Assembly (NCBI RefSeq): GCF_000758525.1
Contig: NZ_CP009241.1
Coordinates: 930,001 to 994,000, forward strand
DNA length: 64,000 nucleotides
Direction: 5' to 3'
Source of the DNA: Paenibacillus sp. FSL H7-0357
Lineage (GTDB): Bacteria; Bacillota; Bacilli; Paenibacillales; Paenibacillaceae
The position numbers and the translations under genes were made by a program. A model generated the notes under the pieces. It was given only the letters and a program-made list of their open reading frames with translations, made no database searches and was not told the origin of the DNA. Shown here piece by piece: positions 1 through 64,000 of this stretch; within the stretch, counting starts at the first letter, position 1; each line of letters opens with the position of its first letter.

Positions 1-39
1 TAGATTATAATCTGGTATTGCTGTAGGCTCAATCTAAGG

Positions 40-87
40 TGCAAACGTTTGCTCAAAATGATGTAGTCTTCCCTGGAAGCGATTGCA
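40..87. promoter_or_regulatory. Pair of LacI/CcpA-type operator palindromes
   Basis: TGCAAACGTTTGCT (40-53, with a perfect 12-bp palindrome at 41-52) and TGGAAGCGATTGCA (74-87) both fit the TGNAANCGNTTNCA pattern shared by CcpA cre sites and LacI-family operators; the first deviates only at the last base. Their centres lie 34 bp apart. They are about 470 bp upstream of ribokinase, and a TAGAAT hexamer read leftward sits at 93-98. They may therefore control a leftward gene outside the window rather than the ribokinase. Confidence 0.55.
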
Positions 88-166
88 CACCTATTCTAGC
101 ACACTTGCAGTCAAAAAGCATAACGAAGTTTTTGTGAAGAACAAACATAAGGATTCAAGAAAAAAC

Positions 167-314
167 TATATAGATTGAACTTGAGAATTTGAGATAAAGG
201 AAAGGAGCAACGAAGGGGGATTTGGGAACTGTAGGAGCGACAGCAACCGGAAGTCTAAATATTCACCGTAGTTGCGACTGATCCTGTACTCTAACCACAA
301 GTTCAATCTATATA
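167..314. repeat. MITE-like element with 17-bp perfect terminal inverted repeats
   Basis: TATATAGATTGAACTTG at 167-183 is the exact reverse complement of 298-314. The enclosed 114 bp have no credible reading frame and include the purine-rich stretch 197-224. The size (148 bp), perfect ends and lack of coding capacity suggest a non-autonomous mobile element or a dispersed intergenic repeat. No second copy is visible in this window, so mobility is inferred. Confidence 0.55.
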
Positions 315-315
315 A

Positions 316-507
316 ACAGAAAAGTTTGATAAAGATGGCTTCAGGCCATAAGATAAGGAAGGGACAATATCACCCTTTGAAGTGATTGCTGCTGCTGAAG
401 CGGGCTATATGGATGTGAGAGTGACAGTTCAGCATGGTTCCGGCCGGAAGGATATTCAGGTTCTATACCGAAAGCGGACAAATTATGGCCGCAGCGGCTT
501 AAGATAA
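316..507 (+). pseudogene. Decayed reading frame next to the MITE-like element
   Basis: One frame reads as protein-like sequence from the repeat boundary to the stop at 505-507, broken by a single TAA at 349-351. After that stop it runs DKEGTISPFEVIAAAEAGYM and continues for about 30 more residues. No start codon with a ribosome binding site is present. It may be the 3' end of a gene interrupted by the adjacent element, but I do not recognise the family. Chance openness is possible over so short a stretch. Confidence 0.3.
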
Positions 508-558
508 GTATAGGTTGTAAACCCCGATTGTTCAAAATAACTAATGGTGGTGTAAAGC

Positions 559-1485
559 TTGAGTATAGTGGTGATCGGAAGTTTGAATATGGATATGGTG
601 GTACGCACCTGCCGGGCCCCTGAAGCCGGGGAGACTTTGTTTGGACAAGGCTTCGCCTTGTCACCGGGAGGAAAAGGCGCCAATCAGGCAGTAGCCGCAG
701 CGCGTCTTGGTGCCGAGGTAGCCATGATCGGAAGTGTCGGCCGGGATGCTTTTGGCAGTGAGCTGCTGGAGATTATGCGGCAGGAGCATATTGATGTCCG
801 GCATATTGCCCAGAGTAACTCGCAGGCTACCGGCGTCGCGTCAATTGTGGTCGATGGAGAAGGGGAGAACCGGATTATTGTTGTGCCGGGAGCGAATATT
901 GAACTTGGTCCAGCGGATATTGAGGCGCTTGAGCACGTAATCAGCGGAGCTGAAATGATCGTGATGCAGCTGGAGACGGATCTTCCGATGTGTGAACAGG
1001 CGGCTTCCATTGCGCAGCGCCACGGCATTCCGGTCATTCTGAATCCGGCTCCGGCCAGAGAGCTTAGCCAGGAAATGTTGAGAAATGTGACATATCTGAC
1101 CCCGAACGAAACCGAAGCGGGAATCCTGTCCGGCATTGAAGTAAACAATACGGAGACGGCTGAGCAGGCGGCGCTTATTTTGCTGGGGAAAGGGGTACGG
1201 AACGTCATTGTCACTCTGGGTTCCAAGGGGGCGCTGATCGTGACTGAATCCGGCAACGCGCAGCATATTGCCGGATTCCCGGTACAGGCGGTCGATACGG
1301 TTGCGGCAGGCGATTCCTTTAACGGGGCGCTGGCTTACCAACTGACCCGCGGTGTGGCCTTGGAAGAAGCGGTGAGGTTCGCCAATGCAGTTGGTGCGCT
1401 GGCTGTAGGCAAAGAAGGGGCAATTCCGTCGCTGCCGAAGCTGCCGGAGGTCGAGCAGTTCCTGAAAGAAACAGCTGAACGGTAA
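559..1485 (+). CDS. rbsK: Ribokinase (PfkB-family sugar kinase)
   Basis: Predicted to phosphorylate D-ribose (or a related sugar) at O5 with ATP in the cytoplasm. The 308 residues match the usual ribokinase length. Seen: N-terminal GSLNMDMVVR, the substrate-binding GGKGANQAVAAARLG segment near residue 37, the NPAPA and TPNETE motifs in the middle, and DTVAAGDSFNGALA with the likely catalytic base D252 near the C-terminus. The start is TTG at 559, behind a GGTGGTG ribosome binding site. It lies 43 bp before the dehydroquinase and probably shares its transcript. No ribose transporter or RbsD is nearby, so the sugar could be another pentose or a nucleoside-derived one. Confidence 0.9.
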   Translation: MSIVVIGSLNMDMVVRTCRAPEAGETLFGQGFALSPGGKGANQAVAAARLGAEVAMIGSVGRDAFGSELLEIMRQEHIDVRHIAQSNSQATGVASIVVDGEGENRIIVVPGANIELGPADIEALEHVISGAEMIVMQLETDLPMCEQAASIAQRHGIPVILNPAPARELSQEMLRNVTYLTPNETEAGILSGIEVNNTETAEQAALILLGKGVRNVIVTLGSKGALIVTESGNAQHIAGFPVQAVDTVAAGDSFNGALAYQLTRGVALEEAVRFANAVGALAVGKEGAIPSLPKLPEVEQFLKETAER

Positions 1486-1528
1486 GCCGGGGATAGATAT
1501 AGATCGGATAGATGAGGAGCTGAAGTAA

Positions 1529-2293
1529 ATGAGTGGCACTGTAACGGTTAAGAATGTGACTCTGGGCGAGGGAATGCCCAAGATTTGCGTATCGCTGATC
1601 GGAGCAACATTGACCGAACTGAAGGAAGAAGCGGAGGCACTGAAAGCTCTGGCACCGGATGTGCTGGAGTGGCGGAGCGATTTTTTTGCCGGAGTGGACA
1701 ATATTGAGGCAGTTACGGAAGTACTGGAAATGATCCAGGCTATTCTTCCGGACCTTCCGCTGATCTTCACGTTCCGCAGCGCCAGAGAAGGCGGGGAGCG
1801 GCAGATTGCCACGGAGGATTATATCCGGCTGAATAAGGCTGCAGCCGCGAGTGGACTCGTCGATATCATTGATGTGGAGCTGTTCAATGAGGAAGCTGAT
1901 GTACAGGCGCTTATCGCTGCCGCGCATAACTGCGGGGTGTTTGTGATTGTGTCGAACCATGATTTCCAGGGAACACCTTCTGAGGAGGAGATTGTGTCCC
2001 GGCTGCGCAAGGCTCAGGAGCTGGGCGGAGACCTGCCGAAGATCGCCGTTATGCCATGCAGCGCGGCAGATGTGCTGACACTGCTGGCTGCGACAAACCG
2101 GATGCAGGAGTTGTATGCGGACCGTCCGATCATTACGATGTCCATGGCCGGAGAGGGCGTAATCAGCCGCCTAGCCGGGGAAATCTTCGGCTCTGCGCTT
2201 ACCTTCGGCGCGGCCCATAAGCCATCTGCCCCTGGACAGGTTGCGGTTGCCGAGCTGCGGCAGGTGCTGGAGCTGCTGCACCGCAGCCTGTAG
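1529..2293 (+). CDS. aroD: Type I 3-dehydroquinate dehydratase
   Basis: Converts 3-dehydroquinate to 3-dehydroshikimate through a Schiff base, in the shikimate pathway or in quinate catabolism. The 254 residues match type I enzymes. Seen: EWRSDFF near residue 50, H144 in SNHDF and the imine lysine K171 in LPKIAVMP, corresponding to the known His143/Lys170 pair of the family, and the C-terminal PSAPGQ loop. The start is ATG 1529, behind GAGGAGC. Its partner is ribokinase rather than other aro genes, which is unusual. A terminator follows at once, so the two genes form a short unit. Confidence 0.93.
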   Translation: MSGTVTVKNVTLGEGMPKICVSLIGATLTELKEEAEALKALAPDVLEWRSDFFAGVDNIEAVTEVLEMIQAILPDLPLIFTFRSAREGGERQIATEDYIRLNKAAAASGLVDIIDVELFNEEADVQALIAAAHNCGVFVIVSNHDFQGTPSEEEIVSRLRKAQELGGDLPKIAVMPCSAADVLTLLAATNRMQELYADRPIITMSMAGEGVISRLAGEIFGSALTFGAAHKPSAPGQVAVAELRQVLELLHRSL

Positions 2294-2338
2294 AACCGTT
2301 CATTTATTGTCCGGCAGCAATAGAAACAATTAGAATGG

Positions 2339-2377
2339 GGTGTTCTAAGCCAGTGAAACGGCGGGAACACCTTTTTT
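2339..2377 (+). terminator. Rho-independent terminator after aroD
   Basis: GGTGTTC (2339-2345) pairs with GAACACC (2365-2371) across a 19-nt loop, followed directly by six T residues. It ends the ribokinase-aroD unit. Confidence 0.7.
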
Positions 2378-2442
2378 GGATAGTTAATAGTTAAACATAT
2401 ATATGGTTCACACTATAAATCATCTTCAAGGTGCGGCAGGGT

Positions 2443-2472
2443 TTGAATCAGCGCCCGGTCATGCCCTACAAT
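2443..2472 (+). promoter_or_regulatory. Sigma-A-type promoter of the two-component operon
   Basis: TTGAAT (2443-2448), an 18-bp spacer and TACAAT (2467-2472) lie about 60 bp before the response regulator start. No regulator half-sites were noticed around it. Confidence 0.55.
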
Positions 2473-2530
2473 GAAGGCAGCCAAGTAGTTAAATCATCCA
2501 CTTGCGGAACGAAGAAAGGGAGAACTGCCA

Positions 2531-3223
2531 ATGACGGAATCCATCCTGGTCGTGGAGGATGAAGAAAAAATCGCCCGGCTGCTGCAGATTGAGCTGGAAT
2601 GCGAGGGCTATCGCGTATTTATTGCGGGCAGCGGCCATCAGGCGCTTGAAATCTATCAGGCACAGCAGCCGGACCTCCTTCTGCTTGATGTGATGCTTCC
2701 CGGGTTCAGCGGAATTGAGCTGCTGCGCCGTATCCGGGTCAATGATGCGCTTACCCCTGTACTGATGCTGACTGCCAAAAGCTCGGTGGAAGACAAAGTG
2801 TCCGGGCTTGACCTTGGGGCAAATGACTATATCACCAAGCCCTTTCAAATTGAGGAGCTTCTGGCGCGTGTCCGCGCTGCGCTGCGGCTTGCGTCTACCC
2901 GAAACATTGAGGAGACAGGCAGCTGGCTTAAAGCGGATGATCTTGAGCTGAACGAAACCACGCGTGAAGTTGTTCGGGCTGGCAGAACGATTGACCTCAC
3001 CCCGAGGGAGTTCGATCTGCTGGTGTTCTTGCTGAAGAACAAGCGCCAGGTGCTGAATAGAGAGCAGATTATGACCGCGGTTTGGGGGTACGATTATTAC
3101 GGTGATACCAATGTCGTAGATGTGTATATCCGTTATGTCCGTAAAAAACTTACCCAAGGGGATCAGAGCGAGCTTATTCATACCGTCCGGGGCATCGGGT
3201 ATGTCCTGAAGGACTCCCCATGA
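2531..3223 (+). CDS. OmpR/PhoB-family response regulator
   Basis: A DNA-binding response regulator of 230 residues. The receiver domain (1-115) shows the acidic pair E9/D10, the phospho-acceptor D53 in LLLLDVMLPG, T81 and K103 in ITKPF. The C-terminal winged helix (about 135-228) ends in the typical VRGIGYVLK hairpin. The stop overlaps the kinase start as ATGA at 3220-3223, so the two are translationally coupled. The ribosome binding site is AAAGGGAG. Because PepSY genes follow, and a PhoB-like direct repeat lies before the second one, it likely controls envelope-associated PepSY proteins. The signal is unknown. Confidence 0.93.
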   Translation: MTESILVVEDEEKIARLLQIELECEGYRVFIAGSGHQALEIYQAQQPDLLLLDVMLPGFSGIELLRRIRVNDALTPVLMLTAKSSVEDKVSGLDLGANDYITKPFQIEELLARVRAALRLASTRNIEETGSWLKADDLELNETTREVVRAGRTIDLTPREFDLLVFLLKNKRQVLNREQIMTAVWGYDYYGDTNVVDVYIRYVRKKLTQGDQSELIHTVRGIGYVLKDSP

Positions 3224-4584
3224 AGCTGCGGAGCAAAATTTATCTTTATTCCAGCGTGCTGTTTGCTGTACTCCTTGTCATTATGAACCTCGTCATTTAC
3301 TTTATGTTCAGCCGGTTGTCGACAGATAATCAGCTGGATCAGGCCGCTGCAGAGACTGCCAAAATCGCTGCCGATATGCGAAGAGTTGGAACCGGTGTGG
3401 CTGCCCCGGAGCTGCTTCGGGCGTACGTGCCGATTGAGGGAATGCTCCGGCTGCTGGCTCCGGACGGGAGCGGACCGGCGCCCGTGACTTCGGCGTCGGA
3501 ACAGGAGATCAGCCGGCTGAAGCCGGTATATTATAAAGACAAGCTTAGTGAAATTATCAAGGTGGATGGCCGTTCCTATGCTTTTGTGACGACTCCGGTC
3601 ATCTGGATAGACGGGATCGTGATGAATGTCCAAATGACCAAAAGCCTGGAGAGTACGATGAATACGCTCCGCGTGCTGCGGGTTGTGCTGGCGGGGGCAA
3701 CCGCCTTTGCACTGCTTCCGCTGCTGCTCTCCAGCCGTGTGCTGTCCGGGCTGATTATGCGTCCCATTGTGCAAATGACAGCTACGATGCGGGAGATCAA
3801 GAACAGCGGGAAATTCAGCAGACTAACGCTGGAAGATACATCCAGAGATGAGCTGGTTGAAATGGGGCGCACGTTCAACGATATGATCGCTTTGCTGGAG
3901 AGTAATTATTTGAAGCAGGAGAAATTCGTGTCCGACGCCTCGCATGAGCTGCGTACACCGCTGACGGTGATTGAAAGCTACGCCAGCCTGCTCAAAAGGC
4001 GGGGACTCACCCATCCTGAATTGTTCAATGAATCCGTTGAAGCCATCCATTCCGAGGCGATTCGGATGAAGGAGCTGACCGAGCAGCTGCTGCTGCTGGC
4101 GAAGCACCACGAACAATGGGATCTGTCCATGAAGGTTGTTGATCTGAAAGAGCTGGCCAACGCATCGGCTAAAGTCTTCCGCAATGCATATGGCAGAGAA
4201 GTCACCGTCAATGCACAGGGGGAGGTTAAAGGGTACAGCGATGAAGCGAAGCTGCGACAGCTGCTGTTCATATTTTTGGACAATGCCCGCAAATACAGCG
4301 ATGAAGCCATAACCATCACACTTGGAGCCTCCGGGCAGGAGAGCCACATTATCATTACTGACCGGGGCATCGGGATTCCGAGCGGGGAGCTGCCCAGAGT
4401 GTTCGACCGCTTCTACAGAGTAGATGAGGCAAGAGGCCACCAGGGCGGAGGAGCAGGGCTGGGGTTGTCACTCGCTGCGGAAATTGCCGAAGCCATTGGA
4501 GCCAAGCTGTCCATGGAGAGTGTGGAAGGCGCCGGAACATCGGTTATGATCCGAATTGCGGCTGAGAGCAGGGGAAGACAATGA
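3220..4584 (+). CDS. Membrane sensor histidine kinase
   Basis: Partner of the upstream regulator. Two transmembrane helices (about 6-29 and 150-172) flank a roughly 120-residue extracytoplasmic sensor region without a recognisable fold. A HAMP domain follows, then HisKA with phospho-acceptor H242 in SDASHELRTPL, an N-box near FLDNARKYSD, a G1 box DRGIGIP and a GGAGLGLSLA G2 box. At 454 residues it is a normal length. Start and stop both overlap neighbours by ATGA, giving a compact regulator-kinase-PepSY operon. A membrane-bound PepSY protein as third gene suggests it may modulate the kinase or be part of the sensed system; this is inference. Confidence 0.93.
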   Translation: MKLRSKIYLYSSVLFAVLLVIMNLVIYFMFSRLSTDNQLDQAAAETAKIAADMRRVGTGVAAPELLRAYVPIEGMLRLLAPDGSGPAPVTSASEQEISRLKPVYYKDKLSEIIKVDGRSYAFVTTPVIWIDGIVMNVQMTKSLESTMNTLRVLRVVLAGATAFALLPLLLSSRVLSGLIMRPIVQMTATMREIKNSGKFSRLTLEDTSRDELVEMGRTFNDMIALLESNYLKQEKFVSDASHELRTPLTVIESYASLLKRRGLTHPELFNESVEAIHSEAIRMKELTEQLLLLAKHHEQWDLSMKVVDLKELANASAKVFRNAYGREVTVNAQGEVKGYSDEAKLRQLLFIFLDNARKYSDEAITITLGASGQESHIIITDRGIGIPSGELPRVFDRFYRVDEARGHQGGGAGLGLSLAAEIAEAIGAKLSMESVEGAGTSVMIRIAAESRGRQ

Positions 4585-5180
4585 AAATAAAGAAACCTGA
4601 GAGCAAAAAATTCATATACAAAGCCGTCATTATTATTGCTGCCGTGCTGCTTCTGTCCATTGCTGCGTTTAAAATATTCACAAATGAATCCGCACAGCTG
4701 TTGACGAAAGAGCAGGCGAAGCAGGCTGTGCTGAAAGAGTATTCCGGCAGCTTAGAGAACCTGACCCTGCAATCCGGGAACTATGTAGCGGAGCTGAAAA
4801 CCGGCCAGGGTCTCTATGAGCTGGAGCTGGATGGGGCAACAGGTGAGATTGTTTCCATTGTCCTGCTGGAGCCAGCCGCTTCCGCAGAGGTCCGGCCCAC
4901 ACCATTGCCTTCTTCGGCCCCTCCGGCAGGCGGCAGCGCCCTGCCATCCCCTTCACCGACTGCTCCGCGTGCAGTGTCAGAAGACGAGGCAGTCAAGCTG
5001 GCGCTGCAGGAGGTGCCGGGAGAACCGGATGATGTGGATACCGAAATTAACGAATCAGGCGCCTTTTATCTGGTGGAAGTTAATACAACGGATGGGCGTG
5101 AAGCGGTGGTCCAGGTGGACGCGATCTCCGGAAACATTATGTCCGTGGCTTGGGAAGAACCGGATGAGGATCATCCTTAA
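4581..5180 (+). CDS. Membrane-anchored protein with two PepSY domains
   Basis: A 199-residue protein with a positively charged N-terminus, one transmembrane helix (about 14-32) and an extracytoplasmic part holding two PepSY-like modules (about 38-95 and 130-195). Each shows the AVKLAL-type helix and the DAISGNI turn typical of the family. A Pro/Ser/Ala-rich linker separates them. PepSY domains occur in protease propeptides and in envelope proteins, where they are thought to restrain proteases or bind ligands. It overlaps the kinase gene by 4 bp, implying co-translation. It has no lipobox, so it is tethered by its N-terminal helix. Confidence 0.8.
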   Translation: MKIKKPESKKFIYKAVIIIAAVLLLSIAAFKIFTNESAQLLTKEQAKQAVLKEYSGSLENLTLQSGNYVAELKTGQGLYELELDGATGEIVSIVLLEPAASAEVRPTPLPSSAPPAGGSALPSPSPTAPRAVSEDEAVKLALQEVPGEPDDVDTEINESGAFYLVEVNTTDGREAVVQVDAISGNIMSVAWEEPDEDHP

Positions 5181-5186
5181 GCAGAA

Positions 5187-5242
5187 TTCTCATCAATTTC
5201 TAATGTTACTGCCGCCTTTCTCTCATTTGGGCTGTGTATATT
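5187..5242 (+). promoter_or_regulatory. PhoB-type direct repeat and promoter of the secreted PepSY gene
   Basis: TTCTCAT (5187-5193) and TTCTAAT (5198-5204) form heptamers separated by 4 bp, an 11-bp period typical of OmpR/PhoB-class operators. A -10-like TATATT lies at 5237-5242 with no recognisable -35 hexamer at the right distance. The repeat would cover about -62 to -45, the position expected of a class II-like activator site. This suggests activation by the regulator encoded at 2531-3223. Confidence 0.5.
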
Positions 5243-5286
5243 GAATACATGAGCAGCACAGATTGAACATGAGGAGGCGGCAATAA

Positions 5287-5856
5287 ATGATGAAGATGAA
5301 ATTATGGAGCAGTGTAGCGGCGGCAGCCATTCTGTTCGGGGGTGCATACAGCATCAGCGAGGTTCAGGGTGCTTCCGCAGGATCAACTGCTTCACAAAGT
5401 CAAAGCAAGACACTGATTGGCGTGGACAAGGCAGAGGCGTATGCGCTGAAGTCAGCACAGGGCCGAGTAGAGAGCATTGATCTGAAGGAGAGAATCAGCG
5501 GTTCGTATTACGAGGTTGAGATCCGTCATAACAACCAGGAAATTGACGTTCGGGTTGATGCCTACACAGGTAAAATCTTAAGCGTGCGCAAAGAAACCGA
5601 TGACGATGACGATGATGACAACTACGCAGCAGCCACATCACAAAGCGGAACGATGATCAGCGCAGCTAAAGCGGCAGAAGCGGCCTCCGCCTCCGCAAAG
5701 GGTACAGTTACTGAAATTGACCTTGATGGGGACAATGGAAGTTTCGTATATGAAGTGGAGATCAGAAACGGCAAAGTGACGACCGAAGTGGGAGTCGATG
5801 CCTATACTGCGAAGGTTCTGTATACGGATGTAGATTCTGATGACGATGAGGATTGA
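5287..5856 (+). CDS. Secreted protein with two PepSY domains and Asp-rich linkers
   Basis: A 189-residue exported protein. The N-terminal signal peptide (MMKMKLWSSVAAAAILFGG, cleavage probably around VQGAS) has no lipobox. Two PepSY-like repeats (about 42-102 and 118-180) are nearly parallel in sequence: both carry a VE.IDL or TEIDLD strand, a YEVEIR strand and a VDAYTGKIL or VDAYTAKVL turn. An acidic run separates them and the protein ends in an acidic tail, which could bind calcium or wall cations. It is monocistronic, behind its own promoter and a regulator-like direct repeat. It ends at a strong bidirectional terminator. Likely an output gene of the adjacent two-component system. Confidence 0.8.
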   Translation: MMKMKLWSSVAAAAILFGGAYSISEVQGASAGSTASQSQSKTLIGVDKAEAYALKSAQGRVESIDLKERISGSYYEVEIRHNNQEIDVRVDAYTGKILSVRKETDDDDDDDNYAAATSQSGTMISAAKAAEAASASAKGTVTEIDLDGDNGSFVYEVEIRNGKVTTEVGVDAYTAKVLYTDVDSDDDED

Positions 5857-5887
5857 ATCCATGAATATGCAGAGGAATTAACACTTT

Positions 5888-5928
5888 ATAAAAGCGGGGC
5901 AGCCGGATATCGGCTGCCCCGCTTTTAT
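5888..5928. terminator. Bidirectional terminator
   Basis: An 18-bp perfect stem (ATAAAAGCGGGGCAGCCG at 5888-5905 with its complement at 5911-5928) has flanking A and T runs, so it can end both the PepSY gene on + and the MerR gene on -. Confidence 0.85.
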
Positions 5929-5973
5929 AGATCATACAACTGCTGTATCACTCCGGGCAAGCGGAGTGGAAGA

Positions 5974-6738
5974 CTACTGCGTTGTACCTGTATAGACGTG
6001 CACAGTATCTCTCAGGAACTCGGCCAGACCCGGACGGCGCTTGTCATAATAGGCGGTAAAGCGTTCGTCATCCACATACATTTGTGCTACGTGGGCGTGA
6101 GCTTCTTTAGTATAAGTGTCCCAGTAGAAGGTGAGCCACTGGCGGTGCAGCTCAGCGGCTTGCTGCGCCAGCTCGCTGGCGGAATCGCCTTCCTCCATCG
6201 CCTGCTCAAGGGCTGCGAACATGTCTGCTTCAAGCAGCTGGATGGCGGCATACTGCTCTTCGGTCATATTTTTCAGCTTGCGGTTAGACTTCTCTACAGC
6301 TTCCTCCCCGTATTTGCTGCGGGCTTCCTGTCCGTACGTACGCTCATTATCGTCAATCAGCTTTTGCTTAAAGCCTGCAAATTTCTCTTCATTGCTCATG
6401 GTTATTCTCCCTTCACTTTGGGCCAGTGTTTTTTCGACGTTTGCGATTAATTGATCCAATTGCTCTCTCCGCTGAAGCAGCTGGTCATGGTGCTCCCGCA
6501 GTGCCCGGGTGCCGTCAAAGGACGGTGCGGTCACGATTTCTTTGATTCCTTCGAGGCTTAAGCCCAGTTCCCGGTAAAAAAGAATCTGCTGCAGCCGGTC
6601 GACCTCGGCCTGGCCGTAGATGCGGTATCCCGAGGAGTTGATTCTCGCCGGCTTGAGAATGCCAACCTCATCGTAATAGCGCAATGTCCGCGTACTGATG
6701 CCCGCCAAAGCTCCCAGCTTCTGCACCGTGTATTCCAT
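5974..6738 (-). CDS. TipA-like MerR-family regulator with TipAS ligand domain
   Basis: A drug- or ligand-sensing activator of 254 residues. Residues 1-70 form the MerR winged helix-turn-helix (STRTLRYYDEVGILKPARIN, then GYRIYGQAEVDRLQQI); a coiled dimerisation helix spans about 78-112; the rest, from roughly residue 120, matches the TipAS/antibiotic-recognition fold with conserved W and Y residues (HRQWLTFYWDTY, FTAYYD). The start at 6738 is preferred because GGAGGT lies 9 bp upstream, whereas the alternative ATG at 6756 would overlap that site. The promoter has the 19-bp spacer typical of MerR autoregulation. No cognate efflux gene is adjacent. Confidence 0.88.
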   Translation of the reverse strand: MEYTVQKLGALAGISTRTLRYYDEVGILKPARINSSGYRIYGQAEVDRLQQILFYRELGLSLEGIKEIVTAPSFDGTRALREHHDQLLQRREQLDQLIANVEKTLAQSEGRITMSNEEKFAGFKQKLIDDNERTYGQEARSKYGEEAVEKSNRKLKNMTEEQYAAIQLLEADMFAALEQAMEEGDSASELAQQAAELHRQWLTFYWDTYTKEAHAHVAQMYVDDERFTAYYDKRRPGLAEFLRDTVHVYTGTTQ

Positions 6739-6795
6739 AGTGGCTGTACCTCCCATAACTTGTTTCAGCGTAGTATTATTGGACCCAATTGCACA

Positions 6796-6858
6796 CTTGT
6801 AAGCTGTGGTTTGCTGCTTACAAGATCACTCTACACCTTCACGCAACGGCAATGTCAA
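6796..6858 (-). promoter_or_regulatory. MerR-type promoter with 19-bp spacer and leader hairpin
   Basis: Read on -, TTGACA (6858-6853), a 19-bp spacer and TAGAGT (6833-6828) lie about 90 bp before the MerR start. The long spacer, which contains a partial dyad, is the hallmark of promoters twisted open by MerR proteins. Just downstream, CTTGTAAGC and GCTTACAAG (6796-6804 and 6816-6824) form a perfect 9-bp inverted repeat in the leader; its role is unknown. Confidence 0.6.
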
Positions 6859-6884
6859 ACACTCTTTTGTGGGGAATATCGCTC

Positions 6885-6932
6885 AAAAAAACAGCAGCTC
6901 CCTATAGTATGTCCACTAAGGAAACTGCTGTT
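6885..6932 (-). terminator. Terminator of the exonuclease gene
   Basis: Read on -, AACAGCAG and CTGCTGTT form an 8-bp stem with an extra TCC/GGA inner pairing, followed by six further Ts. It lies 26 bp after the exonuclease stop. Confidence 0.6.
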
Positions 6933-6958
6933 AACCTTGTATTACACATGAAGCCGGA

Positions 6959-7711
6959 TTATTTCTTGCCGACCTGTGCCGTGAAATATTCCCGCAGCTC
7001 TGCCAGCTTCCGGGGATCCGCCAGCGCATCTTCACCCGGGAAGTAATGTTCGGCGACCAGTTCCCAGGTGGGAACGATTTTTTGGGAGATCATTGCCTTG
7101 ATGGCGATCTTGACCGTCTTGCGTTCTCTGGCGTTGGAGAAGGTGTCCTTGTAATGCTGGGACCGCTCAAAATCCAGGTCGTTAAAGACAGCGCGGAAAA
7201 TCTCCGCGGTCATCTTGGCATCGTCCAGCGCCCGGTGAGCGGAACCGGAAGGCTCAAGCTCGAACAGGGTCATCGCACCTTCGACGCTGATATCATTGCT
7301 AAGGCCGCGGGCACGAAGCACGCCCTTCAAGAGATCAAAATAGGTTGCAGCCATCCAGTAGGAATCATCCATTTTGTGCATCCGGATGTCCTGAATGATC
7401 CGCTTCATATCCTCGCCGCCCCAGGTCAGAAGCAGCACTCCGTCACTGCTCTGATCCAGCCAGGCTCTAAAGGCGGTAATGACCTTGGGGAAACGGTCGG
7501 CGACGTCGATATCCTCTTGGGGAATGCCGGTTTTTTTCTTAATGAACGAATTCAGGGTGGAGAAGTATATAGGTTTAATTAAGGCTGAGAACTCATCCTT
7601 AACTTGCAATGAAGCGTCTAACCGGACGGCTCCAATCTCAATGACCTCCATAGGATGCTCGCTGGCAAATTTGCGGCCGTTGAATTCGATGTCCAGAATA
7701 ATATAATCCAC
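6959..7711 (-). CDS. DEDDh-family 3'-5' exonuclease (KapD/ERI-1-like)
   Basis: Predicted 3'-5' exoribonuclease or exodeoxyribonuclease. Seen: the first acidic motif DYIILDIEF at the N-terminus, a conserved glutamate in EVIEIGAVRLD, a middle aspartate around LTWGGEDMKRI and the final HRALDDA with the DEDDh histidine and aspartate. The fold spans about residues 1-175; a C-terminal region of about 75 residues follows. The start is GTG at 7711, because GGAGG lies 8 bp upstream and the catalytic domain begins immediately. A longer frame to 7924 has no ribosome binding site and an atypical N-terminus. KapD of Bacillus is similar in architecture but shorter. Monocistronic, with its own terminator. 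Confidence 0.8.
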   Translation of the reverse strand: MDYIILDIEFNGRKFASEHPMEVIEIGAVRLDASLQVKDEFSALIKPIYFSTLNSFIKKKTGIPQEDIDVADRFPKVITAFRAWLDQSSDGVLLLTWGGEDMKRIIQDIRMHKMDDSYWMAATYFDLLKGVLRARGLSNDISVEGAMTLFELEPSGSAHRALDDAKMTAEIFRAVFNDLDFERSQHYKDTFSNARERKTVKIAIKAMISQKIVPTWELVAEHYFPGEDALADPRKLAELREYFTAQVGKK

Positions 7712-7976
7712 AGGTAATGCCTCCGTTTCAGTGACTGGCGCCTTACAAGCTGAAGAATGCGCCGACCCTTCTATTTTAGCAAAAAAAGCGGAGGAATGGG
7801 AAATAAGACGGGGAATTGCCGTCCGGGGTGTGCGGCTAAGGCTGTTTTTGTATTGAAGAGTGATGAGGAGCCGCGGTAAACGTGAAGAAGGATAAGGGAG
7901 AAGGTTGGAAGAATAAGTAAGCATGATGGCGTGAATTGGGAAATTGCAATTGATATATTTTTGGGGGAGGGCAATG

Positions 7977-8603
7977 ATGAATACTCATGAAAAAGTTAAA
8001 CAGTGGGAGAACGGAGAAGGGGTTGCTTTATTTCAAGGCTTAGGACTTGCAGAAGATGCGGAAATTTTGGACTACGGTTGTGGCTTCGGACACTACACCT
8101 TTGCTGCATCAAGAGCTCTAAATGGCCGGGGGACGGTTTATGCTGTTGATATTAATAAAGAATGCATGAAGGCTGTGGGTAAGGTATCCAGTGAAGAGCA
8201 TTTAAATAACATTCAAGTTTTGACGGGGAATAAGGACTACACTTTGAATTTTGAGGACAGGTCTTTGGATATGATCATGTATTACGATATTTTACACGGC
8301 AACGGAACTCACCGGTTTACCTTGTACGAGGAAGCGAAGAGAACGTTAAAGCCGGATGGGATTTTATCTATTTTGCCTTTTCATTTATCTAATTTCCGAG
8401 ATCAGGAAGGAAAAAAGAAAACGTACAACTATAAAAAAATCATAGATGAAGTTCTTGAGTTTGGTTTTTTTGTGCAGCAAGACCAGACGAAGATGGGCAT
8501 TCATTTCGAAAAGTATCATAGTTCCTATTATATAGATAAAGGCTGTGTGGAGTTTGAGGCTCTGGAGAGAGCGGAAATACTCAATTTTAGAAAGAACAGC
8601 TGA
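7977..8603 (+). CDS. Class I SAM-dependent methyltransferase
   Basis: A 208-residue Rossmann-fold methyltransferase. Seen: motif I ILDYGCGFGHYTFAASRAL, the acidic end of strand 2 (VYAVDIN) and the post-II segment MIMYYDILHG before LKPDGILSILPF. The substrate cannot be read from sequence; small molecules are most common in this short group. The GGGGGAGG ribosome binding site at 7963-7970 favours ATG 7977 over ATG 7974. The gene is AT-richer than its neighbours, as are the two following accessory genes, which suggests an acquired segment. Confidence 0.82.
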   Translation: MNTHEKVKQWENGEGVALFQGLGLAEDAEILDYGCGFGHYTFAASRALNGRGTVYAVDINKECMKAVGKVSSEEHLNNIQVLTGNKDYTLNFEDRSLDMIMYYDILHGNGTHRFTLYEEAKRTLKPDGILSILPFHLSNFRDQEGKKKTYNYKKIIDEVLEFGFFVQQDQTKMGIHFEKYHSSYYIDKGCVEFEALERAEILNFRKNS

Positions 8604-8790
8604 ATGCACTGAACAATTTGCTTCAGGGAAGAAAATCTTAAGTTGGAGCAGTACTTCGGTTCCTGGTGTTGATTTGTACATTGAACACTGATAGGCAGTA
8701 TAGTTTAGCTATAATTGTTTTTCCCTAGCCATGGAATCTACTAGAGAGATATGCTAAGCAATAGGACATTTTTCCAGGGAGGGATATATC

Positions 8791-9390
8791 ATGGACAGCA
8801 ATACTTATTATATTTCTGAAGAAAACACTTTTATCATTGACTGTAAGGATGTAATTTTAAGAGAATTCAAAGTTTCTGATTTAGATAAGTTTCATTCACT
8901 TACATGGCAGCCTGAAATACATGAATACTTGCCAGGTTGGAACGTATCAAAAGAGCAAAGAGAAGATTGGTTAATAAATTACGAAATTCCAGAGAACAAG
9001 CAGTTTCTACATGCTGTATCGGAAGGTGGAGACATTGGTGAACTCCGTCTTCGCTTGGGAATTATATTGAAAGAGACGGGAGAGCTTATCGGCTGGTGCT
9101 GTACGGGATTAAAGGATGAATTGCCGCCCCCAAACCGAGAGATCATGTATGCCATATCAAAAGATCATAGAGGTAAAGGTTATACAACCCAAGCCGCCCA
9201 AGGGATAGTCAAGTATTTATTTGAGAATACGAACGTCGAGGTGCTTAATGCTATTGCTCTTTTAATTAACTTGCCATCGAGTAGAGTCATACAAAAATGC
9301 GGGTTTGACTTTCAAGGTGTTATCGGGATTGATAACGATAGATTTAATTTTTATAAACTTGATAAAAAGGGTTGGACAATCAAACGCTAA
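8791..9390 (+). CDS. GNAT-family N-acetyltransferase (RimJ/RimL-like)
   Basis: A 199-residue acetyl-CoA-dependent acetyltransferase of the GNAT fold. Seen: IILREFKVSDLDKFHSL at the start of the domain, then KETGELIGWCC (strand 4), the acetyl-CoA loop SKDHRGKGYTTQAAQGIV and VIQKCGFDFQG near the end, typical of RimJ/RimL-type enzymes. The acceptor may be a protein N-terminus, an amino acid or an antibiotic. The ribosome binding site is AGGGAGG. Its end overlaps the frame upstream of the kinase-like gene but not that gene's chosen start. Confidence 0.82.
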   Translation: MDSNTYYISEENTFIIDCKDVILREFKVSDLDKFHSLTWQPEIHEYLPGWNVSKEQREDWLINYEIPENKQFLHAVSEGGDIGELRLRLGIILKETGELIGWCCTGLKDELPPPNREIMYAISKDHRGKGYTTQAAQGIVKYLFENTNVEVLNAIALLINLPSSRVIQKCGFDFQGVIGIDNDRFNFYKLDKKGWTIKR

Positions 9391-9443
9391 AAGTCGAACG
9401 CAGAACTAGAATGATTTTCATTCAATGGCACAGGAGGCAGACG

Positions 9444-10331
9444 ATGAGCGGAAACGGATATAGATTTGTAATTGACGAGGTTACGTTTCAACTGCAGGAG
9501 GCCTACTCTTTTGATTGGCTGACGGCAATGGGGCGGGTGTTCCGGGTGTTTGATGAGCAGGATTCCGGAAATATCAGCTTTGGGGTTGAGCAAGACGGAT
9601 GCAAGTATTTTGTGAAGTTCGCCGGAGTGAAAACGATGGAATTTCATGGTGATCCTGCGGAAGCGGTTGAAAGATTGATTCAGGCGGTTCCTCTCTATGA
9701 GGAGCTGCGGCATCCGTCGCTAATCCAGTTGTTATCTCATGGTCCTGTGGAAACGGGATATGCAGTTGTTTTTGAATGGACGGAAGGCGAGTGCCTGCAT
9801 TCGCATTGGGCTTTTGGCGGAGCGGCCAAGTATAGTGATCCCAAATCGCCTTTTTACCGCTTTAGGGCCTTGTCGACGGAGAAACGGCTGGATTCTCTGG
9901 AGGTCATCTTTGGCTTTCATGAATACATAGAGTCTAAAGGATATGTGGCTGTGGATTTTTATGACGGAAGCATTCTCTATGATTTCACTAAGGACCGTAC
10001 AGCGATTTGCGATATTGATTTCTATCAACCTAAGCCCTTCTTTAACGGCATGGGAGAGCAGCTATGGGGTTCCAAACGGTTCAAATCACCGGAAGAGTAC
10101 CTTCTGGATGCCCCAATCGACGAAATCACCAATGTATATAATATGGGGGCTACTGCTTTTGTACTACTGGGTGGAGAAAGTGACCGTTCCAGGGATAAAT
10201 GGGAAGCGGGACCGGAACTGTACAAGGTTGCGCTGCGGGCCGTAGATCCAGAGCGGGCTCAGCGTTACCGGAGTGTCTCGGAGTTCAAGGCGGAATGGGA
10301 TAAGGCGAGGAAGGAAGCAAACGATGGATAA
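9444..10331 (+). CDS. Protein kinase-like protein
   Basis: A 295-residue protein with a compact kinase-like fold. Seen: a lysine strand CKYFVKFAG (ATP-lysine candidate), a hinge region VVFEWTEGECL, a catalytic-loop equivalent VAVDFYDGSILYDF and a metal-binding DID in CDIDFYQ in place of DFG, followed by an MGATAFVLLG helix resembling helix F. The canonical HRD is absent, so it could be an atypical Ser/Thr kinase, a small-molecule kinase or a pseudokinase. Start ATG 9444 follows CAGGAGG. It overlaps the next gene by 8 bp, so the two are probably co-translated. Confidence 0.65.
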   Translation: MSGNGYRFVIDEVTFQLQEAYSFDWLTAMGRVFRVFDEQDSGNISFGVEQDGCKYFVKFAGVKTMEFHGDPAEAVERLIQAVPLYEELRHPSLIQLLSHGPVETGYAVVFEWTEGECLHSHWAFGGAAKYSDPKSPFYRFRALSTEKRLDSLEVIFGFHEYIESKGYVAVDFYDGSILYDFTKDRTAICDIDFYQPKPFFNGMGEQLWGSKRFKSPEEYLLDAPIDEITNVYNMGATAFVLLGGESDRSRDKWEAGPELYKVALRAVDPERAQRYRSVSEFKAEWDKARKEANDG

Positions 10332-10965
10332 TAAATCCACTGCAAAACAAAAATTTTTTTCGATAGTAAAGGCAATTATTATTGGAGTTATTCTGGGGTT
10401 AGCAGCAAAACTTGTGGATAATCCGAATATAAACCCGATATTTGACAATCTCGGAGGACGTCTTGGTATATGGGTATTTGTTGCAACACTTTTATCAGTT
10501 TTCAGTTATTCTCCCAAATTAGCGGCTGTTAATATATTTGCCTTTTTTGGGTCGATGCTTACCGTTTATTATCTTTACACAACGATTGTGCTGCATTTTT
10601 TTCCAGAAAGAGAAATTGTTTTTTGGGGGTTATGCGCGGTGGTATCTCCTGTTAGTGCTTATGTTATGTGGTATGCACGCGGGAGCGGATTGTTTTCTAA
10701 TCTTATTTCGGCCCTTCCAATCACAGTATTACTGTCAGAAGGGTTTGAATTACGTAACGCTTACTTACCCGTTCACCATCATTTCTATTTAATTCCATGG
10801 CTTATGGGGATATATCTAATAATGATAGTTGTTTTGTTACTTAGCATTCCGAAAAACAAAATTCAAATTTTGTCCATTCTGCCTATAGCCCTTATTTTGT
10901 CTTTTATCATGATCTATTTTAATGTTTTTGGCCGGATATTTGGTGGAATGAACGGTGTATTGTAG
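10324..10965 (+). CDS. Integral membrane protein of unknown function (DUF6518-like)
   Basis: A 213-residue protein with six or seven predicted membrane helices (for example IVKAIIIGVILGLAAKLV, WVFVATLLSVFSY, LIPWLMGIYLIMIVVLLL and ILSILPIALILSFIMIYF) and no recognisable catalytic motif. The start ATG 10324 lies inside the end of the kinase-like gene, behind GAGGAAGG. The overlap suggests a functional pair, perhaps a membrane partner of the kinase-like protein. AT-rich like the genes before it. I do not assign a function. Confidence 0.65.
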   Translation: MDNKSTAKQKFFSIVKAIIIGVILGLAAKLVDNPNINPIFDNLGGRLGIWVFVATLLSVFSYSPKLAAVNIFAFFGSMLTVYYLYTTIVLHFFPEREIVFWGLCAVVSPVSAYVMWYARGSGLFSNLISALPITVLLSEGFELRNAYLPVHHHFYLIPWLMGIYLIMIVVLLLSIPKNKIQILSILPIALILSFIMIYFNVFGRIFGGMNGVL

Positions 10966-11011
10966 GGCCGGATTTCGCCGGGTACGAATAGTGGCAGAAA
11001 GAAGGATTACA

Positions 11012-11395
11012 GTGCTTGAAAAAAAAGGCTTAGGATACAAGGAACTGAACGCAATGGCCAAGCAGATCTGTGAACTGGAAGAGAAGCTGCTGAACACGGA
11101 GGTGCGCACTTCGCCGGATGAATTGTCGCGACTGCTGGCAGACGATTTTTTTGAATTTGGAAGCTCCGGGAAGGTATGGCATAAGCGGGACTTGATGGGC
11201 GAAGAAGGAGCGGGCGAGGTCCGAATGACCCTGAGCGGGTTCGAACTTCATCCGTTATCCGGGGAGGCTGTGCTGGCCACCTACCGGATCATGAACGAAG
11301 AGACGGGTGGAGAGACACTGCGCAGTTCAATCTGGAAATTCAGGGATGGGCGGTGGCAGATGTTTTTTCATCAAGGAACTCCGGTGAGAGGATAG
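11012..11395 (+). CDS. SnoaL-like DUF4440 protein
   Basis: A small (127-residue) cone-shaped NTF2-like protein: a long N-terminal helix (KQICELEEKLLNTEV), then LLADDFFEFGSSGKVWHKRD, which is the typical DUF4440 start, and a C-terminal strand pair SSIWKFRDGRWQMFFHQGT. These proteins bind small ligands or catalyse simple isomerisations; the substrate is not inferable. GTG 11012 is chosen because of AAAGAAGG 8 bp upstream; the longer frame to 10955 overlaps the membrane protein gene and ATG 11054 lacks a good site. Confidence 0.65.
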   Translation: MLEKKGLGYKELNAMAKQICELEEKLLNTEVRTSPDELSRLLADDFFEFGSSGKVWHKRDLMGEEGAGEVRMTLSGFELHPLSGEAVLATYRIMNEETGGETLRSSIWKFRDGRWQMFFHQGTPVRG

Positions 11396-11453
11396 GGTTA
11401 ATCAGGCTGTGGGTTTCCCCAACGGAGACCCTCTGTTTATAGGTTATCCATGC

Positions 11454-12191
11454 TTAGTCCCGGATCACATGCCCCTGCCCAAGGGTGACTTCCACAAACC
11501 CGGCCATCTGCCGGGCTTGATAGCGGATCGGCTTGCCGCTGCCCATGATGATGATATTGCGGATGTCGGCGGTGCCTTCCGAAGGGAGGGCAAAGGCTTT
11601 GATATAGGCGAATTCCCCGGCTAAAGTCGTGTGGATGGCCCCTATCAGGCGGTCCTTTTCACTTCTGCCCATCAGGTTCATGATGATGGAGCCGCGGCTG
11701 TTCAGCTTGAAACGGGCCAGGGTGAAGAACTCGCTGGAGACCAGATGCCGGGGAGTGCCGTCAGCGGTGAAGGCATCCAGAAGAATGAAGTCATAGCGGC
11801 GTTCCGGCTCGCCCTCCAGAATGCGCCGTCCGTCCCCGACAATGACATTGTCCTGGCTGTAGCCAAAATGCTGCCGGCTCAGCTTCACAACCTCCGCATT
11901 CACTTCGGCCACTTTAAAGCGCTTCTCCGCAAAATAACCGGCAATCGTTCCGATCCCATGTCCAATCAGGAATACATCTTCGAAATAAGGTTCGCCAGCT
12001 TCCATTAGATGGATCATCGCGCGCGGATATTCAAAGATCACCCGCCGGGGGTGGTCCAGATCAAGGGCGCCCTGAATGGCGTCTCCCGAAAACTGCAGTA
12101 CGCGGAATCTGCCTCTCTCACCATATAATTCTGTCGTTTCGTACACCTGGATTTCGGGGTTGTTCTTTGAGTTCAGGAACTCTGGATGCAA
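11454..12191 (-). CDS. Spermidine synthase-like protein
   Basis: A 245-residue Rossmann protein of the polyamine synthase superfamily. Seen: a nucleotide-binding glycine loop FLIGHGIGTIAGYF, an acidic strand end AEVNAEVVKLS, DNVIVGDGRRIL and LLDAFTADGTPRHL, equivalent to the aminopropyltransferase catalytic region. Many such stand-alone proteins are not true spermidine synthases, so substrate is open. TTG 12191 is preferred because AAGGAG overlaps the stop of the upstream response regulator, which implies translational coupling. It is the last gene of the six-gene leftward sugar-uptake unit, an odd location for a polyamine enzyme. Confidence 0.72.
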   Translation of the reverse strand: MHPEFLNSKNNPEIQVYETTELYGERGRFRVLQFSGDAIQGALDLDHPRRVIFEYPRAMIHLMEAGEPYFEDVFLIGHGIGTIAGYFAEKRFKVAEVNAEVVKLSRQHFGYSQDNVIVGDGRRILEGEPERRYDFILLDAFTADGTPRHLVSSEFFTLARFKLNSRGSIIMNLMGRSEKDRLIGAIHTTLAGEFAYIKAFALPSEGTADIRNIIIMGSGKPIRYQARQMAGFVEVTLGQGHVIRD

Positions 12192-12204
12192 GGTATCATT
12201 CTCC

Positions 12205-13701
12205 TTAAACAAGTGAAATGCGTTTATATTCGTTCGGCGTAACACCGACAACTTTCTTGAACAGCTTGTTGAAATAAGCAGGGTCGGGATAGCCGACCTC
12301 GGTGCCGATCTCGTGCACCTTCAGATCCGGCGCATTCTTCAGCAGCTGCTTCGCTTTGCGGATGCGGGTTTCAATTACATAGTCGGTCAGTGTCAGCCCG
12401 GTCTCCTGCTTGAACAGCTTGCTTAAATAGCTTGGCGTCAAAAATACCATACCGGCCAGCATGTTCAAATCGGCATGCTGATTATAATGGGCCGCTACCC
12501 AGCGCTTGACCGTTTCAACGGCCGTACCGGACATCTCCAGCCGGTGCTTGCGGATTTCGTTCAGCGCGACCGAGAAGGAGGAGGTGAAGAGTTCCTCAAT
12601 TTCAGCAAAGGCCATGCAGGCTTCGATTTGCTCTTCCAGCCGCTGGCTGCAGTCTTTTCGGTAGACCGCCTCAAATTCCTGCAGCTCCTTGCGGGCAGTA
12701 TCCTCAACCTGCCGGCAGGTGCGCAGGATCAAGTCGGGATAAGCCTGCTGCAGCTCCAGCACAGAGAACAGCTTGTGCAGCCCTTCCAGCACCCCGGCCA
12801 CATTTAGAATCTGCAGCTCATGGATCAGCGGCTCCCGGAATGGAGGGAAGGGATCACAGACAGCCTGCACCGGTGCCTGGAGCTCTTTAATCGTAACATA
12901 ATGCAGCGGCAGCGGACTATAAATCCCTGCATCGCAGGCGAGCTTGGCTTCAAGATAGGCTGTTCTAAATTTGCCGGGATCATCGTAGGAGCGGCTGGCC
13001 CCCGCATGGAGACGCTGGCCCTTGCTTGCAAAGCCGATAATCTCTCCGATTTCGTGTGATTCTTCAGGGGTGAGCGGCTGTGCGGAATAACAGATCCATG
13101 CCTGCAGCCCTTTCTGCACTTCCAGCGTATCGAGGAGAAACGCCTTCTCTTGCCGCAGACTGTCTGCAATTCCGCAGACTTTTTCCTGGGAGCTTCCTTT
13201 AAGGACATAGACTGTGAAATAAGGCTGGGGCAAGGTAAGGCCGCTTAAAAGAACGGCAGAGGGCTCTTCGATATGCAGCAGGGAGTGCAGCAGGCCGGTG
13301 CGCTGGCATTCTTCTTTTTCCCGCAACAGCTTCTGCTCCTTCTCCAGACTATACAGCACTTCGAAGAGCTGTTCTTTGTTGATAGGTTTGAGCAGATAAT
13401 CTACCGCTGAACTGCGGATGGCTTCCCGGGCATAATTAAATTCAACGAATCCGCTCATCAGCAGGCTGCGAATCCCGGGGTGGTTCGCTTTAAGCTGCCG
13501 GATCAGCTCCAGCCCGTCGATTTGCGGCATACGGATATCGGTTATAACAACGTCAATGTGGAGCGAGGGGAGCGCATCAAGTAAATGTTTGCCGTCCGGA
13601 TAAATGCCGGCGACAACGAAGGTGCTGCTCTCTTTGCTGATCATTCGTGCCAGACCTTCGCGAATCAGAACTTCATCATCTACAATCGCAATACGCAGCA
13701 A
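12205..13701 (-). CDS. YesN-like response regulator with AraC DNA-binding domain
   Basis: A 498-residue transcription factor. The receiver domain (1-120) has D8/D9, phospho-acceptor D55 in VVITDIRMP and K104 in YLLKPI. A long middle region (about 125-390) is typical of YesN-type regulators. The C-terminal AraC double helix-turn-helix (about 400-498) shows LNMLAGMVFLTPSYLSKLFK and VGYPDPAYFNKLFKKVVGVT. It pairs with the YesM-like kinase 26 bp upstream and probably activates the mannosidase and transporter promoters in 18768-18963, whose -35 elements are weak. Confidence 0.93.
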   Translation of the reverse strand: MLRIAIVDDEVLIREGLARMISKESSTFVVAGIYPDGKHLLDALPSLHIDVVITDIRMPQIDGLELIRQLKANHPGIRSLLMSGFVEFNYAREAIRSSAVDYLLKPINKEQLFEVLYSLEKEQKLLREKEECQRTGLLHSLLHIEEPSAVLLSGLTLPQPYFTVYVLKGSSQEKVCGIADSLRQEKAFLLDTLEVQKGLQAWICYSAQPLTPEESHEIGEIIGFASKGQRLHAGASRSYDDPGKFRTAYLEAKLACDAGIYSPLPLHYVTIKELQAPVQAVCDPFPPFREPLIHELQILNVAGVLEGLHKLFSVLELQQAYPDLILRTCRQVEDTARKELQEFEAVYRKDCSQRLEEQIEACMAFAEIEELFTSSFSVALNEIRKHRLEMSGTAVETVKRWVAAHYNQHADLNMLAGMVFLTPSYLSKLFKQETGLTLTDYVIETRIRKAKQLLKNAPDLKVHEIGTEVGYPDPAYFNKLFKKVVGVTPNEYKRISLV

Positions 13702-13727
13702 GCCGAGTCCCCCTTGTTGGAATGATA

Positions 13728-15548
13728 TTATTCTTCGCTGTGATCGTCCGAAAGATCCTCGATTCGTAAGGTCACACGGGTTCCTGTGCCAAGTTCACTC
13801 TGCACGTGTAATCCGAAGGGGCCGCCGTAATGCAGACGAATGCGCTCATTCACATTTCGCAGACCGATTCCGAACATTTCACCGTCTGCCCCGCCCATCA
13901 GACTGTTATTCAAAGCGCGCAGGGTATCCTCATCCATACCTATTCCGTCATCCTCGACGCAAAATACAGTATTACCGTCCTCCTCCCAAGCCGTAATGTT
14001 CAGTGTGCCCGGCCCCTCCTTAGGTTCAAGCCCGTGAAAAACGGCATTCTCGACAATCGGCTGGAAGACCAGCTTGATCACCGGCAGCGGCAGGAATTCC
14101 TCCGGCACATGGATATTGAGCCGGAATTTATCCGGAAAGCGGATTTGCAGCAGATGCAAATAATTACGCACATGATCCAGCTCATGCCGGATCGTAACGG
14201 TTTCTTCACTGCGGACAATGCCGTAACGCATCTGCAGCCCAAGCAGATAGGTGAGCTTCGCGACGCGGGGGTCATCACTGCTCTCCGCCAGCATGCGGAT
14301 GGATTCCAGCGTATTGTAAATAAAATGCGGGTTAATCTGGTTCTGCAGCGCCCGCATATCTGCCTTTTGTTTGCGTTTCTCCGTAAGGGAGACCTCCTGA
14401 AGCAGATCCTTGACCCGGATAATCATCCGGTTGAAGTGGCTGCCGAGCATCCCGATTTCGTCATTATATTTCGGATGCAGCCAGACATCCAGATTGCCGT
14501 GCTGCACCTGCTTCATCAGACGGACCATCGACTTCAGCGGTTTGGTCAGTGCATAGGAAATAAAGGTGGCAACGACGAGCGCGAAGGCAATAATCGACAG
14601 AGTAGTGAAAATCAGCCGGTTGCGGTTCTTCTCCACCGGGGAGAGGATACGGTCCAGCGGAATGGAAACAATGGTCGTCCAACCGGTCTTCTGGGATACC
14701 CTGTACACTGCAAGAACATCAAGGCCATCCAAAGTGATTTGAAAGTGGCCATTGGGAGCGGTAACTTTCTGCAGCAGCATCTGTGCATGTTCCCGTTGTT
14801 TCGGGGTCTCTTGGCCGTCCATATGCTCACCGTCGTACATTAATTCGCCCTTGTCGTCCACGATCAGCGTATTGCCCTGGGTGACGGCGTTTACAGGATC
14901 AACGATCCCCTTGAAGAGGTTGTTGATATCAATGTCGAAGACAAGGATTCCGATATTTTTGAGCGTGCTGACCGAAGTAATGGTGCGCAAAACGCTGAAC
15001 ACCTCTTTGTGGTCACCGGAGTTTACACGGATCGTATGCCTGCCTTGGACTACCGGAGCTACACCGGCCCCCTCGGTGAGGCTTTGCCACTGCGCCAGCC
15101 GTTCCGCCGGGAACAATTCATTGATGCCGGGAGCCCTGTCAAAAAAAACGGAACCGTATTTGTCCACTAAGTATACGGCAATAATCTGTTCTTTCGTATG
15201 GTTCAAATAGCTCAGGAACATCGACATGCTGGTGTTCTTTTCCCAATCGGTATTACGCTGCTCCAGGTAGAACTGAACATCGGTATTGTACAGCGGCAGC
15301 GCCGTGTACCGCTTGAGATCGGCAACATACCGGTCTGTGGTATCCGAAGCGCTGTCTGCCATCTGTCCGGCACTCTTTGTGGAGCTCGACAGCACCGAGT
15401 TGAAGGTGGAGCGTGAAGAAAGATAGCTGACGTAAGTGATTGGCAGGGAGATCAGAAAAATAAATACGACAATCAGCTTTCGCTCCATTGGCAGGTTGGC
15501 CAGGAACAGCCATATGCTGCGCACAATTCTCCGGATGTAAGAGACCAC
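13728..15548 (-). CDS. YesM-like sensor histidine kinase
   Basis: A 606-residue membrane kinase. Transmembrane helices at about 23-43 and 300-322 border a large extracytoplasmic Cache-like sensor. A HAMP domain follows (KPLKSMVRLMKQV), then the His_kinase domain with H408 in NQINPHFIYNTLE and a C-terminal ATPase domain with VEDDGIGMDED and FGIGLRNVNERI. This class senses sugars, often through the solute-binding protein of the neighbouring ABC importer. Located between the permease genes and its regulator in one leftward unit. Confidence 0.93.
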   Translation of the reverse strand: MVSYIRRIVRSIWLFLANLPMERKLIVVFIFLISLPITYVSYLSSRSTFNSVLSSSTKSAGQMADSASDTTDRYVADLKRYTALPLYNTDVQFYLEQRNTDWEKNTSMSMFLSYLNHTKEQIIAVYLVDKYGSVFFDRAPGINELFPAERLAQWQSLTEGAGVAPVVQGRHTIRVNSGDHKEVFSVLRTITSVSTLKNIGILVFDIDINNLFKGIVDPVNAVTQGNTLIVDDKGELMYDGEHMDGQETPKQREHAQMLLQKVTAPNGHFQITLDGLDVLAVYRVSQKTGWTTIVSIPLDRILSPVEKNRNRLIFTTLSIIAFALVVATFISYALTKPLKSMVRLMKQVQHGNLDVWLHPKYNDEIGMLGSHFNRMIIRVKDLLQEVSLTEKRKQKADMRALQNQINPHFIYNTLESIRMLAESSDDPRVAKLTYLLGLQMRYGIVRSEETVTIRHELDHVRNYLHLLQIRFPDKFRLNIHVPEEFLPLPVIKLVFQPIVENAVFHGLEPKEGPGTLNITAWEEDGNTVFCVEDDGIGMDEDTLRALNNSLMGGADGEMFGIGLRNVNERIRLHYGGPFGLHVQSELGTGTRVTLRIEDLSDDHSEE

Positions 15549-15572
15549 TATGGTTATTCCTTTCCGTACCCC

Positions 15573-16406
15573 CTATTTGACGGCGCCGCTGGTTACCCCC
15601 TCAAAGATATAACGCTGCAGGAAGAAGTAAAGAATGACTGTCGGCAGCAGGATAAGCAGAATGGCTGCACAGATCAAATTCCAATCGGCTGTATTGACCC
15701 CCTGAAAACGCATGAGGACGGTGGTAACGACGCCGAGGCTTTGTTTTGGCATATATAGATAGGGGATGTACATGTCATTGTAGATGCTGATCGTCTTCAA
15801 AATAATCAGTGTTGCCGTCGCCGGTGACAGCAGCGGGAAGATGATCGAACGGTAGATTTTGAACAGGGATGCACCCTCAACCATCGCATTCTCATCGAGA
15901 TCAACGGGGATGTTGCGGATGAACTGTAAATACAGGATGATCTGAATGACGTCTGCTCCGATATAGAGTACGATCGGAGCACCCAAGGTGTTGTAGAGGC
16001 CCATACTTTTGATGATGCCAAAGGTCGCTACCTGAGTAGTAATGCTTGGAATGATGGTCGCCACAAGATAAGCGCCGAATACAATCGGCTTCAACTTGAA
16101 AGAGAACCGCCCCAGTACATATGCCACCATTGTCCCAAACAGAATGTTCAGGGTCAATGTAATAATGATAATAATCAGCACGTTGCCGAAGCCGCTGAGC
16201 AGTCCGCCGCGCTGAAACACAGTCACGAAGTTATCGAAGTTGAAGAAACTGCGCGGCAGAGCCATGGAACTGCTGCTGTTAAATTCTTCGGTTGATTTGA
16301 AGGCGTTGACCACCACGACATAAGGCGGAAAGAGTACGACGAATACGCCGATAAGCAGCGTGAAGTATTTAAAAATGTCTTTTAGGCTAAGTTTGGAATG
16401 TTCCAT
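15573..16406 (-). CDS. Sugar ABC transporter permease (MalG type)
   Basis: A 277-residue inner-membrane subunit with six predicted helices and the EAA loop DENAMVEGASLFKIYRSIIFPLL near residue 190, which docks on the ATPase. The C-terminus LQRYIFEGVTSGAVK is typical of the CUT1 family. The gene starts 2 bp after the stop of its partner permease. No ATPase gene is nearby, so a shared MsmX-type ATPase is likely. Predicted substrate is a manno- or galactomanno-oligosaccharide, from the divergent glycosidases. Confidence 0.93.
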   Translation of the reverse strand: MEHSKLSLKDIFKYFTLLIGVFVVLFPPYVVVVNAFKSTEEFNSSSSMALPRSFFNFDNFVTVFQRGGLLSGFGNVLIIIIITLTLNILFGTMVAYVLGRFSFKLKPIVFGAYLVATIIPSITTQVATFGIIKSMGLYNTLGAPIVLYIGADVIQIILYLQFIRNIPVDLDENAMVEGASLFKIYRSIIFPLLSPATATLIILKTISIYNDMYIPYLYMPKQSLGVVTTVLMRFQGVNTADWNLICAAILLILLPTVILYFFLQRYIFEGVTSGAVK

Positions 16407-16408
16407 GG

Positions 16409-17302
16409 CTACTTATCTCCTCCCCGGTTAAGAACCAATTGCTGCAGCAAGAGCACAACAACGACAATGAAGATCAGGATAACGCTCATCGCTGAGGCCA
16501 GGCCATAGTTATTAAAAGCAAAGGCGGTATCCACTACACGCTGAACATAGGTCTGGCTGGCACCCGCCGGGCCGCCCTTGGTCAGCACGAACGGCAGATC
16601 GAACACTTCCAGCGCGCCGGTTACGGTCAGGAATAAATTCAATTGAATGACGGGCTTCATATTCGGCAGTGTAATTCTCCACAGCGTCTGAAACGAGCCT
16701 GCACCATCTATTTTGGCCGCTTCATAAATGTCTTTCGGAATCGCCTGCAGCGAGGCAATGTAAATGACCATATTGTAGCCCATGAACCGCCAAAAACCAG
16801 TGGAAGCGAGCGAGTAGTTCACCAGTCCTTCAGTACCGAGCCAACTGGTCTGTCCTAGTCCGGTGAGGCCGATGCTGTTCAGGAACATATTGAGTGAACC
16901 ATTGGTAGTATCAAACACATAGCCGAACATGAAGGCCACGGCTACACCGTTCATGATATAAGGCAGGAAGAGCATAATCCGGAACCCGTTTTTACCCCGC
17001 AGCTTGCTGTTCAGCACAACGGCGAAATAAATGGCGACAATATTCTGGACTATCCCCATCGCAAAGTAGGCAAAGTTATGGGTGAACACCTTGAAAATAT
17101 CAGGATTGCCAAAAACCTCGCGGTAATTGTCCAGACCGACCCAAGGCTTCTCAGGGCTGTACCCGTCCCAGTTGGTAAAGCTGTAATAGACCAGTTTAAT
17201 GGCCGGATAATAAGTGAATGTCGCCAGCAGGAGCAGTGGAATCAGCAGGAAGGATACAATGATAATGAGCTTTTGCTTGTTATAGGATAATGTTCCGAAC
17301 AT
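16409..17302 (-). CDS. Sugar ABC transporter permease (MalF type)
   Basis: A 297-residue CUT1 permease with six predicted helices and the EAA motif DIYEAAKIDGAGSFQTLWRI. The N-terminus (YNKQKLIIIVSFLLIPLL) is the usual first membrane segment. It forms the heterodimer with the next gene. A 13-bp hairpin at 17345-17380 separates it from the binding-protein gene, likely lowering its expression relative to that protein. Confidence 0.93.
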   Translation of the reverse strand: MFGTLSYNKQKLIIIVSFLLIPLLLLATFTYYPAIKLVYYSFTNWDGYSPEKPWVGLDNYREVFGNPDIFKVFTHNFAYFAMGIVQNIVAIYFAVVLNSKLRGKNGFRIMLFLPYIMNGVAVAFMFGYVFDTTNGSLNMFLNSIGLTGLGQTSWLGTEGLVNYSLASTGFWRFMGYNMVIYIASLQAIPKDIYEAAKIDGAGSFQTLWRITLPNMKPVIQLNLFLTVTGALEVFDLPFVLTKGGPAGASQTYVQRVVDTAFAFNNYGLASAMSVILIFIVVVVLLLQQLVLNRGGDK

Positions 17303-17344
17303 CGCTTAACCTTCTTTCTGAATAGCGCTTTGGTCAATGACGAC

Positions 17345-17380
17345 AAAATGGATTATCCGGAGAAAGCGATAATCCATTTT
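17345..17380 (-). terminator. Hairpin between binding-protein and permease genes
   Basis: AAAATGGATTATC (17345-17357) pairs perfectly with 17368-17380 over a 10-nt loop. Read on - the stem ends in UUUU followed by G, so it may act as a partial terminator or an RNA-stabilising 3' end for the lipoprotein message. Confidence 0.65.
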
Positions 17381-17426
17381 GCGCCGGGGGATTGCTAGGT
17401 TCTAACGTTACTGGTCTTGCTTAAGA

Positions 17427-18767
17427 TTAATAGCCGAGGTCTTTTTTTGCTTTGGCCCAGGATTTGTTCCATTTGTCGAAGACGGATTGCGGGTCCTTGG
17501 CCAGGACGAACTCCTGTGCCATAGCCGGCAGATCGAGCTGCGCCTTGTTAGTAATCTCTGTTACCTTGGCATCATCCACTGTACCCTCTTGCAGGGTTAC
17601 GCCAGTTGCCTGGAATTCCTTCAGTTGGGTCAGCTTGGATTCTTTGCCTTTCAGCGGGGAGATAAATCCGGCGAAATCCTCATAACCGGAATCCTCGATC
17701 ATCCATTTCACGAACGCTTTGGCAGCATCCAGATTTTTGCTGTCCTTGGCCACAGCATAGAAGAAGTCAGGGCTGAGCGGTGCAGTAAGGGTGCCCGAGT
17801 TATCATAAGGAAGCGGGAAGAAACCTACATTGTCAGAAGTAGTGCCGGCGCCGATGACTTGATTGATGACCCAATTGCCAAGGAAGTACATGGCGAATTT
17901 GCCTGAGGCAATGTCCTTCTTCGATTGTTCCCAGTTAGTAGAGTTGATGTCTTTTTCCAGATAGCCCTTTTCGTTCAGTTCTCTAAGCAGGTTGAGTGAT
18001 TTTCCGTAGCCGTTGTCCATAGTGAAAGGTGTTTCGGAGGTCAGCTTTTCGTTCGGGAAATCCGGGTTGCCTGCAATCACGCGGGGAACAGAGTACACCC
18101 AATCGTTAAGCGGCCATTTGTCCTTGAAGTTGGAAGCGAGCGGAACGACACCTTTGGCTTTAAGCTTTTCGCAGGCAGCGAGGAATTCATCCCAAGTCTT
18201 CGGAACCTCGGTGATGCCTGCATCGGCGAAGGCTTTTTTATTGTAGACAATCCCAGTGGTGGAGTTACCTGTGGTAATTCCGTAAAGCTTGCCTTCATAG
18301 GATTTGAAATCTTTAAAGGTGATCTGATCATTCAGGCCGAGATCGTCCAGGGAAGCAAAATATTTCGGAAGATCGGAGTTGGGAATGGAAGGAATGAACA
18401 TCACATCAGGAAGCTCACCACTGGCCATTCTGACCTTGGCTTGCTGGTTGTAGTCTGTTTGGGAAGCTTCGAACTCGACCTTTATGTTCGGATACTTCTC
18501 GTTAAAGCGTTTAACATATTCGTCATACTCTTTGCCGATCATATCGGTTCTGTTGGTCAGGAAGGTAATCTTTCCGCTAATGTCGGAACCGCTTCCAGCC
18601 GCTGGCTCAGTAGTTGCTTCACTGCCGGAATTCTCTGGTGCTTTGGTTGCAGCCGGCTCATCTGTGGCTTTAGCTGCGTTGTTATTATTGTTCGATCCGC
18701 AGCCTGTCAGAGATAAAGAGAAAGTCATGGTGATAACAAAAAATAACGAAAATAACTTGTTTCTCAT
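17427..18767 (-). CDS. Sugar-binding lipoprotein of ABC importer
   Basis: A 446-residue family 1 extracellular solute-binding protein. The signal peptide ends in the lipobox LSLTGC with acylated C23, followed by an Asn- and Ala/Thr-rich tether to about residue 65. The mature part shows ITFLTNRTDM, FEASQTDYNQQAKVRMASGE and a C-terminal WNKSWAKAKKDLGY, typical of CUT1 binding proteins. First gene of the leftward unit. Its promoter carries a cre-like site across the transcription start, implying glucose repression. Confidence 0.93.
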   Translation of the reverse strand: MRNKLFSLFFVITMTFSLSLTGCGSNNNNNAAKATDEPAATKAPENSGSEATTEPAAGSGSDISGKITFLTNRTDMIGKEYDEYVKRFNEKYPNIKVEFEASQTDYNQQAKVRMASGELPDVMFIPSIPNSDLPKYFASLDDLGLNDQITFKDFKSYEGKLYGITTGNSTTGIVYNKKAFADAGITEVPKTWDEFLAACEKLKAKGVVPLASNFKDKWPLNDWVYSVPRVIAGNPDFPNEKLTSETPFTMDNGYGKSLNLLRELNEKGYLEKDINSTNWEQSKKDIASGKFAMYFLGNWVINQVIGAGTTSDNVGFFPLPYDNSGTLTAPLSPDFFYAVAKDSKNLDAAKAFVKWMIEDSGYEDFAGFISPLKGKESKLTQLKEFQATGVTLQEGTVDDAKVTEITNKAQLDLPAMAQEFVLAKDPQSVFDKWNKSWAKAKKDLGY

Positions 18768-18791
18768 TGCGTTGTCCCCTTTTCGTTTTGA

Positions 18792-18816
18792 TGTTAGCGT
18801 TTACATTATCATTATA
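18792..18816 (-). promoter_or_regulatory. Promoter -10 and cre-like operator of the binding-protein gene
   Basis: Read on -, TATAAT lies at 18816-18811 with a poor -35 (TTTAAT) 17 bp upstream, as expected for an activator-dependent promoter. The cre-like TGTTAGCGTTTACA (18792-18805) overlaps the expected transcription start. Confidence 0.6.
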
Positions 18817-18899
18817 GCGTCATTGATTCCAGCATTAAATGTATTCAATTATTATTTATTGTCTTTATTTGTTTTCTTTCTGGGTTTATAATTACTTTG

Positions 18900-18928
18900 T
18901 TGCTAACAATAAGATAACAAAATATAAT
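18900..18928 (+). promoter_or_regulatory. Promoter of the mannosidase-galactosidase operon
   Basis: TTGCTA (18900-18905), a 17-bp spacer and TATAAT (18923-18928), 35 bp before the start codon. The spacer contains AACAAAATA (18916-18924), a motif also found repeatedly at the second sugar locus (42278-42491). Confidence 0.6.
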
Positions 18929-18963
18929 GAAACAAATGAATTTTGCTGAAATAGGGAGGACTT

Positions 18964-21516
18964 ATGAAATCATATCATCTTGAATTGACAAGCTGGGAAT
19001 TTAGAGCCTGCGGTGATGAAACGTGGCTTCCGGCGGTTGTGCCGGGAACGGTGCACACGGATTTGCTCCGCAATGGACTTATTTCGCAGCCCTTTTATGG
19101 AAAGAACGAGCATGAGCTGCAATGGATCGACAAGAAGGACTGGGAGTACAGAAGCAAGCTGCGGCTGGAAGAAGAATGGCAGAGCCTGGCCATTACGGAA
19201 TTGGTCTTTGCGGGCTTGGACACCTATGCCGATGTTTTTGTGAATAATGTGCATGCGCTTTCAGCAGACAACATGTTCCGGGCCTGGACTGTAAATGTCA
19301 AAGGGCTGCTGGTGGCCGGTGACAATGAAATTCTCGTGAAATTCCGTTCCGTAGTTAAGGAAGACCTGCCGAAGCTGGCGCAGCTGGGGTATGATCTGCC
19401 GGCGCCCAATGATCAATCAGAGCTGGGCGGACTGCAAGAGCAGCGGATTAGCGTATTTGCCCGCAAAGCTCCGTATCATTATGGCTGGGACTGGGGCCCG
19501 AGATTTCTTACCAGCGGAATCTGGCGGGAAGCGGCGCTGCAAGGCCGGGATGCCGCAGCCATTACGGATCTCTATATCCGCCAGAATGGAGTCAAGCGGG
19601 AAGAGGCGCGGCTTACAGCTGTCGTGGAGATTGAAGCTCCGCAAGCTTGCGAGGGAATGCTGCGGATCACGACTGCTAATGGACAGGAATGGATGCAAGC
19701 GGTTTCTGTTCCTTCCGGCAAGCACACTGTGGAGATGGATATTGTCGTTGACCAGCCGGAGTTATGGTGGTGCAATGGGCTGGGCACGCCTCATTTAACT
19801 ACCTTCCGGGCAGAGCTGCTGGATAGCGCTATGGTATTGTCCAGTGCAGAAGTAACTACCGGGCTGCGGGAGATCAAGCTGATCCGCAAACCTGATGCGA
19901 AGGGCGCTTCATTCAAGTTTGAGCTGAACGGCGTCCCGGTATTCGCAAAGGGCTCCAACCATATTCCGAACGATAGCTTCACCACGGAAATAACGGAGGA
20001 ACGTTACCGGCACGAGATTGCCACAGCGGTAGAGTCGAACATGAACATGCTGCGGGTGTGGGGCGGCGGAATCTATGAGGAGGAAGTTTTTTACCGGCTG
20101 TGCGATGAGTATGGGCTGCTGGTCTGGCAGGATTTCATGTTCGCCTGCAGCATGTACCCGGGAGATGAGCCTTTTCTTGAGAATGTACGGAAGGAAGCAG
20201 AATACAACGTGCGCAGATTGCGCAATCATCCCTGCATCGCCCTATGGTGCGGCAATAATGAGATTGACTCCGCCTGGTCGCAGTATGAGGATAACATGGG
20301 CTGGGGCTGGAAAGAAGGCTACAGCGCTGAGATCCGCGAAACACTCTGGGGTTATTATGAAGAAATCTTCCACCGCATTCTGCCGGAAGCGGTAGCGGCT
20401 TATCATCCGGGTGCTGATTACTGGCCATCCTCTCCGCTTCGTGAACTTACTACTGATCAAGATCAGCATGCGACGCGGATCATGGGTGAGGGCGATATTC
20501 ATTACTGGGGTGTATGGCACGGGATTGAGCCTTTTGAGAACTATAACGTCAAGGTAGGCCGCTTCATGAGCGAATACGGCTTCCAGTCCTTCCCTGAGCT
20601 GAAATCGGTGCTGAGCTACGCGGAGGAAGAGGATATGGAGCTGGAATCGGAAGTGATGCTGGCTCACCAGAAGAATGGACGGGGCAACCTGATCATTAAA
20701 GAGTATATGGACATCTACCTGCCGCAGCCGAAGGACTTCAGGTCATTCCTGTATATGAGTCAGATTCTTCAGGCAGAGGCGATGAGAATCGCTATTGAAA
20801 GCCACAGAAGAAACAAACCGTATTGCATGGGAACGTTGTACTGGCAGATGAACGACTGCTGGCCGGTGGCTTCCTGGGCTGGCATGGATTATTACGGCCG
20901 CTGGAAGGCACTGCAATATACGGTGCGCAAAAGCTTCCAGGAACTTCTGCTCTCTATTGAAGAGATGGATGGGGAGAACCTGCAAGTGCATGCCGTTTCA
21001 GATCTTCAAAAGGCACTGGCTGGTGAACTGGTACTCCGGCTGTATGATTTCAGCGGCTCGCTATTGCGTGAATGGACACAGCCGGTCCAGCTGGAGGCCG
21101 ATTCGGCGGCGGTGGTCTTCGCGGTGCCGACTGCGGAACTGCTGCAGGGCAACGATCCGAAGCAGGTGGTATTGGTGGCTTCTCTGCTGGCGGACGGCTC
21201 CCTACTGGAGCGTAAGGAGCATTACTTCGCTGCGGCCAAGGACAGCAAGCTGAACCGGCCGGTTCTTACGGTGACCGAGATTCCGGGCAGCCTGGACTTT
21301 ACGGTCAGCAGCGACGTGCTGGCCAGAGGGGTATACCTGACGGCAGAAGAGGAAGGTATCTTCTCGGATAACTTCTTTGATCTGCTTCCGGGTGAGCCGA
21401 AGACCGTGCAGTTTATGCTGCGGGGCAATGGAGATCGGGAATTCATTCCCGTAGCGCCAAAGGGGCTTGAGATTCATTCGATGGCTGACTATGTGAAGGA
21501 AGATTACCTGGGGTAA
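18964..21516 (+). CDS. Beta-mannosidase (GH2), cytoplasmic
   Basis: Removes non-reducing beta-mannose from imported mannooligosaccharides. The 850 residues match GH2 beta-mannosidases. Seen: an N-terminal jelly-roll with VVPGTVHTDLLRNGLI, an Ig-like domain, a TIM barrel with NMLRVWGGGIYEEEVFY, the acid/base E433 in WCGNNEID and the nucleophile E537 in SEYGFQSFPEL, then MGTLYWQMNDCWPVASWA and C-terminal beta domains. No signal peptide, so it acts inside the cell. It is the first gene of the rightward arm, divergent from the importer, 27 bp before the alpha-galactosidase. Confidence 0.93.
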   Translation: MKSYHLELTSWEFRACGDETWLPAVVPGTVHTDLLRNGLISQPFYGKNEHELQWIDKKDWEYRSKLRLEEEWQSLAITELVFAGLDTYADVFVNNVHALSADNMFRAWTVNVKGLLVAGDNEILVKFRSVVKEDLPKLAQLGYDLPAPNDQSELGGLQEQRISVFARKAPYHYGWDWGPRFLTSGIWREAALQGRDAAAITDLYIRQNGVKREEARLTAVVEIEAPQACEGMLRITTANGQEWMQAVSVPSGKHTVEMDIVVDQPELWWCNGLGTPHLTTFRAELLDSAMVLSSAEVTTGLREIKLIRKPDAKGASFKFELNGVPVFAKGSNHIPNDSFTTEITEERYRHEIATAVESNMNMLRVWGGGIYEEEVFYRLCDEYGLLVWQDFMFACSMYPGDEPFLENVRKEAEYNVRRLRNHPCIALWCGNNEIDSAWSQYEDNMGWGWKEGYSAEIRETLWGYYEEIFHRILPEAVAAYHPGADYWPSSPLRELTTDQDQHATRIMGEGDIHYWGVWHGIEPFENYNVKVGRFMSEYGFQSFPELKSVLSYAEEEDMELESEVMLAHQKNGRGNLIIKEYMDIYLPQPKDFRSFLYMSQILQAEAMRIAIESHRRNKPYCMGTLYWQMNDCWPVASWAGMDYYGRWKALQYTVRKSFQELLLSIEEMDGENLQVHAVSDLQKALAGELVLRLYDFSGSLLREWTQPVQLEADSAAVVFAVPTAELLQGNDPKQVVLVASLLADGSLLERKEHYFAAAKDSKLNRPVLTVTEIPGSLDFTVSSDVLARGVYLTAEEEGIFSDNFFDLLPGEPKTVQFMLRGNGDREFIPVAPKGLEIHSMADYVKEDYLG

Positions 21517-21543
21517 AAAACAGTAGAGAGAAGGAACCGGACC

Positions 21544-23700
21544 ATGGCAATTTGGGTACAGGAAGACAAGGGGATAGTTCATTTACAGAGCAAGGGTATG
21601 AGTTATATTATCGGCATCTTCAATAACTATCCGATGCATGTCTATTGGGGTAAAAAACTGCGCCATGACGGCAATCTGGGTGGACTGCCGCATCTCGGGG
21701 CGGGTACCGGCCTGGACCGGCTTCCGCAGGAATATCCGCAGTACGGCACGGGCGATTACCGCGTGCCGGCTTATCAGGCCAAGCTTACGGACGGCACGCG
21801 GATTACTGAGCTGCAGTACACCGGATACCGTGTACTGCAGGGCAAGCCAACGCTCGCCGGACTTCCTTCCGTGTATGTGGAGTCCCCTGAAGAAGCAGAT
21901 ACGCTGGAAATTACGCTGCGAGATGATTACTCGTCGCTGAACGTTATTTTACGCTATACCGTATATCGTGACACGGATGTGATTGCCCGCTCGGTAGAAT
22001 TTGTTAATGACGGCCAGGCGCCGCTTGACCTGCTGCGCGCGCTGAGCGCTTCCGTCGATTTCCCGGAGGACGGCCAGTTTGATCTGATCTATCTTTCCGG
22101 CGGCTGGTCGCGGGAAGCGAATCTGACCCGCAGACGGCTGGAGCAGGGCACTACCGCACTCCAGTCCCGCCGAGGAATGAGCAGCCATCAGCACAATCCG
22201 TTTGCCGCGCTGGCCAAGCCGGGTACAGACGAGCACCAGGGCGAGGTATACGGCTTCTCGCTGGTCTACAGCGGCGGGTTTGCGGCTGAAGCGGAGGTGG
22301 ATGCCTTTGGTTCGACCCGTCTCTGCATTGGGCTGAACCCTTTTGACTTCTCCTGGCATCTGGCTGCGGGAGAAAGCTTCCAGACTCCTGAAGTTGTTAT
22401 GGTCTACTCGAATGAAGGCCTTGGGGGCATGTCGCGGATTTATCACCGCCTGTACCGCACCCGTCTGGTAAGGGGGATGTACCGCGACAAGGAGCGGCCG
22501 ATTCTGGTGAACAACTGGGAGGCAACCTATTTCAATTTCAATGCCGACAAGCTGGTGGAGATCGCCGCCGAAGGCTCGAAGCTGGGCATCGAGCTGTTTG
22601 TGCTCGATGACGGCTGGTTCGGCAAGCGCGATTCCGACAACTCCTCGCTTGGCGACTGGACCGAGGACCTGCGTAAGCTGCCGGGCGGACTGGCTGATGT
22701 GGCGAAGCGGGTCAACGACCTTGGTATGCAGTTCGGCCTGTGGGTGGAGCCGGAAATGATCTCGCCGGACAGCGAGCTGTACCGTGAGCATCCGGACTGG
22801 TGCCTCCATGTACCGGGACGCCGCCGCACCGAAGCCCGCTGGCAGCTGGTGCTGGACTTCACCCGTGCGGAGGTCCGGGAGTACATCTACGATGCGCTGA
22901 GCAAGATCTTCTCCACCGTGCCGGTTGCTTATGTCAAATGGGACATGAACCGCAACCTGACGGAGATCGGCTCGGCTTGCCTGCCGGCTGAGCGCCAGGG
23001 AGAAACTGCCCACCGCTATGTGCTGGGCCTGTATGAGGTGATCGAGCGCCTGACGGCGGACTTCCCGCATATTCTCTTCGAGAGCTGCTCCAGCGGCGGC
23101 GGCCGCTTCGATCCGGGTCTGCTCTACTATATGCCGCAGACCTGGACCAGCGACGACACCGACGCCGCGGAACGCTTGAAGATCCAGTACGGCACCAGCC
23201 TGGTGTATCCGGTCAGTGCGATGGGCGCGCATGTCTCGGCGGTGCCGAATCACCAGGTTGGACGCGTCACGCCGCTGTCCTTCCGCGGGGATGTCGCCAT
23301 GTCCGGGAACTTCGGCTATGAGCTTGACCTGACGAAGTTCACGGACGAGGAGAAGGAGCTGGTGAAAGAGCAGGTAGCGAATTATAAAGAAATTCGCGGC
23401 CTGGTGCAGCAGGGCAATCTGTACCGGCTGCAGAGCCCGTTCGAGGGCAACGAGACGGCCTGGATGTTCGTCTCGGACGATCAGCGCGAGGCGCTGGTCT
23501 ATTACTTCCGGGTAATGGCTGTGCCTTACCCGCCGCGCCGCAGCCTGCTGCTCAGCGGCCTGAACCCCGACTATAACTACACGCTTACAGACAGCGGTGA
23601 AGTATACGGCGGTGACCGGCTGATGCAGGCCGGGCTAGCGCTGCCGGACATCCAGCAGGACTATGTGAGCGGATGTTTCCACTTAAAGGCGCAAGCATAA
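21544..23700 (+). CDS. Alpha-galactosidase (GH36), cytoplasmic
   Basis: Removes alpha-1,6-galactose branches, here probably from galactomannan oligosaccharides or raffinose-family sugars. At 718 residues it matches GH36 enzymes of Gram-positives. Seen: an N-terminal beta-supersandwich (about 1-320), ELFVLDDGWFGKR at barrel strand 1, nucleophile D467 in KWDMNRNLTE, FESCSSGGGRFDPG and the acid/base region WTSDDTDA (D537/D538). No signal peptide. Higher GC and strongly biased codons in the second half. Paired with beta-mannosidase, it would complete intracellular galactomannan breakdown. Confidence 0.93.
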   Translation: MAIWVQEDKGIVHLQSKGMSYIIGIFNNYPMHVYWGKKLRHDGNLGGLPHLGAGTGLDRLPQEYPQYGTGDYRVPAYQAKLTDGTRITELQYTGYRVLQGKPTLAGLPSVYVESPEEADTLEITLRDDYSSLNVILRYTVYRDTDVIARSVEFVNDGQAPLDLLRALSASVDFPEDGQFDLIYLSGGWSREANLTRRRLEQGTTALQSRRGMSSHQHNPFAALAKPGTDEHQGEVYGFSLVYSGGFAAEAEVDAFGSTRLCIGLNPFDFSWHLAAGESFQTPEVVMVYSNEGLGGMSRIYHRLYRTRLVRGMYRDKERPILVNNWEATYFNFNADKLVEIAAEGSKLGIELFVLDDGWFGKRDSDNSSLGDWTEDLRKLPGGLADVAKRVNDLGMQFGLWVEPEMISPDSELYREHPDWCLHVPGRRRTEARWQLVLDFTRAEVREYIYDALSKIFSTVPVAYVKWDMNRNLTEIGSACLPAERQGETAHRYVLGLYEVIERLTADFPHILFESCSSGGGRFDPGLLYYMPQTWTSDDTDAAERLKIQYGTSLVYPVSAMGAHVSAVPNHQVGRVTPLSFRGDVAMSGNFGYELDLTKFTDEEKELVKEQVANYKEIRGLVQQGNLYRLQSPFEGNETAWMFVSDDQREALVYYFRVMAVPYPPRRSLLLSGLNPDYNYTLTDSGEVYGGDRLMQAGLALPDIQQDYVSGCFHLKAQA

Positions 23701-23720
23701 TTAGCATTTAGGAGAATAGG

Positions 23721-23752
23721 AGAAGCCAGGGGGACTTGGCTTCTTTTGTTTT
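23721..23752 (+). terminator. Terminator after the alpha-galactosidase gene
   Basis: AGAAGCCA (23721-23728) pairs with TGGCTTCT (23737-23744) over an 8-nt loop, followed by TTTGTTTTG. Confidence 0.75.
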
Positions 23753-23877
23753 GTTTGGGGAACCACTGAGAGGTGAAAGTGCGTCTGAATTCGGCACATT
23801 TTACTGAACGTTGGCCCGCTGAAAAGCGCTAATTGTTCGTGTTTAATGTAACTTTCATGTGAGTTATTGCTTTTTTG

Positions 23878-23906
23878 TTGCCGAAAATGCGATATTTATG
23901 TATAAT
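23878..23906 (+). promoter_or_regulatory. Sigma-A promoter of the DUF2294 gene
   Basis: TTGCCG (23878-23883), a 17-bp spacer and a perfect TATAAT (23901-23906), about 50 bp before the start codon. Confidence 0.7.
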
Positions 23907-23958
23907 AACAATTGCTATCGAAGGAATTGTACGATATTCTGTTTTCAAAGGTGGTTTC

Positions 23959-24303
23959 ATGGCAGAACTGGAAAACAGCGAGCAGAAGAAGAAAATGTGC
24001 CAGATCTACAATGAGGTCTCTAAGGATTTGTTTGGTTTCGGGACGACCCTGCTCCGCGTTACTGTCGATCAGCGGGTCATTACCTTTCACGCCAAGCACC
24101 GCAGATCTCCCCGGTCGACCGCCCTGGAGGGCGAGGCGCCTGAACTAAAGCAGGAAGTGGATTTTCGGATGTCACTGCTGTTTAAGAAGAGATTTAAGGA
24201 AAGACTTGAAGCAGAGATGGGACTAACGATTGAGGTTCTGCTCAGGGATTACGACGCACCGACGGGGTGGGCCTTTACGAATATGATATTGGCCGGAGAA
24301 TGA
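23959..24303 (+). CDS. DUF2294 family protein
   Basis: A 114-residue soluble protein of unknown function. Seen: the family-like opening KKKMCQIYNEVSKDLFGFG, a central VITFHAKHRRSPRSTALEG and a C-terminal helix FKERLEAEMGLTIEVLLRDY. DUF2294 proteins are common in Bacillales and occur near transport and stress genes without a set role. ATG 23959 is chosen because AAAGGTGG precedes it; a longer frame to 23875 would include the promoter. Monocistronic. Confidence 0.75.
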   Translation: MAELENSEQKKKMCQIYNEVSKDLFGFGTTLLRVTVDQRVITFHAKHRRSPRSTALEGEAPELKQEVDFRMSLLFKKRFKERLEAEMGLTIEVLLRDYDAPTGWAFTNMILAGE

Positions 24304-24399
24304 CAGTTTCAATATGATATCCGCGGATTTTCGTTTTTGATCTATCTTAAGCGAAGACCGTCCTTCTATTACGGGTAGCTCTTTGCTTTGTTTATACAA

Positions 24400-24441
24400 A
24401 GAAAAGTGTTCTTGTTCCTACAAGAATGCTTTTCTTTTTTT
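24400..24441 (+). terminator. Intrinsic terminator, possibly an attenuator of the nucleoside operon
   Basis: A 16-bp stem with two mismatches (24400-24415 with 24420-24435) and a 4-nt loop is followed by at least six T residues. It lies 97 bp after the DUF2294 stop and 160 bp before the next gene. The remaining stretch 24442-24602 has no confident promoter and contains a small CAGCA/TGCTG hairpin near 24479. It may simply end the DUF2294 transcript. Confidence 0.7.
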
Positions 24442-24602
24442 TATGAAAAAATAAGGGGAATCAAGATTTTACTACCAGCAGGAGGTGCTGCCAAACCGTT
24501 TTCCGCCAGAAGCTCACTGGAATGAAGAGAACTGAAATTGCCGCAACTATAGGATGAAGACTGGATTTGTACAGCATATTACACTTGGGAGGTTATTTAC
24601 TA

Positions 24603-25688
24603 ATGAAAAAAATAATGAATGCGGGTCTTGCCCTTACACTGACTGCTGTGCTTGCTGCTTGCGGCAACAATACCTCGACGAACAACACAGGAACAAATAA
24701 CGCGGCTGCACCCGAAGCGGCACAATCGGGCGAGCCTACGGAACTGGTTGTCTCCACCTGGGGTTTTTCAGAAGATTTCTTCAAGGAATCGGTCTATGCG
24801 CCGTTTGAGAAAGAGCACAATGTGAAAATCGTGGTGGAAATCGGCAACAACGCCGAACGTCTGAACAAAATCCGTCAAGGCAGCTCCGATGTTGATGTCA
24901 TTTATCTGTCGGACTATTATGCGCAGCAGGCAATTAATGAAGGGTTGTTCGAAACGATCGACAGCAGCAAGATTCCGAATCTCCAGAACCTTTATGATAT
25001 CGCCAAAGCCCCGCTGGGTGCAGAATACGGTCCTGCGTATACGATCGGACGCCTGGGAATTGCCTATAATCCGGCACTGGTTAAAGGCGACGTAACCGGC
25101 TGGAGCGATCTGTGGACGAAGTTTGATAAAAACCTGGCGATGCCGGCAATTACAGCTACAGCAGGTCCAATGGTTGTAGATGCGGCATCTCTTGCGGCGG
25201 GCAATGCGGACTTCAACGAGGATACAGCATTCACGAAGCTGAAGGAGCTGGACAGTAACGTTGTTAAATACTACGCCCAGACTTCCGAGTATGTGAACAT
25301 GTTCGGCCAGGAGGAAATTGCCGGCGGTCCGATTATGGAAATGTACTTCAAGGATCTGCAGGCTGCTGTGCCTGACGCCAAATTTATCGCACCGTCTGAA
25401 GGTGCTTATGCTGTAATGAATACAGTCAACGTCGTCAAAGACAGCAACAATAAAGAGCTTGCCGAAGAATTCATCAACTGGCAGCTGAGCGATGAAGTGC
25501 AGGCGGCATCCGCCAAAGCAAAGGTCGATTCCCCAGTCAATATGAACGTAATGCTGACACCTGAAGAAGCTGTGGGCGTAACGTACGGACCGGATGTCAT
25601 CGGCAAGCTGCGCAAGCTGGATATGTCTTTCGTGAACGAGCACATTACAGAGTGGACGGACCGCTTCAACCGTGAGATTGGCGGCTAA
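24603..25688 (+). CDS. PotD-like substrate-binding lipoprotein, predicted nucleoside importer
   Basis: A 361-residue binding protein of the spermidine/putrescine-like type. The lipobox LAAC gives acylated C20, followed by an Asn/Thr-rich linker. The mature part shows LVVSTWGFSEDFFKESVYAP, an RQGSSDVDVIYLSDYY segment and GRLGIAYNPALV, which are PotD-like features. ATG 24603 follows GGGAGG. First gene of a six-gene operon with permeases, ATPase, nucleoside hydrolase and adenine deaminase; the ligand is therefore probably a purine nucleoside, not a polyamine. No purine-riboswitch core was found in its leader. Confidence 0.88.
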   Translation: MKKIMNAGLALTLTAVLAACGNNTSTNNTGTNNAAAPEAAQSGEPTELVVSTWGFSEDFFKESVYAPFEKEHNVKIVVEIGNNAERLNKIRQGSSDVDVIYLSDYYAQQAINEGLFETIDSSKIPNLQNLYDIAKAPLGAEYGPAYTIGRLGIAYNPALVKGDVTGWSDLWTKFDKNLAMPAITATAGPMVVDAASLAAGNADFNEDTAFTKLKELDSNVVKYYAQTSEYVNMFGQEEIAGGPIMEMYFKDLQAAVPDAKFIAPSEGAYAVMNTVNVVKDSNNKELAEEFINWQLSDEVQAASAKAKVDSPVNMNVMLTPEEAVGVTYGPDVIGKLRKLDMSFVNEHITEWTDRFNREIGG

Positions 25689-25690
25689 GG

Positions 25691-26653
25691 ATGACGGGGC
25701 GTAAAAAAGTCATTCTGGACGTAGATACTGGGGTGGATGACGCGCTGGCGATTATGCTGGCGGTGACGAGCGGACAGCTCGACATTCTCGGCATCACCAC
25801 GGTCAGCGGCAACGTCTCACTGGATCAGGCAACCCTGAACACCTGTAAAATTCTCCAGCTGCTCGGCGTGTCCGGGCAGATTCCGGTATACCGCGGAGCG
25901 GACAAGCCGCTGGCCCGCGAAGCGATTTTTGAGTACCGTGTGCACGGTGCAGATGGCATCGGCGGTGCATTGGGTGATATGCCGGTAACAAAGCAGGCGG
26001 AAACAGAGCCTGCGGAGGACTTCATCATCCGCCAGGTGCTGGCGCAGCCCGGCGAAATCACGCTGATCATGACCGCGCCGCTGACCAATCTGGCGCGCGC
26101 GCTGCAGAAATGCCCGGAGCTTATGCAGCATGCCGCCGAGGTAATCGTCATGGGCGGCGTGGTGCAGGGCTTCGGCAATATCACGCCGACGGCGGAATAC
26201 AACATGTACGTCGATCCGGAGGCCGCGAAGCAGGTACTGGCTGCCGGGTTCCCCCGGCTGACGCTGGTCGGGCTGGATGTGACCCGCCGTGCGCTGCTTA
26301 GCGCGGAGGACATTGCGAAGCTGCGCATTCCGGCAATCCGCGATTATGTGGAGCAGAGCACCTCCGGCTACCGGAAGCGTTATTATGAGCGCAACGGTGT
26401 GCAGGCCTGTGCCCTGCATGATCCGCTGGCGGTTGGCGTGGCACTGAACCGCGGGTTCGTCACCGTGCACGATTATTATGTGGACGTGGAGACCCGCAGC
26501 GAGCTGTGCGACGGCCAGACCGTCTGTGATTTCCAGAACCGGCTGGGCAAGCCGGTAAATGCCGCTGTCTGCCTGGAGGTAGACGCGGCTGCTTTTCTGG
26601 AGTGTTTCATTGATAGCTTGAACCAAGAGCCGAAGAAGGACGGGAGTCATTAG
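25691..26653 (+). CDS. Inosine-uridine-type nucleoside hydrolase
   Basis: Cleaves the N-glycosidic bond of ribonucleosides to base and ribose. The 320-residue length is normal. Seen: the calcium-binding aspartate cluster LDVDTGVDDALAIML (D10, D12, D16, D17), TAPLTNLARAL, EVIVMGG, AEYNMYVDPEAAK with the ribose-binding region, and ALHDPLAVGVAL with the histidine-aspartate pair near the C-terminus. No signal peptide, so it acts after import. Its start lies 2 bp after the previous stop, implying coupling. The ribose formed could be used by a ribokinase such as that at 559-1485. Confidence 0.93.
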   Translation: MTGRKKVILDVDTGVDDALAIMLAVTSGQLDILGITTVSGNVSLDQATLNTCKILQLLGVSGQIPVYRGADKPLAREAIFEYRVHGADGIGGALGDMPVTKQAETEPAEDFIIRQVLAQPGEITLIMTAPLTNLARALQKCPELMQHAAEVIVMGGVVQGFGNITPTAEYNMYVDPEAAKQVLAAGFPRLTLVGLDVTRRALLSAEDIAKLRIPAIRDYVEQSTSGYRKRYYERNGVQACALHDPLAVGVALNRGFVTVHDYYVDVETRSELCDGQTVCDFQNRLGKPVNAAVCLEVDAAAFLECFIDSLNQEPKKDGSH

Positions 26654-26656
26654 AAA

Positions 26657-27478
26657 ATGAAGAACAAAAGAGCAATGTATCTGCTGCTGCCGGGCCTCTT
26701 GTTCCTGGCGGCCTTCATGCTGGTCCCGATCACGCTGACCATTGCCTCCACTTTCGTGCAGGATGGGAAGCTGACGCTGGAAGGGTATCTGCATTTTTTC
26801 CGCGACGGGTACTTTAACCGCATCCTGCTGACTACGCTCCGGGTAAGTGTCGTGACCACGCTGGTCTGCATGCTGCTCGGGTATCCGGCGGCTTATTATA
26901 TTTCGCGGGCAAGCGCACGGAAGAAGAGCCTTCTGCTGGCGCTGTCGATCTTCCCGCTGCTGACCAGTCCCGTTGTGCGTTCCTTCAGCTGGATGATTAT
27001 TCTCGGCAAAAAGGGGCTGATCAACTCCTTCCTGGTCAACACCGGGCTGATCGAAAAGCCCCTGGATATTCTCTATACGCCTACGGCAATGATGATCGGG
27101 CTGGTGCATTTATTCCTGCCGCTGATCATCATCACACTGCTGGGGGTTATGGAGAATCTGGATCATGAGCTGGTCCGGGCGGCGCGCAGTCTGGGCGCTT
27201 CCCCGTTTGCGGCGTTCCGCAAAATCACCTTCCCGCTGACAGTGCCGGGGCTGATCATCGGCGGAATTCTCGTCTTCGTCGGCAGTCTGACGGCCTATAC
27301 CACGCCGGCGCTGCTCGGCGGTAAGGAACGGGTGGTCTCCACCTTCCTGTACCAGAATGCCATGACGCTGAATGACTGGCAGGCGGCTTCGGTTATTGCC
27401 GTAATTATGATCGTCATTACATTTGTGGTCGTGGGGCTGATGAACGTCTGGGCCAACCGATTAAATCCGAAGGGGTGA
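26657..27478 (+). CDS. PotB-like ABC transporter permease
   Basis: A 273-residue permease with six predicted helices and the EAA-type loop LVRAARSLGASPFAAFRKITFPL, typical of the spermidine/putrescine (PotB/HisM-like) class. It starts 3 bp after the nucleoside hydrolase stop and ends 4 bp before its partner. Confidence 0.92.
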   Translation: MKNKRAMYLLLPGLLFLAAFMLVPITLTIASTFVQDGKLTLEGYLHFFRDGYFNRILLTTLRVSVVTTLVCMLLGYPAAYYISRASARKKSLLLALSIFPLLTSPVVRSFSWMIILGKKGLINSFLVNTGLIEKPLDILYTPTAMMIGLVHLFLPLIIITLLGVMENLDHELVRAARSLGASPFAAFRKITFPLTVPGLIIGGILVFVGSLTAYTTPALLGGKERVVSTFLYQNAMTLNDWQAASVIAVIMIVITFVVVGLMNVWANRLNPKG

Positions 27479-27482
27479 GAAC

Positions 27483-28271
27483 ATGAAGGAAGGAAACCGC
27501 GCGCTGTCGCTGTATACGCTGTTGGTCTTTATTTTTCTGCTGGGTCCGCTCATCATCATTTCCGTTACTTCCTTTGAGCCGGGCACAGTCCTGAAATTCC
27601 CCCCTGAGGGCTTTTCATTGAAGTGGTACAAAAATATCTTCGAGGTCAGCGCGTTCATGGAGACCTTCAAGACCTCGATTGTGATCTCGCTGCTCGGCAA
27701 TCTGCTGGCGCTTCTCCTGGGTGTACCTGCGGCCTACGCGCTGAGCAGATACCGGTTCCGCGGACGGGATACGCTGAATGCGATTTTTCTGTCCCCCGTC
27801 CTGATTCCCGGCATTGTTCTGGGCTTCACGCTGCTGCGCTACCTGATTGTAGTGTACGGGCTGCCGATTGTAGCCGGACTGTTAATCGGACATACGGTAA
27901 TCATGCTGCCTTTTATTATCCGGGTGATTGCCTCGAGTCTGGAAAATTTCGATTTCGCTGTGGAAGAAGCGGCGCAGAGCCTGGGAGCTTCCAGATTGTA
28001 CACGTTCTTTAAAGTGGTCCTGCCCAATATCCGTTCCGGTATTCTGGCGGCCATTCTGATTGCTTTTCTGGAATCCTTCAACAATGTGGACATTTCCGTG
28101 TTCATGACCGGCCCGGGGATCAGTACCCTGCCGATTCAAATGCTGACCTATGTGCAAAATTACTTCGATCCCACGATTGCCGCGATTTCAGTCATTCTGA
28201 TGGTGCTGACGGCGGCGCTGATGTTCGTCATTGAGCGTCTGATGGGATTCGCTTATTTTACCAAACGATAA
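27483..28271 (+). CDS. PotC-like ABC transporter permease
   Basis: A 262-residue permease with six predicted helices and the EAA loop VEEAAQSLGASRLYTFFKVV. Forms the membrane channel with the preceding subunit. The family normally moves polyamines, aminophosphonates or other small cations; the operon argues for nucleosides here. Confidence 0.92.
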   Translation: MKEGNRALSLYTLLVFIFLLGPLIIISVTSFEPGTVLKFPPEGFSLKWYKNIFEVSAFMETFKTSIVISLLGNLLALLLGVPAAYALSRYRFRGRDTLNAIFLSPVLIPGIVLGFTLLRYLIVVYGLPIVAGLLIGHTVIMLPFIIRVIASSLENFDFAVEEAAQSLGASRLYTFFKVVLPNIRSGILAAILIAFLESFNNVDISVFMTGPGISTLPIQMLTYVQNYFDPTIAAISVILMVLTAALMFVIERLMGFAYFTKR

Positions 28272-28287
28272 ACGGAGGCATAACGCA

Positions 28288-29352
28288 ATGTCACTATTAA
28301 GTCTTGATCATGTATCGGTTGCGTATGACAACCGTTTGATCCTGGAGGATTTCAATCTGTCGCTGGCCAAGGGGCAGCTTCTCTCGCTGCTCGGCCCAAG
28401 CGGCTGCGGCAAAACGACCACACTGCGGCTGATCGCCGGTTTTCTGAACGCGGAATCAGGAGCATTCATGTTCGGCGGGAAGGACTATACCAAGATCCCC
28501 GTGGAAAAGCGGAATTTCGGCTTTGTGTTTCAGAGCTACGCGCTGTTCCCGCATCTGTCAGTCTATGACAATGTGGCGTTCGGCCTCCGGCTGCGCAAGC
28601 TGAAGGAAGCGGAGGTTAAGAAGCGGGTTACCCGGATGCTGGAAATTGTCAGCCTGGGCGGCTTTGAGAAAAGACTGCCCGCTGCCCTTTCCGGCGGGCA
28701 ACGCCAACGGGTAGCGATTGCCAGAGCGCTGGTCATCGAGCCGGACCTGCTGCTGTTCGACGAGCCACTCAGTAATCTTGATGCCAATCTGCGGGTGAAT
28801 ATGCGGGTGGAAATCCGCCGCATCCAGCAGGAGCTGGGCATTACGACCGTCTATGTCTCCCATGACCAGGAGGAATGCTTCTCTATCTCCGATCAGGTAG
28901 CCGTGATGAATAATGGCAAGATCGAGCAGCTGGACAAGCCATCGGCGATCTTCAAGTATCCGGCCAGTGAATTTGTGGCCCGGTTCATCGGTTTCGGAAA
29001 CTTCATTTCCTTTGAGGGCAGGAATGACGAGGGAACGGATATCGAGCTCAGCCGCGGAGCGCTGAAGTTCCTGGCGGCCAAACGGCCGGGCGGGGAAGGC
29101 AATACCGGATTGCTTGGTGCCATCCGCCCTGATGATTTGCAATTGCTCGGCACTGCGCCTGATCCAAACACCGCCGGCAACACACTGCCTGGCACGGTGC
29201 AGATCAGCACGTATCTCGGCCGCAGCTATCAATACCAGGTGGAGACGGAGCTGGGTGTATTCACCGTTAATCAGGAAATGGAGCAGCCTTTCATTCAAGG
29301 ACAGCAGGTTACGGTTTATTTTCCAAAAGAGAAGCTGGTGCTGGTGCAGTAG
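28288..29352 (+). CDS. PotA-like ABC transporter ATPase
   Basis: A 354-residue ATPase. Seen: Walker A GPSGCGKTT, Q-loop FVFQSYALFPHLS, signature LSGGQRQRVAIARAL, Walker B LLLFDEPLSNLD and switch histidine VSHDQEE, followed by a C-terminal TOBE-like domain (about 240-354) for regulation. It completes the importer, unlike the two sugar importers in this window, which lack ATPases. The ribosome binding site is CGGAGGC. Confidence 0.95.
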   Translation: MSLLSLDHVSVAYDNRLILEDFNLSLAKGQLLSLLGPSGCGKTTTLRLIAGFLNAESGAFMFGGKDYTKIPVEKRNFGFVFQSYALFPHLSVYDNVAFGLRLRKLKEAEVKKRVTRMLEIVSLGGFEKRLPAALSGGQRQRVAIARALVIEPDLLLFDEPLSNLDANLRVNMRVEIRRIQQELGITTVYVSHDQEECFSISDQVAVMNNGKIEQLDKPSAIFKYPASEFVARFIGFGNFISFEGRNDEGTDIELSRGALKFLAAKRPGGEGNTGLLGAIRPDDLQLLGTAPDPNTAGNTLPGTVQISTYLGRSYQYQVETELGVFTVNQEMEQPFIQGQQVTVYFPKEKLVLVQ

Positions 29353-29371
29353 CGCTTCATAAGGAGCATAC

Positions 29372-31096
29372 ATGATGATTACAGATCAACTTATACTGAA
29401 CGCTAAAGTGTACAACAGTTACTATAAACGGTTCGAGACGGCGAATGTCGCCGTGAAGGAGGGGCGTTTCCTCTATGTGGGGGCGCTCGGCGCGGAGACG
29501 TTCACAGCCGGGGAGGTCATTCAGGCGGAAGGCCGGTATATGGTGCCAGGCCTGATTGATATCCATCTGCATATCGAGAGCACGATGATTACGCCGGAGA
29601 CCTTCTCCTACGGTATTCTGCAGCATGGGGTAACAACAATTGTTCCAGAACCGCATGAAATGGCCAATGTATTCGGCGTAGAAGGTGTACATGAGATGAT
29701 CCGGGCCAGCCGGGACTGTCAGGTGGACATGTTCTATGCGATTCCAAGCTCGGTGCCGGCGACTCCGCTGGAGACAACGGGCGGCTCGATTGAAATTGCC
29801 GATATCGACGAGCTGATGGAGACGGAGCAGATGATCTGTCTGGGCGAAGTGATGAATTATGTTGATGTCATCCGCGACCCTGATTGCAAAAGCAACCGCA
29901 TCATCCAGCATGTCCGCAGCCGTTATCCCGGTCTTGTCATCGAGGGGCATACGCCGAAGCTGCTGGACCTTGATCTGCACCGCCTGATCTATGCCGGGAT
30001 TGATTCAGATCACACCCACCAGAGCATCGAAGGGCTGACCGCACGGATTGCAGCGGGGATGTTCATCGAGATTCAGGAGAAATCGATGACCCCGGATGTG
30101 ATGGAGTATCTGATCAGCCATGCGGTCAGCGAGCATTTCTGCTTCGTGACCGATGATGTGATGACCGATTCCCTGGTGCAGACCGGACACCTTGATCATC
30201 TGGTACGTAAAGCCATCGCCATGGGCATGGCCCCGGAGGATGCAGTCTATGCTGCTACCTTCACCCCGGCCCGGCGGATGAAGATGGCTGACCGCGGCGT
30301 GATCGCCCCGAACAAAGCCGCCGATTATGTGCTGCTGTCGGATCTGGCCAGCTTCGCTATTGATAAGGTCTACAAACGGGGCGTCCAGGTCTACGACCGC
30401 ATGCAGCCGCTGCCTCAGGTGGAGCGGGGGCCGCGGTTCCCGGCTCATTTCTACCGCAGCGTGCAGTTGGCTCCATTGGCTGCAAGCGACTTCGCGGTGT
30501 CATCGGAGCTGGCGGACGGCCGCTATGGCTGCCGGGTGATGATGGTCAACAACGTGTCCACGTTTACCGAAGAGAAGCACGCTGCGGCCGAGGTTAAGGG
30601 CGGCCAGCTGCAGTGGCAGGAAAGCGGCTATGGCCTGATCGCCACTTTTGAGCGCTATGGCAAAAACGGCAACCGCGCCTACGGCCTGATCGGCGGCGAC
30701 ACGATTAAACGCGGCGCCATTGCGACTACGTATTCGCATGACAATCACAATCTGCTCGTCGTAGGTCATAACCCTGAGGACATGATCCTGGCGGCGAATA
30801 CAGTGATAGCTGCACAAGGCGGCTTCTGCGTCGTATGTGATGGTGAAGTGCTCGCATTGCTGGAGCTGCCGGTTGGCGGTATTTTGACCGAAGCACCGCT
30901 TGCAGAGACGGCTGAGCGCGTGCTCGCGCTGCGGACGGCAATGGAATCGCTGGGTTATAATCATTACAACCCGATTATGTCGATCAGCACCCATTCGCTC
31001 CCTGTCAGTCCTGCACTTAAAATCACGGATCACGGCCTGATTGATGTCGGCGCCGGACGGGTGGTACCGCTGCTGTTTCCGCTTGGAGAAGAGTAG
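29372..31096 (+). CDS. ade: Adenine deaminase
   Basis: Hydrolyses adenine to hypoxanthine and ammonia. The 574 residues match bacterial Ade proteins. Seen: VPGLIDIHLHIESTMITPE (metal-binding HxH), VPEPHEMANVFG, VIEGHTPKLL, the DSDHTHQS segment and the C-terminal substrate loop GEVLALLELPVGGI. In this operon it would act on adenine released by the nucleoside hydrolase, feeding purine salvage and nitrogen supply. Two ATGs in a row at 29372 and 29375 are possible starts. Confidence 0.95.
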   Translation: MMITDQLILNAKVYNSYYKRFETANVAVKEGRFLYVGALGAETFTAGEVIQAEGRYMVPGLIDIHLHIESTMITPETFSYGILQHGVTTIVPEPHEMANVFGVEGVHEMIRASRDCQVDMFYAIPSSVPATPLETTGGSIEIADIDELMETEQMICLGEVMNYVDVIRDPDCKSNRIIQHVRSRYPGLVIEGHTPKLLDLDLHRLIYAGIDSDHTHQSIEGLTARIAAGMFIEIQEKSMTPDVMEYLISHAVSEHFCFVTDDVMTDSLVQTGHLDHLVRKAIAMGMAPEDAVYAATFTPARRMKMADRGVIAPNKAADYVLLSDLASFAIDKVYKRGVQVYDRMQPLPQVERGPRFPAHFYRSVQLAPLAASDFAVSSELADGRYGCRVMMVNNVSTFTEEKHAAAEVKGGQLQWQESGYGLIATFERYGKNGNRAYGLIGGDTIKRGAIATTYSHDNHNLLVVGHNPEDMILAANTVIAAQGGFCVVCDGEVLALLELPVGGILTEAPLAETAERVLALRTAMESLGYNHYNPIMSISTHSLPVSPALKITDHGLIDVGAGRVVPLLFPLGEE

Positions 31097-31126
31097 CCGC
31101 TGCTAGATGCAGCGGTAAAGTCATTG

Positions 31127-31159
31127 AGACGGGGTATCCCAGCAGGGGATGCCCCGTCT
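31127..31159 (+). terminator. Terminator-like hairpin after ade
   Basis: AGACGGGG (31127-31134) pairs with CCCCGTCT (31152-31159), with further ATCCC/GGGAT pairing inside. Only a short T run follows, so efficiency is uncertain. Confidence 0.55.
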
Positions 31160-31290
31160 TCTTGTGAATACTGAATCTGACGTCTGTATGCTGCAACGAG
31201 GCATCTCTGCTGATATAGCTCCTAGCTCATAATAGCTCAAAATCGGCGGCTGCTCACCAGCACCAGGTAGCGTCAAGCTCACAGAAGTAC

Positions 31291-31476
31291 ATAATTGCAT
31301 TTACTGCAATTAAAAAGAGCTGCAGCGGTCTATTTTCAGCGATAATTGCATTTCGTACACTTAAAAAGGACAGTAAGCTTACTTTTCCTGGTATCGGCGA
31401 TATTTAACTGTACAAAGTGCAATTATATTTTGATTAACGCTGATATGCGCCTTTTTAGTTGCACGAAGTGCAGTTA
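31291..31476. repeat. Four degenerate repeat units, two direct and two inverted
   Basis: Units at 31291-31318 and 31342-31370 start ATAATTGCATTT and end TTAAAAAG; units at 31401-31426 and 31451-31476 are related in reverse complement (31451-31476 reads CTGCACTTCGTGCAACTAAA inverted). Each unit is itself a small palindrome of the TTGCA...TGCAA type. Together they can fold into a large cruciform. Confidence 0.6.
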
Positions 31477-31714
31477 GGATGTGGCAAGGCTCTAATTCTT
31501 CTATGGAGCAACAGCCGTACCAGCTCAACAAGCAACCTTTCAGGCAGAAACGCGGACTCAGCAAAAATGGTTTTAGCCTAAGCATATGCTGGCTACTCGC
31601 ACCGGCTTTTTCCCATAAGATTCGGCTTTTGCGATTGACTTGCGTATGACACGACCCTATGATGATTAATAATATAAAATATAAGCGGAACTGGAAGAGG
31701 AGAGAGCGAACAGC

Positions 31715-32209
31715 ATGGCTATGGAAATTGAACGCAAGTTTCTGCTGCCGGAATATCCGGAGCGGCTTATAGAGGACGGACAGCTTACGGTACTCACCCG
31801 GCACAGCATAGATCAGACCTATCTCGCGATCGAAGACGGGCAGGAACTGCGGGTGCGCAAAATTACCGATTTGGATTCAGGAGAGGTTACCTTTACACAT
31901 ACCTTCAAGGATGGCAAGGGGATCAGCCGCCAGGAGATTGAATATTACATCTCGGAAGGAATCTATAATCAGATGATTGATGCGGTCAAGGCTATTCCGC
32001 TGGTCAAAACCCGGATTACCGGCGTATGGAACGGTACTACGGTGGAAATTGATCTCTACACCCAGTTGGAGCTTACGGTGCTTGAGGTTGAATTTGATTC
32101 GCTGGAGGAAGCGGAAAGCTTCGCCGCCCCGGACTGGTTCGGTGAGGATGTCAGCGTAGAGAAGAAGTACAGCAACAAGACCGTCTGGAAGCAGCTGCAG
32201 AATAAATAG
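31715..32209 (+). CDS. CYTH-domain phosphatase (tripolyphosphatase/ThTPase-like)
   Basis: A 164-residue protein with the CYTH signature MEIERKFL at its N-terminus and the alternating charged strands of the tunnel fold: LRVRKITDLDSG, FTHTFKDGKG, VEIDLYTQLELTVLEVEFDS. Such enzymes hydrolyse inorganic tripolyphosphate or thiamine triphosphate using divalent metal; the substrate cannot be decided here. The ribosome binding site is GGAAGAGGAG. Monocistronic. Confidence 0.85.
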   Translation: MAMEIERKFLLPEYPERLIEDGQLTVLTRHSIDQTYLAIEDGQELRVRKITDLDSGEVTFTHTFKDGKGISRQEIEYYISEGIYNQMIDAVKAIPLVKTRITGVWNGTTVEIDLYTQLELTVLEVEFDSLEEAESFAAPDWFGEDVSVEKKYSNKTVWKQLQNK

Positions 32210-32329
32210 TGCAGCCGGTTCAGCCCTGATTTTTTATCGCAAAAGTTGACACATAAATAACGGACTTTAACGCTTAAACGTGTTACTATATAGGTTAAAT
32301 AAAGAGGGGTTCAGGAGGATGAGACAGGT

Positions 32330-33718
32330 ATGGAGTATATAAGCACAAGAGGAAATGTGGAAGCCAGAGGCTTTATTGATACGGTTCTGATGGGGCTTGC
32401 GGATGATGGAGGGCTGATGGTCCCTTTTAAGATCCCGGTGATTTCCCCGGAAACGCTGGAAGAGTGGAGAAGCCTCAGCTTCCAGGAGCTGTTCCTGGAG
32501 ATTTTCTCCTACTATACCAACGACGAAATTCCCTATGAGGATCTAAAAGAAATGGTATACACCAGCTACGGAAATTTCCGTGCGCCGGAGGTTACGCCAC
32601 TACGCAAGATTAACGATTCGCTACATGTGCTGGAGCTGTTTCATGGTCCTACGTTTGCTTTCAAGGATGTGGCGCTGCAGTTTATGGGTGAGCTGTATTC
32701 CTATATCTCCAAGGTGCGGGGCGAGATCATCCATATCCTCGGTGCAACCTCGGGCGATACCGGAGCGGCAGCCATTCAGGGCGTTCGCGGCAAGGAAGGG
32801 ATCAAGATCTGCATCCTGCATCCGCATGGCAAAGTAAGCAAAGTACAGGAGCTGCAAATGACGACGGTGGATGACAGCAATGTGCTGAACCTGTCCGTGG
32901 AGGGCAACTTCGACGATTGCCAGAAGGTAATTAAGGAGCTGTTCGCGGATCTGGATTTCAAAGGGCGTTATCATCTGCGGGCGATTAACTCCATTAACTT
33001 TGTACGTATCCTGGCCCAGACCGTTTATTATTTCTATGCCTATCTGCAAATTGAAGGCAGCGACGAGAAGAAGATCAATATCAGCGTGCCTTCTGGCAAC
33101 TTCGGCAACATCTTTTCAGGCTATTTGGCTAAAAAGATGGGCCTGCCGATCAACAAGCTGATTATCGCCACCAACGAAAATAACATTCTCGAACGGTTCG
33201 TACTGACCGGCGAATACAAGCCAGGCAGTTTTACGGGCACTTACAGCCCGTCGATGGACATCCAGGTGGCGAGCAATTTTGAACGCTATCTGTATTATCT
33301 GTTGGACGAGGATACAGTGAAGCTGTCTGCATATATGTCACAGCTGCAAACAGACGGCAAAATTACGGTGGACGGCGAGCTGTTCGACCAGGTGCAGGCT
33401 GATTTTGCCGCGCTTGGGGTCAAGAACCAGCAATGCCTCGATACCATCGGCAAATACGAGCAGGAATACGGCTATTTGCTGGATCCGCATACAGCCTGCG
33501 GCATCGCGGCTTATGAGGCCTTCAGCGGTCCAGGCGAAACGGCCATTACCTTCGCAACGGCGCATCCGGCCAAATTCGACGAGGCGATTGCCCTGACCGG
33601 TATCAAGCAGGACTTCCCGGCGCAGATTTCGGCCTTGTTCGAGAAGCCGCAGCATATGACGGTAGTCGAGCATGACAAGGCGGAGATTGTGCGGCAGCTG
33701 CAGGCTTTTTACGGATAA
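32330..33718 (+). CDS. thrC: Threonine synthase
   Basis: PLP enzyme making threonine from O-phosphohomoserine. At 462 residues it is the long form. Seen: the N-terminal Thr_synth_N motif YISTRGNVEARGF, the PLP lysine K112 in HGPTFAFKDVALQ, the phosphate-binding ATSGDTGAAAIQG loop and SGNFGNIFSGYLAKKMG. It stands alone, without thrB or hom. A TTGACA lies at 32246-32251, but there is no good -10 at standard spacing, and no T-box leader was seen. Confidence 0.93.
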   Translation: MEYISTRGNVEARGFIDTVLMGLADDGGLMVPFKIPVISPETLEEWRSLSFQELFLEIFSYYTNDEIPYEDLKEMVYTSYGNFRAPEVTPLRKINDSLHVLELFHGPTFAFKDVALQFMGELYSYISKVRGEIIHILGATSGDTGAAAIQGVRGKEGIKICILHPHGKVSKVQELQMTTVDDSNVLNLSVEGNFDDCQKVIKELFADLDFKGRYHLRAINSINFVRILAQTVYYFYAYLQIEGSDEKKINISVPSGNFGNIFSGYLAKKMGLPINKLIIATNENNILERFVLTGEYKPGSFTGTYSPSMDIQVASNFERYLYYLLDEDTVKLSAYMSQLQTDGKITVDGELFDQVQADFAALGVKNQQCLDTIGKYEQEYGYLLDPHTACGIAAYEAFSGPGETAITFATAHPAKFDEAIALTGIKQDFPAQISALFEKPQHMTVVEHDKAEIVRQLQAFYG

Positions 33719-33759
33719 ACAAGCCAGCTGCTGGCTGAACTAGACACCTTTGATTCATA

Positions 33760-33809
33760 GAACGCCAAGAGCCCCTTTCTTCACCAGAAGAAGGGGGCTC
33801 TTGGCGTTC
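33760..33809. terminator. Terminator after thrC
   Basis: A long stem (GAACGCCAAGAGCCCC at 33760-33775 with GGGGCTCTTGGCGTTC at 33794-33809, plus inner CTTC/GAAG pairing) follows the thrC stop. The T run after it is short (TT), so it may also act as a barrier for the opposing transcript. Confidence 0.7.
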
Positions 33810-33861
33810 TTAAAATATAAGAAATTATCTGCTTCACGCTATAAATTATCCTTCTATTTCT

Positions 33862-33914
33862 CGCTGAAACGGATACCGTCCTATTGAGGACGGCGAAGCC
33901 GTTTCCACTTAGCG
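33862..33914. repeat. Imperfect hairpin element near the CdaR-like gene end
   Basis: Nested pairs CGCT/AGCG, AAACGG/CCGTTT and CCGTCC/GGACGG form an interrupted stem 44 bp beyond the leftward regulator stop. There is no T run, so it is more REP-like than terminator-like. Confidence 0.45.
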
Positions 33915-33957
33915 TTGTACACATAAGGCTGTGATCTGCTCATGCTGCGTTTTACGT

Positions 33958-35241
33958 TTATACGCCACGCACCGCTGCCAACTGCTGTTCCCTGGCTTTC
34001 TCGCAGAAATCAGCGACTTTGTAGGAGACGTAATAGGCCAGCATTTTTTCCGAATCGGAGAAATCGGTATCCAGCAGTCTCGCGATATGATCCAATTTAT
34101 ATCTGAGTGTATTCCGGTGAACATACAGCTCGTCGGAAGCGAGCTGCATGTTCCGGTTGTTTTTGAGATAAACAAAGAAGGTATGGTACAGGGTGGACTG
34201 ATGGGCGGCATCGTATTCCTGCAGCTTGAGCAGCTCCGGATGACGGTACACCTGCTCCTCGCCGGACATCACCTCGGCAGAAAGCAGCTCATAGAGCTGG
34301 ACATCGGCATAGTAGGTCAACTGCTGCCCGGGGCAGAGAATCCGGCCGATGCGGATTGCGCTTAAGGCTTGCAGATAGTGCATTCTGCACTGGGTCAGAC
34401 TGGAGAACATGCTGCTGAGACCTATGGTGATGCCAGTCTGGTCCAGAAATTGCTGCAGCTGCCTGCTGCGGGCAAGCTCTTTGGAGAGATTTCCGTCATG
34501 GATCATCACGATCCGGCCCTCGTAATAGCTGCAAGGACTGCCGGGAAAAAGCTGTTGTAAACGCTCTCTTAAATAGTCGTCATAACGGCCCGATCCCTCA
34601 TAGCGGGTTAGATCGAACAGCAGCACAAGCAGTTGTGTGCCGAACTTTAGGCCTGCCGATAACATCCGGTCCCGGATAGTGCCGGGGTCCTGTGGCTGCT
34701 GATCCAGCAGTCCGCAGATGAAATCCTCCACCTTTATATTTTTGGCGTTGCGGTAGTAGCTGCTCTTGCCCATTTCTTCCGCAAGGATGGTGGCGGCAAT
34801 CGCCAGCAGTTCGGGATCTCTGGGCCGGAAAGGGCTCTTGCAGCCGAGCAGCAGCACGTTGCCGACTTGCTTGCCGCCTACTTTTATTTTGGAGATCAGC
34901 TTGGTATTGGCAGTCTCCTCGCAGGTAACTTCATACGCAGCATCCGTTTGTTTGCCCCGCCTTACACTTTCCATTCGGTTCACAGCCGCAATGAAGTCAT
35001 AAGAGCAGTAGCCCTTGCGGATATTCTCGTTCCACAGATAATCGTCGATATCCTCCTGGCCGGAGTGGGCCACAATCTTGAAGCTTGCGTCAAACACAAT
35101 CACGGGATTTCCCAGCAGCCCTGCGGCTGTGTTCACAATTGCCGAAAGGCCTGCGCCAGAAATGTATGCTGTGAACAAAGATGCGGTATAGTGCTCAACT
35201 TCGATTGTTTCACGCTGCAGCTCATTTAAGGTAACATCCAT
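33958..35241 (-). CDS. CdaR/PucR-type transcriptional regulator
   Basis: A 427-residue regulator. The N-terminal region (about 1-170) resembles a ligand-sensing domain with AAGLLGNPVIVFDASFKIVA; a middle GGDEF-like region follows; the C-terminal PucR helix-turn-helix (about 360-420) shows the hallmark LYVHRNTLRYKLDHIARLLD. Members are usually activators of divergent catabolic genes. A perfect palindrome at 35263-35281 lies 22 bp upstream of its start, between it and the ene-reductase operon, and is a strong operator candidate. Confidence 0.88.
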   Translation of the reverse strand: MDVTLNELQRETIEVEHYTASLFTAYISGAGLSAIVNTAAGLLGNPVIVFDASFKIVAHSGQEDIDDYLWNENIRKGYCSYDFIAAVNRMESVRRGKQTDAAYEVTCEETANTKLISKIKVGGKQVGNVLLLGCKSPFRPRDPELLAIAATILAEEMGKSSYYRNAKNIKVEDFICGLLDQQPQDPGTIRDRMLSAGLKFGTQLLVLLFDLTRYEGSGRYDDYLRERLQQLFPGSPCSYYEGRIVMIHDGNLSKELARSRQLQQFLDQTGITIGLSSMFSSLTQCRMHYLQALSAIRIGRILCPGQQLTYYADVQLYELLSAEVMSGEEQVYRHPELLKLQEYDAAHQSTLYHTFFVYLKNNRNMQLASDELYVHRNTLRYKLDHIARLLDTDFSDSEKMLAYYVSYKVADFCEKAREQQLAAVRGV

Positions 35242-35262
35242 TGGTATCGCCCCCTAATTATC

Positions 35263-35314
35263 ATAGTGCAATTTGCACTATAAAGAAGTGATTTTTGGCG
35301 CTTGTAAATATATT
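35263..35314 (+). promoter_or_regulatory. Operator palindrome and promoter of the ene-reductase operon
   Basis: ATAGTGCAATTTGCACTAT (35263-35281) has 9-bp perfect arms around one central T. A -10-like TATATT (35309-35314) has no matching -35, so the palindrome would centre near -48, a typical activator position. The half-site TTGCACTATA (35273-35282) recurs with one change as TTACACTATA at 35333-35342, next to the ribosome binding site. Confidence 0.6.
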
Positions 35315-35360
35315 CACAAAGTATCCGGAGCCTTACACTATAGGTGGAGGTGCTAAGCAG

Positions 35361-37301
35361 ATGAAATATGAGAAACTGTTTGCAGCAGGAAAAATAGGAC
35401 GTCTTACCCTGAAGAACCGGATTGTAATGCCGGCGATGGGCACGTCACTGGCAGCGGCCAGCGGCGAAGCCTCGGACGAAATGATTGCCTTCTATGAAGA
35501 ACGTGCCGCCGGCGGCTGCGGCCTGATTATTACAGAGATTACGCGGGTGGACAACGAAACGGGTGTGGGAACTCCCAACCAGCTGAATGCAAGTGATCTG
35601 TTATTCGTTCCACGTCTGGAGAAGCTGGCCAGAGCCGTACACCGCCATGACAGCAAAATCTTTCTCCAGCTGCAGCATCCCGGACGGCAGAATCACGGGC
35701 GGCTGATCGGCGGCAAGCAGATTGTGGCGCCTAGCGCAGTCATGTCATCAGCCATTGGCGAAATGCCCCGGGAGCTGACTACGGAAGAGGTTGAAGGGCT
35801 GGTGCGCAAATTCGTATTCGGCGCGGTTATCGCCCAGACTGCAGGGATCGACGGTGTGGAAATCCATGGTGCCCACGGGTATCTGATCGGGCAGTTTCTA
35901 AGCCCGCTGACCAACCTGCGGACCGACAAATACGGCGGTTCACTGGAAGGCAGAATGCGGTTCCTGAGTGAGATCGTTCAAGGAATTAAGCAGACCTGCG
36001 GGGCCGGATTCCCGGTATCCGTACGGATCGACGGGGATGAATTTGTGCCCGGGGGCATTACGCTGGAAGAAGCGCTGCTCACAGCGAAACATCTGGAACA
36101 GCTTGGTGTGGACTGCATAAATGTAAGCGCTGGCACCTATGAGTCGTCCAATACGATCATTGAGCCGATCTCCTATCCGCAAGGATGGAAAAAACATCTT
36201 GCTGCGGCCATGAAGCAGGCCGTTCAAATTCCGGTGATTGCTTGTGATGTAATCCGTAAACCGGAGTTTGCCGAGAGCCTGCTCCAGGAAGGAAATACGG
36301 ATTTCGTGGCGCTCGGCAGAGCCCAGCTGGCCGATCCGGAGTGGGGGAACAAGGCGGCAGAAGGCCGCGAAGCCGAGATCAGAACCTGCATTTCCTGCCT
36401 GTACTGTATCCAGGAAGTGATGGAGTGCAAGGTCATTAAGTGCGCCGTCAATGCGCGGGTAGGGCGGGAGCTTGAATTCTCCGAGCCGCCGCGGGATGGC
36501 GGCGGCAAGGTTGTAGCCGTGATCGGCGGCGGTCCGGCAGGCATGGAGGCTGCGCGGATTCTGGCGCTGCGGGAGTTCAAGCCGGTGCTGTTCGAAGCGC
36601 GGGATGTGCTGGGAGGCAGCGTGGAGCTGGGAAGCCACCCGCCGCTTAAGGAGAAGCTGAACTGGTTCATCGACAATATGCAGCATCAGCTGGAGCAGCT
36701 GAATGTGGATGTCCGGCTTTCAACGAAGCCTACGCTGGAGCAGCTGAAGTCGCTGAATCCGTATGCGGTATTTATCGCTGCCGGGGCACAGCCGATTGTG
36801 CCTGCTATTCCGGGAGTGGATAAGGCAGCGGTCTGCACAGTTGTCGACGTGTTAAGCGGAGCTGCTGTAATCAAGAACAAGCGGGCGGTAGTAATCGGCT
36901 CGGGCATGACCGGACTGGAGACGGCGGAATATCTGGCCAGCCTCGGCAATCAGGTCACGGTAGTGGAAATGCAGCCGCGGGTTGGCCCGGATGCATATCT
37001 TCCGAACCTGATCGACATTGTTACCCGGCTGAAAAAGAGCGGCGTGGAGCTGCTGGCTTCGACGAAGCTGGTAGAAGTGCGGGACGGGGCCATTGTGCTG
37101 GAGAACAGCGCCACGGGTGAAACCTCAGTGAGGGAAGCAGATGCCGTAGTGCTGTCCATTGGAGTTGCACCTGAGCGTTCATTCACGGAAGAGCTCAAGC
37201 TGGCCCTGCCGAAGGTGAAGATAATTGGCGATGCCGGCAAGCCCGGCAGAATCGGGCAGGCGATTCAGTCCGGCTTCGAGACAGCATTTGTACTGAATTG
37301 A
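35361..37301 (+). CDS. NADH:flavin oxidoreductase, 2,4-dienoyl-CoA reductase/BaiCD-like
   Basis: A 646-residue ene-reductase of the old-yellow-enzyme plus FAD type. The N-terminal FMN TIM barrel (about 1-340) has RLTLKNRIVMPAMGTSL and GVEIHGAHGYLIGQFLSP with the catalytic H/Y region. An iron-sulfur loop follows (CISCLYC...C), then an FAD/NAD region with VVAVIGGGPAGMEAARI and VVIGSGMTGLETAEYLA. It reduces alpha,beta-unsaturated ketones or thioesters using NAD(P)H. ATG 35361 is chosen for its GGTGGAGG. First gene of a three-gene operon; the substrate is unknown. Confidence 0.9.
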   Translation: MKYEKLFAAGKIGRLTLKNRIVMPAMGTSLAAASGEASDEMIAFYEERAAGGCGLIITEITRVDNETGVGTPNQLNASDLLFVPRLEKLARAVHRHDSKIFLQLQHPGRQNHGRLIGGKQIVAPSAVMSSAIGEMPRELTTEEVEGLVRKFVFGAVIAQTAGIDGVEIHGAHGYLIGQFLSPLTNLRTDKYGGSLEGRMRFLSEIVQGIKQTCGAGFPVSVRIDGDEFVPGGITLEEALLTAKHLEQLGVDCINVSAGTYESSNTIIEPISYPQGWKKHLAAAMKQAVQIPVIACDVIRKPEFAESLLQEGNTDFVALGRAQLADPEWGNKAAEGREAEIRTCISCLYCIQEVMECKVIKCAVNARVGRELEFSEPPRDGGGKVVAVIGGGPAGMEAARILALREFKPVLFEARDVLGGSVELGSHPPLKEKLNWFIDNMQHQLEQLNVDVRLSTKPTLEQLKSLNPYAVFIAAGAQPIVPAIPGVDKAAVCTVVDVLSGAAVIKNKRAVVIGSGMTGLETAEYLASLGNQVTVVEMQPRVGPDAYLPNLIDIVTRLKKSGVELLASTKLVEVRDGAIVLENSATGETSVREADAVVLSIGVAPERSFTEELKLALPKVKIIGDAGKPGRIGQAIQSGFETAFVLN

Positions 37302-37322
37302 TACTAAATAAAGGAGGATTCA

Positions 37323-38147
37323 ATGATGGGGAGTTTTGTGAAAAGTTTTGCGGATATCAAGAAGTATGGAGGCAGACCGACTACCTTCTATGATGCAGAG
37401 ATGCTTACGGTGTATTGGGAGACGAAACCGGAGATTATCGAACGCCTGCTGCCGAAGCCGCTGAAGCCTGCCAGCCGTCCGCTCGTCAATGCGTTTGTGG
37501 CCGACTATCCGGCAACGAACTTCTGCCCGCCTTACCGAGAAGCCGGATTGTTCGTGCTGGCCGACTATAACGGACAGCTGGGCAACTACTGTCTGTCCAT
37601 GCCGATTACAAGCGATATCGGTATGGCGATGGGCCGCGAGGTCTGCGGCCTGCCTAAGAAGATGGCCGATATCCGCATGAACAGCTCGGAACGTACCTTC
37701 GAAGGGGCGATCAGCCGGAATGGCGTTGACTTTTTCAACATAAAGGCCACTATGGAGGACCGCTTCAATGACGGCAAGGCCGGAGGGGTTCTGGAGGAGT
37801 ATTACGGCAAGGACATTCCTTTATACAACATCAAATATGCCAATGCGGTTGACGGAAGCGGCTTTGATCTGATGCCTACGCTGGTGACCCAGCGGCTGGT
37901 CAGTGACGTCAAGGTGTATAAGGCTGCCGAAGCTTCGATTACCTTCCAGGAGTCTGAGCATGATCCATGGAGCGAGCTTGAAGTCGTGAACATGCTGGGA
38001 GCGGTCTATACCGTCAGTACGAATGTGCTGGAAAAAGGCAAAGTGCTGGAACAACTCAATCCGATGGAGTTCCTGCCCTATTGCTATCTCCGCTGGGACT
38101 GGTGGGAGAACAAGCTGCAGCCGGAATATACCCCATCGTCCATATAA
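37323..38147 (+). CDS. Acetoacetate decarboxylase-like protein
   Basis: A 274-residue protein of the ADC superfamily. The motif GREVCGLPKKMADI carries the Lys pair K112-K113, matching the Schiff-base lysine and its pKa-perturbing neighbour in clostridial acetoacetate decarboxylase. The N-terminal EMLTVYWETKPEIIERLLPK is typical of the family. It could decarboxylate a beta-keto acid or act as an aldolase-dehydratase, as some relatives do. Second in the operon, 21 bp after the ene-reductase. Confidence 0.87.
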   Translation: MMGSFVKSFADIKKYGGRPTTFYDAEMLTVYWETKPEIIERLLPKPLKPASRPLVNAFVADYPATNFCPPYREAGLFVLADYNGQLGNYCLSMPITSDIGMAMGREVCGLPKKMADIRMNSSERTFEGAISRNGVDFFNIKATMEDRFNDGKAGGVLEEYYGKDIPLYNIKYANAVDGSGFDLMPTLVTQRLVSDVKVYKAAEASITFQESEHDPWSELEVVNMLGAVYTVSTNVLEKGKVLEQLNPMEFLPYCYLRWDWWENKLQPEYTPSSI

Positions 38148-38202
38148 GTCGAGAACACATCATTATCAGAACAGGCTTACAAAACTATTAGGAGGGTTTA
38201 CG

Positions 38203-38976
38203 ATGAACAATCTTTTTGACTTAACGGGGAAAACGGCAATCGTGTCGGGCGCATCCAGCGGAATCGGTGTGGAGTTTGCGGAAATGCTCGCGGATCAAGG
38301 GGCTGATGTGGCGATATTGGCCAGAAGATATGACAAGCTGAAAGCGGTGGCTGAGAAGATCACGGCGAAGTATCCGGAACGCCGGATTATCCCGATCGAA
38401 TGTGATGTAACCAAAGAAAACCAGATTATTGCTGCGGTTCAAAAGGTGATGGCCGAGTTCGGCAAAATTGATATCCTGCTGAACAACGCCGGTATCGTCG
38501 ATTCCGTGCCTATTGAAGCGCTGGAGGAGGAGGCCTGGGACCGTGTGCTTGATACCGATCTGAAGGGCGTGTTCCTGATGTCCAAACATGTTATCCGCCA
38601 TATGAAGGAACGGAAATACGGCCGGATTGTCAATACCGCCTCCATGCTGGGGCTTACCGCTTCGGCGTCCATCCCTACCCATTCCTATAACGCGGCTAAG
38701 GGCGGAGTGATTCACCTGACCCGGGGTGTGGCAGCAACGTATGCGAAGCACGGAATTACTGTCAATGCGATTGGACCGAGCTTGTTCAAGAGTGAAATGA
38801 CGGAGAATACGCTCTTTTCGGAGCAGGCTTTGAAAATGTACAACGCCGTATGCCCGATGGGCCGTCCCGGAAATCCCGGTGAGCTGAATGGAGCTGTGCT
38901 GTATTTTGCCTCGGATGCTTGCAGCTACACTACCGGGCAAACGTTGTTCGTTGACGGAGGCTGGACGATTATATAA
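38203..38976 (+). CDS. Short-chain dehydrogenase/reductase
   Basis: A 257-residue classical SDR. Seen: the cofactor loop SGASSGIGVEFAE, NNAG, the catalytic Y-x3-K in HSYNAAKGG with upstream serine, and GQTLFVDGGWTII at the end. ATG 38203 follows AGGAGGG. Ends the operon with the ene-reductase and the decarboxylase-like gene; a terminator follows at 38999-39027. Confidence 0.92.
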   Translation: MNNLFDLTGKTAIVSGASSGIGVEFAEMLADQGADVAILARRYDKLKAVAEKITAKYPERRIIPIECDVTKENQIIAAVQKVMAEFGKIDILLNNAGIVDSVPIEALEEEAWDRVLDTDLKGVFLMSKHVIRHMKERKYGRIVNTASMLGLTASASIPTHSYNAAKGGVIHLTRGVAATYAKHGITVNAIGPSLFKSEMTENTLFSEQALKMYNAVCPMGRPGNPGELNGAVLYFASDACSYTTGQTLFVDGGWTII

Positions 38977-38998
38977 TTTAAAAGTGTTGTGAGGAGAA

Positions 38999-39027
38999 GC
39001 GCCTGCATTTATGCAGGTGCTTTTTTT
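38999..39027 (+). terminator. Terminator after the SDR operon
   Basis: GCGCCTGCA and TGCAGGTGC (38999-39007 and 39012-39020) form a stem with one G-T pair, followed by seven Ts. Confidence 0.85.
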
Positions 39028-39146
39028 CACATAGTGATCCTATCAGAATTTGTCGGAAATTACCCGTTAAAAGTGGACATGACCACCCTGACAGTGAGAA
39101 AATAGCATATAGAGATTAGTGAGAACAAAAAAAGGACGGGATCATC

Positions 39147-40133
39147 ATGACAATTCGATTCGGGGTCGTAGGCACCAACTGGATTACAGACCGCTTTGTT
39201 CAGGCCGGACTGGAAAATGAGGAATTTCTCCTTACAGCTGTACATTCCCGCACAGAAGAGAAGGGCCGCGCTTTTGCCGCCAAATATGCGGGAGCTGCCA
39301 TTTACACAGATCTGGAGGAGATGGTCTCCAGCGGCGAAGTGGACGCCATATATATCGCCAGTCCCAATTCCATGCATGCCGAACAGGCGCTGGTGTGCAT
39401 GAACCATGGCAAGCATGTGATATGTGAGAAACCGGCCGCTTCCAACAGCACAGAGCTGCGGGCGATGATTGAAGCTGCGAACAGCAATGATGTGCTGCTG
39501 ATGGAGGCAATGAAATCAACCTTCATGCCGAATTTCGGCGTTATTAGAGACAACCTGTACAAGCTGGGTCAAGTGCGGCGGTATTTCGCCAGTTATTGTC
39601 AATATTCGTCGAGATATGATGCATACCGGCAGGGAACGGTGCTGAATGCTTTTAATCCGGAATATTCGAACGGCTCGCTTATGGATCTGGGCATTTATTG
39701 TCTGTATCCGCTGGTGGCATTGTTTGGCAAGCCTGATTCGATTAAGGCTACGGGCATTATGCTTTCTTCCGGAGTGGACGGGGAGGGGAGTATGGTTATG
39801 CGCTATGCCGATATGGATGCGGTTGTCATGCATTCCAAGATTACCGATTCCTATTTGCCTGCCGAGATTCAGGGGGAGAACGGAACGATGGTGATCGACA
39901 AGATCAACCAGCCCTATCAGGTCAAGATTCATTACCGCGACGGTACGGTCGAGGAGCTTACGCTGCCGCAGGTATTCGAACCGATGTATTATGAGGTGCA
40001 GGAATTCATCCATCTGCTGAGGAATGGACACCGCGAGAGCAACACCAACAGCCATGCCAATTCGCTCGCGGTTGCGGAGGTTATGGAGGAAGCCAGAGCA
40101 CAGATCGGCCTCCGCTACGCCTCGGATCTATAG
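39147..40133 (+). CDS. Gfo/Idh/MocA-family oxidoreductase
   Basis: A 328-residue NAD(P)-dependent dehydrogenase. The N-terminal Rossmann fold shows FGVVGTNWITDRFVQAG and AIYIASPNSMHAEQ, then the family EKPAA motif near residue 95 and the usual alpha/beta C-terminal domain with GSLMDLGIYCLYPLVALFG. Substrates are sugars, inositols or their derivatives. It lies 41 bp before a radical SAM gene on the same strand, probably co-transcribed. Confidence 0.9.
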   Translation: MTIRFGVVGTNWITDRFVQAGLENEEFLLTAVHSRTEEKGRAFAAKYAGAAIYTDLEEMVSSGEVDAIYIASPNSMHAEQALVCMNHGKHVICEKPAASNSTELRAMIEAANSNDVLLMEAMKSTFMPNFGVIRDNLYKLGQVRRYFASYCQYSSRYDAYRQGTVLNAFNPEYSNGSLMDLGIYCLYPLVALFGKPDSIKATGIMLSSGVDGEGSMVMRYADMDAVVMHSKITDSYLPAEIQGENGTMVIDKINQPYQVKIHYRDGTVEELTLPQVFEPMYYEVQEFIHLLRNGHRESNTNSHANSLAVAEVMEEARAQIGLRYASDL

Positions 40134-40174
40134 TTGAAACCGCTGGGATTACAGAGGGAAAAGGGGAGCAGAAC

Positions 40175-41050
40175 TTGAAGACTTTCAAAAAGGTGTACAT
40201 CGAGATTACAAGCGTCTGCAACCTGGCCTGCAGCTTCTGTCCGCCCACGGAGCGGCAGAAGAATTTCATGAAGCTCGACACCTTTAATAAGATTCTGGAC
40301 GAGATCAAGCCACATAGCAGTCATATCTATCTTCATGTCAAAGGCGAGCCGCTGCTGCATCCGAAGATCGGCGAGCTGCTGGACGCTGCCCACGCCAAAG
40401 GCTTCAAGGTAAACATTACGACCAACGGCACGCTGATCCATAAGGCGGGGCCGAAGATTCTCGGCAAGCCGGCGCTTAGGCAGATGAACTTCTCGCTGCA
40501 CAGCTTCGACGGACATGCTGGCTCAGAGAACCGCGAGGGCTATCTCCGGGAGATCATTTCGTTCGTGCGCGAGGTTTCTGCGCAGGGTGTGATTATCTCC
40601 TTCCGGCTATGGAATTTGACGGAGGATAACCTGACCAATCTGGAACGAAGCCGCAACCGCGAGACATTGGCCTTGCTGGAGGAGGCGTTTCAGCTGGATT
40701 TCAAGATTGAGGAGAAGGTTATGCCGGGCACTGGCGTCAAAATCGCCCCGCGCATCTATCTCAACCAGGACCATGAGTTCAAATGGCCTGCCCTGCACGA
40801 GCCGGAGGACGACGGCAAAGGCTTCTGCCATGCGCTGCGCAGCCAGGCGGCGGTGCTGGTCGACGGCACGGTCGTGCCGTGCTGTCTTGATGGCGAGGGT
40901 GTCATCAACCTCGGCAACATCCATGAGAAGCCCTTCTCCGAGATTGTCGAGGGCGAGCGGGCGAACAACCTGTTCTACGGCTTCTCCCGCAGGGAAGCCG
41001 TAGAGGAGCTGTGCCGCAAATGCGGGTACCGGCAGCGGTTTGGAACTTAA
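40175..41050 (+). CDS. Radical SAM protein with C-terminal cysteine motif
   Basis: A 291-residue radical SAM enzyme. The [4Fe-4S] cluster cysteines are C15, C19 and C22 in SVCNLACSFCP. A middle KINITTNGTL-like strand (VNITTNGTLIH) is typical of MoaA-like members. The C-terminal part contains GTVVPCCLDGEG and LCRKCGY, resembling a SPASM/twitch auxiliary cluster. TTG 40175 follows AAGGGGAG. No precursor peptide was found nearby, so a sugar or small-molecule substrate linked to the upstream dehydrogenase is more plausible. Confidence 0.85.
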   Translation: MKTFKKVYIEITSVCNLACSFCPPTERQKNFMKLDTFNKILDEIKPHSSHIYLHVKGEPLLHPKIGELLDAAHAKGFKVNITTNGTLIHKAGPKILGKPALRQMNFSLHSFDGHAGSENREGYLREIISFVREVSAQGVIISFRLWNLTEDNLTNLERSRNRETLALLEEAFQLDFKIEEKVMPGTGVKIAPRIYLNQDHEFKWPALHEPEDDGKGFCHALRSQAAVLVDGTVVPCCLDGEGVINLGNIHEKPFSEIVEGERANNLFYGFSRREAVEELCRKCGYRQRFGT

Positions 41051-41069
41051 GCTTTTGTAGTTGCTGTAT

Positions 41070-41110
41070 CCAAAAAAGAGAACCGGGACTTTCCGGTTCT
41101 CTTTTTTTGG
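41070..41110. terminator. Bidirectional terminator
   Basis: AGAGAACCGG and CCGGTTCTCT form a stem extended by flanking A and T runs (41070-41086 and 41093-41110), separating the radical SAM gene on + from the LacI-type gene on -. Confidence 0.85.
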
Positions 41111-41139
41111 ATGGAACAAAGACGTTTAACTTATATCTG

Positions 41140-42144
41140 CTAGTCCCTAATGATCACATCTGCCTGTATAAGTGTTTTTTCATAACTCGTGCCTGGATTG
41201 AGGATTCTCCACAGCAGCTGATCTACAGCTCTTGTACCAAGCAGCTCCTTATTGACATTAACGGTCGCCAGGAATGGTATGGAAGGATGCGTATTGTCAA
41301 AACCGGTAAACACCAAAGTGTCGGGTATAGCCATGCCCATAAATTCGAACGTCTCCATGGCGAACAAGGCGTAAATATCGTTTGCGCATACAAAGACCTC
41401 GGGCAGTCCGTGTTCGGTAATGGCAGCCGCGAAGGTTTCCCTGAAGTTATCAATTTCGGGTCCGTTAAGTGAAGGGATCTGCTTAAGTTCGATATCGTTA
41501 TCTTCGAGTGCTGCCCGAAAGACAAGGAATCGTTCATAAAAACTATGGGCATCACGTATGTTTCCAAGGAATTGATAGTCCCGGTAGCCCTTATTAATGA
41601 CAAAGTTCATCATTTCTTTCATGGATGACGGATTATCGGTAAAGATGGAATCGCAATGAAAGCTGGGGTCGGAGTGATCCACCATCATGACCGGAATGCC
41701 CAGACTACGAATCTCTACCAGAATAGGTGTTGAAATGGAACCTACCGTAATCACACCCATGATCGCTTCAGGGTTAAGAAGAGAAAACATCGAGTCGTCT
41801 TTAGGTTCCGTTAATGTTAATACGTTAATGCCCCTCTGATTCAATCTGGAAGAGATACCGCTAAATACCGGTCCCCAATACAAAGATTCCGGGTTCTGGT
41901 AGCGGATGTTTGGAAATAAAACCAGAACTGTGCCGGACCATTTGCGGGCATCCAGATCGACCAGCTCGCCTGGAGTTTGCGCAGACTTAGAGTCTTTAAA
42001 GTAACCAAGCTGTCCGGCGGCCTTGAATATCGTATCTCTCGTCTGTGAACTGACTCCGGGTTTGCCGGATAATGCCCTTGATACTGCAAATTTCGACAGT
42101 CCCGTAAAATCAGCTATGGATTGGATAGTTACTTTACGTCGCAT
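41140..42144 (-). CDS. LacI-family transcriptional regulator
   Basis: A 334-residue repressor. The N-terminal helix-turn-helix and hinge region shows IQSIADFTGLSKFAVSRALS and GKPGVSSQTRD; the rest is a periplasmic-binding-protein-like sensor. ATG 42144 is chosen because TAGGAT lies about 7 bp upstream; ATG 42153 would have no spacing. It is divergent from the large sugar cluster and likely represses it through a site such as the cre-like palindrome at 42563-42576. AT-rich and unlike a CcpA; a locus-specific regulator. Confidence 0.9.
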   Translation of the reverse strand: MRRKVTIQSIADFTGLSKFAVSRALSGKPGVSSQTRDTIFKAAGQLGYFKDSKSAQTPGELVDLDARKWSGTVLVLFPNIRYQNPESLYWGPVFSGISSRLNQRGINVLTLTEPKDDSMFSLLNPEAIMGVITVGSISTPILVEIRSLGIPVMMVDHSDPSFHCDSIFTDNPSSMKEMMNFVINKGYRDYQFLGNIRDAHSFYERFLVFRAALEDNDIELKQIPSLNGPEIDNFRETFAAAITEHGLPEVFVCANDIYALFAMETFEFMGMAIPDTLVFTGFDNTHPSIPFLATVNVNKELLGTRAVDQLLWRILNPGTSYEKTLIQADVIIRD

Positions 42145-42437
42145 ACAAATCATCCTACTTTAATCAGATTATTTTATAATTCCCGAAGACAATTACATTA
42201 CAATTTTACATGAAGAATGAGTGGCTAACACTTGTTTTTTTGAATTTGGTTATTTGCTTCCTTTGGGATGGTTTTGTTATTTTGTTTTAGGGCTATATTT
42301 TTGTTTGGGATTTTTGATTATTGTTATTTTGTTATGCAAAAGATAACATTATTATTTACAATGTACAAGTTAATGACTTATTTACGATATAACTTGTCCT
42401 ATTTCATGGAAAAAGTGAGATTAAGTATAAAAAATGA

Positions 42438-42466
42438 TTGACCGTTTTCTTGGGTGGTGGTAATAT
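42438..42466 (+). promoter_or_regulatory. Promoter of the second sugar cluster
   Basis: TTGACC (42438-42443), a 17-bp spacer and TAATAT (42461-42466), giving a leader of about 155 nt before the first gene. Confidence 0.65.
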
Positions 42467-42562
42467 TTGTTATGTTAAGAAAAACAAAATACAATAACAA
42501 ATAAAGGCGGTGTTCCAAACAAACGAAGGAAATTGTGCTTCTGTTATTTTTTTATGCAGTCG

Positions 42563-42576
42563 TGTAAGCGCTTTAA
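42563..42576 (+). promoter_or_regulatory. Cre/LacI-type operator
   Basis: TGTAAGCGCTTTAA is close to the cre consensus TGWAANCGNTNWCA, centred on AAGCGCTT. It lies about +90 from the predicted transcription start and 53 bp before the first start codon, so it would block elongation or serve the divergent LacI regulator. Confidence 0.55.
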
Positions 42577-42628
42577 CCAGAAGGGGACAGCACTGACGTA
42601 TTCATATCATTAACGGGAGGTTTGACGA

Positions 42629-43990
42629 ATGAGAAAGATAAAGGGGTATTCAGTTTTATTATTATGTTTTGTTTTTTTACTTACAGCCTGCAGTGGCGGA
42701 AACAATGCTGCCAACAATACAAAAGTAAATGCGACTACTGAGCCTGCAGCTACAGAAGCGGCGGTAGAAGCAACAGCAGAAGCAACGGCAGCACCGGTTG
42801 ACATGGGCGGACGTGTAATTAAGGTAGCGGCTTGGTGGGATCTGAAGCCTGCGGGCAATTCAGCCTCTGAGAAGGAACGGCTTGCTAAAATTGCTGAAGT
42901 AGAGAAAAAGTATAACTGCAAGTTCGAATTTGTAAACGTTCCCTTCCAAGAGTTCATGCCTAAATTCACGGCTACCGCGCTTACGGGTGAACCCTTTGCC
43001 GATATCGTCATTATGGAGTACAACTCGGCATGGCCTGCAATCCTCAAGGGACAGCTGCTGAAAGTTAGCGAATATACTACAGCCGCTTCCAATATCAACA
43101 ATGAAGCTAATCTATTGGTTAAGGCACCTCAAATCGCAAACGAGGACTATGCCTTCGCTGAACCCGGCGTCGGTGGTGCGGGCATCCATTACAACCGCGA
43201 TTTGTTCAAAAAACTGGGGCTTCCCGATTTGCAGGAGCTTTATGCCAGTGGACAATGGAATTGGGATAAATTCATCGAAGTCGCCAAACAAGCCACTAAG
43301 GATACGAATAATGACGGTAAAATCGACACTTATGGATTCTCGGGCTGGGCTATCGATATCCTGCGTAACTTCTCCGCAGCTAATGGTGGAAAGCTAGTGG
43401 ACGAAGCCACAAGTACACAAGGTCTGACTGATCCCAAAGTCATTGAAACCGCTGAATTTATAAACCGTTTGTACAACGTTGAAAACGTTGTCAAAGTCAA
43501 AGGGTCAGACAAAGTTGGCTATGACGAATTCAATACCTTCAAAGATGGCGATGTAGCGATGTTCCCGGCTCCGATTTGGAATTTGGGAGATTTGACTTTC
43601 GATTTCGGTGTTGTTCCGTTCCCGAATGGACCCTCAGGATCTCCTGAACTTACCTATGCTGATAACGGCAAGAATGCATTTTTCATTCCTAAAGGTGTAA
43701 AAGATCCACAGGCTGTCTACCAGGCTTTCGAAGATACCTATGATATTACTCAAACCGGAGATTTTCCGAGCCAAGAGTGGCTGGAAAGCATCTACACTCA
43801 TGAAGAAGATGTAGCTATGATGCATGAGCATATCAACAACACAGGCCAGATTCTTTTGGAAACCGCTTACCCGGAATTCCCGACCACCAATTTCATGAAG
43901 GACATTATTGTAAACAATCAATCGGTTACAGCAACAGCCGAGAAATATAAGCCAGAGGCGGAGGCTTCCATTGCCAAGCTAGGCAAGTAA
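42629..43990 (+). CDS. Sugar-binding lipoprotein of ABC importer
   Basis: A 453-residue family 1 solute-binding protein. The lipobox LLTAC gives C21, followed by an Ala/Thr-rich tether. The mature part has VIKVAAWWDLKPAG and NNDGKIDTYGFSGWAID, typical of CUT1 binding proteins that bind oligosaccharides. First gene of the cluster; a 10-bp hairpin follows at 44016-44047. It may serve the permease pair at 53612-55540, since the second binding protein sits directly before the other pair. Confidence 0.92.
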   Translation: MRKIKGYSVLLLCFVFLLTACSGGNNAANNTKVNATTEPAATEAAVEATAEATAAPVDMGGRVIKVAAWWDLKPAGNSASEKERLAKIAEVEKKYNCKFEFVNVPFQEFMPKFTATALTGEPFADIVIMEYNSAWPAILKGQLLKVSEYTTAASNINNEANLLVKAPQIANEDYAFAEPGVGGAGIHYNRDLFKKLGLPDLQELYASGQWNWDKFIEVAKQATKDTNNDGKIDTYGFSGWAIDILRNFSAANGGKLVDEATSTQGLTDPKVIETAEFINRLYNVENVVKVKGSDKVGYDEFNTFKDGDVAMFPAPIWNLGDLTFDFGVVPFPNGPSGSPELTYADNGKNAFFIPKGVKDPQAVYQAFEDTYDITQTGDFPSQEWLESIYTHEEDVAMMHEHINNTGQILLETAYPEFPTTNFMKDIIVNNQSVTATAEKYKPEAEASIAKLGK

Positions 43991-44015
43991 CAGAAGCGGT
44001 TCGTATCGTCATAAG

Positions 44016-44047
44016 AACAGGGGGATGTCTTGGCGACTCCCCCTGTT
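44016..44047 (+). terminator. Hairpin after the first binding-protein gene
   Basis: AACAGGGGGA and TCCCCCTGTT form a perfect 10-bp stem with a 12-nt loop and no T run. It probably stabilises the upstream message or reduces read-through, as in many binding-protein operons. Confidence 0.6.
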
Positions 44048-44130
44048 GTATGAATATAAGATTTCACCATAGCACGTAAGCTCTCCCGTAAAAGGGTGAT
44101 AACCGCTTGCGCTTGTAAGGAGGACTTCTG

Positions 44131-47064
44131 GTGATAAGTAAAATGCGTCAATCCAAAATGGCCAAGAATATAACGCTTGCTGCAATGGCATTATTGATCA
44201 CGCTTCCGGCAGGCTTAAATGTACAGGTAGATGCAAGTGCGCAAGCAACGTCCGCAGTGGAGCAAGTACCCAATGAAACAACGGCTACAGTGGAGACAGC
44301 GGCTTTTAATGAGCATAAATACGTATCCTATTTAACCGAACATGAGGGGGCTTCCAGACCTGATCAAGAAATTGTACTGGAGGCAGCTAATTATAGTCAT
44401 GTTGAGGGCAGCGGCTTCGAGAAGCTGCCGGATTACGAAGGCATGGCAGGCCAATCTCTATTAACGGGGGAATCCGGCAGGGTCGAATGGAATGTTCAAG
44501 TCGCGGAAGAGGGCTTCTATAATTTATCCATGCTGTATTATCCCGTTGAAGGGAAAAGCTCAGCGATTGAGCGCGCCTTATATATTGACGGCAAGCTCCC
44601 TTTTCGGGAAGCAGCTTTCTTGCAGTTTGACCGTATTTGGGTTGACCAATTGGATCAGCTGGTTCAGGACAATCAGGGCAATGATCTGAGGCCTAGACAG
44701 ATTGAGAAACCGGGCTGGAGCGAGAAAGCGTTCCAAGACTCTAACGGTTATGAGAATGAGCCCTTTTTATTTTATTTCTCTAAAGGCTCACACACGTTAA
44801 CTTTGGAATCTTCCAGAGAACCAGTCGTTCTTAAGCAGTTGAAGCTGTTTAAGCAAGCGGAGCCGCTGCCTTATAAGGAAGTAAAGAAGCAATTGGATGC
44901 CGATGGTGTTCAGGCCTCCAGCGGTCAGCTCCTGAGGATCGAGGGAGAGGATGCGGCTGCCAAATCATCGCCAACCTTGTACCCGCTTAGCGAGCGTTCC
45001 AGTGCCGCGGTTCATCCTTACAGTTCTTCCAAGATCAAGATCAATACCATAGGCGGGCTGAATTGGCGAATACCCGGCCAGTGGATTGAATGGGAAATTG
45101 ATGTCCCTGAGACCGGATTATATAAAATGGCCTTTAAGACACAGCAGAATTATGTCAGGGGGATTTATTCCACCCGGAGGCTGACCATAGACGGAATAGT
45201 GCCGTTTGAGGAAATGGCAAAGGTTCCGTTTCGATATAAAAGCTCCTACCGGTTGGACATTATGGGTGGGGACGAACCCTATTTATACAAGCTGGAAAAG
45301 GGCAAACATGTTGTGAGGCTTGAGGTAAGCCTTGGCGAGTTCGCCCCTTTAATTCGCGAGGTAGAGGACAGCCTGTACAATCTCAATTCCATGTACCGCA
45401 AGATCCTGATGATTACGGGAACCAAGCCGGATGAATACCGTGATTACCAGCTGGATAAAAAAGTGCCTGACATGCTTGAGGTGTTTGGTGCCGAACGGGA
45501 CCGATTAACGGGGATTGCCAAGCAATTGGTCCAGTTGTCAGGACAATCGAGTGATCAGGAAGCGCTGCTCAAAACAATGGCACAGCAGTTGGGCGAATTA
45601 ATTGATGATCCGGACACCATTCCAAGAAGACTGGCCGCATATAAGACGAATACCGGAGGACTTGGAACATGGGTACAGACAGCAAGAGAGCAGCCGCTTG
45701 AAGTAGATGCACTTTACTTAGCTTCTCCCGATAAGAAGTTTCCCAAGAAAGGGATGGGTTTTGGCTCGAAGTTTAAGCATGAGACCGCTACCTTCTTCGC
45801 TTCCTTCTTTACCGATTACAACCAAATCGGAAATGTGTCGGAAGAGGATGACCAGAAATCAGTAACCGTCTGGATCGGAAGCGGACGGGATCAGGCGAAT
45901 ACGATGAAGGCCATGATTGATGAGACATTCACATCCGCCACGGGCATTAATGTCAACCTGAAGCTCGTCAACATGACGACATTGCTTCCGGCTACCTTAG
46001 CCGGGCAAGGACCCGATGTAGCGATGCAGATCGGCAATGATCTGCCTGTCAACTTTGCGATGCGCAATGCGGCGGCGGATCTGACACAGTTTACAGACTT
46101 TGATGAAGTGAGCAGCCGTTTCCGGGAAAGCGCAGTTGTACCTTACAGATATGATAGCGGAGTGTATGCCTTACCTGAGACCCAGACCTTTAATATGCTC
46201 TTCTACCGGAAGGACATTTTGGAGGAGCTTCATCTGCAAGTGCCTCAGACTTGGGATGAGGTATCCACTTTACTTGCTGTGCTCAGTAAGAACCATATGC
46301 AGTTTGGACTGCCGGTTGTGGTTCAATCCGCAGTCCAAGGGCAGAACATCCCGCCTAACTCGATGTACGCCGCTCTCTTATTTCAGAATGGCGGACAATT
46401 TTACCGGGATGGCGGACAGGAGTCAGATCTCGATTCGCGGACCGGGATGGAAACGTTCAAGCAATGGACGGAGTTTTACACCGATTACAAGCTTGAGCGT
46501 GAATATGACTTTGCCAATCGCTTCCGCACAGGAGAAATGCCTTTCGGCATAGCCGATTACACACTATATAACCAGCTTTCTGTATTTGCTCCGGAGATTC
46601 GGGGGATGTGGGGCTTCGTGCCGATCCCGGGAACCGTGCAAACAGATGGCACCTTGGACCGGACGGTATCCAGCGGGGGAAGTGCTGTCGTGATGATGGA
46701 TAAGGCCAAAGACAAAGAGGCCTCTTGGGAATTCATGAAATGGTGGACGAGTGAAGAGACGCAAACGGTGTTCGGACGTGAGATGGAAGGGTTAATGGGG
46801 GCGGCAGCCCGTTATCCGACCGCTAACATCAAAGCGTTGGACAGCTTGCCTTGGCCCGTTGCCGATTATGATAATTTGAAAGCCCAGTTCGAGTGGGCCG
46901 AAGGTGTTCCTGAAGTTCCGGGCGGGTATTTCACGGGCAGACATTTATTCAACGCTTTCTACAAAACGGTAGTCGGCGGCGTGGAAGCACGGGAATCCAT
47001 TATGGACTATGTCCAATATATTCAGGACGAGATCACCACCAAACGGAAAGAGTTTGGTCTATAG
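44131..47064 (+). CDS. Large solute-binding protein with N-terminal carbohydrate-binding-like domains
   Basis: A 977-residue exported protein. An N-terminal hydrophobic segment (about 12-32, possible cleavage after VDASA) lacks a lipobox. Two beta-sandwich-like modules (about 75-250 and 268-420) with IVLEAANYSHVEGSG, GRVEWNVQVAEEGFYNLSML and WIEWEIDVPETGLYKMAFK resemble CBM35/6-type domains. A helical linker follows and a family 1 binding-protein fold (about 576-977) starts at SVTVWIGSGRDQAN. This is about twice the usual size for a binding protein. GTG 44131 follows AAGGAGG. Probably captures polymers or long oligosaccharides at the surface for the next two permeases. Confidence 0.85.
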   Translation: MISKMRQSKMAKNITLAAMALLITLPAGLNVQVDASAQATSAVEQVPNETTATVETAAFNEHKYVSYLTEHEGASRPDQEIVLEAANYSHVEGSGFEKLPDYEGMAGQSLLTGESGRVEWNVQVAEEGFYNLSMLYYPVEGKSSAIERALYIDGKLPFREAAFLQFDRIWVDQLDQLVQDNQGNDLRPRQIEKPGWSEKAFQDSNGYENEPFLFYFSKGSHTLTLESSREPVVLKQLKLFKQAEPLPYKEVKKQLDADGVQASSGQLLRIEGEDAAAKSSPTLYPLSERSSAAVHPYSSSKIKINTIGGLNWRIPGQWIEWEIDVPETGLYKMAFKTQQNYVRGIYSTRRLTIDGIVPFEEMAKVPFRYKSSYRLDIMGGDEPYLYKLEKGKHVVRLEVSLGEFAPLIREVEDSLYNLNSMYRKILMITGTKPDEYRDYQLDKKVPDMLEVFGAERDRLTGIAKQLVQLSGQSSDQEALLKTMAQQLGELIDDPDTIPRRLAAYKTNTGGLGTWVQTAREQPLEVDALYLASPDKKFPKKGMGFGSKFKHETATFFASFFTDYNQIGNVSEEDDQKSVTVWIGSGRDQANTMKAMIDETFTSATGINVNLKLVNMTTLLPATLAGQGPDVAMQIGNDLPVNFAMRNAAADLTQFTDFDEVSSRFRESAVVPYRYDSGVYALPETQTFNMLFYRKDILEELHLQVPQTWDEVSTLLAVLSKNHMQFGLPVVVQSAVQGQNIPPNSMYAALLFQNGGQFYRDGGQESDLDSRTGMETFKQWTEFYTDYKLEREYDFANRFRTGEMPFGIADYTLYNQLSVFAPEIRGMWGFVPIPGTVQTDGTLDRTVSSGGSAVVMMDKAKDKEASWEFMKWWTSEETQTVFGREMEGLMGAAARYPTANIKALDSLPWPVADYDNLKAQFEWAEGVPEVPGGYFTGRHLFNAFYKTVVGGVEARESIMDYVQYIQDEITTKRKEFGL

Positions 47065-47085
47065 CGGTAAGGAGGAGGGTCAAGC

Positions 47086-47991
47086 GTGCAAAATTGGTGG
47101 AGCCTGAAGTGGCGGGAAATGAGAGCCAATAAGCATTCGTATATTTTGATGGCGCCGTATATGATATTGTTCGCCGTATTTACGGTCTTGCCTGTCTTGG
47201 TCTCGATCGTGCTTAGCTTCACATACTTCAATATGTTGGAGTTTCCGAAGTTTATAGGCTGGCAGAACTATACCCGCTTATTTCTGGAAGATGATGTCTT
47301 TCTGATTGCCCTCAAAAACACACTGTTATTCGCAGTGATCACAGGGCCGATTAGTTATATCGCCTGTTTTGTTTTTGCCTGGATCATTAATGAGCTGTCT
47401 CCAAAGCTTAGAGCTGTAATGACGCTCGTCTTTTATGCGCCTTCCATTTCGGGAAATGTCTATTTCATTTGGCTCATGATCTTCTCCGGAGACCGGTATG
47501 GAATCATGAACGGATTATTACTGAAGTTTGGCTTTATCCTGGAGCCGATCCAATGGCTCAAAACGGAAGGCTACATTATGCCTATCATCATCCTTGTTCA
47601 ATTATGGCTCAGTCTCGGAACAGGGTTCCTCACGTTCATTGCAGGCCTGCAGACTGTTGATGGAACGTTATATGAAGCGGGAGCTGTGGACGGGATCAAA
47701 AATCGCTGGCAGGAGCTGTGGTACATCACCTTGCCTTCCATGCGCCCGCAATTGATGTTCGGTGCCGTTATCCAGATAACGACCGCGTTTGCCGTAGCTG
47801 ATGTTTCGATTGCGCTGGCAGGGTTCCCGAGCGTGAACTATGCAGCGGAAACCATCGTCACACATTTGATTGATTTTGGCACAACCCGATTCGAAATGGG
47901 CTACGCTTCAGCTATTGCTACCGTGTTGTTCCTGATCATGGTTGGATCGAACCTAATTGTTCAAAAACTGCTTAGAAAGGTGGGTGAATAG
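47086..47991 (+). CDS. Sugar ABC transporter permease (MalF type)
   Basis: A 301-residue CUT1 permease with six predicted helices and the EAA loop TLYEAGAVDGIKNRWQELWY. GTG 47086 follows AGGAGGG. Pairs with the following permease and lies 21 bp after the 977-residue binding protein. No ATPase is encoded in the cluster. Confidence 0.92.
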   Translation: MQNWWSLKWREMRANKHSYILMAPYMILFAVFTVLPVLVSIVLSFTYFNMLEFPKFIGWQNYTRLFLEDDVFLIALKNTLLFAVITGPISYIACFVFAWIINELSPKLRAVMTLVFYAPSISGNVYFIWLMIFSGDRYGIMNGLLLKFGFILEPIQWLKTEGYIMPIIILVQLWLSLGTGFLTFIAGLQTVDGTLYEAGAVDGIKNRWQELWYITLPSMRPQLMFGAVIQITTAFAVADVSIALAGFPSVNYAAETIVTHLIDFGTTRFEMGYASAIATVLFLIMVGSNLIVQKLLRKVGE

Positions 47992-47995
47992 AGGC

Positions 47996-48898
47996 ATGAC
48001 TATCCCCTTTCAAATGAATGCAAAACAACGGTTAAGCCGGTCGATCCGGATGCCGAAAAAGCGGGTGAACCGTTCAGCATGGGGCACTTTATCTTTATTC
48101 GCCCTGCTCACCGTATTTGGAGCATTTATGATTCTACCGCTTGTCTACGCTATTAATAATGCGTTCAAGCCGCTGGATGAAATCTTTATCTTCCCGCCGA
48201 CGTTATTTGTCCGCCATCCAACGATGAACAACTTTATAGATCTGTTTAATCTGCTCGGAAATTCCTGGGTTCCGTTCTCGCGGTATATTTTCAATACGGT
48301 ATTTATTACCGGCACGGGTATTGTCGGTCACGTATTGCTGGCCTCGGCAGCGGCGTACCCTCTCGCTAAACATCATTTTCCCGGCAAAAAGATATTGTTC
48401 AGCATCGTTGTCTTGTCGCTTATGTTTACGCCGGCAGTAACCGCGATGCCAAACTATATGATCATGTCCTGGCTCGGGTTGATTGATACTTACTGGGCAG
48501 TCATTATTCCGGCGTTTGCTTATTCACTGGGTTTATATTTAATGAAGCAATTTATGGAACAGATTCCGGATGTGCTGCTGGAAGCCGCTAAGATAGACGG
48601 GGCAAGCGAATACCGCATTTTTTGGTCCATCGTTATGCCTAACGTAAAGCCGGCTTGGCTGACGCTCATCATTCTATTATTCCAAATTCTATGGGGCAGT
48701 GACGGGAACGGGTTCATTTACAGTGAACAGCTGAAGTCGCTTCATTTTGCGGCGGGCCAAGTGGTGGCCGGGGGAATTGCCCGTTCCGGTGCAGCGGCGG
48801 CGGTAGCTCTCATTTTAATGAGCGTACCCATTACGCTGTTTGTTTTTTCGCAGAGCCGGATTATAGAGACGATGGCTACTTCGGGAATGAAGGACTAA
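47996..48898 (+). CDS. Sugar ABC transporter permease (MalG type)
   Basis: A 300-residue CUT1 permease with six predicted helices and the EAA loop DVLLEAAKIDGASEYRIFW. ATG 47996 is chosen because AGAGG precedes it; a longer frame overlaps the partner gene. The N-terminal basic stretch MPKKRVNRSAWGTL leads into the first helix. Confidence 0.92.
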   Translation: MTIPFQMNAKQRLSRSIRMPKKRVNRSAWGTLSLFALLTVFGAFMILPLVYAINNAFKPLDEIFIFPPTLFVRHPTMNNFIDLFNLLGNSWVPFSRYIFNTVFITGTGIVGHVLLASAAAYPLAKHHFPGKKILFSIVVLSLMFTPAVTAMPNYMIMSWLGLIDTYWAVIIPAFAYSLGLYLMKQFMEQIPDVLLEAAKIDGASEYRIFWSIVMPNVKPAWLTLIILLFQILWGSDGNGFIYSEQLKSLHFAAGQVVAGGIARSGAAAAVALILMSVPITLFVFSQSRIIETMATSGMKD

Positions 48899-48911
48899 GG
48901 GGGGAAGACAG

Positions 48912-50420
48912 TTGATAGCAAAAAAATGGCTGCCCGCGGTTATGGCAGCATCCCTGCTGTTATGTTATGCAGCTCCTGCGCCGGCGTCTGCTGAATCTAC
49001 GCCCTATGAGAGCTACAACTATAATTACTGGGAAGAAGCGGTACCTGCTCCTGCTGCTTATGTACCTGACCGTACCCTATCCGGAAAGGATCTCGGTGTG
49101 GGCGATTTTCTGGATCCCGGCGATATGGTCGTTGCGGCAAGCGGACTGATCTATATTGCTGATAGCGGGAACGGACGGATTATTTGTCTGGATAGCGACT
49201 GGAAGGTCAATAAGGTCATTAGCGGCTTCGATAACAAGGGTAAAGCGGAAAAATTCAAGAATCCAAGCGGATTATATGTTAATCAGGAAGGCAATCTGTT
49301 TATTGCCGATACGGATAACGGGCGTATTGTTGTTCTGTCCCCGGAAGGGGACTTGCTACGAATGATAGAGCAGCCGAAGTCCGATATTTTACCGGCTGAC
49401 TTCAAGTTTATTCCTGTTAAAGTGACCGTAGACCAGGCGGAACGTGTCTATGTCATCGCTAAAGGGATATTCGAAGGGATTATGCAGTTTGATAAAAACG
49501 GCGACTTTATCGGTTATGTCGGTACGAACAAGGTGAAGCGTGACTATACCGAATATTTATGGCGGTTACTCTCCACCAAGGCGCAGAAAGCGCAGATGGC
49601 ACTATTTGTGCCTACAGAGTTTTCCAATATTGATGTTGATTCTAAAGGGTTTCTGTATGCCACGAATATTGATCCGGGCTCGAAGGAACCGATAAAACGT
49701 CTGAATCCATCCGGTGAGGATGTGCTGAAGCGATTCGGATACTTTGATGTTAAAGGTGATATCAGGTTCCGCATCTCTATAGGACCTTCTAAGTTCACGG
49801 ATATTAAAGTTCTTGCCAACGGGATGTACAGTGCTCTTGATGCTAACCAGGGCAAAGTGTTCACGTACAACGATGAAGGTGACCTTCTCTATGTGTACGG
49901 CGGTAAAGGCAACCAGGTCGGAACCTTCAAAATACCGGCAGCCATAGAATTCTCTGGCGGGAACCAGCTCGTACTTGACCGCGGCAAAGGAAACATAGTC
50001 ATCTTCAAGCCAACCCGGTTTGGCACAAGCGTCAATCAAGCGGTAGGGTATCACTATAATGGCGAGGATACCCGGGCTGTCCCGGTGTGGAAGGAAGTTC
50101 TGAAGCTGAATTCCAACTATGATATCGCTTATATCGGCATTGGAAAATCATTGCTGATGGACAAAAGCAATAAAGAGGCGCTGAAATATTTCAAGCTCGG
50201 AATGGACCGCGACGGTTATTCTGTAGCCTTCAAACGGTACCGCAGGGAAGTCATGCAGGAGCACTTCGGAACATTTCTAACCGTGATAATGATCCTGGTG
50301 TCAGGATGGCTTGCTTTCAGGCTCTTACGCTTCTGGAGAAGAAAGCGGCTGTCAGGAAGATCCCGGCAGGCTTCGCAAAACCTTAAGGAGGGTAAAGCCC
50401 ATGAGGCAGGATTTCATTAA
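48912..50420 (+). CDS. Secreted, C-terminally anchored NHL-repeat protein with TPR-like segment
   Basis: A 502-residue protein. Signal peptide 1-27, then a six-bladed NHL-type propeller (about 45-370) with blades such as GLIYIADSGNGRIICLDSDW and GNLFIADTDNGRIVVLSPEG. A TPR-like helix pair (about 378-430: AVPVWKEVLKLNSNYDIAYI) precedes one membrane helix (about 450-472) and a basic tail RRKRLSGRSR. The propeller would face outward. TTG 48912 follows GGGGGGAAG. Directly before YIP1 and DUF5696 genes; the trio recurs as a unit in my recollection of Firmicute genomes, but its role is not established. Confidence 0.82.
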   Translation: MIAKKWLPAVMAASLLLCYAAPAPASAESTPYESYNYNYWEEAVPAPAAYVPDRTLSGKDLGVGDFLDPGDMVVAASGLIYIADSGNGRIICLDSDWKVNKVISGFDNKGKAEKFKNPSGLYVNQEGNLFIADTDNGRIVVLSPEGDLLRMIEQPKSDILPADFKFIPVKVTVDQAERVYVIAKGIFEGIMQFDKNGDFIGYVGTNKVKRDYTEYLWRLLSTKAQKAQMALFVPTEFSNIDVDSKGFLYATNIDPGSKEPIKRLNPSGEDVLKRFGYFDVKGDIRFRISIGPSKFTDIKVLANGMYSALDANQGKVFTYNDEGDLLYVYGGKGNQVGTFKIPAAIEFSGGNQLVLDRGKGNIVIFKPTRFGTSVNQAVGYHYNGEDTRAVPVWKEVLKLNSNYDIAYIGIGKSLLMDKSNKEALKYFKLGMDRDGYSVAFKRYRREVMQEHFGTFLTVIMILVSGWLAFRLLRFWRRKRLSGRSRQASQNLKEGKAHEAGFH

Positions 50421-51021
50421 ATTCCCGCTGCACCTCATTGTGCATCCGTTTGATAGCTTTTGGGATATGAAGTATGAAGGAAAAGGTAAAATCCGGGTAA
50501 CGTTGACGATTTTACTGCTTGTAGTTATTTCGATGGTTTTAAAAAATCAGTTCGCAGGATTCCTTGTCAATTATAATGATCCGCGTCATCTGAATAGTAT
50601 CATACAATTATTAACGATTGTATTTCCCTTCTTTCTGTGGTGCTTATCAAACTGGGCGATCACAACTTTAATGGATGGGGAAGGGAAATTCAAAGAAATT
50701 ATGATGGCCACAGGTTATGCGCTTGTTCCCATCGTGATCATTTATACGCCGATGATTATTGCAAGCCGGTTTATGGCGGAGGAAGAAACGGCTTTTTATT
50801 ATTTGATGATGTCGATCTCCTCCATATGGTTTGTAGCGCTTTTATTCGTTGGTATTATGACCGTCCATCAATATACCGTGCTCAAAACAGTGGTAACGAT
50901 GCTGCTCACGGTTGTTGTCATGGGAATTGTCATATTTCTGGGGACGCTCGTATTAAGTATGCTCCAGCAAATCATCGAGTTCTTCGTTAACATTTATCGG
51001 GAATTAACTTTCCGTACGTAA
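50401..51021 (+). CDS. YIP1-family integral membrane protein
   Basis: A 206-residue protein with five predicted helices (for example VTLTILLLVVISMVL, LLTIVFPFFLWCLSNWAITT, YALVPIVIIYTPMIIA). The cytoplasmic start PLHLIVHPFDSFWDMKYEG is typical of bacterial YIP1-like proteins. ATG 50401 lies 20 bp inside the end of the NHL gene, behind AAGGAGG, so the two are coupled. YIP1 proteins shape membranes or vesicles in eukaryotes; in bacteria the function is unknown. Confidence 0.85.
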   Translation: MRQDFIKFPLHLIVHPFDSFWDMKYEGKGKIRVTLTILLLVVISMVLKNQFAGFLVNYNDPRHLNSIIQLLTIVFPFFLWCLSNWAITTLMDGEGKFKEIMMATGYALVPIVIIYTPMIIASRFMAEEETAFYYLMMSISSIWFVALLFVGIMTVHQYTVLKTVVTMLLTVVVMGIVIFLGTLVLSMLQQIIEFFVNIYRELTFRT

Positions 51022-51035
51022 AGGAGGCCGCACCT

Positions 51036-53615
51036 GTGAAAAATCGTAAAATGCTGGTTGCGGTACTCGCCTGTGCCGCAGCTATTCTAATTCTTGCCGG
51101 TTCTGCCCTGTTCTTCACATCCCGCGGAGTAAAGGCTGTTGAAGCCTCCTCCTATATGGAAGTAACTGCTGAACTGGAAGCCGGAAGCGAGCTAACTGCA
51201 CTGCCTGATTCGTCCAAGGGTGTACCGGGAATGCAACTGGTAGCCGACGATACGGAGCTGTCTTTATACTACAATCCTGAAACCACGGAAGTAGCGGTTA
51301 AGGATAAACGCCAAGGTCATATCTGGTACAGCAATCCTGTCAACCGCGAAGAGGATGCTCTGGCTTCGGGGTTCGAGAAAGAGCTGCTGTCATCGCAGTT
51401 AACAGTGTTGTTCCGTGATGCTGTAGGCACACTAGAATCCTATACGAACTTTGCCCAGAGCATCAGCAGCAAACAGTTTACTGCCGAAAGCATTAAGAAC
51501 GGACTTCGTATTGTGTATACGATTGGAGATACGTCGATCGGAATCGACGCACTGCCTAAGTATATAAGCAAGACGAGAATGGAAGAAAAGGTTCTGTCCA
51601 AGCTCGATAAACCCACGGCAAAATACGTGGGGCTTCGCTACTACCCGAAAGAGGGCGACCCGGAGGTGCTGGAGCGCATAGATGCACAAGTCTCCAAACC
51701 GCTGGTGCTGAGCAAAATGACAGCGGCCTTTACCAAGTCCGGTTATTCTGCAGAAGACCTGGCGTTCGATAATCAGGAGAATGGAGCGGGGGACGGGGCC
51801 GGAACGACCAAGCCGAATTTTATTGTTCCGCTGGAATACCGGTTAGACGGGGGATCTCTGGTTGTATCCGTCCCTGTAAACCAAGTTAAGGAAAGCGGGG
51901 ACTATCAGATTCGCAGCCTTGAGGTGCTCAATATGTTCGGTGCTGCCGATCAGCAGACCGATGGCTATATGCTCGTTCCTGACGGTTCCGGCAGCCTGAT
52001 CCATTTGAATAATGGAAAAGTGAAGGAAGAGCAGTATGTACAGCGTGTGTATGGCCCCGACCCGAATGATAACAGCTATAGACGCGGGCAAGTCAGTGAG
52101 AATGCCAGAATGCCGGTGTTTGGATTAAAGGCTGGTGATGCTGCCTGGTTCGCCGTGATCGAAAAAGGAGATGCCATAGCCAGCATAGCCGCCGATATCA
52201 GCGGCAAGAAGAACTCGTACAATTTCATTCACAGCAGCTACACCTTACGGGGTGAGGATGAGCTTGAACTGTACACCGGATCTACCATTCAGGAAATACA
52301 GCTCCTGAATGAGGAAATTTACAAAGGCGATATTCAAGTTCGCTACAGCTTCCTGAACAATGACGAGGCCAGCTATTCAGGAATGGCTGAGCTCTACCGG
52401 AATAAGCTGGTGACGGAGAAATCACTGCAGCCTTTAGAGGAGGGACAGGGCATTCCTTTTTATCTGGATATGCTGGGGGCTGTCGACAAACAAAAGTCAT
52501 TTCTTGGCGTACCTTACCGGTCCGAGGTGGCAATGACCTCCTTTGAGCAGGCTGCGCAGATTGCCGATCAATTGAAGCAGGACGGCATTGACCGGCTGCT
52601 TATGCGCTATACAGGCTGGTCTTCCAAAGGTGTAAACCATGCTACACCCAATAAGCTGAAGACTGAAGATGTGCTGGGAAGCAAGTCGGAGCTCCTTACA
52701 TTAACGGAAAAGTTGGAGCAATCAGGCGGGACGTTATTCCCTGATGTGGCCTTCCAGCAGATTTACCATGATGATAGCGGCTTTACACCTTCCTCCGACG
52801 CATCCAGATTCGTGACAAGGGAAGAGGCAGAGCTCTATCCATACAATCGGGCATACAACGGGATGGATATGACGCTCGGGAGCTACTATTTATTGTCCCC
52901 TGCCAAGCTGCCTTATTACGTTGACGAGTTTATGAACAGGTATAAATCCTTCGGGATGAAAGGCGTATCTCTGCGGGATCTCGGCAATGTACTCAGCTCG
53001 GATTTCCGGGTTAGCCGTGTTATACAGCGGGAAACGGCCAAACAAATCGTGGAAGAGCAGCTCAGTAAACTCGACCAGAATATCGATCAAACCATGATCG
53101 CAGGGGGGAATGCCTACGCATGGCCTTACTCAGATCATCTGATCAATGTACCGTCATCCTCCAGCGGATTCTTGCTGACCGATGAAGAGATCCCTTTCTA
53201 TGAAATGGTTGTTCATGGCTTTATCAACTATGCAGGGACTCCGGTTAATCTGAGTGATGAGCAGGATCTCAAGCAGCAGATGCTCCGCTCAATTGAGCTG
53301 GGTGCAGCACCCTATTTCTCGTGGTCCTATGAACCCTCCTCCAAGCTGAAGTTCACTCATTTTGACAGCAAGTATGCAACCTATTACAAAGATTGGTACG
53401 ATCAGGCGGTTTCGATGTACAAGGAAGTCAATAAAGTACTCTCCCCCGTACAGAATGCGCAAATCGTGAACCATATACGCCATCAGGAGGGTGTTGTGGA
53501 GGTGCAGTACAGTAATGGTATTTCGATTTATGTGAATCACACAGATAAGGATGTCACCGTCCATGGGTTCGCAATCGGAGCCGGACAATATGGGATAGAA
53601 GGTGAGCAGTCATGA
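51036..53615 (+). CDS. DUF5696-like membrane-anchored protein, probable glycosidase fold
   Basis: An 859-residue protein held by an N-terminal helix (about 5-28). The outer part starts with a beta-sandwich (about 65-400; TELSLYYNPETTEVAVKDKR), continues with a TIM-barrel-like region (about 490-770; KQDGIDRLLMRYTGW, LFPDVAFQQIYHDD, KGVSLRDLGNVL with acidic D648, PYFSWSYEP) and ends with a small beta domain NGISIYVNHTDKDVTVHG. This architecture resembles GH101/GH36-type glycosidases. Activity is inferred, not shown. GTG 51036 follows AAGGAGG. Its stop overlaps the next permease by 4 bp. Confidence 0.75.
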   Translation: MKNRKMLVAVLACAAAILILAGSALFFTSRGVKAVEASSYMEVTAELEAGSELTALPDSSKGVPGMQLVADDTELSLYYNPETTEVAVKDKRQGHIWYSNPVNREEDALASGFEKELLSSQLTVLFRDAVGTLESYTNFAQSISSKQFTAESIKNGLRIVYTIGDTSIGIDALPKYISKTRMEEKVLSKLDKPTAKYVGLRYYPKEGDPEVLERIDAQVSKPLVLSKMTAAFTKSGYSAEDLAFDNQENGAGDGAGTTKPNFIVPLEYRLDGGSLVVSVPVNQVKESGDYQIRSLEVLNMFGAADQQTDGYMLVPDGSGSLIHLNNGKVKEEQYVQRVYGPDPNDNSYRRGQVSENARMPVFGLKAGDAAWFAVIEKGDAIASIAADISGKKNSYNFIHSSYTLRGEDELELYTGSTIQEIQLLNEEIYKGDIQVRYSFLNNDEASYSGMAELYRNKLVTEKSLQPLEEGQGIPFYLDMLGAVDKQKSFLGVPYRSEVAMTSFEQAAQIADQLKQDGIDRLLMRYTGWSSKGVNHATPNKLKTEDVLGSKSELLTLTEKLEQSGGTLFPDVAFQQIYHDDSGFTPSSDASRFVTREEAELYPYNRAYNGMDMTLGSYYLLSPAKLPYYVDEFMNRYKSFGMKGVSLRDLGNVLSSDFRVSRVIQRETAKQIVEEQLSKLDQNIDQTMIAGGNAYAWPYSDHLINVPSSSSGFLLTDEEIPFYEMVVHGFINYAGTPVNLSDEQDLKQQMLRSIELGAAPYFSWSYEPSSKLKFTHFDSKYATYYKDWYDQAVSMYKEVNKVLSPVQNAQIVNHIRHQEGVVEVQYSNGISIYVNHTDKDVTVHGFAIGAGQYGIEGEQS

Positions 53616-54511
53616 GAGGAAGTAAGCTCAGCTTAAATCACAAGCGCTCTTTTCTGGGGATAGCCTTTATTGCGCCATGGCTGCTTGGGTTCGTATTCAT
53701 GTTCGCAACTCCGCTCGTTCAGTCCATCAAATTCAGCTTCAGTAAATTAACTGTAGATCCATCAGGCTTCTCCTTAGATTGGGTAGGCTGGTCCAACTTC
53801 AACAATGCTTTGTTCGTAGATGCAACCTTTAACCGGGTATTAACCGAATCTGTCAGGGATATGGTGCTTAACGTTCCGATGATCCTGTTCTTCAGCCTTT
53901 TCTCGGCAACGCTGCTGAATCAGAAGTTTCGGGGGAGAATTCTGGCCCGGGCCATATTTTTTCTGCCGGTCATTCTGGCCTCTAACGCGATATCGGCGGC
54001 AGAAGCGTCCGGACTGATCAATCTGGTTGGTGATGCGACGGCTGTCAACGAATTGGGCCAATCGGGCTCACAGTACAATGTCATGTCGATGGTTATGATT
54101 CTGAGTGATATCGGGTTGCCGCTGTCGTTCGTGGATTATATTGTAGACGCGATCCTGCGGATCTATGAGATTATTACGAGTTCGGGCGTACAAATTCTGA
54201 TCTTTCTGGCCGCGCTGCAGTCTGTTCCCGGGGCGATGTATGAGGTGGCGAAGATTGAAGGGGCAACCGCCTATGAATCCTTTTGGAAAATCACATTCCC
54301 GCTAGTGAGCCCGCTCATCTTGACCAACGTTATTTATACCATTATCGACTCCTTCTCGGGTAGCAGCGTGACCCAAATGATATTCTCAACCGCATTCACC
54401 ACACAAAACTTCGGTCTCAGTGCGGCGATGTCCTGGATCTATACGCTGATTATCAGCCTCGTCCTGGTTATCGTTGGTTACGTACTGTCTAAAAGAGTGC
54501 ATTACAACTGA
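53612..54511 (+). CDS. Sugar ABC transporter permease (MalF type)
   Basis: A 299-residue permease with six predicted helices and the EAA loop AMYEVAKIEGATAYESFWKI. Its ATG overlaps the DUF5696-like stop as ATGA, so it is coupled to that gene rather than to a binding protein. Pairs with the next gene as a second importer in the cluster. Confidence 0.9.
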   Translation: MRGSKLSLNHKRSFLGIAFIAPWLLGFVFMFATPLVQSIKFSFSKLTVDPSGFSLDWVGWSNFNNALFVDATFNRVLTESVRDMVLNVPMILFFSLFSATLLNQKFRGRILARAIFFLPVILASNAISAAEASGLINLVGDATAVNELGQSGSQYNVMSMVMILSDIGLPLSFVDYIVDAILRIYEIITSSGVQILIFLAALQSVPGAMYEVAKIEGATAYESFWKITFPLVSPLILTNVIYTIIDSFSGSSVTQMIFSTAFTTQNFGLSAAMSWIYTLIISLVLVIVGYVLSKRVHYN

Positions 54512-54535
54512 TTAATAGCAAAGGAGGGTACGGCT

Positions 54536-55540
54536 ATGCAATCTCCTCAACCCGTTCACAGAGAAGCGAATCACTATAGAGTTCAGAAGGTCAGAGGTAA
54601 GGCAGTTGATATTTTGTATGCATTGTTCCGGTACGCACTTGTCATCGGGATTTCATTTATTATTATTTACCCGCTGCTTATGAAATTCTCCATCGCCTTC
54701 AAGGATAAAGCAGATATTTATAATCCGACGATTTATATGATACCGGTCCACTTTACGCTGGATAACATCAAGATGGCGATGCAGATTCTGGATTATTTTC
54801 CGCTGCTGGGGAATACCTTGCTCTTCGTCGTAGTGACAACGCTGCTGACTACGGCTTCCTGCGCCTTGGCGGGTTATGGCTTTGCCCGGTTCAACTTTCC
54901 GGGAAGCAACATCCTGTTTGCGCTCGTCATTCTAACCTTGCTTGTACCTACCGGCACACTGATGGTGCCTATGTACCTGCATTTCCGAAGCTTTGATATT
55001 CTGGGGATTATTCATCTGATCACAGGCAAAGAAGGCATCAACCTGCTCAATACGTATTGGCCTTCCATTATTACATCAGCGACAGCGATTGGATTAAAAG
55101 CAGGCTTGTTCATCTATATTTTCCGCCAATTCTTCAAAGGAATGCCGAAAGAAATTGAAGAAGCCGCTTTGATTGACGGCGCGGGAGGCGTTAAAACATT
55201 CCTGCGGATCATGCTGCCTAATGCAGTCTCCCCGATGATCACAGTCATTTTGTTCTGCTTTGTCTGGCAGTATAACGATACCTTCTTTACCTCCCTCTTC
55301 ATGAGTGAAGTGGCGCTTATGCCTACGAAGGTCAGCTCGCTGGCGGCTCAGGCCAATGCCTTACTTCCGGGGTTACTTGGGATAGGTGCAGGCGGGTCTA
55401 GTATTAAGGCAGATCCAAACCATGTGGCCATGATTATTGATACCGGCATCTTGCTGGCCATTATCCCGCTGATCTTGCTGTATATGGTGGTGCAGCGTTA
55501 TTTCGTAGAAAGCGTTGAACGCAGCGGTATTATTGGTTAA
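54536..55540 (+). CDS. Sugar ABC transporter permease (MalG type)
   Basis: A 334-residue permease with six predicted helices and the EAA loop EIEEAALIDGAGGVKTFLRI. About 30 residues longer than typical, with an insert around residues 145-185 (HFRSFDILGIIHLITGKEG). ATG 54536 follows AAGGAGGG. A terminator follows before the GH5 gene. Confidence 0.9.
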   Translation: MQSPQPVHREANHYRVQKVRGKAVDILYALFRYALVIGISFIIIYPLLMKFSIAFKDKADIYNPTIYMIPVHFTLDNIKMAMQILDYFPLLGNTLLFVVVTTLLTTASCALAGYGFARFNFPGSNILFALVILTLLVPTGTLMVPMYLHFRSFDILGIIHLITGKEGINLLNTYWPSIITSATAIGLKAGLFIYIFRQFFKGMPKEIEEAALIDGAGGVKTFLRIMLPNAVSPMITVILFCFVWQYNDTFFTSLFMSEVALMPTKVSSLAAQANALLPGLLGIGAGGSSIKADPNHVAMIIDTGILLAIIPLILLYMVVQRYFVESVERSGIIG

Positions 55541-55568
55541 CAGAATACGTTGCTTCATGGAGAAATGA

Positions 55569-55607
55569 AATGCTGGAGACCCGCGTAATGTGCCTCCAGC
55601 ATTTTTT
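55569..55607 (+). terminator. Terminator directly before the GH5 start
   Basis: ATGCTGGAG (55570-55578) pairs with CTCCAGCAT (55594-55602), followed by six Ts ending at 55607. Only 20 bp, occupied by the ribosome binding site, separate it from the GH5 ATG, leaving no room for a promoter. Confidence 0.75.
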
Positions 55608-55627
55608 ATTAGGAAGGGAGCCGGATA

Positions 55628-57553
55628 ATGAAGCCTAAACGTTTGTTCGTCATGATTTGTATGTTGCTGCTGGCCGTGACGGTGACAGTGACGGCTCTAC
55701 CTGCGCATGCAGAAACCAAAGAAAAGAGGAGTGCCATGCAAGCTTACGTCGAAGCCATCGGACCGGGCTGGAATCTAGGAAACACCTTCGAAGCTACGGG
55801 TGAGGAAACTTCATGGGGAAACCCGAGTACAACCCAGGCATTTATTAAGCAAATTGCTGCTGAAGGCTACAAAAGCATCCGCATCCCGATTACCTGGAAG
55901 CACCGGATGGGCGGCGCTCCTGATTATGTGATCCAGAAAGAGTTTATGGCACGGATTCAAGAAATCGTCGACTGGTCGCTGGCTGCGGATCTTCATGTCA
56001 TCATTAACCTTCATCACGATACGGGCTGGGTCCTGAACATGGAGACGGAGCATGATGATGTGGTTGCCAGATTCAATGCGGCCTGGACGCAGATTGCGGG
56101 GCATTTCAAGGATTATCCGGACACGCTGATGTTTGAGAGCCTGAATGAGCCGCGCTTTTCCGAGGATTGGAGCAAGGACACCCCTGAATATTTTACGATG
56201 CTGGATGAACTGAATGTTTCTTTTCATGCTATCGTTCGTCATTCCGGCGGGAGTAACAATAAGCGTCCGCTCGTACTTTCTACTCTTACGGCTGCTCCAA
56301 CCCAGGCCAGACTGGATGAGTTAGCCAAAACCATTACGAAATTAAACGACGATAGGCTGATTGCGACATTCCACTACTATGGATATTATGCGTTCAGTGT
56401 GAACCTTGGAGGTTCGACCACATTCGATAACACGGCCAGGGAGGATCTGATTCAGGCTTTCGACCGGGCTTACGATACCTTCACCGCCAAAGGGATTCCT
56501 GTTATCGTGGGGGAGTTTGGCCTGCTTGGGTTCGATAAATCGCTGGATACTGTTCAGCATGGCGAAATTTTGAAGTTTTTTGAATACATAACCTACTATG
56601 CTCGGGAAAAAAAGATGCCGCTGATGCTGTGGGATAACGGCCAGCATTTCGATAGGCGCACCCTCAAGTGGGTGGATGAGGAGCTTCATCAGGTGATGAA
56701 GCAGGGCTGGAAGGGCCGCTCCTCCAACGCGGAAACGGATTCGGTCTATATTCTTAAAGATTCGGAAATTAAGGATCTGGTCATTCCCCTGAATTTGAAC
56801 GGGAATACCTTCACCGCTCTGCTCAATCAGGAAAATGCGTTAGTGAAAGGTACGGATTATGAGCTTGACGGAGAAAACTTAATCCTCAAATCTGCATTGC
56901 TGCAAAAGCTTGTCACGAAGAAGTATGGAATAAATGCGACCTTAACCGCTACGTTCAGTGCAGGTGCCGACTGGAAAATAAATATTATTTATTATGACAC
57001 GCCCAGCCTGATTAGTGCGCAAGCCCCGGAGGGGATATTCACGATCCCGACCTGGTTCAACGGGGACAGCCTGGCGACACTGGAAGCCGTCTATACGGCT
57101 GGCGGCAATGCCGGTCCCAATGATTGGACTCCCTTCAAGGAGTACAAACGTACCTTCTATCCGGACTATACCACTGGAGAGATCAAGTTCACGGACGAAT
57201 TCTGGAAGGAAGTGAAGGATGAAGAAGTGCAGCTGAAGCTGCATTTCTGGAGCGGCGCAGTGATCCCGTATACGATTACAAAAGCAAGCGGGAAGATCGT
57301 AGGGGTATCCGCAGAGGAAGCGAAGAAGAGAGCGGCAGTAGAACAACAAGCAGTTGAACAAGCAGCCGAAACACCGGTAGACACACCGGCAGACTCTGGC
57401 GATTCAGCAGCAGCAGCCGTTTCAGCACAGCTCTCCGGCGATAAATCTCCATCAGATGAAGGAAATCATATCCTGAGCATCCCGGTGGCGGTAGCCTCAC
57501 TCCTGGTCTTGGCAGGTGCGGGAATGTACTGGTGGAGAGCAAAGAGGCGATAA
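55628..57553 (+). CDS. GH5 endo-glycanase with X2-like module and C-terminal membrane anchor
   Basis: A 641-residue exported enzyme. Signal peptide 1-28; GH5 barrel (about 30-350) with GPGWNLGNTFEA, acid/base E174 in FESLNEPRF and nucleophile E296 in PVIVGEFGLLG; an X2-like Ig module (about 372-458); a second beta module (about 460-560); an Ala-rich linker; a membrane helix (about 618-635) and a basic tail WWRAKRR. No LPXTG sorting motif. The N-terminal motif resembles GH5 endoglucanase and xyloglucanase groups, so a beta-glucan or mannan is the likely substrate. Expression must depend on read-through of the terminator just upstream, or on a promoter within it. Confidence 0.92.
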   Translation: MKPKRLFVMICMLLLAVTVTVTALPAHAETKEKRSAMQAYVEAIGPGWNLGNTFEATGEETSWGNPSTTQAFIKQIAAEGYKSIRIPITWKHRMGGAPDYVIQKEFMARIQEIVDWSLAADLHVIINLHHDTGWVLNMETEHDDVVARFNAAWTQIAGHFKDYPDTLMFESLNEPRFSEDWSKDTPEYFTMLDELNVSFHAIVRHSGGSNNKRPLVLSTLTAAPTQARLDELAKTITKLNDDRLIATFHYYGYYAFSVNLGGSTTFDNTAREDLIQAFDRAYDTFTAKGIPVIVGEFGLLGFDKSLDTVQHGEILKFFEYITYYAREKKMPLMLWDNGQHFDRRTLKWVDEELHQVMKQGWKGRSSNAETDSVYILKDSEIKDLVIPLNLNGNTFTALLNQENALVKGTDYELDGENLILKSALLQKLVTKKYGINATLTATFSAGADWKINIIYYDTPSLISAQAPEGIFTIPTWFNGDSLATLEAVYTAGGNAGPNDWTPFKEYKRTFYPDYTTGEIKFTDEFWKEVKDEEVQLKLHFWSGAVIPYTITKASGKIVGVSAEEAKKRAAVEQQAVEQAAETPVDTPADSGDSAAAAVSAQLSGDKSPSDEGNHILSIPVAVASLLVLAGAGMYWWRAKRR

Positions 57554-57747
57554 TATTGCGAATGGGATTTCATTTGGATACAGTACAAACAAGTCTTCTT
57601 GCCAGGTTTTACTCTGGCAGGTTAGAATACGATTATCCTGCAGAACCAGTATAAATAAACGATACGACAAGCAGCAGGCCTCTCTTTGGAAGCTTGCTGT
57701 TTGTTATATCGGCAATTTCTTCGGGGGAATTTGAAGGGTGGTCCGAA

Positions 57748-58302
57748 ATGGCTAATACCATAACAAGATCAGACGCAGAGGCGGATCAGGAGATTAGGTG
57801 TTCAAACGGCTTATTTTCCGTAGTGATATCCGTACTTGCACTGAGTGGATCGCGGATTGCAAGAACATCGGATGAGAAGGATTTCATTATATGGCTAGCC
57901 GAGCATGATCAATCTGTACTGGGAAGCGGTACCTGCGGCTTTACAATCTCGGAAATGCCATGGTCAAGAGACCGGATGCAACTGGAGAAGAGCTTTTTAG
58001 ACACAACCATTGAGGGGGCCATCCGCTGCTTGGGATGGAGCATGCTCGATTATACGCCCAATGTAACCATGCTCGAACCTGCACTTAATCAGTTTAGGAC
58101 GCTTGTAAACGAATTGCAGGAGACGGAAATCGATTTTACTGTTGGCCAGTTGTGGCGGGAGGAGCAAGAAGCGGAACGGACCCTTCCGGGTGAATATCCT
58201 GTATGTGGTCAACATCATGTTCTTTTATGCTGGCATGGGTGTGTTATTTGTCATGAGAACGCCGGAATACTTCCTGCCGATTCTGATTCAAATGGCCGGT
58301 AG
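57748..58302 (+). CDS. Uncharacterised protein with C-terminal Cys/His motif
   Basis: A 184-residue soluble protein of unknown function. A mixed N-terminal part contains SEMPWSRDRMQLEKSFLDTT and IRCLGWSMLDYTPN; the C-terminus reads PVCGQHHVLLCWHGCVICHE, with Cys and His residues spaced like a zinc ribbon. ATG 57748 follows GAAGGGTGG; an upstream frame to 57694 has no site. It lies 50 bp before the large methyltransferase gene on the same strand, so they may work together. Confidence 0.6.
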   Translation: MANTITRSDAEADQEIRCSNGLFSVVISVLALSGSRIARTSDEKDFIIWLAEHDQSVLGSGTCGFTISEMPWSRDRMQLEKSFLDTTIEGAIRCLGWSMLDYTPNVTMLEPALNQFRTLVNELQETEIDFTVGQLWREEQEAERTLPGEYPVCGQHHVLLCWHGCVICHENAGILPADSDSNGR

Positions 58303-58352
58303 CAGGGCTATGGTATAGAGAGAGTTGTTCAATTACATAGGGAGGCACACAC

Positions 58353-60476
58353 ATGCTGAAATCATTGCAAGCGATTGAATCGTACCGTGAAGGGGAAGAG
58401 TTGCCCGCAAAGGCATTTCCCTGGCTGAAATATATTGTTCAGGCTGAGCAAACCATTGTCAATCTGGAGCGGGTGGAATCGCTGCGCGAACTGGATGAGC
58501 AGAATCCTGTGCTGGATTATGTGGAGCGGAGCTTACGCCTGCTGGATAGCCTGCCTTTGTCCTACTGGATCAAGGAACTGGCCGAGGAGACACTGGTCTG
58601 GTCGGAGACGGCAAAAGGCGGAACTTCCCGCCAGCGCAGGATGTGGCAGCTGGAGGGCATTAATTGTTTCGTACATAATATTGGCTCGGCACAGCTGTAC
58701 TGGCGGTATGCCGGGGGAGATCCGGCAACAGAGCATAAAGCGCAAGCGGGCCAGCTCACGGCGGCAGGGGTAGCAGATGCGGAGAAGACGATGATCGTAC
58801 ACCGGCTGATCGAGACTCACGGACTGATCGGGCAGCAGATTCGCGGTGAGGTTCCGCCGTCCGCTAACCGTCCGCTGTCAGCCATGGTGGAGGAAGGGCT
58901 TCTGACTGCAGATGAGCTGGAACGGCTGCTGTTCGCGCTGAACCATTGCATCATTTCCGCCGTTTCCCCCGAGCTGTGGCAGGAGGTGCGCGCGGAGGTT
59001 ATGGAGCTGATTGCGGCAATCGCATCAGGCGCTCTGGATGTCCCGCTGCCGATGAAGGAACGGCTGGAGCGGATGCGATCGGGGCCGATTGCCAAAGGGG
59101 AGGATTTCGGCAGCGAATGGAGCAGGCTGGAGTCTGAAGGATTTCGGCCTTCCTTGCTGGAACCGCTGCAGCCCCTTACCTTCTGGTATGTGGAGTCGGC
59201 ACTCCAGACCTTCTCGCTGGAGCAATTCCTGAAAGTGATAGCTTTGACCGCCTGCGGTGCCGAGCTTTCCGGTCTGAATCATATCAGCTTTGAGGCTGTC
59301 ATGAATTCGCTCCATTATGACTATAAAGGCGTGAAGAAGATCAATGTGTACAAGAAGCGGATTATTGAGAAGTATTTGTCGGAATTAACCTGGCAGGATA
59401 TCACGAGCGGAACCATGTCTTCCGGTAATCCGCATCTTGCCCACCGGCTCCGTAGGCAGGCTCACTTGCCGGATACGGTGTTCTTTGATTTTGAATTCTC
59501 ACCCGCTGCGGAGAAGCTGATCGAATTCTGTATGGAAGCCGAGAAATCAGCCTTGTATGAACGGGCGGTACTGCTGCTGTTCGATCTGTTCGATCTGCGC
59601 CGCGATGCCTTTGACCGGTTCCATAACGAGGACAGCTATTTGAGCCAGATGAATGATACAGGTGATTATAAAGCAGTGATTCTGGAGTATGTCACCGGCA
59701 GCAAAGTGCTGGATATCGGACCCGGCGGAGGTGTGCTGCTGGATTTGATTGAAGCGCGTATGCCGGATGTCATTCCGGTCGGCATTGATATTTCCAGCAA
59801 TGTGATTGAAGCGCTGCGGCAGCGCAAGCAGCGGGAAGGGCACCGCTGGGAGGTACTGCAGGGCGATGCGCTGAACCTGAAGGATTTCGTGGACACTGGC
59901 AGCGTAGACACCGTCATTTTCTCATCAATACTGCATGAGCTGTATTCGTATGTGCCGCTGGATGGCGTCAAATTCAATCACGGGACAGTGGCTGCAGCTC
60001 TGCGCAGCGCCTTTGATGTGCTGTCGGCCGGCGGTGTGATCATCATCCGCGACGGGATTATGAGCGAACCGGAGAGTGATCAGCGCCGCGTACGGTTTCT
60101 GGAGGAGGACGGGATGGCCTGGCTTGCACGTTATGCTAAGGATTTTGCCGGACGCCAAATTCAGTATTCGGTGACCGGTGAACAAGAGGTGCTGATGCCT
60201 GTGAATGATGCCATGGAATTTCTGTATACCTACACTTGGGGAGAAGAAGCGTATATCCATGAGGTCCAGGAACAGTTCGGCTATTTCACTCCCAGCCAGT
60301 ATGCCGATTTTATCAAACACAGTCTGGGCGAAAGGGCGAAGGTTGAAGTGTTCCGGCACTATTTGCAGGAGGGTTATACGGAGGCGCTGCAGGGCAGGGT
60401 GGTCGTTATGGACGAAAGCGGTCAAGAGGTGGCGTTGCCGGACAGTACCTGCTTTATTGTGATCCGGAAAGCATAA
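58353..60476 (+). CDS. Large two-domain SAM-dependent methyltransferase
   Basis: A 707-residue protein. The N-terminal half (about 1-430) is mostly helical with no recognised fold; segments such as RRMWQLEGINCFVHNIGSAQ and IHRLIETHGLIG-like VHRLIETHGLIGQQIRGEVP may bind the substrate. The methyltransferase domain (about 440-707) has VLDIGPGGGVLLDLIEARMP, VGIDISSNV, LQGDALNLKDF and SILHELYSYVPLD. Substrate unknown; RNA or a metabolite are both possible. Preceded by GGGAGG. Possibly an operon with the Cys/His protein upstream. Confidence 0.78.
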   Translation: MLKSLQAIESYREGEELPAKAFPWLKYIVQAEQTIVNLERVESLRELDEQNPVLDYVERSLRLLDSLPLSYWIKELAEETLVWSETAKGGTSRQRRMWQLEGINCFVHNIGSAQLYWRYAGGDPATEHKAQAGQLTAAGVADAEKTMIVHRLIETHGLIGQQIRGEVPPSANRPLSAMVEEGLLTADELERLLFALNHCIISAVSPELWQEVRAEVMELIAAIASGALDVPLPMKERLERMRSGPIAKGEDFGSEWSRLESEGFRPSLLEPLQPLTFWYVESALQTFSLEQFLKVIALTACGAELSGLNHISFEAVMNSLHYDYKGVKKINVYKKRIIEKYLSELTWQDITSGTMSSGNPHLAHRLRRQAHLPDTVFFDFEFSPAAEKLIEFCMEAEKSALYERAVLLLFDLFDLRRDAFDRFHNEDSYLSQMNDTGDYKAVILEYVTGSKVLDIGPGGGVLLDLIEARMPDVIPVGIDISSNVIEALRQRKQREGHRWEVLQGDALNLKDFVDTGSVDTVIFSSILHELYSYVPLDGVKFNHGTVAAALRSAFDVLSAGGVIIIRDGIMSEPESDQRRVRFLEEDGMAWLARYAKDFAGRQIQYSVTGEQEVLMPVNDAMEFLYTYTWGEEAYIHEVQEQFGYFTPSQYADFIKHSLGERAKVEVFRHYLQEGYTEALQGRVVVMDESGQEVALPDSTCFIVIRKA

Positions 60477-60640
60477 GTGCATTGATCTCAGGAAGGCTGA
60501 AGCAGCGTGTGCAGCGTGTAGGAATGATGCGGGACGAATTGCCTCGCAGTGATGATCTAACTTTACAGATGATGTATTCAGATAGTATTATAATCAGCGT
60601 ATTGTTGTGATGATCATGACCGGTGAAGGAGACTGTGTAT

Positions 60641-61288
60641 ATGGGCAAGCAGAACCAAGCGCAAATTGCATACGACAGCATTCTTCGGGATATCAAAGAG
60701 AACCAGCTAACCCAAGGCCAGCCCATTATAGAAGAAGAATACGCCAAGAAGCTGGATATGAGCCGGACTCCGGTAAGAGAAGCGATCAGACTATTGTCCG
60801 TCGAAGGATTTGTGACCGTGTACCCTCGAAAAGGTGCGTATGTCAGTGTACTGACAGCAGAAGATGTGAAGGAATGTTACGAAATGATGGAAGCCGTTGA
60901 GGGGATGATCGCTTATCTGGCTGCACAACAGCCTTCTACTGAGCATGTTAACCAGCTTACGGAACTGATCGGCAGAATGAATGAGCAAAAAAGTCTGTCT
61001 AACTTCCATCAGTGGAAGGAATATGACATCGAATTTCACCGGACCCTGCACCGCATGTGCCCTAATAAGCTACTCATTTATCATGTGGAAAAGCTGTTCC
61101 ACAAAACCTACCAAATTCAGACCCGGTTTGTGGCGGGAGTCAATTTGGAGAAGGCGACAGAGGAGCATCAATTCATACTCGATGCAATCATCGCTAAAGA
61201 TTCCGAGAAAGCCAGGCATTATACACAGCAGAATTGGAACAGAGCCAGAAATGAACTGGTGAACTACGGATACAACGATAAGCTGTAG
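60641..61288 (+). CDS. GntR-family regulator with FCD domain
   Basis: A 215-residue regulator. The winged helix (1-75) shows AYDSILRDIKENQLTQGQPI and KKLDMSRTPVREAIRLLSVE; the FCD ligand domain (about 80-205) has EMMEAVEGMIAYLAA and EEHQFILDAIIAKDSEKAR with the metal-ligating histidines expected of the family. ATG 60641 is chosen because AAGGAG precedes it; a GTG 18 bp upstream overlaps that site. A TTGTATACAA operator lies in the next promoter, so it likely represses the amidohydrolase-transport operon. Confidence 0.92.
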   Translation: MGKQNQAQIAYDSILRDIKENQLTQGQPIIEEEYAKKLDMSRTPVREAIRLLSVEGFVTVYPRKGAYVSVLTAEDVKECYEMMEAVEGMIAYLAAQQPSTEHVNQLTELIGRMNEQKSLSNFHQWKEYDIEFHRTLHRMCPNKLLIYHVEKLFHKTYQIQTRFVAGVNLEKATEEHQFILDAIIAKDSEKARHYTQQNWNRARNELVNYGYNDKL

Positions 61289-61351
61289 GTATCCTGAAAG
61301 GTTCATTTTGCAGCTTACAACACATTGGTATCGTATGGACAAGCCATTTGT

Positions 61352-61388
61352 TGCGCCCTCGATGGGCGTAAACGAGTGGTTTTTTTGT
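61352..61388 (+). terminator. Terminator after the GntR gene
   Basis: CGCCC/GGGCG and CTCG/CGAG pairings overlap in the stretch before a run of seven Ts. The exact fold is ambiguous, but the T run supports termination. Confidence 0.5.
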
Positions 61389-61455
61389 TGTGTGTCATGT
61401 TATATTACATTTAATTCGATAAAAATATCTTTTCATCCCCCTAATGTAACTTTTG

Positions 61456-61494
61456 TTGACAAGGAACATCCTTGTACGTATTATTGTATACAAT
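61456..61494 (+). promoter_or_regulatory. Promoter and GntR/FCD operator of the amidohydrolase operon
   Basis: TTGACA (61456-61461), a 17-bp spacer and TATTAT (61479-61484). ATTGTATACAAT (61483-61494) is a perfect 12-bp palindrome across the start point and matches the TNGTATACNA pattern of FCD-type GntR operators. Confidence 0.75.
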
Positions 61495-61535
61495 AACAAA
61501 AACAATTTGTTCACAAAAGATTAAGGGGGATTTCC

Positions 61536-62705
61536 ATGACGATTGATATCAGCCGCTTGCCCATCATTGACGACCATTGTCATCCATTCATGCCGACCAG
61601 AGAGAAGAAGAGCTTCGATAATTGCTTCACCCTCTCATTGATCCCCCCCAAGAGCCGTGACACCCGAAACACTCTGTTATTCAAAATTGTCCGTAAAGAG
61701 ATGATCCAGCTGCTTGGGCTTGATCCCCGCGTGACGGATGACGAACTGATCCTGCAGCGTAATCAGCGTTATCAAGCCAATCCCAAAGAATATGTAGACA
61801 TGCTTTTCAAGGATGTAGGATTGGAATCACTGCTGGTGGACTACGGTTTCCCGGTTATGGGGTCGCGGTTGGCCCAGGATGAGCTTGACTGGTTCCATCA
61901 GACCTCGTCGTCCATTCCGACCCGCCGCATTCACCGGGTGGAAGCTACCTATCACCGGCTGTTCGAGGAGAAGGTACCCTTCGGGGAATTGGAAGAGACC
62001 TACATCCGGGAGCTGCGGGATGAGGTGGAGAATCAGGGGACTATTGCTTTTAAGACCGTAATTGCCTACCATACCGGACTAAAAATAAACAAGATCAGCA
62101 AGAGCCAGGCCGCAGCCAGCTACAGCCGGTTCCTGGAATCACCGGACAATACTGAAGCTGAAAAAGATGTCCGTGACTATCTCGTATTGCTCGCGTTCGA
62201 GCTGTGCATGGAATATGACATTCCAATTCAGATGCATTCGGGAGCAGGTGATGCCCCGCTGCTGGATGTGAAGCTCGCAAGTCCGCTGCTGATGCACAGT
62301 ATCGTCAGCGATCCGCACTATCAGGCTGTAAAGATTATTTTCATTCATACCGCATATCCGTTTGTTGAAGAAGCCGGTTACCTGGTCAATCAGTATCATA
62401 ATGTGTATCTCGACTTGTCCTCCATGATCCCCTTCAGCAGCATAGGCGTGCAGCCGAAGCTGCGGCAAATCTTTGAAATGGCTCCTTTTACGAAAGTGAT
62501 GTACGGCTCCGACGGTTTCACGATTCCCGAAGTTAGCTGGCTGGGTGGCCGGATGATCAAGAAAGAGCTGGGTAAAATGCTAACGGATCTGGTGACAGAT
62601 GGAATTATTGATGAAGAATATGCTTATACTGCGGCTAGCCTGGTTCTCTCGGAAAATGCACGCAATCTGTATATCCGCAACTGGGGCGAAAGATCAAACG
62701 GCTAA
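61536..62705 (+). CDS. Amidohydrolase-2-family metal-dependent hydrolase
   Basis: A 389-residue TIM-barrel hydrolase. Seen: an HxH-type opening IIDDHCHPF, a lysine-bearing strand TIAFKTVIAYH, QMHSGAGDAPLL, IIFIHTAYPF and the catalytic aspartate in VMYGSDGF. The set resembles the N-terminal hydrolase part of FluG and related proteins. Next to a PotD-like importer it may cleave an amide-linked nitrogen compound such as a glutamylated amine; this is inference. No signal peptide; preceded by AGGGGGA. Confidence 0.85.
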   Translation: MTIDISRLPIIDDHCHPFMPTREKKSFDNCFTLSLIPPKSRDTRNTLLFKIVRKEMIQLLGLDPRVTDDELILQRNQRYQANPKEYVDMLFKDVGLESLLVDYGFPVMGSRLAQDELDWFHQTSSSIPTRRIHRVEATYHRLFEEKVPFGELEETYIRELRDEVENQGTIAFKTVIAYHTGLKINKISKSQAAASYSRFLESPDNTEAEKDVRDYLVLLAFELCMEYDIPIQMHSGAGDAPLLDVKLASPLLMHSIVSDPHYQAVKIIFIHTAYPFVEEAGYLVNQYHNVYLDLSSMIPFSSIGVQPKLRQIFEMAPFTKVMYGSDGFTIPEVSWLGGRMIKKELGKMLTDLVTDGIIDEEYAYTAASLVLSENARNLYIRNWGERSNG

Positions 62706-62750
62706 ACCAAGGGAATATACCATCATCTGAACGATAAGGGGATATGTGCG

Positions 62751-63824
62751 ATGCGGAAATGGTTCTATGGAAAAGCTGCGGCAGGTATACTGACACTTCT
62801 GATTACGGCGACAGCCTGCAGTTCGGGTAAGGATGCTCCAGCGGCGGCAGCCACGGACAAGCCTTCCGGCGGCAAGCTGGTGGTCACCTCTTTCGGCGGA
62901 GCGATTGAAGAAACCCAGCGTGCCTATATCAAACAATTTGAAAAGGAGTACAATGCCGAGGTTGAAGTCGTAACGTTGTATTCGGCAGATGCGCTGGCCA
63001 AGATTCGTGCGGAGAAGAACAATCAAACCATTGATGTGGTGCTGTTCTCAGGCGGACAGGAGCAGATTGCAGCCAAAGAGGATCTGATTATGAAGCTCGA
63101 CCCGGAGCAGATGGAGAACCTGGACCAGCTGTACCCGGAAGCGCGCAGTGCTGAAGGCTATGGACCTACCTTCGGCTATGAAGCTCTTGGTATGATTTAT
63201 AACCGTGATGCAATCCCAACTCCTCCAGCCTCGTGGAATGATCTGTGGAAGGAAGAATATAAAGGACAAGTCGGTTTGGTTGATATCTCCAACACCTACG
63301 GCAATCAGTTCCTGGTAGCCCTCGCCAAGATGAACGGCGGCGGAGAAGATAATATTCAGCCCGGACTCGATGCAATCAAGACTTTGCTGCCCAATGCCGC
63401 GGCAATTGTGAAATCCAGTCCCGAAGTCGGCAATTTGTTCGCCCAGGATGAGGCGGTTATAGCTCCGTTCGATTCCGGTTATGCCTATACGTTTGGCAAA
63501 CAGGGAATTCCCATTAACTTTGCGATTCCCAAGGAAGGAGCCGTCGGCATCTATATTACTGCCCAAGTGGTGAAAGGCAGTCCGAACCCTGAGCTTGCCC
63601 GGAAATATATAGACTTCCTGCTGCGTCCGGAGATTCAGAAGCTGACTGCTGAGGGTGGCGGCTATTCCCCGACCAATAGCAAGACAGAGTTGTCCGATGA
63701 TCTGAAAGGCATTCTTCCGAATGGCGAAGATACGTTTAACGGCCTGATTCATCTTGATTTGGCGCAGGTGAACAACAACAAGGCAGATTGGATGGAGAAG
63801 TGGAGCAAATTGATTTCACAGTAG
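62751..63824 (+). CDS. PotD-like substrate-binding lipoprotein
   Basis: A 357-residue binding protein. The lipobox ATAC gives C23 and an Ala-rich tether follows. The mature part shows LVVTSFGGAIEETQRAYIKQ, FGYEALGMIYNRDAIPTPPA and FAIPKEGAVGIYITAQVVK, typical of the PotD/putrescine-like group. It follows the amidohydrolase by 45 bp and precedes a permease. Its ligand could be a polyamine or an opine-like compound acted on by the amidohydrolase. Confidence 0.9.
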   Translation: MRKWFYGKAAAGILTLLITATACSSGKDAPAAAATDKPSGGKLVVTSFGGAIEETQRAYIKQFEKEYNAEVEVVTLYSADALAKIRAEKNNQTIDVVLFSGGQEQIAAKEDLIMKLDPEQMENLDQLYPEARSAEGYGPTFGYEALGMIYNRDAIPTPPASWNDLWKEEYKGQVGLVDISNTYGNQFLVALAKMNGGGEDNIQPGLDAIKTLLPNAAAIVKSSPEVGNLFAQDEAVIAPFDSGYAYTFGKQGIPINFAIPKEGAVGIYITAQVVKGSPNPELARKYIDFLLRPEIQKLTAEGGGYSPTNSKTELSDDLKGILPNGEDTFNGLIHLDLAQVNNNKADWMEKWSKLISQ

Positions 63825-63861
63825 CACTGCATCATTACTATTTGAAGGGAGCTGCAATGCC

Positions 63862-64000
63862 ATGCTGAAACGCATTCCCCCTTACTGGATTCTGCTGGCT
63901 CCCGGGCTGATAATTTTCCTGCTGGTGTTTGTCCTCCCGCTTGCCCGGCTGCTGATGCTCAGCTTTTATCAAACGGACTCATCCGGAGCCATGGAAGCGG
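63862..64000 (+). CDS. ABC transporter permease (PotB-like), cut by window end
   Basis: The first 46 residues are visible: a basic start MLKRIPPYW, a strongly hydrophobic helix ILLAPGLIIFLLVFVLPLAR and then FYQTDSSGAMEA, typical of a PotB-type first segment. ATG 63862 is used because the ATG at 63857 runs into TGA after three codons. The rest, and probably a second permease and an ATPase, lie beyond the window. Confidence 0.75.
   Translation, partial: MLKRIPPYWILLAPGLIIFLLVFVLPLARLLMLSFYQTDSSGAMEA

Follow-up and report, generated by a model that had tools for sequence, protein, structure and literature searches.

The DNA analysed here (the window, 64,000 nucleotides from Paenibacillus sp. 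FSL H7-0357) raises the question of why genes for an NHL propeller, a YIP1 membrane protein and a DUF5696 protein should lie between two permease pairs, and whether these three belong to the importer. The cassette, spanning 42629-57553, encodes in order SBP1, xS, permease pair 1, NHL, YIP1, DUF5696, permease pair 2 and an anchored GH5-CBM_X2-CBM46 enzyme, and is divergent from a LacI regulator gene. All genes named in a sequence-only reading of this DNA were recovered in place by Pfam and open reading frame analysis:

41140..42153, minus strand: LacI-family regulator, with Pfam LacI (HTH) and Peripla_BP_3 matches
42154..42628, no strand: divergent control region, with a candidate operator and a cre-like site
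42629..43990, plus strand: SBP1, a lipoprotein-like solute-binding protein (SBP_bac_1; lipobox-like start judged by eye)
44131..47064, plus strand: xS, a 977-aa binding protein (SBP_bac_1; AlphaFold model)
47086..47991, plus strand: permease A1 of pair 1 (BPD_transp_1; EAA motif; own clade)
47957..48898, plus strand: permease B1 of pair 1 (BPD_transp_1; EAA motif; own clade)
48912..50420, plus strand: NHL beta-propeller (Pfam NHL; C-terminal hydrophobic segment)
50401..51021, plus strand: YIP1 membrane protein (Pfam Yip1, 57.8 bits; five hydrophobic segments)
51036..53615, plus strand: DUF5696 (PF18952, 748 bits; N-terminal anchor, then a GH129-like fold by prediction)
53612..54511, plus strand: permease A2 of pair 2 (BPD_transp_1; EAA motif; own clade)
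54536..55540, plus strand: permease B2 of pair 2 (BPD_transp_1; EAA motif; own clade)
55628..57553, plus strand: GH5 enzyme in an exchangeable slot (Cellulase, CBM_X2 and CBM46; C-terminal hydrophobic segment 615-633)

The YIP1 open reading frame opens at 50311, but its relatives, commonly 206-208 aa long, fit a start at the later ATG (50401), in an overlap with the NHL stop. The real start of permease B1 probably lies later than the TTG. NCBIfam searches returned no model specific to the cassette for NHL, YIP1 or DUF5696.

Linkage across genomes bears out the earlier proposal that the trio is part of the importer locus. NHL and YIP1 adjoin DUF5696 in 46/46 cases from 29 genomes of the source strain's family. 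In the reverse test, strong NHL matches in these genomes adjoin DUF5696 in 46/46 cases, which excludes the trio as bystander genes, and the best NHL match in 20 genomes without DUF5696 reaches only 37.3 bits. In a set of 119 distinct loci scored on all six frames, every readable case (114/114) has NHL and YIP1 ahead of DUF5696, a permease pair lies downstream of DUF5696 in 115/115, and every readable DUF5696 lies within this cassette; a search for co-occurrence thus does not place the trio mostly away from permeases. These counts (46/46, 114/114, 115/115) indicate that the gene arrangement is not due to chance; at the level of sequence, the linkage is obligate. NHL and YIP1 are fused into a single protein in 41/114 loci. 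DUF5696 is found in 77/118 genomes of the source strain's family, two genomes having at least nine matches, and in 26/299 genomes sampled phylum-wide; a Butyrivibrio plasmid displays the identical core order, together with a GH43 gene. An obligate two-importer unit is ruled out, as SBP-permease set 1 (xS and the upstream permease pair) is absent from 10 of the 102 loci with at least 7.5 Kbp upstream, all ten of which carry the fused NHL-YIP1.

The transport components are those of a type I carbohydrate ABC importer. The EAA coupling motif is kept in the alignments of all four permeases, and both pairs are dedicated lineages by sequence, the permeases falling in clades of their own. No MalK/MsmX-type ATPase is encoded in the window's cassette, as the earlier description of 'ATPase-less' importers had it. 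This is an ordinary trait, which the cassette, with its EAA-motif permeases, shares with MsmX-type importers; these are not known to have the NHL/YIP1/DUF5696 trio. Three OB_MalK ATPases are encoded elsewhere in the genome, a UgpC ATPase gene lies directly upstream of the cassette on a P. cellulosilyticus plasmid, and such importers can share an MsmX-type ATPase, as described in the accessible text of PMC7658222. Solute-binding proteins are represented by SBP_bac_1 in both SBP1 and xS. In xS, the SBP-family Pfam match covers only residues ~589-881, and the residues ahead of it match no Pfam family at E 0.01. Its AlphaFold model (pLDDT 88) predicts two CBM-like beta-sandwiches (~62-258 and 262-402), homologous to each other (E 4e-25), followed by a helical domain (404-519) and by a C-terminal part (~577-977) that structure comparison assigns to the SBP fold. 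Among eight cassette proteins that were compared, SBP1 varies most (median identity 0.30). Note that identity correlations between cassette proteins also contain species history.

The NHL protein carries NHL repeats, a further C-terminal part, a signal-like start (by eye) and a single C-terminal hydrophobic segment (454-472), so the propeller should face out, in agreement with the sequence-only reading; the five helices that it gave to YIP1 correspond to five hydrophobic segments. A precedent for the latter family is YknW, a Yip1-family protein that modulates ABC transporter assembly, according to the accessible text of PMC4887032. There, however, the Yip1 protein belongs to YknWXYZ, an efflux pump with MacA/MacB-like parts, whereas YIP1 of the window is paired or fused with NHL and sits with importers; by Pfam, neither MacA-like YknX nor MacB-like YknZ is present in the cassette, and the Yip1 family alone is.

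Taken with these observations, the reading that we favour, by a little over even chances, is that of a type I carbohydrate ABC import locus extended by a fixed, membrane-bound set of accessory proteins, that is, an anchored capture and assembly module of MsmX-type importers. At the cell surface, an anchored endo-glycanase would cut a plant hemicellulose with beta linkages (glucomannan, mixed-linkage glucan or xyloglucan); xS, whose SBP domain is preceded by two carbohydrate-binding-like modules, and the more variable SBP1 would capture the fragments. Uptake would proceed through the two dedicated permease pairs, pair 1 presumably serving xS and pair 2 SBP1, with energy from a shared ATPase of MsmX/UgpC type whose gene lies elsewhere. 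NHL and YIP1 would work as a single membrane protein, whose outward-facing propeller and YIP1 bundle together provide an assembly platform that keeps the anchored GH129-fold DUF5696 beside permease pair 2.

The nature of the cargo is suggested by the gene next downstream of permease pair 2. Among 87 downstream neighbours, GH26 (19), GH30_2 (10) and GH5 (6) are found, and ten GH families among those listed together give 53 matches, some proteins possibly being counted twice. The earlier inclusion of GH5 in the system holds in that an anchored enzyme is present at the locus; GH5 is not a fixed part, as relatives carry GH26, GH30_2 and others in this slot, and its 9 matches among 1813 ORFs, with the 6/87 above, rule it out of the core. 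Likewise, the glycan link proposed earlier is supported for many loci, where a hemicellulase is often next downstream, but some distant cassettes have no glycan enzyme beside them. On the P. cellulosilyticus plasmid, the cassette's neighbours are UgpC and four genes for LLM oxidoreductases, and the stretch examined contains no glycanase; at two other loci, the neighbours are LtrA and HAD genes (L058) or arginase and saccharopine dehydrogenase genes (L069). Such neighbourhoods count against our preferred explanation. They would be expected if the cassette were an importer platform of general use, taking up varied glycosides or other large solutes, with plant glycan just the commonest case; this alternative, which overlaps with the anchored-module reading, we hold to be less likely than not, as the GH matches downstream and the xS SBP domain, closest to mostly oligosaccharide-binding proteins, argue against it. 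Overall, 'glycan' may be too narrow a term, and the data suggest that the cassette mostly serves plant-derived sugars.

A more ambitious form of the anchored-module reading, which we hold to be doubtful, is that of a single stable complex at the surface, made up of NHL-YIP1, DUF5696, xS and both permease pairs. Within it, a pseudo-enzyme with the GH129 fold and a propeller on a YIP1 scaffold would pass oligosaccharides to two coupled ABC importers, with many cargoes served by swapping the enzyme and SBP1. It would be a single-membrane counterpart of the Sus capture complexes of Bacteroidota, with which the locus shares the idea of an anchored enzyme, surface binding proteins and a transporter. 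Homology to Sus is ruled out by Pfam, no SusC/SusD or TonB-dependent family being present in the cassette.

DUF5696 has an N-terminal hydrophobic segment (7-25) and, according to its model (pLDDT 86), a GH129 fold: GH129 entries are the first eleven Foldseek matches (5opq, E 5e-34; 5wzq, TMt 0.75), and GH129 also matches DUF5696 as a sequence profile (E 6e-13). Unlike the GH129 enzymes NagBb and ZgGH129/DagB, DUF5696 is membrane-anchored and found with an importer, and the GH129 active site appears from the alignments without clear conservation. Placing nucleophile and acid/base by spacing and predicted secondary structure, we found that D648, the likely nucleophile and counterpart of NagBb Asp435, is acidic in 97/121 sequences and non-acidic in 24, and that an Asn (N692, 116/121) occupies the most plausible acid/base place. 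In 23 of the 24 loci with a non-acidic residue, NHL, YIP1 and permeases are all present; the remaining one (L070) is a 4.7-Kbp contig with NHL and YIP1. In 5wzq, Ala replaces four NagBb residues, a presumed metal site. Three of them have aligned counterparts, R524 (a His in none of 121), T526 (acidic in 2/121) and D570 (acidic in 104/121), none retaining the NagBb residue, and the fourth falls in a gapped stretch. D570 could still bind metal. A search for GH129 genes in 199 genomes (E <= 1e-20) gave no match, the control being also silent, so that absence is not implied, and a barrel-only profile gave no greater coverage for residue mapping; the catalytic mapping thus stays indirect. We infer that DUF5696 more likely binds or orients an oligosaccharide than hydrolyses it. 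D656 (Asp, 114/121), D716 (Asp, 111/121) and E754 (Glu, 120/121) are conserved, and these residues, with D648 and N692, would also be expected under a catalytic role and count against the non-catalytic reading, as does the mostly acidic D570 column. A catalytically active DUF5696, forming a new glycosidase family related to GH129 and trimming captured oligosaccharides at the membrane with NHL-YIP1 as a mere anchor, would account for the fold and for the acidic set, D570 included, and ZgGH129 is active although one of the two catalytic residues of NagBb is missing from it (accessible text of PMC5698469). We nevertheless judge it unlikely, given the presumed acid/base place without a conserved acid and the non-acidic D648 column in 24 sequences; moreover, the neighbouring enzymes vary while DUF5696 is constant, which makes a single fixed trimming activity less likely.

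The control region (42154..42628) contains TTTGTTATTT and TGTTAT-N7-ATAACA, a candidate operator, and a cre-like TGTAAGCGCTTTAA near 42562 (match by eye). TTTGTTATTT or its complement is present in 16/24 intergenic regions against a simulated mean of 0.4 and a maximum of 3, an excess overstated by the choice of the motif from the same 24 related sequences. Promoter-like and terminator-like sites are fewer than expected from shuffling, and the scan supports no internal signal. Of 73 upstream neighbours scanned, that of the window among them, 41 carry Peripla_BP_3. A sensor or signalling module, in which NHL-YIP1 and DUF5696 would report external sugar rather than take part in transport, is very unlikely: although an outward propeller is joined to a membrane bundle and a regulator gene adjoins many loci, the trio has no kinase, receiver or DNA-binding domain by Pfam, the regulators differ in kind (LacI, AraC, response regulator, GntR) while the trio is constant, and a permease pair comes after DUF5696 in 115/115 loci, the junctions in the window being short.

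The anchored-module reading sets the locus beside known Gram-positive systems. In the Blautia producta mixed-linkage glucan gpPUL, a regulator, an endo-glycanase and an ABC sugar importer occur in one locus (PMC10318527), as do LacI, GH5 and the importer parts in the window. In contrast, the six gpPUL proteins listed in the accessible text of that source, among them a single SBP, a single permease and an ATPase, comprise no NHL, YIP1 or DUF5696, and the window adds a fixed accessory module, a predicted CBM-bearing SBP and two permease pairs. The window enzyme has the domain order of BlCel5B (GH5_4-Ig-CBM46; accessible text of PMC4817029) with an extra C-terminal hydrophobic segment, the likeness being one of domain order.

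The accessible text of the literature searched makes no mention of DUF5696 and gives no account of this gene set; new here are the predicted GH129 fold of DUF5696, the CBM-like modules modelled in xS, the dedicated permease lineages and the exchangeable adjacent enzyme. In Paenibacillus sp. FSL H7-0357 and many of its relatives, the genes of two sugar importers are accompanied by those of a constant group of so far unstudied surface proteins, an association that suggests an undescribed kind of uptake machine, in which three little-known protein types, NHL, YIP1 and DUF5696, gain a testable role together. Such a machine would widen the known make-up of ABC sugar importers in Gram-positive plant-biomass degraders.

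The cassette (42629-57553) runs along the + strand as SBP1, the 977-aa binding protein xS, permease pair 1 (A1, B1), NHL, YIP1, DUF5696, permease pair 2 (A2, B2) and GH5-CBM_X2-CBM46, with the LacI regulator gene divergent from it. All named genes were found where the sequence-only reading had placed them. From xS through B2, neighbouring genes either overlap or are no more than 24 bp apart, with SBP1 and GH5 set off from the remaining cassette by 140 and 87 bp, respectively. The source genome, one contig of 7.7 Mb, carries a single DUF5696 gene. A candidate operator of the LacI-type regulator, TTTGTTATTT / AAATAACAAA, lies within 42154-42628; this motif, chosen post hoc, occurs in 16 of 24 intergenic regions next to a divergent regulator, versus a simulated mean of 0.4. 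A cre-like site is found near 42562 in the same LacI-cassette intergenic region. Past the cassette are:

57694-58302, close behind it, a 202-aa ORF with no Pfam match
58353-60476, a 707-aa protein whose Pfam matches, at residues ~440-580, are to methyltransferase-type families or MetW and nothing else

DUF5696 occurs in at least 26 of 299 sampled genomes of the phylum, at no fewer than 45 places (E ≤ 1e-20), with up to four candidates scored in each genome. We read 40 of the 44 other places in this sample, the window and 80 named loci among the pattern-scan matches listed, giving 121 loci (119 distinct), all searched in six frames. The earlier proposal that NHL, YIP1 and DUF5696 form a trio associated with permeases held throughout: DUF5696 is immediately preceded by NHL and YIP1 in each of the 114 distinct loci that offer 2.5 kb or more of upstream sequence, and immediately followed by a permease pair in each of the 115 that offer 2.2 kb or more downstream (37/37 for each in the phylum sample minus the window). 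Of the 102 loci that extend 7.5 kb or more upstream, 90 carry a permease pair there and 92 carry xS somewhere in the locus; ten lack both, and in all ten NHL and YIP1 are fused. From these linkage counts over the distinct loci, the minimal unit is NHL-YIP1, DUF5696 and permease pair 2, to which xS and permease pair 1 are very often added.

The reverse test covered 29 genomes of the window's family with complete DUF5696 match lists; we take this family to be Paenibacillaceae, since Paenibacillus supplies the nearest named matches listed for the window's DUF5696. Each of the 46 DUF5696 genes in these genomes has NHL and YIP1 no more than 4 kb away on its own strand, and the 46 strong NHL matches all adjoin DUF5696; the best NHL match in the 20 genomes without DUF5696 scores 37.3 bits. 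YIP1-family matches adjoin DUF5696 in 46 of 60 cases, and six of the 14 located elsewhere are in genomes without DUF5696, as we would expect for a broad family. In the gene neighbourhoods read, the NHL-YIP1-DUF5696-permease module is obligate.

A single fused NHL-YIP1 protein of 672-835 aa is encoded in 41 of 114 distinct loci, and in a plasmid cassette of Paenibacillus cellulosilyticus the 719-aa product annotated 'YIP1 family protein' likewise aligns with the window NHL, across 513 columns (E 9e-66). Hydropathy indicates one segment past the NHL propeller and five in YIP1. We infer that NHL and YIP1 make one outward-facing membrane protein, which could act as an assembly platform, an idea that has precedent because YknW, a Yip1-family protein, modulates assembly of an ABC transporter (PMC4887032).

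The DUF5696 profile (25 sequences) matched solved GH129 proteins (5opq, E 6e-13; 5wzn, E 2e-7), and Foldseek with the predicted structure (mean pLDDT 86) returned GH129 as its first eleven matches, then EngBF/GH101, then GH36 entries. NagBb and ZgGH129 have a catalytic Asp in common, Asp435 in the former and Asp486 in the latter (PMC5698469). D648, in the column directly past a barrel strand, is replaced by a non-acidic residue in 24 of 121 sequences; NHL, YIP1 and permeases are present in 23 of these loci, the 24th, L070, is a contig of 4.7 kb on which NHL and YIP1 are found. The following strand carries a conserved Asn (N692, 116/121). NagBb is altered at four residues in the quadruple mutant 5wzq, and three of these have aligned counterparts in DUF5696, namely R524, T526 and D570. 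The first two columns are not His or Asp positions, with no His in that of R524 (121 sequences) and an acidic residue at T526 in 2/121; D570 is acidic in 104/121. As D570, D656, D716 and E754 are kept conserved, a ligand pocket probably persists, and we read DUF5696 in many lineages as a putative binding or orienting protein that may also be catalytic.

The coupling motif is kept in all four permeases. Trees were built from 210 A-type and 214 B-type permeases of these loci, among which 15 and 13, respectively, served as the only outside control. The smallest side that contained every member also contained 4 (A2), 8 (A1), 4 (B2) and 10 (B1) extra sequences. All 26 share the strand of DUF5696. 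Of them, 21 occupy the place expected in a cassette, and five are found in L061, L067 and L068 at 4.8-6.5 kb downstream, three loci whose xS is also downstream; from strand and position they are therefore unlabelled cassette permeases, not intruders. On the tree topology, both pairs are dedicated lineages. Over the 63 loci with all genes present, the permeases of pair 1 have median pairwise identities of 0.69 and 0.70 and those of pair 2 have 0.53 and 0.52; the medians for xS, NHL, DUF5696 and SBP1 are 0.50, 0.45, 0.38 and 0.30. The last is the lowest, so SBP1 may be the specificity part.

xS ORFs reach at least 950 aa in 91 of 93 cases, the two shorter ones beginning at a contig or stretch end. 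Its predicted structure (pLDDT 88) comprises a pair of beta-sandwiches, a helical domain and an SBP domain; for the last of these, most of the top Foldseek hits are proteins that bind oligosaccharides. The sandwiches are mutually homologous (E 4e-25); the second has a match to cycloisomaltooligosaccharide glucanotransferase (5x7g, E 3e-7) in a region that we take to be a CBM35, and the first gives weaker matches of the same kind (best E 0.0013).

No MalK-type ATPase is encoded in the window cassette, and three OB_MalK proteins are encoded elsewhere in the genome. By motif, 5 of 121 loci contain an ABC-ATPase-like ORF, and a UgpC gene directly upstream of the P. cellulosilyticus plasmid cassette (L155) hints at ABC import. 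Separately, window 24567-31096 encodes importer components, among them an SBP_bac_6/8 protein and an ABC ATPase, followed by adenine deaminase:

28288-29352, ABC ATPase with TOBE_2, outside the cassette; the top-scoring NCBIfam models are PhnT2 and PotA-like, neither reaching its cut-off

The first downstream gene, scanned in 86 loci and the window, encodes GH26 (19/87), GH30_2 (10/87), GH5 (6/87), GH43 (4/87), GH10 or GH38 (3/87 each), among 25 of 73 families listed, and GH26 occupies the window's GH5 slot in three singly scanned relatives. The domain order of the window enzyme equals that of BlCel5B (PMC4817029). A second sugar locus (11454-23700), which looks galactomannan-related, has a histidine kinase, an AraC-type response regulator, permeases and an SBP on the - strand, divergent from GH2 mannosidase-like and GH36 alpha-galactosidase genes (18964-23700); the locus lies about 19-30 kb upstream of the cassette. 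The downstream GH26/GH5 enzymes, the BlCel5B-like order and the GH2/GH36 genes make beta-1,4-linked mannan/glucan hemicellulose oligosaccharides our preferred candidate substrate for the window copy. On a Butyrivibrio plasmid the cassette keeps the core order and is accompanied by GH43 and histidine kinase genes. Downstream of L155 there are four LLM flavin-dependent oxidoreductase genes; these suggest a different cargo and, together with the non-glycan neighbours of the L058 and L069 cassettes, count against a strict glycan role.

DUF5696 was not mentioned in the literature searched, which took in a minority of subscription papers and no bioRxiv preprints; there, YIP1 with Caldicellulosiruptor gave nothing, YIP1/NHL/ABC/Paenibacillus gave bacteriocin work only, by listing, and 'YIP1 family protein' gave no paper on the cassette, judged by title. 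We propose that a glycan would be cut at the cell surface, its fragments captured by xS and SBP1 and delivered into the two permease pairs, which would share an ATPase, a scheme drawing on sequence for the obligate module, the fusion and the dedicated permeases, and on prediction for the folds. The cassette would work like ABC sugar importer loci, but differs from them by an obligate accessory core that we rate as undescribed.
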